Positions 1 through 64,000 of a DNA stretch of 64,000 bases are shown here, one piece after another. Source of the DNA: Amphibalanus amphitrite. Lineage: Eukaryota; Arthropoda; Thecostraca; Balanomorpha; Balanidae. The position numbers were made by a program, and so were the translations under genes. The stretch spans positions 186,001 through 250,000 of the forward strand of contig NW_024881618.1 in the NCBI RefSeq assembly GCF_019059575.1, read 5' to 3'. The notes under the pieces are model-generated. The model saw only the letters and a program-made list of their open reading frames with translations, made no database searches and was not told where the DNA came from. Within the stretch, counting starts at the first letter, position 1. Every line of letters starts with the position of its first letter.

Positions 1-1285
1 CACTAATGCAGGCTACAAGGTATCCCCCGCAACAGTTCACCGCTACCTTCGCGAAAATCTAGGGTTAAGGCTAGAGGTGGCAAAATGTGGACCCGAGGAC
101 CCGGTCCAAAGAACCAGTCTGGACCCATATGGGTCCAGACCGGTTCCTGGAAATTTTCTGACGGGTCCAACCGGGTCCTACCATAAACTATACATCTTGC
201 ACACTACACATTATTGCAAAATATGAAGTGAATGAAGTGAATGTTTCTTTGCACACAGTAGCTCATGAGTATTCCCAGTGGGAAATAGGCTGTTATACAT
301 GATGCAACTAACGATGTCTACAAGAAGTTTGTATTGACTTTTGGGGACCGGGTCCAACTGGTTCCGATTCCAACTAAGACCGGGTCCGACTGGTTCCAGA
401 AATGTCCAGCCGGGTCTGGTTCGAGTCTGGTTCCCAAAATTTTCATCTTTTGCCACCTCTAGTTAAGGCCGCTGAAGCTGAAAAAAATCGCCAAAGCTGA
501 CTGAAAAACAGCGTGCTAACCGCCTGAAGTTCACACAGGAGCAAAAAAAAACTGGTCAGTGGAAGACTGGCAGCGGGTCCTGTGGTCGGACGAGTCGCCG
601 TACGAGCTGTACATACCACCCGCCAAACCGACAAAACGACCGCGTGTGGGTGGCCAGCAGCTCAGACGTGCAGACCGTCCCCACCGTCAAGCACTTTGCA
701 AAGGTGCATGTCTGGGGAATGATGTCACACCGTGCGCTCTCCCAGCTGCACGTGGTGCCCCAAAAAGTGGCCATCAACGGAGAGTACTACCGGGAGAACA
801 TCCTCGCCAAGGATTGTCTGGACGCCATCCACCGAACGGCTGAGACAGGCGGCGTTCTGAAGCGCTCTCTGATGACGGACACAAGCCGGGCCATCTTCAT
901 GCAGGACGGCGCTCCACCGCACACGGCCCAGAAAACACAGCAGTGGTGTCGCCAGCACTTGTCCGACTTCTGGGAGCGTGGCGCATGGCCCGGTAACAGC
1001 CCCGATCTCAACCCGATCGAAAACCTCTGGGCCATCGTTCAGCAAGAGGTCGATAAGATGACACCGGCTACCAGCGCCGGCGAGCTGGCCGAGCAGCTCA
1101 AAAAGGCGTGGGGCCGGATCAAGCCCGATGTGCTGGAGAACCTGGTGGCAGGGATGCCCAAACGTATGCATGACTGTATCGCTATAAAGGGCGGCTACAT
1201 AGGAAAATAAACAGAAAAAGCAATTTTCTCTTTTTTCCAAATCAGAGGGCAAATCAAAGTGTCCGGATAATTATGATACACCCTG
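1..1285 (+). pseudogene. Tc1/mariner transposase remnant, interrupted and frameshifted
   Basis: Right-hand part of a Tc1/mariner-type DNA transposon; the left end lies outside the window. Reading on +, 1-63 encodes a fragment resembling GYKVSPATVHRYLRENLGL, then a MITE (72-461) interrupts it, and the frame resumes around 465 and runs to the stop at 1208-1210. Catalytic landmarks of the DDE domain are visible: WSDES near 583, FMQDGAPPHTA near 896 and NSPDLNPIENLW near 1000. The frame is broken at the A-run at 543-551 and again between about 620 and 650, so no intact protein is possible. The element ends in the sequence CACCCTG at 1279-1285 followed by TA, the usual Tc1/mariner terminus and target dinucleotide. 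Confidence 0.88.
72..461. mobile_element. hAT-like MITE (390 bp) inserted in the transposase
   Basis: The terminal inverted repeats TAGAGGTGGCAAAA (72-85) and TTTTGCCACCTCTA (448-461) are perfect. They are flanked by a perfect 8-bp target duplication GTTAAGGC (64-71 and 462-469). The 8-bp duplication and the terminus fit hAT-superfamily MITEs. The interior is packed with variants of GGGTCCAGACCGGTTCC in both orientations, resembling subterminal transposase-binding repeats. It has no coding capacity. Confidence 0.9.
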
Positions 1286-2019
1286 TAAGATCCGGTCTCG
1301 TTTTTGAAAAATAACTTGGCCAAAAATGGCTGCAGAGCCGCGATTTTGGCACCATGGTGTTCGTCATGCTCAGGCGCGTTACATGGTATACTTTTTTTCT
1401 GAGGTCAACAAAAGGTGTTGACTTCGGGTCAAAGTCAGGTCAGAGCCAGGTCACAAAGCTGGTCGAAGGTCATACTGTAAGTTATTCGCTTTGACAGGTG
1501 TCCCCGAGTCCATTGTGGCTTTCATGACTCGATAGCTCAGTTTGGTCGGGAGTTGTTAACGAAAAACTCCTACGACCCTAGTGACGTCATACATGACGCC
1601 ACGCAAGGTCAACGATGCATAAGCGAAGCAAATCAACGATGCAAAAGTGCAGCATGAAATCTCGCAAGGAGTGCATGAAATCGTGAATCCATTCGCTTGA
1701 GGTAGTGTTTAGATCAATCCCGGCGCCAAAACAGTTTCCATATGTCTCCCATTTCTAACGGTGAGGTCATGCGACCGACCTGAACTCAGGTGACCCTTAG
1801 GGAAAATTCGAAACATGCAAGTCGCGAGACCTCTGAAGAGAGTACTTGGTCTTGTAAGTTTCACTTATCTGTAAAAGCTCCTCTGTTACTGAGGGCATAG
1901 TTTAGGACCTTCGAAGTTAAGGCATTTTAGGACCTTCCAGAGGTTTACTTATGACGTCATAGGCTAGCAACCTGACCTGACCTGACCTGAAAATATGGTT
2001 GGTGTCACAAGATACTGCT
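1286..2019. repeat. Non-coding repeat rich in AGGTCA/TGACCT; left half of a repeat also found at 63.3 kb
   Basis: I see no gene here. 1380-1480 and 1960-1990 carry many AGGTCA/TGACCT hexamers, and TGACGTCA-like motifs recur (1580, 1953). From about 1870 onward (GGACCTTCGAAG, CATTTTAGGACC, ACTTATGACGTCAT) the sequence is homologous to 63350-63494, so this is the left part of an older repeat later split by the TTAA-flanked element at 2024-3214. Confidence 0.7.
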
Positions 2020-2023
2020 TTAA

Positions 2024-3214
2024 CCCGCGCCCCACTGGGGGGGGGGGGTGGAGGGCTATTAATAGCCCCCCTCCCGTGTTTCTGCAATAACTTCCAAACC
2101 GCTTGACGTATCGACGCTAAACTTTCAGTACCTTCGGCTACATCAATTTGACACCTTCTGTCAAAATATGAACTTCGTAACTACCATAGGTCGGCCGGAA
2201 ATGACGTCAGAGTGACGTCATGTTCGGCCGATTTCGACGCAAAACATTGAGCCACGGCAATCGCTCCCAAGAGCTTAGTTTTTAAGCTAGATCCAATTTC
2301 TTTGCATGATAGGACTCAGAATAGACTGTGCTATCAAACTACTATCTCGGATTTTCAAAATTTCAAAAATTTCGAAAATTTTATCAAATAAAATTCAAAA
2401 TTTATATCTTTATTTTTTTCAAAAAGTTTTTGACTTTTCCAAAAACCGGAATATATGTGATAGAACGCATGCTTATGACTAATTCTAGCAGGTTTTAGCT
2501 AAATATCTTCAAAAATGGCCAAGTTATACGCATTATTGCAAAAAATTTACAATTACTATTTTTTCAAATCAATTTTTCAGTACGTATTTGATATCGTACA
2601 CCAATATAACTAGCATCATCGTGTTTCTGAGCTCAAACTGCATCCTACAGACACCTTTTTGGTTGAAAATATTTACTTCAAAATTTGACCTTTTTTGACC
2701 TGAAAGTGACCTGACCTAAGCTAAATTCGACTCAAAATGACCTCGAATGACACAGACGACATCAAATTCGAAATCTATGGCCTAAATGGACCATAAAATA
2801 TGTGTCACGTGACCGACGCATGATACAATATTTTCGTGACCTGTGATGACCTGTCCTGACCCTGACCTGAAAATCAAAGTACAAGTTTGGTAACCTCAGG
2901 GTATCTAGACCATCTGTTCATGAGTGTGTAAACAAAAAATGAGCCTGATCTGACTTGTAAGACGGCGGCCACAGCCCAAAACGTGAACAAGCCAAAATGC
3001 TAATAATTTTTACTTTGACCTGACCTGTGACGTCATCGGTGACCTCGAGGTCCATGAAATTAGGTTTCGATCGACAGTTTTTCCGGGGCTATCAGACGCC
3101 GTTTGAGTTTTGACGATCGGCCCAGTAGTTTCGGAGTTAGGAGCGGGGGCTATGAAGAGCCTCCCCCCCCCCCCCAGTAGGGGATGTTATACGCAGACCC
3201 CAGTGGGGCGCGGG
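2024..3214. mobile_element. TTAA-flanked non-autonomous element, copy A (1191 bp)
   Basis: Starts CCCGCGCCCCACTGGGG and ends with its inverse (CCCCAGTGGGGCGCGGG), flanked on both sides by TTAA (2020-2023, 3215-3218). TTAA duplication and termini beginning CCC are hallmarks of the piggyBac superfamily, but no transposase is present. Just inside each end are G-run and C-run segments; the left one can fold (AGGGCTATTAATAGCCCCC near 2051). The interior is AT-rich around 2330-2600 and has TGACCT/AGGTCA hexamers near 2690-3040. An empty version of the same insertion site is at 63489-63494. Confidence 0.85.
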
Positions 3215-3218
3215 TTAA

Positions 3219-3310
3219 CCAAAAGTCGGGTATGCCGAATTTCAGCTGTCTATCGCCAGCGTGTTCTGCGTTATCGCGAAAAAAACTGTGACAGTGCCCC
3301 CCCCCCCCCT
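3219..3310. repeat. Right half of the host repeat split by copy A
   Basis: This stretch (AAAAGTCGGGTATGCCGAAT, then TATCGCGAAAAAAAC) aligns with 63495-63560. It continues the repeat whose left half ends at 2019. Confidence 0.75.
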
Positions 3311-4389
3311 TCTCAGTCGTATTGTGTGAGTCTTTTCGCGGCGCTGTAGCCCTATATTCGTTCCTCAGTTATATGCTGATTTGTCAATAAGTGTCAAAAA
3401 AGAAGGCGGAATGTAATCTTTGATGATCTCTGGTAACCTGGCCTCTGGCCCGAACTAGAAATTGACTTAAGCGTTTTCTTCATATTTTTACGCCTTTTTG
3501 TACCACGCTTACGGCTTGCCGCTTTATAGGATAGCACGCCCTTTATAATATTCGGCCGCTGGTCCAGTTTTATGGCGTGCTATTTTATTCACGGCATCTG
3601 GTAATTTTTACAGTAACACCGGTGCTGGCAAACGCGCATTCGAGTCAAGAAACGATTCCTCGTACCGTCAATATACGATGGACTGACAATAATTGACATG
3701 CGTAAAAACCATTTTACATTTGATATCCGTTTTCTGCAGTTGAACTGCCAGTACTGCCATATCCATTCCACTCCCTTCATAAGATTGGACTGCAATACAA
3801 ATCCTAATCTTATCTTAACCTAATTAATATAAATCCAAATCAAAAACGATTGCTTCCACCACCCCCATCCCCACCCCCCACTCGGTCAGGTGAGGCGTAG
3901 GTGGCGCTTACCACAGGCCTAACGCGGTTTAATATATTTTTAATCCTGCTCATGGTTTAATATACATAATGTATATTATATTCCTCCAGCAAACTCTGAG
4001 CCAGATCAGGTAAACAAAGGTACTAGATTTAGTTACATCGTGCAACTTTTTAAGACTTGGTTTATTCTACTTAACCTCATGCAGTTTATCAAATAACTTC
4101 GATCTCGGCCGTTCCCACACTGTACAGCAAAGGCCAGCCGAGCTGCATGCGCTATCCGGAGGAGTTAGAGTGATTGCAGCAGTCCAATATGTTTAACTTT
4201 ATCTGATCCGCGCTGAGCGGGCACCAGGACGGCCTAATCAGATTAGGGAGGCCGGCGCAGCTCAGCCTAACTCGATCCCGCGTTAATCCCAGCGGCGCGC
4301 TGCAGTCGAGCCGTGCTCCGACACGGGGCCGGACCCGACGAACTCTGAACGCCACCGACAGGGCACTGCTCTCGTCGTCTGTCCTCTGT
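3311..4389. other. Intergenic, no gene seen
   Basis: AT-rich from 3550 to 4060; short ORFs only, none resembling a known protein. 4090-4390 becomes GC- and CpG-rich and includes the palindrome CTAATCAGATTAG (about 4233-4245) and a TAATCC (about 4284), but I cannot assign it a function. Confidence 0.5.
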
Positions 4390-5077
4390 TCTGTGTCGTT
4401 CATTGTCTTTCGTTTCCATGTCTCCTGTTATCTGTCGTCCGTCGTCTGTGGACTGTTATCCTTCGTTTATCGTATATCGTTAATCGTTTGTCACTTTGTC
4501 ATATGTCGTCAGCCGATTATCAGCTGTCTTCTGCCGACATTTGTCGTACCTATGTCATATTTCTATCTACATCGTTGATTGTTCAACCTGTTTATATACA
4601 CTGTGGTTCAACCATCACCATGTGCCGTTTGTAACCTGACGAATGTTAGCTGATATGCCGAATTTCACATGCCGTCTATCGTCTATCAGTCGTCTGTTGT
4701 CTATCCCTTGTCAGCTGTCGTCTGTCTCCGTCATTTGTCATCCGCCATATGTCATCTGTCGTCTGTCATCTGTCGTCTGTCATCTGTCGTCTGTCATCTG
4801 TCGTCTGTCATCTAATGCCTGTCATATGTCGTCTGTCGTATGCCATCTGTCGTCTTCAATTCGTTTGTCTGAGAGATATGATCTGTTGTCTGCCACCTGT
4901 AAGCTGTCATCTTGTCTGTCATATATTGTCTCCGTCATTTGTCATCCACCATATGTCGTCTGTGAAATGTCTGTATGTCACCTGTCATCTGTCAAATGTC
5001 CCCTTTACGCCATTAGTCGCCTTCCTTCCGCCATTCGTAGTCCGTCGTATGTTGATTGTCGTCTATCGTCTAGCGTA
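4390..5077. repeat. TGTC-rich satellite, block 1
   Basis: Degenerate tandem array of 7-8-bp words such as TGTCATC, TGTCGTC, TGTCGTCTG. The Cys/Ser-rich open frames across it (repeating CHLSSVICRLSS-like peptides) are by-products of the repeat, not genes. Blocks 2 and 3 (6435-6790, 8195-8915) are the same satellite, separated by insertions. Confidence 0.9.
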
Positions 5078-5079
5078 TA

Positions 5080-6432
5080 CAGGGTGTCCCGAAATTGATG
5101 CGCGGTTGTTTTATCCTCAATGACTTATAAAGTGCTCGAATTTATTTCACGGCTTATATGCTATTATAGTCCCCATTTAGTTGCATACACGGCCTATAGC
5201 ATTCTAGCGTGTCACGTTTCAGGTTGTCAAGAGTCTCTCCTTTGAAACAACGCCATGCTGTTTATATCTTCTGAAACAGCCTCTTCTCTGAGCTAGCCCG
5301 TGGAAGCTTGCTGAGCTCTTTTCTGACGATCGTCCAGATAATTTGGATCGGGGACAGGTCCAGACTGTTGCCAGACCATGACCCCTTCTCCCAGAGGCCT
5401 GGGAGCCTCGCTCGGCACCAGTCCTGGGTCTTCCTGGCGTGATAAGCTGGAGCCCTTTCTTGCTGGAAAATGGCCCTGGACATGTCCGACAAAAGTTTGA
5501 CTCTGGTTTTGGAACCATTTACCTTTTCCCTCAGCATCTTTGTGGCATCAATCTTCTTCAGCACCTCGCTGACATAGTAATAAGCAGTCACGGTCTGTCC
5601 CCGAGGCACTTCGTGAAGCTCAGAGAGCCTCTGTAGCTCATCGTGCTCCAAATGAGATTCTTCAGCAGACGTTTCACCGTCTCGGCAGCGGACTCCTCAG
5701 AGCTGCCGTTGGCCCACATTTCGATCGTTCTGGCAGTTAGGAGCTTAGAGACCACAAAGGGCACCTTGTCACTGAAAAGGACGCATCTCCAGTCCTGAAT
5801 GGTCCAGTTGTTGTGGGTCTTGGGCCTTGGCGAAATCCAGCTGCCTGCACTTCTGGACCACGGTAGTCTGCATCCTGAAGCTGAGCAGCTTCAGCTTCAA
5901 GATAGTCTTCAAATACTGGTGGAGGGTCGATTTGGATGCTGGGACATGCATCTCATTCAGTTTTCTTGTCAGCGATGTTGAATGGTGCTTTTCAAAGGTC
6001 GACTTTGCAATCACGATTTTCGCCACTCGGCTCAAGGCAGTCTTCCGCCCTCGAACTGTGCTGTTCTTGAGTGTCTCTCCTGATCGTTTGCGGTCCATCC
6101 AAAGTTTAATTGTCGCAGAGTTGACGCCCAATTCTCTGGCATTTAGAACCTGGGTCACACCGTCCTTGATCATCCCCACCGCGCGGTAGCGGATCGGTAG
6201 TTTGTGCGTTTTCACTTTTGGTGATATGCAGTTTCTCCACGTTGCCTGTCTGGACAAAAGTGGCCTCCCGCGCCCAATACCCGCCGCGGCCGGGTTAGCC
6301 GCTTGGTTCACGTGATCGTGTGACCAGCAAGATGTCAGTGGTGCCAGAGCCGGTTAAATTGCAGTTGTTCAGCACTCGGGAGGGACAACATAACATGCGG
6401 CACCAACCGCGCATCAATTTCGGGACACCCTG
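5080..6432 (-). mobile_element. Tc1/mariner element with both termini (1353 bp), inserted in the satellite
   Basis: Ends are CAGGGTGTCCCGAAATTGAT (from 5080) and its inverse finishing CACCCTG at 6432; the match extends to about 30 bp (through GCGCGGTTG). TA flanks both ends (5078-5079, 6433-6434). It sits inside the TGTC-rich satellite, which resumes directly on the far side. Its transposase on - is degenerate (separate entry), so the element is non-autonomous now. Confidence 0.92.
5262..6311 (-). pseudogene. Degenerate Tc1/mariner transposase
   Basis: Two open segments on -: 6311-5769 has the N-terminal DNA-binding region (MIKDGVTQVLNARELGV-type helix-turn-helix, then a second HTH around STLHQYLK), and 5651-5262 has the catalytic region. 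An aspartate is present in a VLFSDK motif near 5780. The second catalytic site reads FQQERAPAYHA where a working copy has QDGAPAH, and the third reads LDLSPIQIIW where the family has DLNPIENLW. The second and third acidic residues are therefore lost, and the two segments are separated by frame breaks. I judge it inactive. Confidence 0.88.
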
Positions 6433-6434
6433 TA

Positions 6435-6790
6435 TCTTTTGCCACCTGTCTTCTGCCGACACATGTATGCACATATGCCGTATGTCGTACCTATACGCGT
6501 ATCTCTGTTGGTTGTCGTTGAACCATATGCCGTTTGTAATATGACGTCGGTTGTCTGACGTCAGTTATCTGTTGTCTGTCGTCTATTGTCTGTAATCACT
6601 TGTATGCCATTTGTTGTCTGTCATCTGTCGTCTGGTATCAGTCGTGAAGTATTTGTTCCGTCTTTGGCTGCCTGTCATCTGTTGTATGTCTTGTGTCGGT
6701 CCGTCATATTTCATCTGTTTTCTGTCATCTGGCATCTGTTGTGCGTCATATGCTGTGCATCACCTGTCGCATGTCGTTTGTTATCTGTCA
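6435..6790. repeat. TGTC-rich satellite, block 2
   Basis: Continuation of block 1 on the far side of the Tc1/mariner element, with the same TGTCGTCTG / TGTCATCTG words. Confidence 0.88.
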
Positions 6791-6792
6791 TT

Positions 6793-7492
6793 ACGGAGCG
6801 AGCGAAGCGAGCGGAGTCTCATACTGAATTAAGGGAAAATCCTGAGTATGAGCGGCCGGCCGGCCGGCCGGCCGTGGGGACGCTCTTCAAAAGCTAATAT
6901 CTTAGGAACGGGACATCCGATTGACAAGCGGTCTTCTTTACTGAATGTCACTTGGACGTAAAAGTTCTGTGGTGTGATGGCCACCATGCGTTCTTGCCAA
7001 CCACCGCACGTGGCGCGTGGTAAAGTTGGACATTTTTTAAGAACCCCCAAAATTGCAACCTCAATAACGGCACAACGGTCGGGCCGATTGAATTGAAACT
7101 CGGTACACAGTTAGGTCTCCATCAGATAATTCATCTGCATGTGTTAAGGTTGGGGTGCTACAGCACGTGCGCACGTGCAGGGGGCGCTCCCAGATCTCGA
7201 GAACGGCTGGGCCGATTGCGCTCAAATTTGATACACGGTTGGGGACCAGTTAGTAGGGTGCCGTGCAAAAGTCAGTTTGGACCCCGCTTGCACGTGCGCA
7301 CGTGCAGTGTGCCGCTTCCAGATCTCGAGAACGGCTAGGCCGATTGCGCTGAAATTTGGCACATCGCTAAAGACCGGTTAGTAGGGTGCAGTGCACAAGT
7401 TAGTTGGAGGTACCCCCTCGCAATTTCGCACGTGCAAGGCCCATCCTCTCGCTCGCTCCGTTGGTCGCCCAAAAGGCGTTTTACTGGTTTGT
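6793..7492. repeat. GCGAG-bounded repeat, tandem copy 1 (709-bp unit)
   Basis: Begins with a GAGCGAGCGAAGCGAGCG run and finishes with CTCGCTCGCTCCG, then CAAAAGGCGTTTTACTGGT. Matching points in this copy and the next are 709 bp apart. Internally a ~125-bp subunit (AGATCTCGAGAACGGCTGGG, CCGATTGCGCTCAAATTTG) is repeated, and GCACGTGCGCACGTGC palindromes lie at about 7163 and 7290. A GGCC-GGCC run is at 6850-6873. Open frames across it are repeat-derived. Confidence 0.88.
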
Positions 7493-7496
7493 TATT

Positions 7497-8193
7497 ACGA
7501 GCGAGCGAGCGCAGCGAGCGAGCGAGTTCATACTGAATTAAGGGAAAATCCTGAGTATGAGCGGCCGGCCGGCCGGCCGGCCGTGGGGACGCTCTTCAAA
7601 AGCTAATATCTTAGGAACGGGACATCCGATTGACAAGCGGTCTTCTTTACTGAATGTCACTTGGACGTAAAAGTTCTGTGGTGTGATCGCCACCATGCGT
7701 TCTTGCCAACCACCGCACGTGGCGCGTGGTAAAGTTGGACATTTTTTAAGAACCCCCAAAATTGCAACCTCAATAACGGCACAACGGTTGGGCCGATTGA
7801 ATTGAAACTCGGTACACAGTTAGGTCTCCATCAGATAATTCATCTGCATGTGTTAAGGTTGGGGTGCTACAGCACGTGCGCACGTGCAGGGGGCGCTCCC
7901 AGATCTCGAGAACGGCTGGGCCGATTGCGCTCAAATTTGGTACACGGTTGGGGACCAGTTAGTAGGGTGCCGTGCAAAAGTCAGTTTGGACCCCGCTTGC
8001 ACGTGCGCACGTGCAGAATGCCGCTTCCAGATCTCAGGAATGGCTGGGCCGATTGCGTTCAAATTTGGCACACCGCTAGCGACCGGTTAGAAGGGTGCTT
8101 TGCACAAGCCCGTTGGAAGTACCCTCTCTCCCTTGCGCACGTGCAGGTCTCACTATCTCGCTCGCTCGTTCTTCGCCCAAAAGGCGTTTTACT
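7497..8193. repeat. GCGAG-bounded repeat, tandem copy 2
   Basis: Nearly identical to copy 1; visible differences are scattered single bases (for example GATGGCC versus GATCGCC), so the duplication looks recent. Palindromes GCACGTGCGCACGTGC occur at about 7872 and 7998. It ends with the same CAAAAGGCGTTTTACTGGT block. Diverged relatives are at 45307-46165 and 46385-47253. Confidence 0.88.
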
Positions 8194-8194
8194 G

Positions 8195-8915
8195 GTCTTT
8201 TTTTTGTCTGTAGTCTGCTGTGTGTCATCTGACGTTTTTCGTCTGTTGTTTCTCATATGTTATCCGTCGTAAATTGTCTCATGTGTCGTCTCTCATCTGT
8301 CGTCTGCCATCTGTCGTGTGTCATCTGCTTTCTGTGATTGGTCGCCTGTCATCTGTCAGCTGTTGTGCGTCATCTGTTGTCTTTCATTAGTAGTCTGTCA
8401 TCGGTCGTCTGTCATCTGTTGTGTGTCATATGTTGTCCATCATGTGTTGTCTATCATCTGTTGACTGTCATCTTTTGTTGTGTATATGCTGTGTGTAATA
8501 TTTTGTCTCTCATCTCTTTTCTGTTATCTGTCGTCTGCCATGTTGGCTATCATATGGATATGTCATCTGTCATATTGCGTCTGTCGTCTGTCGCCTGTTA
8601 ATCATCCATGGTCCCTTGCATGTTGTTGGCCATATGTTGTCTGTTATCTATAACTAGTTCCATAACATGCCATATGTCATCTTTCAGTTTTGTCTGCTGC
8701 CTGTCATCTGTCGACTGTCATGCTGTCTGTCGCGCAGGCTGTCAGTTGTCGTAAATCACCTGTCATTTGTTGTCTGCCAATATCGTGTGTCGTCTGCCAT
8801 CTGTAGTCTGTCATCTGTCGGCCGTCATATATCATTTGTCTTCTGTCATCTGCTGTCTGTTGTCTGTCATCTGCGTCTTTCATATGTTGTCTGTCGTCTT
8901 TTGTGTGTCTCTTGA
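8195..8915. repeat. TGTC-rich satellite, block 3
   Basis: Same satellite as 4390-5077, with TGTCATCTG / TGTTGTCTG words throughout; fades out near 8915. Confidence 0.88.
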
Positions 8916-9224
8916 CTGAATGTAATTTTTAAACATTCCACAAGGCAGAGACTACAATACCAGTACACTGTCGGTAATACTAGACTACCTATGCACAAGA
9001 TAATAATTCCTGGCTGCCGAAATTAGAAAAAGAAGTTCTATGATCGAAAGGGTTGGCTTAGCATTTTTTCCAGTATTTTATTGTATTTTGTATTTTTGAA
9101 TCATTGTTTTTGCTGTTCTTGCTGATGTTGTTGTTGTTATTGACCTCTTACATAGATTTTACCGATAATCGATACACCATACCATAGAACACAAGTACTG
9201 CAATGCTTATTCAGTTACGCTGGT
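8916..9224. other. AT-rich spacer before the dve promoter region
   Basis: No gene or repeat seen apart from a short TTG-rich stretch at about 9100-9140. Confidence 0.5.
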
Positions 9225-9225
9225 A

Positions 9226-9320
9226 TCGAACTGGTGACGTCACTAGTTTAGAGCTGGTAACATTACTAGTGTCGAACTGGTGACATCACTGGTGTTGAAC
9301 GGGTGACGTCACTGGCTAAA
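9226..9320. promoter_or_regulatory. Four-copy 23-bp array with CRE-like sites upstream of dve
   Basis: Four units with exact 23-bp spacing have the octamers TGACGTCA (9235), TAACATTA (9258), TGACATCA (9281) and TGACGTCA (9304), each preceded by a CTGG or GGG stretch. TGACGTCA is the full CRE palindrome bound by CREB/ATF-type bZIP factors. The array lies about 460 bp upstream of the dve start codon and directly before a CpG-rich block, so a promoter-proximal role is plausible but inferred. Confidence 0.55.
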
Positions 9321-9769
9321 ACCGCGCTCGGCGATGATGTAACGCTCGCCGCCGCCCACTCGTCGCCGTCTGTCTGTCTGTGTGCGTCGCGAGCGTCGCG
9401 CGTCGCGTCGCCCCCCCGCCTCCCTGCCTCCCCGTCTGCCTGATCCGCAGCAGCCGTACGAATCCGGCCCGCCGCCGCCGCGTATTGACCCGAGCGCCGG
9501 CCGCCGCCTAATCCCGGATTAAGTGCCGGATTAGGAGCGCGGGATTAGGGGGATTGGGCTGAAAAATAATCCGCCGGGCCGGGCGGCGGCGCCGGCTCAC
9601 TGACGCTGCGGCCGCGGCCGGGGGCGGACGTGTGCGGCTGCCGCTCAGCGTGCAGAGGCCAGCAGCCAGATACAGTGCACGGAGCTGATAGAGGGACGGT
9701 CGGCACGCGCTGTGCACGACACGGACAGATAGAGAGACACGCGCTGTGCTCGGCAGGGACGGCGGACGC
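9320..9769 (+). promoter_or_regulatory. CpG-rich promoter/5' leader region of dve
   Basis: Strongly GC- and CpG-rich compared with the AT-rich 9000-9200, ending at the first coding exon. I cannot fix the transcription start from sequence alone; no clear TATA box is seen. The K50-site cluster at 9509-9572 lies inside it. Confidence 0.5.
9509..9572. promoter_or_regulatory. Cluster of TAATCC/GGATTA (K50 homeodomain) sites
   Basis: Five perfect sites lie in 64 bp: TAATCC 9509, GGATTA 9516, GGATTA 9528, GGATTA 9542, TAATCC 9567, plus a GGATTG at 9551. The first two form the inverted pair TAATCCCGGATTA. TAATCC is the known target of K50 homeodomains (Bicoid/Otd class, and Dve in Drosophila). Both homeodomains of the downstream gene carry K50, so autoregulation is a reasonable inference. 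Confidence 0.6.
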
Positions 9770-12700
9770 ATGGAGCAGAAGGGTCACGGAGAGGCGATGG
9801 CAACCGACTCGTGGGGCGCCGCCGGACAGCCGGAGAGCCTCTCGGAGAACAGCAATGAGGTGAGTTCGCAGGCGGGAGGGCAGCGTGCTGCAGTGAGGCA
9901 GCAGGCCGCGCCGAGATGTGCTGTGGTCGTCCGGGCCATCGGTTGGGGAAGCACATGGCTCACAACACACGGGAGTTGTGTGTTATAAGGTCTTTGGATG
10001 GGGCACCACGTGATGAACACTGATATTGTGTGCTGTTCAGGGCCTTGGTTGGGAGGCCACGTGGAGTATAGCTATGCACTGTGACTAAGCGGCGGATGGT
10101 GGACTATGTGCTGTCTATAGTAGAAGTATTGCCTGTGTTGGTGGGTGTGCCCGTACGACCCACTTGAATGTGAGTTTGTAAACGACTGTGAGAATTGCTG
10201 CATGAATCAGTGTATGGCTTACCTATCATGTGGGCTGCTAGAAGGCCGAGGTTGCGTCACCGCGGACGGTCGGACGGACGCGTGTTGCGGTAAACGATGC
10301 TCGGAGCTGTGACTCAACACGCTCCTGGCGGTGACTGTTTACATCGATGGCCCTCCTGGAATGCACCTCAGCGACAACTCCCTCACCAAAGGCATCCACG
10401 TCGGCCCGCTGGCGATTTTCGGTACCAGCGCACATGGCCAGCCTAAGCTGCCCAGTGCCCAGTTTTCCTTCCCGCCGGCTGGTGCCCCTCCCGTCCCCAC
10501 TTTCCCGGATTGGACTGCAGCTGTTTCACATATAGAAGGCAGCCATGTGATCCAAAGGCACCGCTGAAGACCAAGAGGACTGCAGAGTTCAGAGCTTGGT
10601 TGTGGTAGATCTTTTGTCGTTGTACGGAGTCCGTGTTGTGGCGTGTTATGCTACAGCGGTCACCCCTGACACAGACTGGTCTATTCGACGTATACTTGTG
10701 ACAGGCACTAGCAGTCGCCAGTCAACGAGGCTGTGACAGGACGAGGCTGTAAGAAGGCTCACCCTGTCATCCGCGGGATTAGCTATCGCGGCTATGGAGG
10801 GATAGAATATACCTAGGGATAGAATATACCTACCACCATGGCTTGTTTGAGACTGCATCAGTAACCGGCGTTTTGATGGGCGGGATCAGTCATCGGGGTT
10901 GACAGAGGGGAGGGATCAGTCATCGCGGTTGACAGAAAGAATCACTATCTGCGACTATGACGGATGCGATCAGTCCTTGCCATTGTGACTTGTTGGATCT
11001 GCATCAAGAGACCAGCAATCAGCATGCATATGTGTCTGCTGCTATTCATCCTATCGCCCACGCTGTCGATGGTCTCCTTTTGTAGTTAAAATTCATCTCT
11101 CCCGTTCTGATGAAGCTTATTGTTTTATTTTGTTTTGTTTGGAGCAGCCTCTTACGGTCTTTAATTCTTCTTTTACGGACCATTGCAGAGTTGTGAGATG
11201 AGATGATAGGGGTATGGTGGATACATTCGACTGTACGGACCACCACCGACGCACAGTGCGTTGTGGCAGAGATCATCCGTGGGATGGGCGTGTCCCGATG
11301 GGATATAGCCCACTCTGCCATGCAAACGGTCACCCGCGAAAGGTGTATTCCAGGCTGGAGTTGACCTCATCACCCTCGCGGTTGTTGCTTTGGGTGACCG
11401 TCAGCCCGGACGAAACAATGTGAGAATGAGGAAGGATGCTGATGGGCTAGTCCTGAGAATGGCAAAGACTGATGGATATGGTGTCTATTATATGCTTCGG
11501 GTGCCTTAGTTGATGTACGACCTACCAACCCGTCATAAGATTAGACGACATCAGTTAAGACAGCCTATGAATTATGGCATGTTTTGAAGGCCTCAGGAAC
11601 TCTTCGCCTCCTACTGTCTGGTCGTCGGGCATCATCATTCGGACAGCCAGCCGACCCGTCTGCAATTCAAACCTGGTTGGCATCTACCTCCATTCGAATA
11701 AGCTTTATATGAATCACAGAAGTGCGCTTTGGTACCTGCGACCTATGACTATCCTGTGTTCGCTTGGCTATTTGTTAGGAGACCTGATAAAAAATGCATA
11801 AATGGGCAGTACTGTGGCCCGGTTCCCCGAAAACTAACGATCTGCACACCGAAGTCTGGCTTTGACTCGATTCTTCGTTTACTGGAGTCGTGGTTCAACT
11901 CAAGATCTTTGGAGTAGATTTCCGACTCGAAAGTCGGCTCCTCCTCCGCGAGTTCCTTTAGCTTTGTCTGTCACAGCAGTCGTGTAACGCCGGACCGCGG
12001 CGAATTATGAGCGGCTGACATTGCACGGGCCGGTGACAGTGGTGTCATGGCAAGGTGACGGTGGTGTCATGGCAAGGTGACAGTGGTGTCATGGCAAGGT
12101 GACGGTGGTGTCATGGCAAGGTGACGGTGGTGTCACAAAGAGAAGCCCTGGGTAGGTAGATAGTAATACAGCCACCTGAGAGGGACCATCACTGTCCACG
12201 GACCTCGAACTAGGCGAAGGACCGAATGTTCGAAAACCGGGAATACGTGGAGGCATGGAGTGATGTTATTGCTGAACCCAAAACGATGCACGTCACCATT
12301 GATCCGTGGCCTGGGCGAACGTCTTCACTTTGCAGCACACCTCTTATTACATCAAACGTCTCCACAGTTGCGCTGAGACTGCTGCTGGCTTTGAGCGCTG
12401 ACCACAGCGGTCTGCACACAAGGCCCACCTTATGCTGCCTTCGCGCAGACCATTGGCCGAAACGGCTTCATCTCACTGATTATGTTTCGCGAATAACAAC
12501 TCCCAGCCTCACGTTGTGTGGATTCGCATTCTTATTCTCGGAGTCGGGTCCTTGCTTCCGTGGGCAAGGATTGGCATGTAACAATAATGCGGCTTTCTGC
12601 CTTTGCCAGTGGAATAGTACGTGCACAGACTTCTCTCTACATAAGGAGTTTGTGTACGTATCATTTCATTTGCATGCTTACATATATACTTACACGGTTT

Positions 12701-15700
12701 AGGTATGCGTTTTATGCGTACTGTAGCCCTTGCCAGCCACTACCTGTCACACTTGTCACATTTAGCTGTTCCCGAGGGCATATCACGTTAATCTGTGGTG
12801 CTTTTCCAGTGTCGAACCGACCAGTTCATCCAACATGCCTTATCCTGGAAAATCACCAGCTTGAACGTTAACGATATGGAACGATAATCATTTTGATATA
12901 TTGGCATTCCGGTGTTTATTTATGTATTTTCTCGTCGGTATGCCAGCGCTAATCCACTTTAATGCACATTGCACACAGTTGTGACCTCTGGCTGCGTCTG
13001 CCCGGCAGCCGCTGCAGCTGACTATGAAGTCGGAGAAGCAGCTGCTGTCGATGATGACGTCAGAGAAGCAGCTGCCGCCGCCGGCCTGTAACGGCCTGAC
13101 GGGCAGCTCGGCGGCCAGGGACGGCTCTCCGGTCACACAGGCAGAGACCAGCGTCACCGGACTGCCGGCCGTGCTGGCCGCTGCCGCCACAGCACTGTCG
13201 CAGAGGGGCGCCAGCACCGCCACCGTGCCGGCAGCGCTGGCCGCCAGCACCACAGGTCAGTCCCAGAGGGGCGCCAGCACCGCAGGTCAGTCCTAGAGGG
13301 GCGCCAGCACGGCGACCGTGCCGGCAGCGCTGGCAGCCAGCACCGCAGGTCAGTCACAGAGGGGCGCCAGCACCGCCACCGTGCCGGCAGCGCTGGCAGC
13401 CAGCACCACAGGTCAGTCACAGAGGGGCGCCAGCACCGCAGGTCAGTCCTAGAGTGGCGCCAGCACGGCGACCGTGCCGGCAGCGCTGGCAGCCAGCACC
13501 ACAGGTCAGTCACAGAGGGGCGCCAGCAGCACTAAGGGTCAGTCACAGAGGGGCGCCAGCACCGCGACCGTGCCGGCAGCGCTGGCAGCCAGCACCGCAG
13601 GTCAGTCACAGAGGGGCGCCAGCACCGCCACCGTGCCGGCAGCGCTGGCAGCCAGCACCGCAGGTCAGTCACAGAGGGTCGCCGGCACCGCAACCGTGCC
13701 GGCAGCGCTGGCAGCCAGCACCACAGGTCAGTCACAGAGGGGCGCCAGCACCGCCACCGTGCCGGCAGCGCTGGCTGCCAGCACCACAGGTCAGTCACAG
13801 AGGGGCGCCAGCACCGCAGGTCAGTCCTAGAGGGGCGCCAGCACCGCCACCGTGCCGGCAGCTCTGGCAGCCAGCACCACAGGTCAGTCACAACTCACAG
13901 ACACACCAGCACTGCTTGTTAGTCCTAGAGGAACACCAGAACCGCTTGTTAGTCCTAGAGGAACACCAGAACCGTAGGTTAGTCACAGAGGGGCATTAGT
14001 ACCGCAGTTCATTCCAAAAGTGAAGAGAAACATCAGGTCCACCGTCAGCCACAACTTCCAGAGTTATTTCAGGCTCGTCTCATCGATGAATGCTGATCGT
14101 CGGTTTTTAACAGTAGAAGCCGAGTTACCACCAAAGAACTCACTGCAATCGTAATTGTGGTCCCATATCCAGATAAGTCAGAAACATAAAGGACTTATGT
14201 AGAACGTAAGAGCTTGAAATACTTCTGCGTCAGCCAAGCTTCATCATCCCGGCGGTATATTCCGAGTAACGAGCTGCTCTTCAGGATTATTTCCTTACTA
14301 CATATCCAAGGATGCTTAGTGCCAAGACAGTAGCCGCTTTCACGACGGCCATCTGGTACACATTTGGTGCACATCTGGTACAGATCAGGTGCAGATTTGG
14401 TCAAATCAGGTTCAGTGTGTCTCTTAGTAGCGATCAGCTAGGGTTGCACTAATTGCTTATATGCCTGCTTTGTCATATTATCAGAGAGCATCATCGATTA
14501 AAACACTGAAATAAATTCACAAAATGAAGATATTTGCTGTAAAAGAAATTAGGTGCAGATTTGGTCAAATCAAGTGCATTCGCCGGATAGCCCGTCGTGA
14601 AAACGGCTATTAAGTCGCACTTCCTAGTTACCATATGTACATATTTAGTTGGCCACTAACTTTACTTGCGCTAGGTCGCGGTCTGTGCCAGTTTGAGTTG
14701 TGGCTTCAATACCGCCCTCCGCAAGATATCGCTGTCTCACCGAGCGTATGGCGGTTCCCCGCTTGGCCTGCTTAGTCTGAAACATGCAGCGTTTGTCAGC
14801 ATGGTTAGGGGAGCTGCGCGAAGCTGCCTGATTCAGCCGGCAGCACCGGCGAGCTAAGCTGCATCCACCGCGCTGCGTTTGACCACTATCAGACCGACTG
14901 CCGACCTCGGGCACCTGCACAGAGGGAGGGGAGGGTCGAATGTGTCACCTCACCGGCGCCCGACGACCCCCACCCGACAAAGACCGGCCGCTAAGTCAAG
15001 GCGAGGTCAACAAACAACTGTCGGATGACCAATTTATCTAATCAGAGCAAATACGGCCGCCAAGAGGACTGCCGGACGCAAGGCGGCAAAGTGCCGCAAA
15101 AACGTCCCGCCCCGACACGCACTTCGGCGCACATTGCGCTGCGCCCTGTTGACGGTCAGATTATGCATTCCTTGCAATAATTCCTCTATAAATAATCCTA
15201 ATCACGGCTACTTTCGCAACGCGCACAAAAACACGCCAGAACTGGAGTAAACACCTGAGGAGCGCTGGCCGTGCGCCAGATTATCATTAATTGACCAGTT
15301 TTTGCGCCTGCTGCTCGGCGCCGCCGCGATGCGCGCGATAGCGGCGCGCCGCGAACGGCGACTGTGCGCCACTGCCGCCGCCGCCGCCGCCGCGCGGCCG
15401 CCGGCGCTGCACCGTAAACAAAAGGATTTCGTCTGGTGGCGGCCGGTGGACGCACGGCCGGCCGGCGCGATAACCGGGCCGCGGCCGGCGCTAATGAGCA
15501 CACGATGGAAATACCGCGCCGCTCGCGCGCCGTTGGACGCCCAGATAAACCGGGCCCGTATAATAAAGCGGTGCGCGGCCGGGCGGCGCGCTGGCTGATC
15601 GGCGGCAGCGGCCGGTGGTCGGAGGTGATTGGCGGCGGCGCCGGCCGGCACCGCGCCCCCTGCCGCTCGTTTCCCGTGCCGATAGCGGCTGATGGTGGCC

Positions 15701-18700
15701 CGCTCAGAGACACCTCTCTCCCTGGTGCACCATGGTCGGCGACCTGCTTCACCCGGTGCAGAGTACGCGGGTACAGCAACTCAGCACCGAGTGTGCAATC
15801 ACAGCAGAGCGGACCAGCGCGGCCCCTCTCCGCGGCGGTACCCCGGTATCTCACCGTCCGACAATGAAACTGACAGCGACAGGTGACTGCGAGTCCTACC
15901 AAACCTCGAACCTCAGACATCCCAAACCTATGCACTAATCCGGATTGGTGATTCCGGGTCGGTGGCCAGCCGTGGGCGATGTGTTTCTCGCGGCGCGGCC
16001 TTGAACGCTGCAGCTCCGCAGAAGGGGCGGATGTGGCCGCCGATCTCGCTCGGTCCGGCCGAAGCGGACGCCGGCGCCGCACCACGTCACTTCCGCTGCA
16101 GGAGCCGGAAGTCGCCACGACCCGGGCACAGATGTTTTTCTGCCTCTCCGGAGACTGCCTCATGATCGACGGTCACGATTTTGTCCGGGAATTATACCGT
16201 GAGTTTGCACGGCTGCATTTTAAAGAAATTACGGGTATCGCTGGTGAACCCCTGTTAATCCGCTCTTGACATAAGTCGATTCAATAACGAAAATTATGGA
16301 CACCGATAACAATGCTGCCTTCCTTTCAGTGTATTAGATTTACAGTTCTTGCGCAAAAAAGACCCGACATTTTGACAATGTGTCTCACGAGCCACAGCCA
16401 TCTGCATCATTGAAAAGCTTTGGAGATTATCGAACTTAATTGAAGATCCGTAGGTGGGATCTTATGGAACCTGACGCTCAGCATCCGTGTAATATCGCTC
16501 AGTCACCGATCTGGCTGTTCACTGTTTGAAAGTTCAGTGTTAAGTAGACCCGGGCTGTTTGTCGTCACTAAGCGTCACAACGCGGGACTGATTGTTGACC
16601 GTATCCGGTGAAACAGTTGTCAACTGTGTCAGACGGCGATGACAAACAGCAATGCGCAGTGTCAGACGGCGATGACGGACTGTGTCAGATGGCTATGACT
16701 GTGAGACGGCGGCTACAGGCTTTGTCACAAAGCGATGGCAGTGTCAGACGGCGATGGCAGACCGTGTCAAACTGTGATGACTGACAGCGATGACAGACGT
16801 GGTGAACATGTGACGAAACGCGTAACGTATGGCGAGCAGGCAGGAGCGGACGTGAGGCGAGCAGCTGAGAAGAGGGTGACCCCGTGTCATTTGACGGGTG
16901 TGTATACTTGTGTGACATATCGGCAATGCGCAGCTTATCCACGCACACAGGGCTTGGGTCTCTCACCATTGAGCTCTGGCTTAATCATCGGGACTTTTTC
17001 TACCCATGATGAGAGGAGACGGACGAGAGGACCGGTTCACACCGTGTCCGGGAGCTCGGCGGCTCCGTGCGGGCCACACCTCCCTGAGCAGACCTACCGC
17101 AGCTCTGAGCCGGCCCCGCGTCACCGGAGACACTGCCCTAACCCCCCGACACACACAGCCGTGATCTGCGGGGGCGGCCCGGCAGGAAGGGACCCGGACC
17201 CGCCGATAGCTACACGAGGAAAGACCTCGCACAACGGGAGAAAGTATTGGGCTTTTTAAACGCTTTCAGTGATGTTATCTAAATCAGGGCTGCAGATTAT
17301 CCAGCTAACCATGATTGTGCAATACACATGAGTCATGGGAGCTTTATGGTGTTGTGGTTGGCTCGCTCTTGCTCGTTGAATGGGTAGTGTGCTGTATGAA
17401 CTCGACATTAAATCAAAGAGTGACAGTCAAAGTACAGGTGCGTGAGCAGGTTTCGGTCCGATTAAACCTGTAGCTAGTGCACAATTCACTCTGAACTCCT
17501 AATGACCACTACTCTCTCGGCTCTGGAGCCGCTGAGTCGGAGACGCCGTCCGGTCGGCCGTTGTCGGCTGTTTAGTAAATACGGTCTGCTGTGGTCAGCG
17601 CGGCGGGAGGCCGGTTGGACGGCCGGCCGTGCAGCTGGGCTTCTTTTCAGGGGCAGCCCACGCAAAAACCGGCCGCGTCGCGCGCCTAACAGCTCTGAGG
17701 GCCACCGGAAGGTCGCTGACGGGCGAGGCTTCTCATTAGGCAAGCGCTGCATTGGAGACCGCCCGCTTCAATCGCACCTGAAACAATTGCGCAGGCCGCA
17801 ATAAGTGCTCATCACACCGATTACCTGGCGCCTAGTAGTCATGGCAACGAGACGAGTTTTCATAACGGATTCTGTCTTTTGCTAGAACATGCGTCATGCA
17901 CGTCCATCAGATCTGTTTTCAGATTTAACAGAATTTCGCTGAATATGTCTGTCTATCTGTCTACCAGTTCGACTTTCCTGCCTTCCTTTGGTACGTTTAT
18001 CAGTGTAGGTCTAATACAACCGGTCTTAGATTGACCCAAGCTTCATCATCATCGCCTCAGCAAGCATCCGCCCTAAGTCAGTTCATAAGCCATTTCCGTC
18101 TGAGATCTTCACTCGGACGGATCTGAAGTCGGCCGCGTCGCACGACTGCATTGAATTTGATCGACCGGCGGTATTATCTTTTCATCCCGGGGCATTTACT
18201 AAAGACGTATTTAGAAAATCCCTCATAATGAGGTGGGCGGCGGGGCCGGCCGAGCCGACGCCGGCTAAGTCGACAAACGAACGGCTCCAAAGTCAGACCG
18301 GTCGTGCCGAGCCGCGTCGCCGACCGACTCAAACTTAAGCCGCGCGTAATAGGGCCGCAGAAAAAGAGGAGGATATCGGGATCTCTCCATGGATTCGCAT
18401 CGCGGCGAGGACTCAGTCGGCGGCGCGCTCGCTCGTCGGGCGAACCCGTATTGAGGGCGGCTGCCGGCCGGCTATAGGGCCCATGACGCCGAGCGGGGCT
18501 AATCCGGCCATCTGTTACGCTATTGGTGGCCGCCGAGTCGCTTAGCAGCTGCAACAGCACACGGCGGAGCCGGATGCAGCGCGGCCTCCGGACCATCCGG
18601 CGCGGATCAGCGGCGTTTTTGGCGGAGCCGCGGTCGGATCATGGCCACGGGCCGGCCGCGCTGCACCCCCCCCCCCCCCCCCGGACCGGCCAAAGCTGCC

Positions 18701-21700
18701 CAGCGTCTTAGCGAGGCGGTTTGTGTAATTTAAGCCGAGAAGCGTCTGAGCGATGTCATTATTGCATGGCCAGCGGGGTGTTTTAATCAGAGCGCTGGGG
18801 CGCGCGTGGCGCCCCAGCCCACCCCCGCCCACTACTCAGCCCCGCCCGGCTTGACAATCTTGTCAAGTGCCGTCATAACGGATTTCATATACGGTTACAT
18901 GCCGATATAAAAAGCATCACCTGCAGGTCTGAAATACACATCTCACTAGTCACTGTTCGATTCAACAGACGACACGTGAACTTGCTAGTTGACGTTCTAT
19001 GCTCGATAGGTAGATGGGTAGAATTAGTGGATCACGCGAGACAGCACGTACCGACTTTATAAACGGTGTTTAGGTATCAGCATATGTTAACCCGCATAAA
19101 AAAGTCGTACACTTGTGACCTGTAGGTACTAAACGATGTTACTAAAGTTTAAAGGGACTATCCCACCTTCTAAAATGTTGTTAACCCGCGCCCTGGTGGG
19201 CTCTGTTTATAACGCGACCTGGTGGGGGGGGGGCTATTTTTTGCCCCCCCCCCCTCATATCTCCGAAACTACTGGACGGATCCACAAAATTCAAACGGCG
19301 TTCGAAAGGCCTGTCAAATTTGTAGAGGGAAACCAAATTTCATTGACCTCGGGGTCACCGATGACGTCACAGGTCAGGTCAAAGATGAAATGTTTCACCG
19401 TTCACGGGTCTTCTAGGGAATGCGCTATAACACCGAGGAAAACGCATTTTGTCGAGAATCAGCGATAGGGCGTCAGTTGCCTAGTAGATATGTTGCTATT
19501 AGAGGTCACTGACAATACCAGCTCAGGTCACAGGTCAGGTCACCAAGGGTCACAGGTCAGGTCACATGAGCCCAACTTTACTAGGGTTGTGTGATGCATG
19601 TTTTCTGGCCAATTTTTCATTTCCAACTCAATGGTGTTGGTTATAAGACTATCAGGTACGGCTTAGGTCACTTTCTGGTGAAGTTCAGGTCAAGGTCAGG
19701 TCAAGGTCAGGCCAAAAAAGGTCAAATTTTAAAGTTGATAGTTTTGCATAAGATGGGTATTGATTCGATGCAGCTCGTCACGGGGAGTCTAATGGTGGTC
19801 TTTGTTTTGCGCTACGGGGCCTAGAATTGCTAAAAATTGAGTTTGAAAATTTGACGTCATCAATTTTGAACAGTTTTTTCGCTATAACTTCGCCAAAAAA
19901 AGAGGTATCAATCTCAAATTTGGTATGTGGATGGAAGGCGGTAAGGACTATCACATATATTCCGGTTTTTGCGAAATTCAAAAAACTTTCTGGATTTTTT
20001 GATTATTATATCCAAAAAATATATTTTTTGATTTTTGGGGGTCAAAATCCAAAAATTTCAAAAATCCGAGATCGCAGTTTTGTAGCCCTGTCAATTATAC
20101 AGCTTTTATGTCTTTATCATTTTTCTGTATTTGCAAAGCTATAGGCCTGACAGCTCTTCCCGCGAAACCCTTTTTTGGGTCGAAAACGGCAGAACATGAC
20201 GTACTCTGACGTCATTTCCGGCCAACCTATCATAGTCTTTGGAAAAATTTTTGGTCACAATGTGTAAAATTGATGTCCGGGAGGGTACTGAAAGTTTGGT
20301 GACGATCGGGGCAGCGGTTCTGGAGATATATCGAAAAGTCTGTAGGGGGGGCAAAAAATAGCCCCCCCCACCAGGTCGCGGGTTAAAACCAGTTAAATTG
20401 TGCCCGACTTTATAGATTGGATGACCAGGAACACGGTTCTGGCATTTATTTTTCATTAAACATCTTAGGCTTCCCATATTCCAAACACAAACTTTCAAAT
20501 ATGTGACGTCACAGCCCAAAATTACCTCCTTCCCCAGGCCACATTACTGTCATAAAGCTGATTCTTTTTACTCTGTAGGCACCACAACAAAGTTCAGACC
20601 AAGTTTTAAGCGATTTTTCAACGAACAAACCCATTTAAATCAGAATGACTAAACGAGGTGACGTCACACTAACGGTCGCTCCATGTTGAAGATAGGGCCT
20701 TGCGCAAGGCCCATTTTCAAATGAAGGGAACGAATTTCTTCAACACCAAGAGGCCGCGGGGGTTGCAACATAGATAGATAGTGGTTTCCGAACCTCGCCG
20801 CAAACTTGGCTATCTCAACTCAAACCCCATGTTAAAGGTGGGATAGTCCCTTTAATTGCAGCACGTCATCTAATCAATCACATCGCATCACTCATGCGCT
20901 TTGAAGTATCGGACATATCGGGCACTGATCACATCCAACAGTGAAGAGTAAGCATTCCATATAACTTACACAGCAAAACAATAATACAACTGGCACATTG
21001 TATTGTATTGTATTGAATATTTAAGAGCGATCCACATTCCAAATTGCGTGGCGATTAGGTACACCTTGCATGCATCAGGGCACCCGGCACCCAGCGTGCA
21101 TTCGATACCCCGATGCTCGGCACCGGGTACACCCGGTAGGTACCCACTCGATGCCACGGCACCCGGCACCGGGCACCCACAAACAGTCGATGCGCCGCAT
21201 TTATTGTATCAGCTGAGCCGTATCGACGGCGTCAGTGGGGCTTCGGCCGTCATCCTTTTAGGTGGGGTGCGCACCGCGCGAGCCGCTCCGCCGGCCGCCC
21301 ATTCCCGTTTATCACAGAAAAACACTCTGTGATACTTCTGCGTTGGGATTACAGCAAATCCTATGAATCCGGCCGTATTCCAAATCCCCTCGTCGTCGAG
21401 AGTAAAGTTGGCGACATACACGGGAAGGCCATCTCGCGCTGTGGCCTGATCCTTCCCGGCGGCGGGCGCCTCCGGTCTCCGGCGGACGGTGGGCGTCGCA
21501 CCGCCGCGCTCCCAAACAATGCACGGCATCGCGGCGTGCCAAAACACACAGCACAGCTCCCAGGAAAGTGGAGCACGCCGCGCCAAAATAACGCTCCGCC
21601 AATCGGCCGTCCGGATTAGGTGCGATCCCTTCAAAAGGATTAGGGCAGCCGCCGAGGATCACCGGTAATCCGGCGTCGCCCGCGATCATCAATCATGCCC

Positions 21701-24700
21701 ATAATCCGATTCAGCTGCAGGGCTTCTAATCTGGCGGCGCCCGTAAGCCCGGACTCGACGGGGAAACGGACGTGGCACTGGCGAAAGGAAATGCTCCGGT
21801 TGGGCGCCGGCGGCGGCGCTCCAGGGCTGAGCTTAGCCGTCGTGACGGTGGGGCGAGCGTTCTGTCCGCTCCGTGCTCTGTTATGGCCCGAGTATTGCCT
21901 GACTTTGTCAGTGCGGTCTACAGACACGGTGATGAAACAGTTTTGACACTAAATCACCACCCGTTTTGACACTGGACCGCCACGGTGGAATGACAAATGA
22001 CCAGAATTAACGTATAGGGTGTGTTGTGCGTATTACCGATCTATGAGCAAGTATGGCTCTAGAAGCAAAGCAAAGGCTAAGATAAGCAACAAGCATCCAT
22101 GTTTTGATGTCAGACGATAGCAGCAAAAAAAGGACGAGGACAGGAATGAGAGTAAAGCATTAAAACTTCTCGCATGACTGTACGCTTTTTGTCGACGCTA
22201 CTTCAAGGAAATGCGCATTTGTTAATACAGTCTATTCTGATGGTAATCTGGCTCAGGATTTCTCATTATTACCAAATACATTGCACAATGCCCATTACAT
22301 CACGACAGGTCGACGATAACAGCGTACGAGTGTTCCTGGGACTGCGACCGTGGGCCGCTGAGGGATGCCGATGCCTGATCAGCCGGTCTCAGCCGGCAAA
22401 CGGTAAACCGCTGCTGATCAGCCGGCCTCAGTCCGCGGTCAGACCTTAAACCACTGCTGATCAGCCCAACATCAGACCACGGTCGGGCTATAAGCCACTG
22501 CTGATTAGTCTTGCCTTAGACCGCGTGAGCCTGCGTGGTTCATAGGGATCCCGCGCGACCCGCGGCAGGTCCGGACCTCCTGTCTCTTTGACCGATCTCT
22601 CCCATTTCCGGTACCCTTGCTCCATGTCTCCCCGTCCCGTCCTGTATTCTTGTCCGTGTCCCGGGTCCCTCCGTTTATCTCGCTGGTCGACACCGCTCTG
22701 GCCCGTCCTCTGTTCAGTGCCGCGCTGTCTCCCCGTTCTATCTTGAACTCTGTTCTGTGCCACAATGTCTCTCCGTTCTATCCTGTACCGTTCTATCCGT
22801 TTTATCCGGTACCGACTCTGCGGTCGGTGCCGCGCTGCCTCCCCGTTCACTCCTGTACTTACATACTCTGTTCAGTGCCGCGCTGTCTTCCCTTCTCCCC
22901 TCTGTCCTGCGGTCGGTGTCGCACTGTCTGCCCGTTCACTCCTGTCCTCTGTTCGGACGACCGTGCTGAATGCGTTCAGAAAGAGCTGCGCCTGCGAGCG
23001 GGCGGGACGCCAGCCACTCCGCTAAACCTCATCTGAATAGGATTGTGTGAGAAGACTTAGAGATGAATTTTTGATTGGGTAAGCTTACGAATTTGAGCCG
23101 ACAAAATCGAATTTGTCCACGGAGAGGGATCACGGTCGCTGCGTCTGAAATCTCCTCATTCTGGGAGACTCGGCAGTCTGTGCGCCGCGGAGAGGCGGCT
23201 GCCGAAATCGGATGGGGTCCTCAGTTCACTCTCGGTGTCTGCATTCCCCCGACGGCGGCGGATGGACCCTCGGCGTGAGCAGAGGGAGACCGGGACATTT
23301 TATCAACATTCAACAGATAGTCAAATGATGTTTGCATAGACGGTTTGGCGGGATGCTCTGTTCGGTTGAGGCCAGAGAGCTTTTTTGGCACCTTATTGAG
23401 ACGTTTTGAATCACATGCAGTATTACGTACACATTTTAACACGCGCAGTGGAAGGGTTGCGAGTACTACGCCCAGTGGAAGGGGGGCGGATGGCGCCCCC
23501 CCCCCTAAGTTCTCAGCTCCCAGTAGAGCTAGGAAGACGAAATTTGGAGGGTAGGTGGGAGCCCTGGGGAACTCTGTTGTGTGTGAATTTCATGACCCTA
23601 GGTCAATATCTTCAAGGTCAAATGAGGTCAAATGTGGTCAAATCTGCCATATATGAGCGACTTTTTTGCGTTTACACGCCGATAACTCAAAAAGTTACCA
23701 GCCGATTTTCTTTTTTCTTTCACTATACGAAAGAACATACATTTGTGAGTATGTAGGGTGAATTTCTAGTTAATCAAACAATAAATATGGCAGTTAGAAG
23801 CCTGCTAAGGGTAAGATGTCGCCAGCTGAAGCGGGATCGGCGGACGCGGGAAAAGCGGCAATCACAATTTTGTGTTTACACACTCATAACTCAAGTTTTT
23901 ACCGGCCGATTTTCAAAATTCTTTGACCATAAGATTGCCTGTACCTTTTTTAGTCTTCTCACCAAATTTGACGCGAATCGAATATAATCAGCGGTAAGGA
24001 GCGCGATGTAAAGACGGAACCGTCCCGCTCCGGCACAGTCTACAATTCAGGCGGCGCGTAACGGCTAGCGCCAGCCGCCGCGCCGCCGCGCCGCCGCGGC
24101 GGCAGGATGTTTGACTTTACACCGCTATTACTTAGAAAAGTTGCGAACCGATTTTCTTATTTCTTGCACGAGAAGATCCGAAATTCAATTCTGGACAGGT
24201 AGCCAAAATTTCACATTAATATTATGTTCGCGGCGCGATTTATTGGCGAAAAACAGGAGGGGTGGGCGAAATCCCCCCCTTCCACTGCGTGTGTTGATTC
24301 ACTTTCTATTTAACCCGCGCCCGGCTGGGGGTCCTGGATTTCCACGCCCTGCTGGGGGGGTGTTTGAACACCCCCCCCTTCTAACTCGGCTCCTGGGCCA
24401 CGTAGCGATACACAGAAGGCGGCGTTCGAAAGAGCGTCAAAAATAATGAGGAAATCACTTTGGTCAATTTTTTGGTCATGTCAAAGGTCAGGTCACCAGA
24501 GGTCATTGAAGGCAAAATTTCGCCGATTTCCAGGTCGAATGTCGACAATTTCCAAGAAGCCAACGCATAACTCGGGAACCAATAGAGCTACGGCGCCGCG
24601 GAAAAGCGCATTCGATAGCCCAATTAACGCCCTTTCTGAGTAATTTTCTCAGATTTGACCTAACGTCAACGGTTTTGCCTGCAGGGGGCAAAAACTGCAA

Positions 24701-27700
24701 AAATAGCCTATTTTTTTCGGAAACAGTTTTTCTGCAATAACTTTTAACCCAAGCCTTGTACGAGCTTACTTTTACCGGCATCGTGTTCCTCTCGTCAAGA
24801 CGCATCGAATGAACTATAACTTGACCTTGAAAGGTCAACTTGAAAATTTGACCTCAGGTCAAGGTCATGACCTGACCGGAAAGGGTCATGTTGCATCTCA
24901 GTCGATCCGTATCGTCGAGCTGAACACATCTAAGGCGTTTTCATCGCTCTAGCATGCCTGTATCAAAAGTTATTTGCGAAAAACTGTTAGATACCATTCG
25001 TGACCTAAGATGACCTCAGGGCATAAACAGGGGTCACGGACACCATTTTCATGTTCAGTGTGCCTAAACTACTTGTAATTCAGTGTTTGGGAGTGTTTAT
25101 AATGTCTTTCGTCCAAAAGAGGCGCATTTCAATTTTCTCCCATTGACTTATAATGGGGAGGTCGCAAAATTGACCTGACCTTAGGTCATCGATATCAAAA
25201 TTCTGAGATATACATTTTGTACATGCTATTGCTCTTAGCAATCGCTGAAAGTTTCAAAGCGATCGGTCACTCGGTGTAGATATGACAGACATTGAAACTT
25301 TTTATGAGGTGAGTTCACTTCAAGTGACCTGGTGACCTGACCTTGAATGACCTTGGTCTGAAATTTTCACAACATGTGTAGAATTGATGTATGATAAGGT
25401 GTACCAAAAACGGCGGCGCTCCACGCCGCCGTTTTTGAGATATTCGCGAAAAACCACAAGGGGGGGTGTTCAAACACCCCCCCCAGCAGGGCGCGGGTTA
25501 AGCGGTACGATATGCAACAGTTCGGGTTGTTGTGTATTTGGGTAATCTACATCCGTGTTTTGACTGTCATAGTTACGGATTCTTTCTGAAAATTTATGCC
25601 ATTCTGATGCCTGGCAAGCTGTCACGTCGCTGTGCCCCCTCCACAAGCCGTGCGGTGCAGCATCATTCAGGCTCTAACGCTAACACAAGTCGTGCGGTAC
25701 AGCATACATTCAGGCGCCAAAACGTCGTGCGGTACAGCATACATTCAGGCGCTAGCACACGTGGTGCGGTACAGCATACATTCAGGCGCTAACACAAGCT
25801 ATGCGGTACAGCATGCATGCAGGCACTCATACACGTCGTGCGGTACAGCATTTACCTTCTTGCGCTAGCACAAGTCGTGCGACACAGCATACATTCAGGC
25901 GCTAAAACGTCGTGCGGTACAGCATACATTCACGCAAGTCGTGCGGCACAGCATGCATTCAGGCGCTAACACAAGCTATGCGATACAGCATACATTCAGG
26001 CGCTTGCACAAGTCGTGCGGCACAGCATACATTTAAGCGCTAACACAAGTCGTGCGGATTTAGGCGCTGACATTAGCGGCTAGTTTCATACGGGATTCAT
26101 ATACCTAAACCGAAATGTGTGCTTAGTTATGCCGTTTATCATAAAAGCATTTGGCAGATCCGGCGTCGACGCTCAGGTTATTTGAAGCATTGTGAAGTAT
26201 GTTCAGATGAAGTATTACAAGAACACCGGAGCGAGCAATTAATGTTTGAATCTGAAGGTTTATCCGAGCAGCCTTAGCGTTTTATAAAATAAAAATAAAA
26301 ACTGTAAAGAGGTGTGAATGACGGATATAATGTTAAAGACATTCAAGCCTTAAGCTCTCGCACGGATTCTGCCTCGACAGCCTGGGACATAGTGCAATGA
26401 AATAAAGCGAACTAATCCCCGTTGTGTTTCAGTGGGAGCAGCGGCAGCTCTGCCGGTCAGATTTGTCGTCGAGTTCATCGACCTGCCGGCAGATGTCAGG
26501 AGCAGCGGCCGGCGCCGGATCGAGGACTATGCCATCATCCCGTCGTCGACAAAATTCAATGACGTCACGGCGGCAGTGCTGCACAAGTGTGGCCTGGAGC
26601 ACGTCAACGTGTCGGAGAGCACCGGTGAGCGAGGCGGCGGGCTGGGCTGACACGGGCCGCCTCGGCTGGGGGCGGGGGCCGGACCGAGCTGACACAGCCG
26701 GGGCTGTGTGGGTGGGCCGGGAGTAGGGGCGGACGGCTTCGGGCTCACTTCGGCATGAGCTGTAATAGCTGGGCTATCGAGGCACCAAAATCGAATCTGC
26801 GGGACACCCATAAGATGTTCGTTCTCAGAATTGTATAAAAAAAAGAACGTGGGCTAGTTTTTAGTGGGGGTCTTGGAAGTACCCTACGCGACAAAATATA
26901 ACATTGGGCCCGTTGATTGACCCATACCTATCGTGTAATTGCATTGATATGCAATGCATAATATGTTCTCTGACAATTTCAAAAGAAAGGACTAAGGAGC
27001 CGCCGAGTTTCCGTACCGCTGGCCCCCGACCCGTCCTCCGTGCGTGTGACAGCGTGCCTGTCGCTGTGTCTCTGGCTGACCCGACCATCCCTGTGATAGC
27101 GTACCTGTCGCTGTGTCTCTGGCTGACCCGACCATCACTGTGACAGCGTACCTGTCGCTGTGTCTCTGGCTGACCCGACCATCACTGTGACAGCGTACCT
27201 GTCTCTGTGTCTCTGGCTGACCCAACCCCTCACCCTCTCCCTGTGACAGCGTGCCTGTCGCTGTGTCTCTGGCTGACCCAACCCTCACCCTCTCCCTGTG
27301 ACAGCGTACCTGTCGCTGCGGAACTGGAAGCCGCTGACCCTGGAGCAGGTCTGCGCCGCCGATGGGCACACCGTGGCCGACATCCTCGGCGACGTCATCA
27401 ACACGGCCACGCTGCGCATCTTCTGCCGCGAGACCCCGGCCGGACGGCAGGCGGCCGATGTGAAGGAGCGGCTGCTGCGACTGCTGGTCACACACGGCAG
27501 CGGCATCCTCACCGCCTCCGGCTGTCCGCTGGACGAGGTAAGAACCGAGAAGGACCGGATAGAAGAGCGGACAGTGACACATGCAGACCCGACAGACCCG
27601 GACAGTCACACAGACCGGCCATCCTCACCAGATCCAGCTGTCCGCTGGACGAGGTAAGACATGGGACCAGACGGGTGAGATAAGAGTACTGCACAGACCC

Positions 27701-30700
27701 AAAGATCGGACTGTGCACACCCGGTAGACACACGGAACGGACAGCAGAAGGATCGAAACTGAGTCTTACCCGCGGAGTCGCCAACCGCCGGCAGAGGAGG
27801 GGGCATGTGGACACCGAGAGCACGGGTACGGACCGGACATACCCGACAGACACAGGGAAGTACAGACGAGCGGGCAATTGTCACTGGCGAATCCGGGGGG
27901 CATTTGGGACAAATTCATCCCCCTTCCCAATGCCCCGTGGCGCTCAAAATCGACGAAAATTAATTTTTGAGAATACAAAGAAAACACAGCATTATTCGGG
28001 AAGGTTTGTTTTAATTAAACTGCACGGCAGTGCGCAAGTTATCCAAATCCGATGAGTTTTTTTTTTAATTGGAGAAATTTTGGGGGGCTATGCCCCCCCC
28101 CCCCCTCAGGGTCTAAGACCGCCTTTCTGGATCCGCCAGTGACAGGTTTCGACAGTCGCAACTATAGGTCCAACAAGTGAACACTATTTTGATTCAGGTA
28201 TGAGATTTTCTTCTCATTATGCATGGTTACCCTCATGCCATCATCGAACTTATTTCTGTTGGTTTTCGCTTTCCAGTTTTATCACTCTCTGAGCCTGTGC
28301 ACCGTTTCCTTGAGCTCGTACAGCGCTCTGCGGCGCTCTGTGGCGGCATGCGGCGATACTGGAGCGCCAATTACCCGTGCGTCGGCCGTCGGCCGCAGTC
28401 CGCCGGGCGGCAGCCGACACCGCTCGCCGCCGCTGTCGTCACCGATGATTTACTCTGCGCCCCGCACCGAGAGACATCTAATGCCATCTTTCGGCAGAAT
28501 TTAGCGATAAATCTCGCCGCTATCGGTCCCCCTGGGAAGGCATCCGATCGCCGAACCAGATGAAGAGTGGCCGGCGAGGCGACAGCGCCGCCACGCCACC
28601 GCCGCAGCCGCGCCGCAGCCGCCGACCGCCCCTCGTAATCTCCGACTCTCGAATTCATCGATGAGTTTGCAAACTTACGTCATTTCGAAAATCTACTAAA
28701 CAGGCCGGCGCCAGGTTATCCAATGGAATTAAATGGGCTGATGTTACGATAAATATGATTGGTGGAGGCGTGGAGGCGATGATACCCCGATAATAAAGAT
28801 TGGTTGACCGCAAATGATGATTTAGCGTTCCCGCGTGACGTTTTAACCAGCCGATAAAAGTAATGTCCAGAGACGGTTTACTGCGATGGTCAATATAAAA
28901 GTGCGCCGCGCTCGGTGGGGACGGCCGGCCGTCGAGGACCCCGCGTGTGATTGAGATGTCGCTACCGACACCAGATTTTTATGGGAGCCGTTCCCTCAGA
29001 ACTCAGATGCCATATACTGCTCGAGCGACAACGTTCACTGTTCATTAATACCACATGCCTCAGCTTTCTTCATTGTTCCGTAAATGAATCGTAATGAACG
29101 ATTTGCATGAATTGTTGAAGGACAGGATCTACGGAACATGCACGGCTTCGATCCGCAGTGCGTTTCGATATTGTAACATATTTCTATAGCATTGCTCTCC
29201 GAGTTATTTCTCGGACTATTGAATAATGGTCGATTTAATCACACATTAGATGGACATACATATAGACTGACAACTCGCTTTAGATAGGTACGCACCGGTT
29301 TTTGGTAGCAAACTAAGCCCAGTTCGCCGATAATGTCCGGCGTGGTCAGACGCAGTAAGACCACCGAACGTTCTTGCGTCACTGCCGGCCATTCTCCGAG
29401 AAGGCCCGGGTGGCGGCGCTCGGCTTTTCTCAGAGTGTGATCCGCCCGGACCTGGTGATGACGTGGTCCCGTCTGACCCGGTTTCTTATGACAGTCGTAT
29501 AACGTCCAGCCGCTGCGGCTTAGCGGCGCTCACCTAATGTGTGCGCTAACGGACTTCTCGTCATCTGAATCCGCTCTCATGAGTTAGACCGGATTACCAG
29601 ACCATGGACAGTTAAATCGGTTTAACCGCCGCTTAACCACGTCCCATTTGTGTATGAGCTAACGGTGCTTTATGGCCACGTAAAGCCGATTCACTATTTA
29701 TGACGAGCTGAGCTGGTCAAAGAAAATGGCGTCTTTAGTGATATTATTTCATAGGCTGCCTAGAACTGCATGAATATTTCACGATTAAACATACATTCGT
29801 AAATGATCCTAAGTGAACGGTTGTCATGTTATGAGGAAAAAGGTAAGGGAAATTCTAGGAAAGAGTAGCAGGGAGTAAACCAATAAAGTTAGTGGCCAGT
29901 GGGTGCGACTGCATAACGCAGTAACTATGCAATACCTATTGCAGCGCAACTGTTACCTGAATATGCGCAGAGGGCATTAATGATTTCCGCCTCAACATCG
30001 TTATGACTATATCGTTATGACTATATATATGTTAGTTAGTTCTACGTAGGGTAGCTGCCAGCCAGGTGCGGTAACTACTATGTCGGTCGGACCAGGATAT
30101 ATTGAGAGACGGACGGCCAGCCTCCGTGTCGATCGGAGGAGCAGTGCCGCTGACCGGCTGTATCGCCGGGGGAGGGGAGGGGAGGGTGAGGAAGGGGGGG
30201 GGGGGGGCGGACGGGTCACTCTGGCGTGGCGCGGCGTGGCCATTTTCCGTGCGATCGCCCGACGACCGCGGCTCTCGATTCACACCTCGCGATTTATTGG
30301 CACTGCCAATCGCCGGACATCTTAACTGGGCGCGCCGTGCCGGCCAGAAAGTACACAATATCCGCACGGCCGCTGAGTTATAGGCGGCCCTCCATCACGG
30401 GGATTGGCCGAAATGGCTCCAAACCAAGCCAGTGACGCCCGTTTTTGATGCCGACTCCAGCCACGCGGACAATTGCAACTGATCTTCAATAATCTCACAT
30501 AAATTCTTAGATTTGTTAGGGATTTCCTCTGGTAATGGGGATTTGTGGCGCACGGGCAACTTTACGACTTTCCAGGGGATTGGCGGTGGCCGCTGGCCGG
30601 TGGCCGGCGCCGCCGCCCGGCCCGCTCCGGCCCCGTATAATTGGTGCGATGTGATGGACTGCGGCGGGGACAGAGCGCCGCGCCGACACGGGGCGTCGTT

Positions 30701-32809
30701 AGCGGAGCAGTTGGCGATCTGCAGTGATCCAGTTTCAGTGGCGGTGCCGCTTCCCGGACCGATCGAACGGCCACAGCGAGTTTGTTAGCGGCGTCGGAAA
30801 ACGGCCGGAGAATAGCTGGCCTCGGACGCAATCTCTTAAACGGTCGGGATCGCTCGCCTCTGGAACAGCTCGTGTTATGCCGGTTATGATGATTATGAGC
30901 GGTCGCTAGTGAATGTTGCATGGTGATGCAAGATATTGTTATCTGTGGCATTCGGGAGACAAGCTCACCCTACAATTGAGCTTGCACATTAGATACAAAC
31001 TTTCTTTCCTGTCCGTCTCTTCCCATGTCATTCTTTATGTCCCTGATGACAGTTGCAGCGACTCCACGGTACCTGACCCAAGTTTGGTATGTTCTCTCCT
31101 CAGAGCACGCTGGCGCACCTGACGTCGGAGGCGCTGCCCAACCTGTCGGCCGAGACGGTGCTGCGCTTCAACCAGTGGTATGAGGCGCAGAAGCTGAGCC
31201 GCAGTGGAGGTCAGGCGCCAGAGCAGCGGGAGCAGCGGGCCGAGGTCAACTCTTCCTCCTGCCAGGTGAGCAGGCGTTTCCAACGCCATTCAACCGGAGG
31301 GAGTAACTGATTACGGTTCCCGAAACGACGAATAGTGAAGTGCAGTGCAGAATTATACAGAGCCGGTAAAACTCGGAGCAAACATGGACCGACCTCTTCT
31401 TAATTGTATAGGATGCGGTTCTTGTAGCATTGCCTGACGACTCCGCGTCGGTTCTTTCAGGCTTCTCACGACCACTTCCACCAGTGCAGCAAGCCTCGTG
31501 TGCGCACCAGTTTTGATATGGAGTACGAGATTCCCAAGCTGCAGAAGTGGTATTCCATCAACCCACACCCGAATAAAATGCAGGTGAGTTTGCACCGACA
31601 TAAGGCGATCATCAATTACATAAGAAGGGCGAAATGGCATGGGTAGTCTGCACCCGCGATCTCTGTTACGAAAGCACGGTGGTAATGGAATTATTAATGC
31701 TCCAGTAACCTCAACTAACGTTCTGCTGTGACTACCTCTGCATACGCTAAATTAATTAGACCCCAGATACAGCTGCACCGAAATCTCTTTTTGGCACTTC
31801 CCGCCAGAATCATCCATCCTTCATTCACAATCCTGCGGTCTTGGCCTCATGGCAATGGCTGTCCATTGCCGAATGGATCCCGACTCTTTATAGTTTTAGA
31901 CGTTCCGGATACGACGTTTGACATTTAATTTTAGCACGGCAATTAGCGGTCAGTCTTGCCATTGCTGATCGCCCCGTTCCCCTTCTGCAGATGCAGTACT
32001 TTATGGAAGAGCTCAACTTCTACCGAGGCGGCCGCAACCGAAAGCCACTCGAGATCAACAACATTATTTACTGGTTCAAGAACTCGCGAGCGGCCCAGAA
32101 GAAGTTTGAGCAGCGCGCGCAGAACGGTCCGGCCGCCAGTCCGGTGCTGGAGCCGAGCGAGGACGACTGCTCGCTCTCGGCCTCCGAGGAACCGGACGGT
32201 GAGGACGCGCACATGGCCTCCGAGCCGGCGCTGGACGACGTGAAGCACGAGGACGGCTCGGACGGCGACGCCGAGACGGAGCGGCGCGACTCGACGGCGG
32301 CCGGCTCGCCGCAGTCGCTCGTCCACCCGGCCACCTCGCTCGTCTCGCCCTACATGGGACACATGACGTCGGCGCACTTTGAGCGCATCGGCTACGGCGT
32401 GGATCCGTCCGTGTTCCGTCAGTCCATGTCCATGTACATGTCCGGCTGCCTGCCCGGCCTGCAGAACGTCGGCTACCCGGCCATCGGTATGGGGGCCGAG
32501 CACCAGCGCAAGCGGAACCGCACCTTCATCGACCCGATCAGCGAGGTGCCGCTGCTAGAGAACTGGTTCAGTCTCAACACGCACCCCTGCCACACCACCA
32601 TCCTGCAGTACACGGACGAGCTGAACCGGCAGCCCTACCGGCAAAAGTTCCCCAAACTCGAGCCCAAGAACGTGCAGTTCTGGTTCAAGAACCGACGCGC
32701 CAAGAACAAGCGTCTGCGATCGGCCATGTCTCCGCTGCGGTCGGAGCTCAGTCAGGACTCGATCAGCTCGCGACAGGAGCTCTCCAGGAGCTCGCTGGGA
32801 GCTTGCTAG
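9770..32809 (+). CDS. dve: Defective proventriculus-type homeobox transcription factor
   Basis: Nuclear DNA-binding regulator related to Drosophila Dve and vertebrate SATB. Coding exons: 9770-9859, 13009-13255, 26433-26624, 27305-27537, 31104-31265, 31461-31583, 31991-32809; splice phases agree and the total is 1866 nt (621 aa). Residues 1-112 are low-complexity. About 115-250 (exons 3-4) form the COMPASS-like domain (VVEFIDLPADV; AYLSLRNWKPLTLEQV). Homeodomain 1 (about 319-388, split by the last intron) ends NNIIYWFKNSRAAQKK; homeodomain 2 (about 522-590) ends KNVQFWFKNRRAKNK. Both have lysine after WF, i.e. K50, and both are longer than 60 residues. An acidic/Ser-rich linker separates them. 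The start was chosen at the ATG opening a 30-codon exon that ends in GTGAGT; the acceptor of exon 2 could also be 13018 (same frame). Exon 2 is the least certain exon; the homeodomain exons are certain. In flies Dve acts in midgut and eye patterning. Confidence 0.92.
9860..13008 (+). other. dve intron 1
   Basis: No further exon recognised. It contains a 22-bp minisatellite (12028-12137) and a small duplication near 10870-10940 (GGATCAGTCATCG repeated). The rest is mixed unique-looking sequence. Confidence 0.6.
12028..12137. repeat. 22-bp minisatellite, 5 copies
   Basis: Five head-to-tail copies of GTGACGGTGGTGTCATGGCA-type units, alternating GTGACAG and GTGACGG variants. Confidence 0.9.
13165..13890 (+). 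repeat. 63-bp minisatellite spanning the dve exon 2 splice donor
   Basis: Unit of 63 bp with a 30-bp short form, containing GGCGCCAGCACCGCCACCGT, GCCGGCAGCGCTGGCAGCC and AGCACCACAG|GTCAGT. The first unit is the end of dve exon 2; about a dozen more follow in the intron, each carrying the same donor-like AG|GTCAGT. Donors after 13255 and 13285 are both usable in the dve frame (30 nt apart); a TAG at 13294 closes the frame after that. Both strands show long open frames because the unit is a multiple of three. Confidence 0.85.
13891..19148 (+). other. dve intron 2, proximal part
   Basis: No exon recognised. Alternating AT-rich and very GC-rich, CpG-dense blocks (about 15300-15700, 15960-16110, 17500-17720, 18230-18850); long ORFs here are composition artefacts. 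TAATCC occurs at 15193. A short tandem of GTCAGACGGCGATGAC units is at about 16625-16800. TATAAAAA at 18906 stands alone without other promoter support. Confidence 0.5.
16625..16800. repeat. Short degenerate tandem repeat
   Basis: Variants of GTCAGACGGCGATGAC recur about six to eight times with irregular spacing. Confidence 0.7.
19153..20851. mobile_element. TTAA-flanked element with AGGGACTATCCC termini (1.7 kb, carries a nested element)
   Basis: Ends AGGGACTATCCCACCTT (from 19153) and its inverse AAGGTGGGATAGTCCCT (to 20851), both followed outward by TTAA (19149-19152, 20852-20855). About 1.2 kb of it is another TTAA-flanked element (19185-20382). No coding potential. The termini resemble those of 34741-35811 and 49536-50318. 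Confidence 0.85.
19185..20382. mobile_element. TTAA-flanked CCCGCGCC element, copy B (1198 bp)
   Basis: Begins CCCGCGCCCTGGTGGG and ends CCCACCAGGTCGCGGG, flanked by TTAA (19181-19184, 20383-20386). Each end has a G-run/C-run hairpin around CTATTTTTTG (about 19224-19253) or GCAAAAAATAG (about 20345-20368). 19500-19735 carries at least twelve AGGTCA hexamers, including AGGTCAAGGTCA. It lies only 32 bp inside the left end of the outer element. Confidence 0.85.
20856..23435 (+). other. dve intron 2, middle part
   Basis: No exon recognised. It contains GGCACCCGGCACC-type simple repeats (about 21075-21180), a GC-rich block with K50-type sites (21340-21950, see next entry), CTGATCAGCCGG repeats (about 22375-22510) and a C/T-rich stretch (22600-22960). 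Confidence 0.5.
21613..21707. promoter_or_regulatory. Intronic cluster of four K50-type sites
   Basis: GGATTA at 21613 and 21637 and TAATCC at 21666 and 21702, within 95 bp of GC-rich intron. Such clusters are what a K50 factor (Otd or Dve itself) would read; enhancer activity is inferred only. Confidence 0.4.
23440..24293. mobile_element. Diverged relative of the TTAA element group (854 bp)
   Basis: Left terminus CACGCGCAGTGGAAG after TTAA (23436-23439); right terminus CTTCCACTGCGTGTG before TTGA (24294-24297), probably a mutated TTAA. A G-run/C-run hairpin follows the left end (GGGGGGCGGATGGCGCCCCC near 23495). AGGTCA hexamers cluster at about 23590-23630. No ORF of note. Confidence 0.65.
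24314..25497. mobile_element. TTAA-flanked CCCGCGCC element, copy C (1184 bp)
   Basis: Begins CCCGCGCCCGGCTGGG, ends CCCAGCAGGGCGCGGG, flanked by TTAA (24310-24313, 25498-25501). Hairpins GGGGGGTGTTTGAACACCCC (about 24355) and GGGGGTGTTCAAACACCCCC (about 25461) sit near each end. The interior has many TGACCT/AGGTCA hexamers (24480-24510, 24825-24890, 25170-25350). Confidence 0.87.
25640..26070. repeat. ~37-bp minisatellite, about 11 copies
   Basis: Units of the form CACAAGTCGTGCGGTACAGC followed by ATACATTCAGGCGCTAA, with length and base variants. No unique spacers, so not CRISPR-like. Confidence 0.9.
26071..26432 (+). other. End of dve intron 2
   Basis: AT-rich unique sequence ending in a good acceptor (GTTGTGTTTCAG) for exon 3. 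Confidence 0.6.
27045..27304 (+). repeat. Five tandem copies of the dve exon 4 acceptor region
   Basis: Copies begin near 27045, 27092, 27139, 27186 and 27242, the true exon boundary being at 27298-27304 (spacings about 47, 47, 47, 56, 56). Each repeats GTGACAG|CGTACCTGTCGCT, the last bases of the intron and the first 14 or so of the exon, followed by GTGTCTCTGGCTGACC. If an upstream copy were used as 3' splice site, the frame would run into TGA at the start of the next copy. Confidence 0.88.
27607..27659 (+). repeat. Duplicate of the dve exon 4 donor region
   Basis: The end of exon 4 with its donor (CTGTCCGCTGGACGAG|GTAAG, donor after 27537) is repeated 116 bp downstream with a second donor after 27653. 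About 16 bp next to the splice site are identical and the upstream part is diverged. Confidence 0.85.
27882..28141. mobile_element. MITE with CACTGGCGGATCC termini (260 bp)
   Basis: Left end CACTGGCGAATCCGGG, right end CTGGATCCGCCAGTG, i.e. imperfect inverted repeats. It has a G-run and C-run near the ends (27894-27900, 28091-28105). No clear target duplication. Related to 37850-38015. Confidence 0.72.
28142..31103 (+). other. Rest of dve intron 4
   Basis: No exon recognised before the acceptor at 31103 (CTCTCCTCAG). GC-rich CpG-dense blocks at about 28330-28640, 30090-30340 and 30570-30800 give spurious ORFs on both strands. TATAAAAG at 28894 followed by GC-rich sequence could be an internal promoter but nothing else supports it. 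G-run at 30195-30208. Confidence 0.5.
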
Positions 32810-33561
32810 GCTCACCGGGTCTGCGCCGGTTCCTTGGTCCCGCTCCGTTCGTACGAGGGTCTGATAGGGACTACGATCGCCGGGTTTGATTCGCTGACGG
32901 GCATTCAGAGGTCGGCTTTCCCGCCGCTCTTTGCGCTTACAATCAATGTCACCTCCCCGCCTGGGTTAGCCGTCGGATCTCAGTTCACACAGGCTAAGGC
33001 GACGCCGCGTGAGGCGTCAGCGTCCCCCAGGAAGACGGCGACGAGTCGTAACCGAGCTTGTTCGTGCCCGGCCGGTCGCGCCGTGCAGCAGGCTGGGTGA
33101 CCGTCGCAGCCCTGTCGAGCTTGTATCCAGAGCTGGGGACCGGAGGTCCCACTCGGTCGGTCGCGCTCACTTGTACTTGATCTCAGAGACGGACAGGCCG
33201 GCGTGCGGTGCGCGCCGTTCATTTTGTACCGCCGCGCCTCCGCAGTCAGTGACCGTCGCCGTTCGTAGTTGGTTAGACCGCCGCGCCGCGCTGTCGTGAA
33301 GTCAATCGGCTGACGTGTGATCGTTATGTGACAAGTAGTCTATTTAATCGTTGAGCGAGTCAGCGGGCGCCGGCCGGCCCCGTGGGTCGCGGCGCCCTCC
33401 TCTGACTCCTCGGGTGATTCCGGCGCGTGGGGCAGTCATGGCGCGGCCTCGACGATCGGTCCGCAGCCGCGGGGCGAGCCGGCGAGGCCAGCTGCCCCGT
33501 GTCGGTGTTCGTCTCTCGATGTCTGATCGTGCAATCATTGGAATATTATCCCCGTAATAAA
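32810..33561 (+). other. Probable dve 3' UTR with polyadenylation signal
   Basis: Follows the stop codon TAG (32807-32809). The first AATAAA is at 33556-33561, giving a 3' UTR of roughly 0.75-0.8 kb. The sequence is CpG-rich to about 33500 and then AT-rich. Confidence 0.6.
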
Positions 33562-34736
33562 TATGTTATATGTTGATCAACAACTGAGTTTGAAACGTTC
33601 GGATTAGTAGAATTGGCATTCTTCTTTCGGTAGTAAAAGTATCCCATAGAAATGCGCTGTCATCGGCTCCTTGCGCCGTCATAATTCAGCTTCTCATATC
33701 ATCGGTTATGTTCGTATTCGCAAGAGCGCCATGAGCACAGAGCATAGGTATTAGTTGCCACTAGCATGTTCCAGAACCTGCTTGATCTGTCGTCGATAAA
33801 AATATGATTCGTGAATCGTGAGAAAGTTGCAGCTGACAGGTCACGTTCCTTCGTCATCTGTCATATTCCAGTTATACGGCTATCAGCAGTCAAGCTGACA
33901 TGTCTCTAATCAGATTCAAATCAATCCGTTTTACAGCTGCAAAGGTCATGACATTTTGAAGCCTTGTCGGCGGAGTATTTCAGCGACATGCCACAAACCA
34001 CCGGGACACCGAACCAATAGTCTCCGTAATCCTCCGGCGGGTTACTAAGCAGCCGCGCAGCTGCTGACAACAGCCGACAGCTGTTTGGTGGCCACATTTC
34101 CATCAGCAACGTCTCACCAAATATCTCGGCGGTGTATGTAAGTACAAACGTGCAGCCGCGAGCCCGATAGCGTCCTGAGGTGGGCGGCGCGGTTCCGGCT
34201 CTGTCTCTGTGGGACCGGAGAGTGACTAACCACGTCACTGGCTACCGTTAGCCGCTCGCAGTTCAGCCGGCGTCACGGACACAGGTAATCCTGCCAATAA
34301 CTCGCCAGATGAATGATCGCTGAAAGATTGAAAAAAAAATCATCGGTACGGATACTAACAAGACATCGCACATTTTTCTCGGAAGAACAGCTGCGAAACA
34401 TTGCGGATTTATGAAAGGTAGAATCCTAACCCGGACTTGGTCGATTATTTTTAAGACAAAAACAGTAATCTGTGAAAATAATGCATGCACCCGTCAGATG
34501 GGTTCCAAGGGAAATGACAGGTGGAACAGACTTCAGGTATTGAAAATAGCTATAGCCTATAACGACGTCTAAAAAATGGTTCACCGCTATATACATAAGA
34601 AACGGCTTCAATCCGTGATCCCTTGACGCCGAGAGAAGACGAGCTGCTAAGTGGTAGGAGACGGAAGCAATGCACGAACACAGTCTGAGGCTGAACTCAG
34701 AGCTACAGCCAGAGTTCGAGACAGTGCGAGCTTCAG
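33562..34736. other. Intergenic, nothing recognised
   Basis: Mixed-composition sequence with only short ORFs; no repeat structure evident. Confidence 0.5.
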
Positions 34737-34740
34737 TTAA

Positions 34741-35811
34741 AGGTAGTGTGCCACCTTTGAAAGATTTCCCATTTTATTTTTCCTAGGATAAGAAGCTTCT
34801 GTTTTTACCTAATATCGCAAAGAAAATCAAAAATGGGCCTGGAATAGTGCCTTTTTCGCCTAAAAGTTTATCGGTTTTTCGATATGTATAACAACTGTAG
34901 TGGGCTGACCTGCAAACAGGCGTCGGCAACAATCGCGAATGCGGCGCACATGTGACAATAAGCAAAGGTCATTATAGAGTTACGACGTACGGGAATGAGT
35001 TATCAGCTGTCTAATCGTAGACAACACAATGTCGAGCCTTAAACTGTAAGCCTGTATTGGTATTGTTTCTTTTATTTGGCTGTCGAACATTATTTATGGT
35101 TTGAAATATGATTTTATGTAAAATAATTGATATGAAAAAGCCGTCTCTTAAGTTATGACCCCATTTCACCACACGCAAGTGGCAGAAATGACAATGATCA
35201 GCTGACGCATTTTTCTTGGCCGAAGTCAGAGCGCGCGGCCCGACGCACCACCACCGCACCACAAAGTATGAGCAGAAGCCGCGCCCAAAGCCAGGGCCCC
35301 GGTAACGTGAGGTAGCCGAGTCGGGGCAGCGTGCGCTGACCCAAGCCGGGGCCGCAGCTTTGGGCGCGGTCTACCGCATCCCCGCGGGCAGCCCCGGGCT
35401 ATCACATGACACCGGGAGGACGCGCGGCCCCGGCTTGGGTCAGCGCACGCTGCCCCGACTCGGCTACCTCACGTTACCGGGGCCCTGGCTTTGGGCGCGG
35501 TCTACCGCACCACGTAACAGGCGTGTTCGAAACCGCAGGAGATGATGATGAACGGGTTTATCGAAACTTGATTGGATGAGCATATCGGTAATAGCGATTT
35601 CAGTGTGTGCATTTATTGTTCATAGTGGTGTGAAATGTGGTTGGGGTACGGCCGACAACCCGTCGGGGCGAATTTCGCACTGGGGTACTCAAAATTTGAA
35701 GAATTTAAGACGTTTCCATGAGTTTTGAAGGTATGGATAAGTTCTAAAAATCCGGTTCTCCTTATCTGGGCCATTAACTCCATACGGTCCAGGAAAGCTG
35801 GCACACTACCT
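34741..35811. mobile_element. TTAA-flanked element with a long internal inverted repeat (1071 bp)
   Basis: Begins AGGTAGTGTGCCA and ends TGGCACACTACCT, flanked by TTAA on both sides (34737-34740, 35812-35815). Inside lies a perfect 75-bp inverted repeat (separate entry). There is no transposase; the TTAA flanks suggest mobilisation by a piggyBac-type enzyme, which is inferred. Confidence 0.85.
35281..35498. repeat. Perfect 75-bp inverted repeat with a 68-bp loop
   Basis: Arm 1 is 35281-35355 (starts GCGCCCAAAGCCAGGGCCCC, ends CCGGGGCCGC) and arm 2 is 35424-35498, its exact reverse complement as far as I can read. The loop is 35356-35423. The 3' end of arm 2 and the start of the loop share a direct repeat (GCTTTGGGCGCGGTCTACCG). 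The arms are far more GC-rich than the rest of the host element. Confidence 0.92.
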
Positions 35812-35815
35812 TTAA

Positions 35816-37849
35816 ACTATATACGTCCCAGAACCACGGCTAGCATCATGGCTCAAAATGACGCTTAGTTTGACCAGTCCATGTCCACTGTCTATGGGCG
35901 CAGACCCCGAGTGAAGTGAGTTAGACGGTGAGAAGTCTCTCCGGCGTCGCGGGGAGGTGGTGCGAACTGCTGGAAAGGATCCTCCGGGAGCGGATGGGGG
36001 AGGGGGAAGGGGAGGGGCTGCGAGGCCACGCTCCGGGTGGATCGCTCCACTCAACCGCGAGACATTGTCTCAGCGCTGAGCGCTCCGTCTCCGGCTAGGC
36101 TCCGAGCCCGGCGGTGGCTCACCGGCACCCGGCTCTCAGCTTAGTCAAACTATCTCATTTCCCAAAGCTTATTATGTTTTGTTAAAATCGCATTACCAAA
36201 ATCGAGGGGATTCTGCGATAAGTTCAGTGTGTAAGCTGTCGCCAGTGTTCGGATGGCGGTAGATAGAAGGACGTGTGACAATAATGGACGAGCACATTTG
36301 CTGTGGGGAGGTGCGGAATATTAAACAGCTCTTCACAATATGGTGTTAGCTGTTACCACACGTCTTGAAAACGCAAAGGCCGGTACTGAGTTGGTTCTCT
36401 TCATATAAACGCTCTTAATCACATACTGAGTCACTAAATCACTGACAATGATAGCTGATCAGTTTCCGGAGGGCGGAGGCCGTTGATCAGACTCCCGCGG
36501 CGCCCGCCCGCCGCGGCCGGCCCCGCAGCGCCGCGGTCAGTTAGTTCCGGGGTGTGACGGAGGGCCCGGCAGCGCGGCCCGACCCTCTCACCACCAGTCA
36601 CCGTCACCCGACCGCGGCTCGATTTCCGTCCCGCCGGACGGAGCCGAGTCGAAACCGTCCATCTGCCGAGCGCGGCCGCCGGCCCGCGTGGCCCTATTTC
36701 CGGCAGAGGCGCCGGGCGATATTCGTATTGTCGTTCACCTCTCGACGCGGCCCGATCGAGTCTCGAGCCCCGCTATACCACAGGCTTGACTTGATCAAAA
36801 TAAGGAGCAACCCCTGCGTGCTGTTGGATCGTTCGCACCTGTCGATTCAAATGATAATAATAGAGATGATAAGTACAATAATAAAGCCAGCCACATGCTC
36901 CACATATGATGCTGTCTCGCATATTTTACCTACACCACGGCACAGTACAAATGACCTCAATGCCTTATGCTTGGTGAGTGGAGTGGAGTGGATGACTTTC
37001 GTGTTTTTTCGGTCTGACTGACCGAATAGACCCAACTAACGTGGTTTCAGGCTTTCATACCGCATAAATACCCTTGCGTTGGCCGTTGTGTAACGCGACA
37101 GGACAGCAGTCCGAAAGTCGACTCGGGACGGACGGAAAGCTGCAGTTGGTAGACTGTGCCGCAGCACGCCTGTGTAGTGCGGGACGCTCCGTGGCGCTTA
37201 TCCCTCCAACTATGGGAGCGTATTTATCGCTATTTTTCCGTGCTTTGACCTTTGAATCGGAAGTGCGGTGGGGAATGTCGCAGGAAATGAGCATTTCACT
37301 TCCTTGAACAATTGCATTAACTTTATAAAACGTCAAATTTCATAAAAAGGCGGTAACGTCACTTTAAAACAAAACGATGAAAACGTGCAGGGAATTAGGA
37401 ATTTATCAGCTCAACTGTGCTCGCCAGCTAACCAAAGTTCCGGCGATATTGTCAGAGGTAAGAAGATGAAACAGATGGAGGGCAAAAACGACTGGCATCG
37501 CGTCATACAAACTTAGTCCAACACTTTAAAACATCATATCACGGTTGTCAAACAGGCTACGGCTGACATCATGGCTTCTTATCTTGTCCACCACAGACAC
37601 TACGATTTACTAATCCACTTAATAGAACAGGCACTCATGACGGAAACTCTCCATTCTAAACATATACACTGTACGTGATCATGGTATCGCAGCATAATTT
37701 TTTGCGCAAGGGCCGGTTAAAACGCGTTTATTTCGCCTTTTCCTGCTCTCTGTGTATCTGCCAGCCCACGGCCACATATAGCGCTATTCATAGTCGCACT
37801 GGACAGGGGCTCCGCTTTGGTCCCAGGGTTGGGGGATGGGGGTTGAACC
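35816..37849. other. Intergenic, nothing recognised
   Basis: GC-rich block at about 36460-36780; otherwise mixed. Short ORFs are not similar to any protein I know. Confidence 0.5.
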
Positions 37850-38015
37850 CAGTGGCGGATCCAGGGGAGGGGCAAAATGGGCATTTGCCCCTCCCCCCCC
37901 CCCCCAACGGCATAATTTTAACATTACGCCTATGGACGAGGCATGGAAAGAATCGATAAATTGTTATGGTTTGCCCCCCCCCCCAAAAAAAAACTCTGAG
38001 CTGGATCCGCCTCTG
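37850..38015. mobile_element. hAT-like MITE with CAGTGGCGGATCC termini (166 bp)
   Basis: Left end CAGTGGCGGATCCAG, right end CTGGATCCGCCTCTG. Flanks GTTGAACC (37842-37849) and GTCCAACC (38016-38023) match at 6 of 8 positions, consistent with an aged 8-bp hAT target duplication. Two C-runs inside. Confidence 0.8.
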
Positions 38016-39555
38016 GTCCAACCTAAAAATGCACTCCCTTCAACATTAGGCTGCGTTACGGAAGTGAACTTATTGCGGGGTCCGGATCCCTGCCCCCCCC
38101 CCCCCACCGGTGGCGGAGCCCCTGATAATGGAGTTGTATCTTTTACTTCTTAGGAATTAGGACCCAAGTCCAATTAAAAGCGGGTATGCCGTATTGAATT
38201 GGCTTGCTCATGACTGCTTGTATCGGTTAAAAATTGTTCCGGGGAGGAAAGAGAAATAGAAAATAATCAATAGTTGTTGCCTGGCATCACATAAATTAAA
38301 TGTGGGAGCTCAGCTGGTGGTCAGGGGTAATTTAGGTAGTCGGCATCGTAAATTGCTGAAGGTCCGGCCCGATGTTTTTGAACCTCATGATAGGCCAACA
38401 CGTGACTGCTTTTTTAATGCTTTCAAAGGGTTTTGGGGTTAATGGTCATGAGAGGTGATTGCCAACGTTCGCCTGTGTATGTCGTCCCGTAGGGAATTCG
38501 GTTAAGAAGAAAAATCAGACGCCCAGTGAGAAGACTGGGCCTCGCGTCGATCAGACAGCGCCGGATTCGCGTCGATCCGGCGGTGTTTATATGAAACTGC
38601 TGACGGGGATACTCCGCGGTTGGCGGGAGCAGCTACAGACAGTTGAATTCATTTGAATGGGACAAATTTGTGCGATTCTGCAAGAGCATGTGCCGCTTCA
38701 GTTAAGTTTCTATTTTTCCCGGGCAGCCCGGAATTCGCCGATGAAACGGCAAAGGAGACGGACCATGCACAGGAAGTAGGAATAGGGATAACGCGGTGAT
38801 AACGTGGCCTGGCTTGGTAAATCCACCCATAACAAATACCTATAAGAAAACCATATAGCATTTATACAATGCCAATTGCCAAAAATATATAAGGAGCAAC
38901 AGCTGCAGTGATAATTTATAATGCAGGATGGTAATTGGTAGGCAGATATTATTTACGCCGCAGGCCGTTTAGACGTGACACCGATCTGCCTAAATACAAA
39001 TTCTACCTGTATGTGTTCTGTGAGCTGCGACGTCGTGGCCGTTGGCTTTGATCCTTGGGTGAGGTGATCCGCTTTATGTAAATTATAGGCCAAGGTGGAC
39101 AGCAGGATATAGACGACGAAACTATGGATTCTGAATTTTTTAAGTTGTGTTGTAAGCGGAACCCTAAAATAATGCTTTCTCGAAAGCTGACGTATGTGAT
39201 AAGTGATAAGGTAAGATTTACCGCGAGCTTGACCACAGTTAGCTGAGGAGTGAGGATATACTTCAAACTCCGGAGAATAATGCTACTGAGCCTCTCTCAC
39301 TCCAGCTCAATGGCTAACCGTCCATTTTATCAAAATATCACCAAGCACCGATACGTATGTAATATGAGCGTACCAAAATTTAAACTAGGAGCAAGATATA
39401 AACGTTTTATTGAAAAAGCAAAGCATGCAAAAGACATGTGCCGACTTAAAAGTACAAAAGAAGACAAGAAGAAGCAGAGCCAAGCTGCTTTCAAATGGCA
39501 GAGTGACTCGTGCGGTTCTCGGTTCCCCGCGAGGTTTTCCTGAACTGACAGAACA
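38016..39555. other. Intergenic, nothing recognised
   Basis: C-run at 38093-38105, then AT-rich unique-looking sequence up to the minisatellite. Confidence 0.5.
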
Positions 39556-39559
39556 GCTG

Positions 39560-40735
39560 CCTCGGCTGTGTCGTCCGACTGCAGACGGACGGTCTCGGCT
39601 GTGTCGTCCGACTGCAGGGGACGGTCTCGGCTGTGTCGTCCGAATGAGACAGACGGTCTCGGCTGTGTCGTCCGACTGCAGACGGACGGTCTCGGCTGTG
39701 TCGTCCGACTGCAGACGGACGGTCTCGGCTGTGTCGTCCGACTGCAGAGGGACGGTCTCGGCTGTGTCGTCCGACTGCAGGGGACGGTCTCGGCTGTGTC
39801 GTCCGACTGCAGAGGGACGGTCTCGGCTGTGTCGTCCGACTGCAGGGGACGGTCTCGGCTGTGTCGTCCGACTGCAGACGGACGGTCTCGGCTGTGTCGT
39901 CCGACTGCAGGGACGGTCTCGGCTGTGTCGTCCGACTGCAGGGGGACGGTCTCGGCTGTGTCGTCCGACTGCAGGGGACGGTCTCGGCTGTGTCGTCCGA
40001 ATGAGAGGGGGACGGTCTCGGCTGTATCGTCCGACTGCAGACGGACGGTCTCGGCTGTGTCGTCCGACTGCAGGGACGGTCTCGGCTGTGTCGTCCGACT
40101 GCAGGGGGACGGTCTCGGCTGTGTCGTCCGACTGCAGAGGGACGGTCTCGGCTGTGTCGTCCGACTACAGACGGACGGTCTCGGCTGTGTCGTCCGACTG
40201 CAGGGGGACGGTCTCGGCTGTGTCGTCCTACTGCAGGGACGGTCTCGGCTGTGTCGTCCGACTGCAGGGGGACGGTCTCGGCTGTGTCGTCCGACTGCAG
40301 AGGGACGGTCTCGGCTGTGTCGTCCGACTACAGACGGACGGTCTCGGCTGTGTCGTCCGACTGCAGGGGGACGGTCTCGGCTGTGTCGTCCTACTGCAGG
40401 GACGGTCTCGGCTGTGTCGTCCGACTGCAGAGGGACGGTCTCGGCTGTGTCGTCCGACTACAGACGGACGGTCTCGGCTGTGTCGTCCGACTGTAGGGGG
40501 ACGGTCTCGGCTGTGTCGTCCGACTGCAGAGGGACGGTCTCGGCTGTGTCGTCCGACTGCAGACGGACGGTCTCGGCTGCGTCGTCCGACTGCAGGGGGA
40601 CGGTCTCGGCTGTGTCGTCCGACTGCAGACGGACGGTCTCGGCTGCGTCGTCCGACTGCAGGGGGACGGTCTCGGCTGCGTCGTCCGACTGCAGGGGGAC
40701 GGTCTCGGCTGTGTCGTCCGAATGAGGCAGACGGT
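39560..40735. repeat. 30-33-bp minisatellite, about 35 copies
   Basis: Unit CTCGGCTGTGTCGTCCGACT followed by GCAGACGGACGGT, with 30-33-bp length variants (GCAGGGACGGT, GCAGGGGGACGGT and so on) and a few TACAG, AATGAG and CTGCGTCG variants. Long open frames on both strands (repeats like RSRLCRPTAGD, or SRDRPSAVGRH on -) come from the array: length variants shift the frame freely, and no start context, splice site or codon bias argues for a gene. The array decays into CTGTCTCGTACCGACTGTCT-type repeats up to about 41030. Confidence 0.93.
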
Positions 40736-41030
40736 CTAGTCTGTCTCGATTCGATCGGACGATCTCGTCTATTTCGGACGGACGGTCTCGTCTGCCTCGT
40801 CTTCGTATCGTTTGTCTTGGACGAACAAACTATTTCGTCTGTATAAGAGAGGCAGTCTTGTCCGTCTCCGGCGGATCGTCTTGTCCTAGCGTCTTGTCCT
40901 AGCGTCTGTCTCGTACCGACTGTCTCGTCTGTCTCGTACTGAATGTGTCGTCTGTCTCGTACCGACTGTCTCGTCTGTCTCGTACTGAATGTGTCGTCTG
41001 TCTCGCACCGACGGTCACGTCTGCCTCTTC
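40736..41030. repeat. CTGTCTCGT-rich degenerate tandem repeat
   Basis: Short words CTGTCTCGTAC / GAATGTGTCGTCTG repeat at least four times near 40915-41010; it appears to be a degenerate extension of the adjacent minisatellite. Confidence 0.75.
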
Positions 41031-41244
41031 TTGCCGACACCGGCCGCCAGTTCCTCCGCCTGGCCAACTACACCAGCGCTGTGGCGGCGCTAATCCAGCG
41101 TTCCCGGTGGGGAACTTGTCTGACGTCAGTCCCAGATGCACCTATTCTCGGAGTGTCTCAGTCTGAGCCGTCAGCGGCGTCTGGCGGAGCGGGTTCGGCC
41201 ACGGCAAGGTCCGGATAACTGGTGTCTGGGCGCAGCCGGCCGGT

Positions 41245-41715
41245 CATCGAGACAGCCGGACTAGGATTAGTGCGGAGCCGTGAGCTGTGATCCCCCAAGG
41301 TCCACAGGGCGCCTATGGCCAGCCCAAAGGGGTCCCGGTCAACCGTAGCCCGCAGGACGTTCCCAGACAGTCGGGCCATGATTGGGGCGGGTCTGTGATA
41401 CCCCGAGGACAACAGAGCGCCTATGGCCAGCCCAAAGGGGTCCCGGTCAACCGCAAGGCGTTCTCAGACAGCCGGGCTAGGATAAGGGTGGGGTCGTAAT
41501 CCCGAATCCGTGATCCCCGAGGACCACAGAGCGCCTATGGCCACCCCACGGGGTGTCCCTGGCCAGCATCCCAGGGCGCCACCGGACAGCCGGACTAGGA
41601 TTAGGGCGGGACTGTGAGCTGTGATACCCCGAGGACCACAGGGCGCCTGTGGCCATCCCATGGGGTGTCCCCGGACAGCCGGATTAGGATTAGGGCGGGT
41701 CCGTGATCCTCGAGG
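41245..41715. repeat. ~90-115-bp tandem repeat, five copies
   Basis: Each copy has GACAGCCGGACTAGGATTAG, a GGGCGGG(T/A)CTGTGA block and CCACAGGGCGCCTATGGCCA; copies start near 41251, 41366, 41466, 41582 and 41673. Four copies keep a GGATTA or GGATAA word. Confidence 0.85.
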
Positions 41716-44392
41716 ACCACAGCGCGTCCCCGAGCCGAGACGCCATACAAATACGACATTCAGAATGACATGGTGAGCCTTTTTTTGTCGTGAAGAGGTG
41801 AGTAAAATCACTGACCTCAGAAAGGCCAGACTTATCAGCCGAGTCCCCAAACAAGACGCACGCGAAGGAATGATGGCTAATAACTCAAATGCGCAGCAGT
41901 TCTCAAAACTAACTAAACACGGATGCCCATACAAATTACTATTCCTTGCAGACTGCTCGGCTCGCAGAAGGTTGGACATGATGACCGATTTCCCGCACCT
42001 TTACCTCGCACAAAGCTCATCGGAGCCACGATCATGACATAAGTCGGCCGACATCGGCTACATAAGCCGAACACAAACTAACCGGGGAATGGCGACGGAA
42101 ATTCCCAAATGCTGGCGAAAACCAGACCAGAAGTTTGGCGTTCCAGAAAGAGACAAATGTAGCAGCATGATAACGTGGTCTTTCCTTCATTCTCTTCTAG
42201 TCAGAGGAGGCTGGCATTGCATTGTTGCAAATTTGTTCCAAAAAACCTGATCATTTGCTACAAAGCGCTTGCTTTTTGTCGGTATTTACGAATCATTTTA
42301 CTGTTTTGTCTGTTATTTCTCATAGACAATGTTACGGTACTAGGCTGCAATATAGCAGGCAGATGCCAGTAGCTAGTTCAACCATTTCAGTTCTGGCCAC
42401 TTCAGCTGGCCACTGATCAGGCGTCGAGGGATCGTTCAACGTTTCATCACTCCATTGTCCACCGTCGGGGAGGCCGCCCAAAGCCGGAATAACCTCGGTT
42501 CACACACTAGCACCGCGGCTGAACACGTCATCATAAGTCTAAGCAGCTTGGTAACCTCAGTTCCAGACGCGAACAAGCAAAATGCGGCGATAACCCTATT
42601 AGCACGTCATGCAGGAGACAATTTTTGACAATGTCAATCCGCGACATGTTTTTCCGTCTCCGCAGTCCGCAGATAAGCCGGGCGAGAGACGGTGTTTTTT
42701 CTGGGGGGGGGGGGGGGGGATCAGACTGGTCAGCGATCTCTACTATCGTGGAGGATGGCGGAGGGAGGGGAGGGGGGGGCAGGCGGTCTGACGGGGTGAC
42801 ATCACGGTCCCATGAGCCAGCCAGCTGCTGGGTGTACCCCCCCCCCCCCATCCCTGACCCTCCCCTCGCCGGTGCATCCGGCTCCCACTGATCCAGCCAG
42901 CACGTGGCGCCGCCAATGATCCTACTAAATACCGACGGCTCGCAGAAACCCGCGCCCGGCTTCGAGCATGAATACGGAAAAATACACACACGTCGAGAGA
43001 TGATGACATCATAGCCGAGTAACAACAGCTTATGGTCAGTTACAGCCTGAAACGTGCATGAGAAACAACGATTTCAAGATAAATGAAATATGTTGAATCT
43101 CACATTAGAAATAAAAAGAAGTGATCTGAGCTTATTGACAAAAACTGAAATAATGCTTAAAATTATAAGCCCGCCTCACTTCAGTGCTAACGACAAAGGA
43201 ATACTGAAGCATAATTAACCTACTACCAACGAATGCCCGCAAGCCGAAATGTCTGGACTCCGGTATGTACTTAGTTACCTAACAAACAAAAACAAAGAAA
43301 CAAACCAACAAACAAGCAAACAGCGACACGGATATAACTTTAGGCCACCCTATATATCAAATAGCAGCATTAAAAAAACCCCGATGGTTTTTCCCAGCCC
43401 CCGTCAAATCGAGCGGGCCAGGGGGTTATTTCGCCCCTCCTGCTGACGAATAGGTATCTGCGATAGCTCCCGAACACTTAGAAATAGGGACGATAAACGT
43501 TTAGTATCTTTCCCTTGATCGATTTGGCATCTCCTGAACTAACAACACGACAACTTCTAAATGAAATGTCTAAACTTCTAAATGAAATGACGGATGATTG
43601 GGGCAGGCCCCTGCAATGCAAATTTTGACGTCATATACGTCGTCAGCTTCAAACATCTACCAAAAGTAGAAATTTTGATATTAAAGATATTAGACAATTA
43701 CTTTTGTTTATTTTTCGGAGCCTTCGCTGTTCCTACGACGTCATTTGGAAGCAATAATTTGGTATCTTAAAAAGTGCGGCACTTGCGGCAGGTGTTGCGC
43801 GCAAATAGCATATACCACCATTGCTTCACAAAGATGTTAGTGTAAGGTTTTAAAGTCGCTAGATCTGCGCTGACGTCACAAACTCAGAGGGGCATTCAAA
43901 TGCATCATCCCCACTGAATCCCACTGGGACGAAACCCACTGAATGAATGACGGGACGAAAATCCTTGCCCCACTGTAAGATGTTCCCGCGATGCGTCGAC
44001 CAGCAGTCTGGCTTATAACTCCTAACTCTGAGAGTTCCCTTGGATTCAGCGCTCTCAAGACCTCCCCAACTCCTCGCAAACGCCAATCAACAGTCCTCGC
44101 CTGAAAGTGCAGCTCCTCTTACCAACAAGCATGTCTAAGAAACACACCATTGTATTGCGATGAGGTCACCTCAGCGTATCACATACTGACACCTCAGTGC
44201 CCAGACTTGCCCACCGCCCGGGCGTGGGGCAGGCAGCGGCCATATAATATAACTTATCTGTATAGGATATATCTGTCATCACACGGATCGCAGTCGCCCG
44301 GGTGACCCACGGAAGGGCGGCCACCAGCGCCACCTATGGAGCAGGTCACCGATGGACCGATCAGCCAGCGATCCACCACCGGAGGGTGTCAG
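41716..44392. other. Intergenic region downstream of USE1
   Basis: No gene recognised. A G-run is at 42703-42719 and a C-run at 42838-42849, with low-complexity purine-rich sequence between. TTTATT at 43707-43712 gives AATAAA on -, a possible but distant polyadenylation signal for USE1. 43249-43330 is A/C-rich. Confidence 0.5.
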
Positions 44393-47300
44393 CTACTCGG
44401 CCGGCGTCGCCGTCAGCACCTTCTTACCAAACAAACGGATGAACACGACCATACCTGGAACGGAGAGCCCACGGGACGTTAATGGACAGCAAAGACACAG
44501 CAATGAGGCGGAAAGCACGAAACAAGCTGGAATGGCGTTAAAACAGCCGATAAGTAGCGAATCCGCGAACGCTGCACTCCTACCCTGGCGTCTCGACTCA
44601 CCCATGAATGTGGCGCAGACGACGGCGAGCATGATCCACAGCCAGCAGCGGCAGGCGCGCCGGCTGAACTCGGCCAGCCGCTGCGACTCGCGCTCCAGGC
44701 GACCCGTGTTCTTGTCCGTCAGCGCAGTGCTGCGCTCTAGCGTCTGAAACGGGAAACACAATCGGTACTGCCACCTGACGGACGGGTCGGGAACTACACG
44801 CAGCTGAACCGCGACTGGGATATTCATCGGTAACGTGTGTGCTGAACCGTGCTTCGCTTCATTACCATGACCACATTTTTCACTTCATCATAAAATGTTT
44901 CATTGCACTTGACAAAGCCTGAGAACCGGGAGGGAACTCTGGAACCACGAATATTCAACAAAACAGAAACCTCCAATGTCCCATATAGTTATTACACTAA
45001 ATCAACTTGTCACATGCAGCACTGAAGCTCACTCACCTCTCTATCTTTAGCAATGACGTTTTTGGCGATGAGCGACTGCTCCTTGAGGTTTCTGGTGAGC
45101 GCCAGCATCTCCTCTGCGGCTCGCTCCTGCAGCTCGTGGTGGCGCTTCATCACCTGCTCAAAGTCCTCCTCCACGCTGCCGCCGCCGCTGGCTGGAGGCG
45201 CCGCATCGCCCCCTGCAACGGGTTAGTTCAGTACCTGGGCTACCCGTGTCGGGAAATTACACTTACGGCAAGCGCTCTAAAATGTCACCACACTACTTCC
45301 TCTGGTTACGAGCGAGCGAGCGAGCGCAGCGAGCGAAGCCAAGTCTTTTCAATATAACGGAAAAATCTCAGTATGAGCGGCCCGGCCCGGCCTGTAACGC
45401 TTTTGAGAGGCTTATATCTCAGCAACCGCTGGACCGATTGGCCTGCGGTCTTTTTTGCTGGGTAGCCCCATCCCTTCTTCCCCGTAATTGACTACTTTTG
45501 ATACATCTCAGTGACCGTCGTGGCACGTGCCACGTGAAAAGTCAAGGGTGTTCAAGCAGTTTTGCAAAAGTAATGATTTTGAGAGGCCCATATCTCAGCA
45601 GCGGCTTGAGCGATTGTCTTGCGGTAATTTTTATAGGGTAGCTGCATCCCTTCTACCAAAGGTCGGATACTCTTCATCTATGTGAGTGACCCCCACTGCA
45701 CGTGCAAAATACAAAAAGAAGAGGTGCCAAATTTGTTCCCATTTCAGTAACTCGGTAATTACTGTGGCGATTTCGCTGAAACTTGGCATACAGGTAGGCA
45801 CCCACCAGGCAATGCATTCCCATGTGTTGCGGTTAGGGTGCTCCTGCACGTGCGCACGTGCAGGGGGCGTTTCCAGATCTCGAGAACGGCTGGGCCGATT
45901 GCGCTCAAATTTGGTACACGGTTGGGGACCGGTTAGTAGGGTGCCGTGCAAAAGTCAGTTTGGACCCCGTTTGCACGTGCGCACGTGCAGAATGCCGTTT
46001 CCAGATCTCAGGAACGGCTGGGCCGATTGCGTTCAAATTTGGCACACCGCTAGCGACCGGTTAGAAGGGTGCTTTGCGCAAGCCCGTTGGAAGTACCCTC
46101 TCGCCCTTCCGCACGTCAGGGCTCACTATCTCGCTCGCTCGTTCTTCGCCCCAAAAGGCGTTTTAAGCCCGGTTCCGACTATGAGGTTGCTTCAGGCCAC
46201 ATCAGGCCACATCAGGCCAGATCAGGCCAGATCAGGCCCAATCAGGCGTTCAGGCCAAAGTTGAACGTCGGACGCTCGGCCTGATCAGACCGTATGGGAC
46301 GCCAGACGCCAGACGTCAGGCGTCAGGCCGTCGGTCTGCCTCACCAAATATCTTTTAAATGTGTGCGTGTTTTTTTTTTTTACCAGCGAGAGCGAATTGC
46401 GATTTTCTAAATAGCTTACAAGTCTGAGCATGAGCAGCCCGGCCCGGTTTGGCGCAGCTCGTAACGCTTATGCGAGGCTTTTATCTCAGCAGCCGCTGGG
46501 CCGATTGACCTATGGTCTTTTTTTGTTAGGTATAGCCTCATCCACATCCCTTCCAGCTCGAAATTGACTACTCATGATGCATCGAGGTGACTGTCGTGGC
46601 ACGTGTGAAGTCAAGGGTTTCATAGTTGTTTCGCTCGGTCAAAGTAACGATTTTGATAGGCTCATATCTCAGCCAAATCTGTGGCGATCGACCCATAGTC
46701 TTTTTTGGTATCTTCTTCCCATACCAGACTATGTACTCTCGATGCATGTTTGTTGCCCCTTCCCCTGCACGTGCCACGTGCAAAATGAAGAGGTGTCAGA
46801 TTCGCTCTCATTACAACAACTAGGTAAATGCTGGGCCGATTGCGCTGGAGCTTCATATGTCGGTAGGCGTCCACCGGACAATGCATTTCAACGTTTCACA
46901 TTTGGGGTCCTACTGCACGTGCGCACGTGCGTCGTGCAGGGACCGCTTCCACATCTCAAGAACGGCTGGGCCGATTGCTCTCAACTTTGGTACACCGTTA
47001 GAGATCGACTAGAAGGGTGTCCCACACAAGTCAGTTGGGGTCCAGTATGCACGTGCGCACGTGCAGACTGCTGCTTCTACATCTCGAGAACGGGTGGTCC
47101 GATTGCGCTCAAATTTAAAGTACACTGTTACGGACTGGTTAGAAGCGTGTCCCGCACAAGTCAGTTGGAATAGGTATTGTTTCGCACTTCCTCGCTTGAT
47201 GAGCTCAACTCTCGTGCTCGCCCGTTTGTCAGCTCCAAAGAGGTTTTACTGGTATAATCGCTCTATATAATGAAAACCTTAAACCGATAATCTTAATCAT

Positions 47301-50300
47301 ACTGCGTAACATGTTTTAATGTGGTTTTAAGTAATAAAAACATGATTTTTATCGAAAATCTAAGAAGTGGCTAAAAGAAAACAGAAAAGACATGCATGTT
47401 CTATGTTGTAGGTTCTTATGTGCTTTGCAGACAATTACCACACTTAAAAAGATATAAGCATTGACGCAACTCAACTCCGAGAAATAAGAGCCCGTTGTTT
47501 ATGACTCTTTTCATGTCATCATGCACGTTTAGGGTCTCGATTAGCTTGATCTAAACAAGGTTTGCTTTTTGCTCACACATAGGTACCCGCTGTGGTTTCC
47601 CGCCACAAATTTATCTTGCACATGGAGCATGTCGACTTAAGAGTTTAGTTTCTTGTCTTCCCGTCAAATTTCTTTGGTCTGGAAATGAGTCTCCCCGGCC
47701 AAGCTGCCATTCGATATAGGATAGGTCCTTTTGTGCCGTGGGGTCCAGCGGGGCGAATGGAGTAGCGGTTGGTTCCATTCAGTCCGAGTCATGACAGAGA
47801 GTCATGGGATCTAGCCTCTAGGAGAGGTAGCGGGAGCCTGTTCGGTGCCGGCGACGATGAGTTTAGTTGCCGCAGAAGACACCGCAACAGCTCGGCAGAG
47901 GTTCGTGGCATCGAGGGCGACCGAGAGCGAGTGTCCTTCTCGAGCAAAACTTCCAAAAGTTTACTTTCATCCCTCCCTGGTGTTTGCTGGAGCGGCTCAT
48001 ATCAGGCGCAGCCATCCGTTACTGTTCTAAGCTAGGTCTCCCGGCCCGGGAGCTCAGACGGGGAAGGTGGACGAGCTGGATTTCTGATGCTCGACAGGTC
48101 AGACGGCTGTAAAGGCTGTCTTGAACCTGGATCTTCCACCATAGCCCGATTTATTTCTCGTAAGCTTGAATGGTTATCTTGCTACGATATTGATGAGTAG
48201 CACATTATTTTTTGGAATCAATTTTAAAAGAAACGCTAATTTGGTTGAAATAATGTTGGACTTGTCGAAACCAACGTTCATAATTAATTTAAACAAAACA
48301 GCAATCAGTAGCAACCATGGGAGTTATTCATCCTTCAAAGCCCGAAATGACACAAATTAGGCCACAATAAAAATCAAATAAAAAAGAACCATGCGCAACG
48401 TCTCGTGCCTAATTCATACTGGGTCTGTTTTTTGTGTGCATTTATATAAATAGGCACTTTTATTTTGCAGAGTGTCAAAAAGGGCACGATTTCGAATACC
48501 ACGCATTGTCACGTCGCAAATGCGCCAATGCAAATTCAAAATGGCGGGCGCAGCGTCAGGCCAGATCAGGCCGGATCAGGCGCAAAAAGTTGACTTGAAG
48601 TTAACTTCGGCCTGATCTGGCCTGAAGGTCTGATCAGGCCAGTTCAGGCCGGATCAGTTGCTCCGGTTCGCACTAGCATGCCGTCAGGCCGTAAGCCTTT
48701 TCCAGCCTTTTTGGGGATGATTGGGCCTGATCTGGCCTGATTGGGCCTGAAGTGACCGTAGTCGGAACCGGGCATTACTGGTCATACCAATGCTAAGAAA
48801 TCAATAACCAAGAAGACTACGTCAATAATCAAAGCCTACCAAAATTATCCGCAACAAAATACCGTTCATAATAAATCGCAATCAAGCTGATGCTTCACCA
48901 ATCCGAAAACCATGACATCCTTTGGTCCGCGTCCCAGTCCTTCACCCTCCCCCATCAATGCCCCTCGGTGCCTTCACTCACCGACCGGCGTTCCCAGCAG
49001 CTGGGCCCTCGCCTCGGCGTGCGCGCGGCCGCCGCGCCGGTGCCGCAGCTCGGTGAGGGCCGGGCTGGCGTGTGATCTGGACACCACAGTCAGTACTGGA
49101 GACACGGGCGGACTGGCGGCCGGGCGGGCCGGCGGCTCGGCGGACGGAGGCGTCACCTGCAGACGGAGTAGGGAAGAGACGGTCAAAATATGGTACGGGA
49201 GGGCCAGGGTACAGCACGGGGCGGCCAGGGGACGACACAGAACGATGGTCACGGCGCCACGAGACGGAGAAAAGAAGGTGCGTGAGGGTCATGGCACCTC
49301 ATGCCGTAAACAGGGTAAGGCCGGACCAACACAGATTACTTGATGCAAGGGGTGACCCAAGGTCGCGCCAGTTTTCATCAGGAGGCAGGATACAAGTCAG
49401 TGGGCGGGGAAAATTCATCTTATACCAATCCAAGATGTTGTCAACGTGTAACGGTAGATCGTTTAAATGGTCCAGGTAACGTCAGTTTTAGCTGGAATCT
49501 GTTCAGAAAGACATACACAAGCTTGCTACACTTAAAGGGACAGTATCATCGAGAAAAAAAATCCATGTATGGAGCTGATTTTTTTTTACTAGCATTTCTT
49601 ATTTTTCTGAATCAGAAAAACATAGTTTGAAGACCGAACTCGGTGAAAAATATTGCAACCACATTTCATTTTCATGATTCATTTTCATGAGCGAACCACC
49701 ACTATACAAGCATGGCCGCCAGTTTGGAAGCATGCAAAATTCCTACAGAACTGGCGCAGATAATACATTATTGACGCTACGCTTACGCGGTCGTTCTTCT
49801 GATTGAGTTGTCCTTAGGGAGAGGTAGCCTTAGGTATTGCCTATAAAAATATAACGTGACAATTGGAGGGAGTGACAATTGGACGTGACAATTGACAATG
49901 GGAGAAAATATCACGTGACAATCACGTGATAAACGTCATACATTGGAGGGAGATTGTGATTCAAGCTGGAGGAATTCCTTTGTTGAGCCGCTAGAATCCG
50001 AAGGAAACAGCGGAAATTGCCTACGACTATTTAATGAATTTAACGGTGATGAATAAGTGCGAAAAACGTTTTGGCTTTATAAAATTTGATGAAATGACCA
50101 GGGTAAAAGTTTTATTACTGGCGGTCAATTCAAAACGGCGCAAACATTTAAACAGTGAAGATAGTGAAGCACGATTCAAAGTGTGGTACACCTTTCGTAC
50201 TTTGAGCGGCGATAGCGGGATAACGGTGTGGAGCTTCGAGGATCGGTCTTCAGTTCCCGGACCAGAAAGGTGGGGCCTATGCAATGTCAAATTTCATCAA

Positions 50301-51636
50301 AATGGTGATACTGTCCCTTTAAGCAATGGTGAGGTACTCTCGAAAAAAAAATAGGAAGTTTGAGTCGATTCTCCGCCTACCTGCGGCTCCGGCGGTAAAA
50401 AGCTCTGCAGGTGTTCAATGCGTCTGCCGAACTCGCTCAATTTCTCCGGACTCGGTACACTGCAAACAAGATAAAAGGCGTCAGCTCACTGCCGACGATG
50501 ACATGTGATCAAGAAAAAAGCACGCTTCAGATGTTGGTGTAAAGGCAAAGCCTGTTATAAGAGCATGATAACACAATTTAAGCTTTGACTTATACCAATG
50601 CGGAAAAATCCATAGTACCTACCAACTACCAGTTCATAGGATCTCTCAAGAAAATGATCAATCATCCAGGTAAGTAATTGATGACCGGGGTCTGGGACTA
50701 GCGGGATACATACTCGTACATAAGACTATCGTAACGCTAACACTATCAATCTGCCCAAAAGAAAGGCTACAAGTATCAATTTAACCTCATCGAGCTAATA
50801 CGGTACAGAGTATACGTCATTATATGCTAGGCTAAGCTCATTCGTATTTCCGTTAATACATGGATCCGATTAGATGCCTGTCAATATCCGAACGGTTGTC
50901 TTTTTTACTAGGCAACTGGAGAGCAACGGCATCGCCATGACTGAAATACGGCAAAGAAATCAGCAGCATTAAATCGATCGTGTCGAGTCGTGGGCAAATT
51001 GACTTAATTTCACGCCGTAACAAGTGGAATATACTCGTCAAAGCTGTACCTCGGACTGGACTTCAGGGCGTCAAGCTGAGTCCGGAGCGCATTAACGTAC
51101 TGCAACAGAGGAAAAAAACATTGTTAAATAAATAACCCTCGAAAGCACGGCTAGTCGCATATCGTACTCAGAGAGCAGCCTAAGTTTGCAAACGAAATAA
51201 GGAGGTAGTGTTGGTTGTAAGAAATCAATTACACGGGTCATAGTCGCGATCATGACACGTTATCACCGCATCGTGCGTAAAAAAAACAAACTATTAATTG
51301 ACGTCAGCACTACCAAATAATTGAATGGATTCGTAGGTACAGTGTTCGTATTTGCATAACGGTCCGGTGGTAGACAAAAGATTCCCAAATCAGCTTTGGG
51401 TGCCATAAGTCACCGAAAACAGCAGTTATTCTTTTTGTAAGTCCCCACTACAATCAGCGCGATGGCAAGCAATCTCCCTTGTCCTAGCGTTGCTCTGACC
51501 CGCGGAAGGACGGGCCACCGACCACTGCGGCGCTGACCTGCTCGTAGCGCCAGTTGCCGTCGCACTCCTCAGCGGCTGCCATCCGTTCACACTGCTGCAG
51601 CAGGCGGGACAGGTTCACCTCCATCCGAGACGCCAT
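44393..51636 (-). CDS. USE1: Vesicle transport protein USE1 (ER Qc-SNARE)
   Basis: Tail-anchored SNARE of the endoplasmic reticulum; with syntaxin-18, Sec20 and Sec22 it mediates fusion of Golgi-derived retrograde vesicles. Exons on -: 51636-51538, 51099-50950 region limited to 51099-51050, 50459-50381, 49156-48982, 45212-45037, 44743-44602, 44454-44393. All phases match; total 783 nt, 260 aa, against 259 aa in human. The N-terminus MASRMEVNLSRLLQQCERM and the segments YVNALRTQLDALK and EKLSEFGRRIEHLQSF follow the family. The SNARE motif is about 149-222 (FEQVMKRHHELQERAAEEML), with aspartate 191 in IAKDRE at the position of the non-canonical zero-layer Asp known for USE1. A single membrane segment (about 227-248, WLWIMLAVVCATFMG then MVVFI) is followed by a short tail. 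The ATG has a strong context (A at -3, G at +4). Introns 3 and 4 contain mobile elements. Confidence 0.93.
45307..46165. repeat. GCGAG-bounded repeat, diverged copy 3 (USE1 intron 4)
   Basis: Starts ACGAGCGAGCGAGCGAGCGC and ends near CAAAAGGCGTTTTA, where the next element interrupts it; its last bases (CTGGT) resume at 48778. Palindromes TGCACGTGCGCACGTGCA at 45845 and 45972. Shares the GAACGGCTGGGCCGATTGCG subunit with copies 1 and 2. Confidence 0.82.
46166..48774. mobile_element. Composite 2.6-kb element with GCCCGGTTCCGACTA termini
   Basis: Left end AGCCCGGTTCCGACTA, right end TAGTCGGAACCGGGCA, flanked by TTA on both sides (46163-46165, 48775-48777). Removing it restores the repeat end GCGTTTTACTGGT seen in other copies, so the 3-bp duplication TTA is well supported and would fit a Harbinger- or CACTA-like mechanism. 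Subterminal arrays of AGGCCAGATCAGGCC-type words lie at 46190-46330 and 48555-48760 in inverted orientation. A further GCGAG-bounded repeat (46385-47253) is nested inside. No transposase ORF seen. Confidence 0.8.
46385..47253. repeat. GCGAG-bounded repeat, diverged copy 4 (nested)
   Basis: Starts near ACCAGCGAGAGCG and ends AGGTTTTACTGGT. Contains TGCACGTGCGCACGTGC palindromes at 46914 and 47048 and several GGGCCGATTG blocks. The most diverged of the four copies. Confidence 0.75.
49536..50318. mobile_element. TTAA-flanked element with AGGGACAGTATCA termini (783 bp; USE1 intron 3)
   Basis: Begins AGGGACAGTATCA and ends TGATACTGTCCCT, flanked by TTAA (49532-49535, 50319-50322). The right boundary lies only about 60 bp from USE1 exon 3. 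No meaningful ORF. Confidence 0.85.
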
Positions 51637-52925
51637 CTTGAAGCAGTGCCGCCTGCTCTATCACAGATCGAGATAACCGGGTCTTTGTGATGCTGGTCGG
51701 ACCGATGGTGACTCAAATTCTCCAAAATCCTGTGAAAAGACAAGCTAGTTAGCCTTAGTTCACACTGCCTCCCGGCTTCATGATAATAAGGAAAAGGAAA
51801 CAAATAGGTTATACGCGCTTTTTTTAGCAATTATCATCCAAAACCACAGCTTCATCCTTCGCTAACAATCGGACCGAGGCGAATCAATATATTCGGGTGT
51901 ATCAATCACATTGCACCGCCCGTCATCGATGACATCTGAGCCCCTCCGATAATGACTCTGAAAATATGGCTAAGGAGAGAAAAGGATGGTACTCACAGGA
52001 CGAGCTGATGGTAGGCTGGATCACTGGATAGGGTTGAGTTGGTGGGACAGACTGTCCCCTGAGCAGCTTGCTCACCGGGTCGCCAACCAGTCTGTCTCAC
52101 CGGGCGCCAAACGGTACAGCCAGGCACTGTCTTCAGTCCAGTATCTCACTGATATTCCTCACTGAAATGGCCCACTGTACTGTCTCACTGGACGGTTTAG
52201 CCACTCGGAAATATCTCACTAAAATGTCTCACTGGAATATTTCATTAGACGGTACAGCAGCCCTGGTCCAATTCCACTACACGGTAAAACCAACCAGCTT
52301 CGCGGCTCGTGCCCTCACTGAACGGTGCAGTCACCCGGGATAGTTCTACCAGGCGATACAGCCGCCCGGGACCGTCTACTAGTGTCTCACTGGAGTCTCA
52401 CTGGATAGTCATCCAGGGCTGTCTCACTGAACTGTCTCACAGGACTACCCCGCTGAACGGTATTGTCACCCGAAACAGTCTCACCGGACGTTACAGCCGC
52501 CCGGCTGCGTCTCACCAGAGTGTCTCACTGGACAGTTTCACTGAATGATGAACACTTGAGTCTGACTCTGGACTGTCTCAATTGAGTCTCACTGCACTAT
52601 CTCACTGAACGGCACAGCCGCTCGGTCCTACCCACTCGTAGCTGGAGGCGCGGGAGCTCCCTGACACAGTGGCCGCCGACGGCTGCGGCGAGGGCAGCGT
52701 CACCAGCACGCCCGCGTTCCCAAAGTGCGCGTGCAGCACGCGCCGGCGGTAGGTGCCGAACGAGAACAGCTGCTCCCGCTCGGCAGCCGCCCGCTGCCGC
52801 TGCTGGGCCGCGAAGATGCGCCGCGCGGCGTCACTGTACCGCTCCTCTATGGAGAGGTGGGAGGAGGAGGAGGCCGAGCCAGACGAGGAGGACTGGGAGG
52901 AGGAGCAGCTGACTGGGTCGGCCAT
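51615..52925 (-). CDS. Small unrecognised protein overlapping or abutting the USE1 start
   Basis: A first exon from ATG 52925 encodes a Ser-rich start, a charged helix (IEERYSDAARRIFAAQQRQR, about residues 26-45) and GTYRRRVLHAHFGNAGVLVT. I do not recognise the family. Two splice models keep it open. (a) Donor after 52632 (TGG|GTAGGA) joined to the acceptor before 51729 (CTTTTCACAG): 120 aa, stop TGA at 51663-51661, 24 nt before the USE1 ATG. (b) Donor after 52636 (GA|GTGGGT), a 27-nt microexon 52023-51997 (acceptor CCTATCCAG, donor GTGAGT), then the same 51729 acceptor: 143 aa, ending at 51615 and overlapping the USE1 start by 22 nt in another frame. In both, the last exon is also USE1 exon 1, implying a shared transcript. 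A 29-codon upstream ORF begins at 52936. The first exon looks real by composition; the joins are less certain. Confidence 0.45.
52040..52600. repeat. GTCTCACTGGA-rich degenerate satellite
   Basis: Many copies of TGTCTCACTGGA / GTCTCACTGAAC words with irregular spacing, lying in the intron of the small ORF on -. Confidence 0.8.
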
Positions 52926-54406
52926 CGGACGGCCATGCTGGCTGGGTGAACGCTGCCGGGGATCTCACTCGATCAGTACCACCTGCTGGAGAGGGAGGAT
53001 GGATAGGGAAGGGCATCCAATGACAATGTTGTAGTGAGAAAGACATGAATATATAGAAAAGAGTCCACAACAAGTGTCCATAACAAAATGTAACAAGTGA
53101 CCCAATAAAAAGATGAAGATAAAGATGAGAATACACAGAAACTTGAACTGTTTACCAAAAATATCAAATGCAAGGCCCTCCAGCAAAAGTGGTTAGTCAG
53201 TCAGTGTGCTTTTGAGGTATAAGCTTTGAATGGCACAGGCGATGCAGTAAAATAGTCTTTAATAGAAATAAGAGGCTTCATTTTCATGCGGACAATGTTT
53301 GTTATGAGCTTTTGGACGCATTATAATACTGATCTCAATCTGGATTGGTTACTTTATTGTGATGCTAGCAACTAACAACTTCATAATCAAAGAACCATAA
53401 GCATATTGATATGGTGTGTGCCCCATGCAGCAGCTACCGATAGTATTAAATAAAAATTATTTATGCGCTAGCCGCTAGCTGAGTCATCCCACAGTTCAGA
53501 TCTTGATCTCATCAAAATTCTCATAGGTATTTTGCCACTGATGGAAACGAGGCCTCTTTCTGGTCCCCGCTTTTTATTCTCCAGGTGGGCGAACCCCATC
53601 TAGCGCTAAGCGTCTAAGGACCCGCTCAGAGCTGTGGTTGTTTTAGCCGCTCGGCCCATTTCAGATGCAAAGTTGATAAGCACATGAAGTTCCTTCAGGT
53701 GTTTATGGCAGCATGTGAGACGTCTGGTGTAAGAATACCAAATAATGTATGAATATACAAAACGTATCATTGAAAGCTTCTTAGGGCTTTATCTTGACAT
53801 ATAGGTAGGTACCTAAGGTACCTTATTTGTTTCCCTCTGGAGTTTTTACAGGCTATGGATTTGCCTGCTAGACATACCTTAGTTGTAGTATATTTTCAGT
53901 CAATGCAATTAATTACGAGTTATATCAATATCCCAGATCATTAACGAAACAAAAATCAAAACAATAGGGATGCAAAATCAGTGTAAAACTTCCCATATGC
54001 CTCCAACACCGACGTGCAGTTTTAATTTCAATTTTGTAACGTATGCGCTAGATTTGTCGACACAATATTAGAGATGGGAGTCGTATGTCAAGCAAGTACC
54101 ATTTGGTACTGGACGGACGGTTGACGCCGTGCCAGTTCGTGAGATGTGAGAAAAAGCCTGAGGCGTTTTAATAATGGCATTATTGGTGATCGATTGGAGT
54201 GGATAAACTTTCAGGGAATTGCTTTTTTGTCGAAAATAGGCAAATCAATCTAGCGTCGAAAGCTCATAGCTCATTAAATTTTTCCTCGACTGCGTCACTA
54301 TATTTCTATGCCCTGTCGGCTGGAGAATGGCTCAGTGTGGCTGCAACGGCAAAGTGGGCTATTTGGTCATTGAATTATTGCTATTTATTCTTGATGGGTG
54401 GTAACA
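52926..54406. other. Divergent intergenic region between the USE1-side gene and BRWD
   Basis: About 1.5 kb separate the two start codons, which point away from each other. Mostly AT-rich; no TATA box or conserved element that I can single out. An upstream ORF (ATGGGTGGTAACAATGGATC from 54394, ending at TAA 54418) overlaps the BRWD start. Confidence 0.5.
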
Positions 54407-63003
<8,597 letters not shown>

Positions 63004-63319
63004 GTATGTGCGGGACTGGGTTTGGCGCTTGGCGTGCTTTTATCTGCGGGAAACTTGACTGTGACGTGTCAGTGGTGTTATGAACATATGTTGTAAAAGA
63101 CATAATTTGGTTCGTCTTGGAACTGGGCGGTCTTATTTTCGGTGAGGGGTGCCAATGAATGAATTGCTTTTTGAACGCCCATAAACGAATGCCTAGGGTG
63201 TGGAGCAAAGCGACCACCCTTCCACCCTCAGCACCTTTCTATCTTACGAAGTTTAAGGACAACTAAGTAGCTGATCTTGTAGCTCATTACATACGCTTTC
63301 TTCGAATAACACATCAGGA

Positions 63320-63560
63320 GGTTTTTAGGTCCTGAAAGTTTTATCTCCTTGCGAAAGCTTCTCTGGCACGGTCTGAGGGCGCTGAGAATTTACGACATTT
63401 TAGGACCGTGCGGAGGTTCACTTATGACGTCGTAGGTCAGTGACCTGACCTGACATGAAAATGTTGTTCGTGTCATGTAAGATCCGGCTTGAATCAAAAG
63501 TCAGGTATGCCAAGTTTCAGCTCTCTGTCGCCGGCGCATTCTGAGCTATCGCGAAAAAAA
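63320..63560. repeat. Second copy of the 1.9/3.2-kb repeat, with an empty TTAA site
   Basis: Aligns with 1870-2019 and then directly with 3219-3300, with no element between: CGGCTTGAATCAAAAGTC here versus CTGCTTTAA and CCAAAAGTC around copy A. The site reads TTGAA where copy A has the duplicated TTAA. Confidence 0.82.
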
Positions 63561-63660
63561 ACATGGGGGCACCCTCGGCCTGCGAAGGTTAAACACTGTT
63601 GTCGTTACCCCACTCCTCATTCAGTCAACGCCCGTCACTGCCTTGGAGAGTGGAGATCAG

Positions 63661-63855
63661 AGGCCAGTTTTACCAACAGAAAAAATAGCCGTCTGCCGGA
63701 TTTTGTTTACTAAAGACCACTTCACGTATTAAAGGCACGTAGACGGTAAAGCCCTATTCGCTTACGTGCCCATCGCGTTTACGCTCCGTATGTGAAACGG
63801 TCTTTAGGCAAAAAATTCCGGCAGGCGGCTATTTTTCTGTTGGTAAAACTGGCCT
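63661..63855. mobile_element. Foldback MITE (195 bp)
   Basis: About 57-bp inverted arms: AGGCCAGTTTTACCAACAG from 63661 and CTGTTGGTAAAACTGGCCT to 63855, also matching through TAGCCG(T/C)CTGCCGG to AAAGACC/GGTCTTT. A short central spacer (63718-63798) contains ACGTGCC-type sequence. CAG on both sides may be a 3-bp target duplication. Confidence 0.82.
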
Positions 63856-64000
63856 CAGTTCTTGCGAATAAATCGTTCCAGACGATACTAACCAGTGTAT
63901 TGCATACTTAGTAAGAGTCCTGGTGACATCTTATTTTTGCACCCTTATTTTTGTTAGCTTGAAAAGTTAGACCACACATTGATACTTATGATAATTTTTA

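Follow-up and report, generated by a model that had tools for sequence, protein, structure and literature searches.

Short blocks spanning the splice site were found repeated in tandem at exon-intron junctions of two genes of the barnacle Amphibalanus amphitrite, with copy numbers that differ between two versions of the locus. The analysed stretch of 64,000 nucleotides (G000:C121:186001-250000), called the window throughout, belongs to a genome of 807.6 Mb in 2644 contigs. We consider it rather probable that the arrays reflect frequent local tandem duplication filtered by selection, with junction-spanning copies being tolerated and staying recognisable for longer, so that they seem anchored on the junctions. 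The genome would undergo frequent small tandem duplications, their units ranging from tens of bp to about 130 bp. Selection would remove the ones within exons, those within introns would be free and soon unrecognisable, and a unit spanning a splice site would be tolerated, with the first donor copy or the last acceptor copy still joining the unchanged exon. We infer that the outer sites are used in this way and that the extra copies would therefore merely lengthen the intron and leave the protein intact; the duplication mechanism itself is likewise proposed. From two copies on, an array could grow, shrink and exchange sequence by unequal pairing. Owing to constraint on the exon half of the working copy, junction duplications would stay detectable longer than intronic ones and would thus seem junction-anchored.

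Arrays in dve and BRWD on two haplotypes

The window contains a dve-like gene with a SATB-type ULD domain and a homeodomain (profile search), a gene with WD40 repeats which we take to be BRWD, following an earlier note on this DNA, and on the minus strand USE1-like exons (44602-51657), a name presumed from peptides in 3 of 5 predicted exons. The curated BRWD exons 5-16 have canonical splice sites throughout; joined with the first donor and the last acceptor of each array, they form a single open frame of 768 codons. Exons of the remaining genes were predicted with a small gene finder for which BRWD served as the training set; self-training on locus L046, 20 fetched 10-kb loci and the window itself followed, and the resulting splice profiles were canonical. 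Joined predictions of L041, L042, L045, L031 and the DDB1-like gene contained stops, so that an exon or boundary is missing there; from these only single exons or boundaries entered the analysis.

Using a gene-blind self-similarity scan (offset 12-800, +1/-1.3, score of at least 20), local repeats were found to cover about 14% of the window, many of them far from the exons of dve, USE1 and BRWD, for example at 25661-26057 and 39561-40748. The latter is a minisatellite with a 33-bp unit, repeated about 35 times and free of stops in several frames. In the BRWD region from 56.5 to 62 kb all 6 scan clusters sit on exon ends. As a chance control, four fetched 10-kb loci yielded 44, 2, 24 and 3 segments at offset 15-600, and three first-order Markov resamples of each yielded 0 in every resample.

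The dve and BRWD arrays of the window lie on the plus strand. In dve, the predicted exon 2 (13009-13255, gene finder LLR 53) has its working donor after 13255 (donor score 11), and an array over this donor (13163-14022) holds 13 donor-like hits including the working one, with spacings of mostly 30, 33 and 63 bp. Inspected by eye, the exon 2 array (13009-13892) begins within the exon, many of its 63-bp intron units stay in frame, and some units contain an in-frame TAG. Exon 4 of dve (27305-27537, gene finder), encoding the ULD/SATB-type oligomerisation domain (PF16534, E 1.9e-8), carries an array of 6 copies with a unit of 47-56 bp over its acceptor (27038-27318), and its donor is followed by a copy 116 bp downstream (27504-27659; scan segments 27504-27543 and 27620-27659).

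In BRWD, the scan revealed a copy at offset 129 of the exon 5 donor (56618-56820; exon 56517-56667, working donor after 56667). The WD40-encoding exon 7 (57461-57798, domain match) has acceptor copies at offset 61 (57396-57497) and, over its donor (57772-58000; scan cluster 57772-57941), one clear copy at offset 131 and two weaker, diverged ones. Five copies with a unit of 75-89 bp cover the acceptor of exon 8 (58044-58478; exon 58416-58702). Copies of the exon 11 acceptor are offset by 81 bp (60143-60270), and the donor of exon 13 (exon 61308-61530) shows four clear copies and a partial one (61482-61752), with spacings of 51, 69 and 37 bp and more. A doubtful second copy of the exon 8 donor (58689-58785) lies near 58772; its exon part measures 14 bp, homology of the intron part was undetectable (z 0.4), and the copy fails a targeted search at score 14. 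Thus, 9 of the 10 duplicated junctions listed in the earlier note were recovered by the gene-blind scan, and the exon 8 donor proved too weak. The unit size of about 30 to 130 bp and the up to about 13 copies given there agree with the scan (offsets of about 30-131 bp, up to 13 copies). Its statement that USE1 is free of such duplications also held: 0 of 10 tested exon ends were spanned, with best scores of 0-7.6. The matched exon parts of spanning copies measure 11-63 bp, and the extra copies sit in the intron, downstream of the working donor or upstream of the working acceptor. As an intact frame forces this placement, it is no evidence of a special mechanism.

Elsewhere along the window, a DDE_3 transposase match (PF13358) was found at 482-1210. 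The segments 7163-7405, 45868-46088 and L046:4953-5196 share an internal 127-128-bp tandem structure, look alike by eye and are probably one dispersed repeat. A short AACCT run in BRWD intron 13 (61825-61846), which is also present on the second haplotype (L046), resembles the arthropod telomere repeat.

The best BRWD match elsewhere in the genome lies on contig C468, which also holds, in conserved order, dve matches 29 and 40 kb upstream of it. Comparing the BRWD exons of window and C468, 62 differences in 1831 bp were counted, 58 of them synonymous and 4 changing an amino acid; fourfold sites differed at 41 of 355 positions (11.5%). Exons 5-14 are equal in length on both contigs and exon 15 differs (196 versus 199); between the two, the BRWD exons are constrained. 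For one barnacle a range of 6-20% is given in PMC8270832. Synteny over 40 kb and a fourfold divergence within this range favour, and do not prove, that C468 represents the second haplotype and not a recent paralog.

Copy number differs between window and C468 at 8 of the 12 junctions compared. The dve exon 2 donor has 13 hits in the window and 6 on C468 (L047; one of the 6 inside the exon), the dve exon 4 acceptor 6 and 3 copies (L048), and the dve exon 4 donor 2 and 3. For BRWD the respective numbers are 2 and 3 at the exon 5 donor (L049), 1 and 2 at the exon 6 acceptor, 5 and 3 at the exon 8 acceptor, 2 and 4 at the exon 11 acceptor, and 1 and 2 at the exon 13 acceptor; they are equal or unclear at the exon 7 acceptor and donor, the exon 8 donor and the exon 13 donor. 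The acceptors of exons 6 and 13 and the donor of exon 10 are single in the window and duplicated on C468 only. A 1.8-kb insertion on C468 (L046:1861-3647) starts just past the BRWD exon 8 donor.

Boundaries compared with matched intron points

Counting all genes examined and both haplotypes, 22 boundaries with at least one spanning copy were found. Pfam matches were obtained for five predicted products or parts of the sampled genes: a proteasomal ATPase, CPSF_A (in the L039 part of the DDB1-like gene, not in the exon bearing the duplicated donor), a kinesin motor, FtsH_ext (start of L041) and AAA with peptidase M41 (L035). The names PSMC1-like, paraplegin-like, DDB1-like, kinesin, YME1L-like, VCP-like and PEX1-like are our assumptions. 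One acceptor of the PSMC1-like gene is spanned by a copy that has lost its AG. Read base by base, the paraplegin-like pair shows two acceptors and one donor in L041 and one of each in L042. The DDB1-like gene has one donor duplicated at offset 68, with 39 exon and 19 intron bases aligned, and in the kinesin gene one donor has three copies with only 5 exon bases. No spanning duplications were seen in the YME1L-like pair (L035, L036), the VCP-like gene (L030) and the PEX1-like gene (L039, minus strand). The recurrent accumulation of extra splice sites beside real exons is real; it occurs in four further sampled genes and varies between haplotypes. The two paraplegin-like loci have similar exons and largely unalignable introns, and may be paralogs. 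The two have the donor array in common, as well as a duplicated acceptor whose offset differs between them (77 and 100).

BRWD and dve were picked since they show the pattern; all other sampled genes are called independent here. The expectation was taken from points in the same half-introns. The tests overlap in their data and are not mutually independent, and all P values are nominal. Using a score of 18, 7 of 138 independent boundaries were spanned compared to 2.42 expected (bootstrap P 0.031), and using a score of 16 the number was 9 of 138 against the same expectation (P 0.005). Without the second members of pairs, 5 (P 0.109) or 7 (P 0.017) of 90 boundaries were spanned versus 2.18 expected. 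The independent genes thus have a 2- to 4-fold excess at boundaries. At score 18, C121, the contig of the window, had 6 of 28 spanned versus 2.2 expected, and C468 had 7 of 20 versus 1.9. For unmatched intron points at score 18 the corresponding comparisons were 7/138 to 104/5152 in independent genes, 6/28 to 111/884 on C121 and 7/20 to 108/1215 on C468.

Separated by age, young copies (identity of at least 0.92) spanned 3 of 138 independent boundaries versus 1.95 expected, or 2 of 90 versus 1.70 without second members of pairs, and older copies spanned 6 of 138 versus 0.51. The latter divide into 3 versus 0.18 expected at identity 0.84-0.92 and 3 versus 0.33 below 0.84. The excess at identity 0.84-0.92 was also obtained as 5 of 118 versus 0.52 expected; it exceeds what a 1.5- to 2-fold slower decay predicts, in tiny numbers. 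A coverage profile of 11 independent loci with 114 boundaries showed no peak at the boundaries (acceptors 6.9%, donors 2.5%, compared to 4.6-12.1% at 20-800 bp on the intron side). For the second members of pairs (61 boundaries) the values were 3.1% and 3.4% versus 0-8.3%, and for C121 and C468 together (61 boundaries) 22-24% versus 13-27%. The boundary excess is read as mostly survivorship because older copies hold it and the profile has no peak at independent boundaries. The earlier note's description of the duplications as anchored on splice junctions, and the comparison of boundaries with control points it had proposed, run here on the sampled genes with matched half-intron points, thus come out in part: the excess exists (7/138 versus 2.42), but it lies in older copies, with young ones at 3 versus 1.95 and a profile lacking a boundary peak.

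A tentative alternative, which we hold to be possible and clearly less credible than survivorship, makes the junctions true duplication hot spots, with G-rich intron starts and pyrimidine-rich intron ends provoking slippage or break repair. Across all sampled genes intron starts have 38% G and intron ends 36% C, compared to 25% G and 23% C in mid-intron. Young copies are enriched at the boundaries of BRWD and dve on both haplotypes (C121 4/28 versus 1.69, P 0.021; C468 3/20 versus 0.66, P 0.041), but not clearly in the independent genes, where the profile lacks a boundary peak as well. Tests of event placement favour boundaries. In a first version 7 of 12 independent clusters were spanning versus 2.55 expected (p 0.004), and 5 of 10 versus 1.84 without second members of pairs (p 0.017). 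A stricter version gave 7/12 versus 3.27 (p 0.018) and 5/10 versus 2.35 (p 0.056), changing to p 0.17 (12 clusters) and 0.29 (10 clusters) when spanning events were double-weighted. At threshold 22 it gave 7/11 versus 3.12 (p 0.012) and 5/9 versus 2.20 without second members (p 0.040), and at threshold 15 it gave 10/15 versus 3.9 (p 0.0006; double weight 0.027). In BRWD and dve the boundary was spanned by 9 of 9 clusters on C121 (3.24 expected; two of them lie in L045, beyond the window) and by 7 of 7 kept on C468 (1.57 expected), or 7 of 9 when two intronic C468 clusters (L046 starts 4502 and 4953), left out of the stricter test as dispersed repeat, are included. Double weighting gave p of about 0.002 (C121) and 0.0007 (C468). 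Against hot spots in general, many arrays lie far from exons, and in five other locus pairs (L028/29, L031/32, L033/34, L035/36, L037/38) no tandem-type insertion overlapped an exon, with several found in non-coding DNA. In BRWD and dve a more frequent origin at junctions possibly contributes. As a separate observation, the contig pairs C401/C1691, C78/C277 and C64/C153 have equal AAA match scores, as if haplotypes were uncollapsed.

At the BRWD exon 5 donor, working and extra copies have swapped versions between the haplotypes (56618-56820 in the window, L049:560-900 on C468). In the window the working copy has A, C and A at positions -4, +3 and +7 and the extra copy C, G and G; on C468 the working copy has C, G and G and the last extra copy A, C and A. 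The -4 site is one of the 4 amino-acid differences between the haplotypes (Thr/Pro). The swap would be accounted for by gene conversion or unequal exchange inside the array, a likelier cause than three linked sites changing in parallel. One could speculate, though we regard it as unlikely, that splice junctions act as hot spots of duplication in this lineage and that the extra copies exchange sequence with the junction in use.

Fate of the extra splice sites

In a set of extra copies chosen without scoring the core, GT was kept in 26 of 28 donors and AG in 20 of 22 acceptors. Intact dinucleotides in the aligned intron flanks amounted to 83% for donors and 72% for acceptors. Because only the copy can lose its core, the expected core retention is about 91% for GT and 85% for AG, by our own estimate from the square roots of the flank values. 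With retention near this prediction from flanking decay, nothing points to selection that favours or disfavours the extra sites, and their fate appears near-neutral. The divergence ratio of exon to intron part was 0.64 for donors (11 events), near the 0.5-0.65 expected if only the copy drifts, and 0.20 for acceptors (15 events). The latter is lower than the neutral floor of 0.5. Pyrimidine tracts that change fast, and having picked the exon stretch that matches best, may account for part of this. Acceptor copies without intron-part homology were considered as a sign of a new mechanism and rejected, since exons 6 and 13 show related intron ends against the other haplotype (by eye).

Selective retention of the extra sites, be it for regulated alternative splicing or in-frame peptide repeats (63 bp at dve exon 2, 51 bp at BRWD exon 13), is improbable in the light of these values. 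Many extra sites do have a strong consensus (mean of 8.85 bits compared to 10.71 for working sites), and at dve exon 2 most of the main spacings' lengths fit this view, being divisible by 3. The mean scores and an unusually good retention of GT or AG (63 of 65) came from a list partly picked by eye, and the retention effect disappeared in the less biased set, where retention was no better than flanking decay predicts. Moreover, copy number varies between haplotypes as described, some dve units contain an in-frame stop (by eye), and unit lengths are mixed by inspection: 30, 51, 54, 63, 75, 81 and 129 are multiples of 3, and 47, 61, 77, 83, 89, 95, 100, 116 and 131 are not.

An assembly artefact is very improbable. 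The arrays are known here from assembled contigs alone, and the assembly seems to retain uncollapsed haplotypes, but the copies are mutually diverged and recur on the second contig with differences of their own. Since most of these arrays recur on C468, though in other numbers of copies, an error in one contig is an unlikely source, and array turnover is quick.

Equally hard to believe is a link of the arrays to intron gain, as stages or leftovers of tandem duplication around AGGT. That route is described (PMC3443670) and several acceptors read AG-GT (BRWD exon 8, paraplegin-like exons), but the introns pre-exist here with the copies inside them, and both haplotypes have those between BRWD exons 5 and 14.

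Relation to described systems and meaning

Intron gain by tandem genomic duplication has reportedly been seen in potato RdRp (PMC4974935). Internal gene duplication and introns from tandem arrays are said to have been treated by Gao and Lynch 2009 and Zhuo et al. 2007; the likeness would be partial-gene tandem duplication reshaping introns. No title among the matches listed concerned junction arrays of such density, in a literature search that left most subscription journals outside.

Tandem duplication is an accepted route to introns according to PMC3443670, and the earlier note names duplication around AGGT as known. In that system, as here, local tandem duplication provides extra AG and GT sites; it makes a new intron, whereas here copies are added to an existing one, and no new intron bounded by duplicated AGGT in a former exon was found in BRWD, where the introns between exons 5 and 14 occur on both haplotypes with equal exon lengths. 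Calling the build-up of decoy sites an undescribed pattern was too strong. Human segmentally duplicated genes have variable internal tandem repeats at exon-intron boundaries that form novel introns and splice variants (PMC2812944). These are likewise minisatellite-like, variable in number and placed across the boundary, and the human ones can alter splicing. The barnacle arrays share with them a tandem repeat overlapping the boundary and a copy number varying between gene copies, here haplotypes (8 of 12 junctions). The human repeats differ between paralogs and have transcript support; here the differences are between haplotypes, affect many junctions of one gene and are seen in DNA only. Another crustacean, Daphnia, has new introns with direct repeats, some copying exon ends, which PMC4202315 attributes to staggered breaks. 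Those exon-end repeats measure 4-12 bp in newly gained introns, compared to 11-63 bp of exon here in introns without sign of newness. Unusual in the barnacle are the density of the junction arrays and their polymorphism between haplotypes.

The arrays are a natural experiment on spliceosomal choice between neighbouring sites that are almost identical. They also advise caution, since constraint on one copy can make random duplication appear targeted. The multiplication of splice junctions, usually inferred long after, is seen here on one locus that a single assembly holds in two versions. If extra copies do trade sequence with the working junction, the intronic copies would be a reservoir supplying new exon ends and splice sites via unequal exchange or gene conversion.
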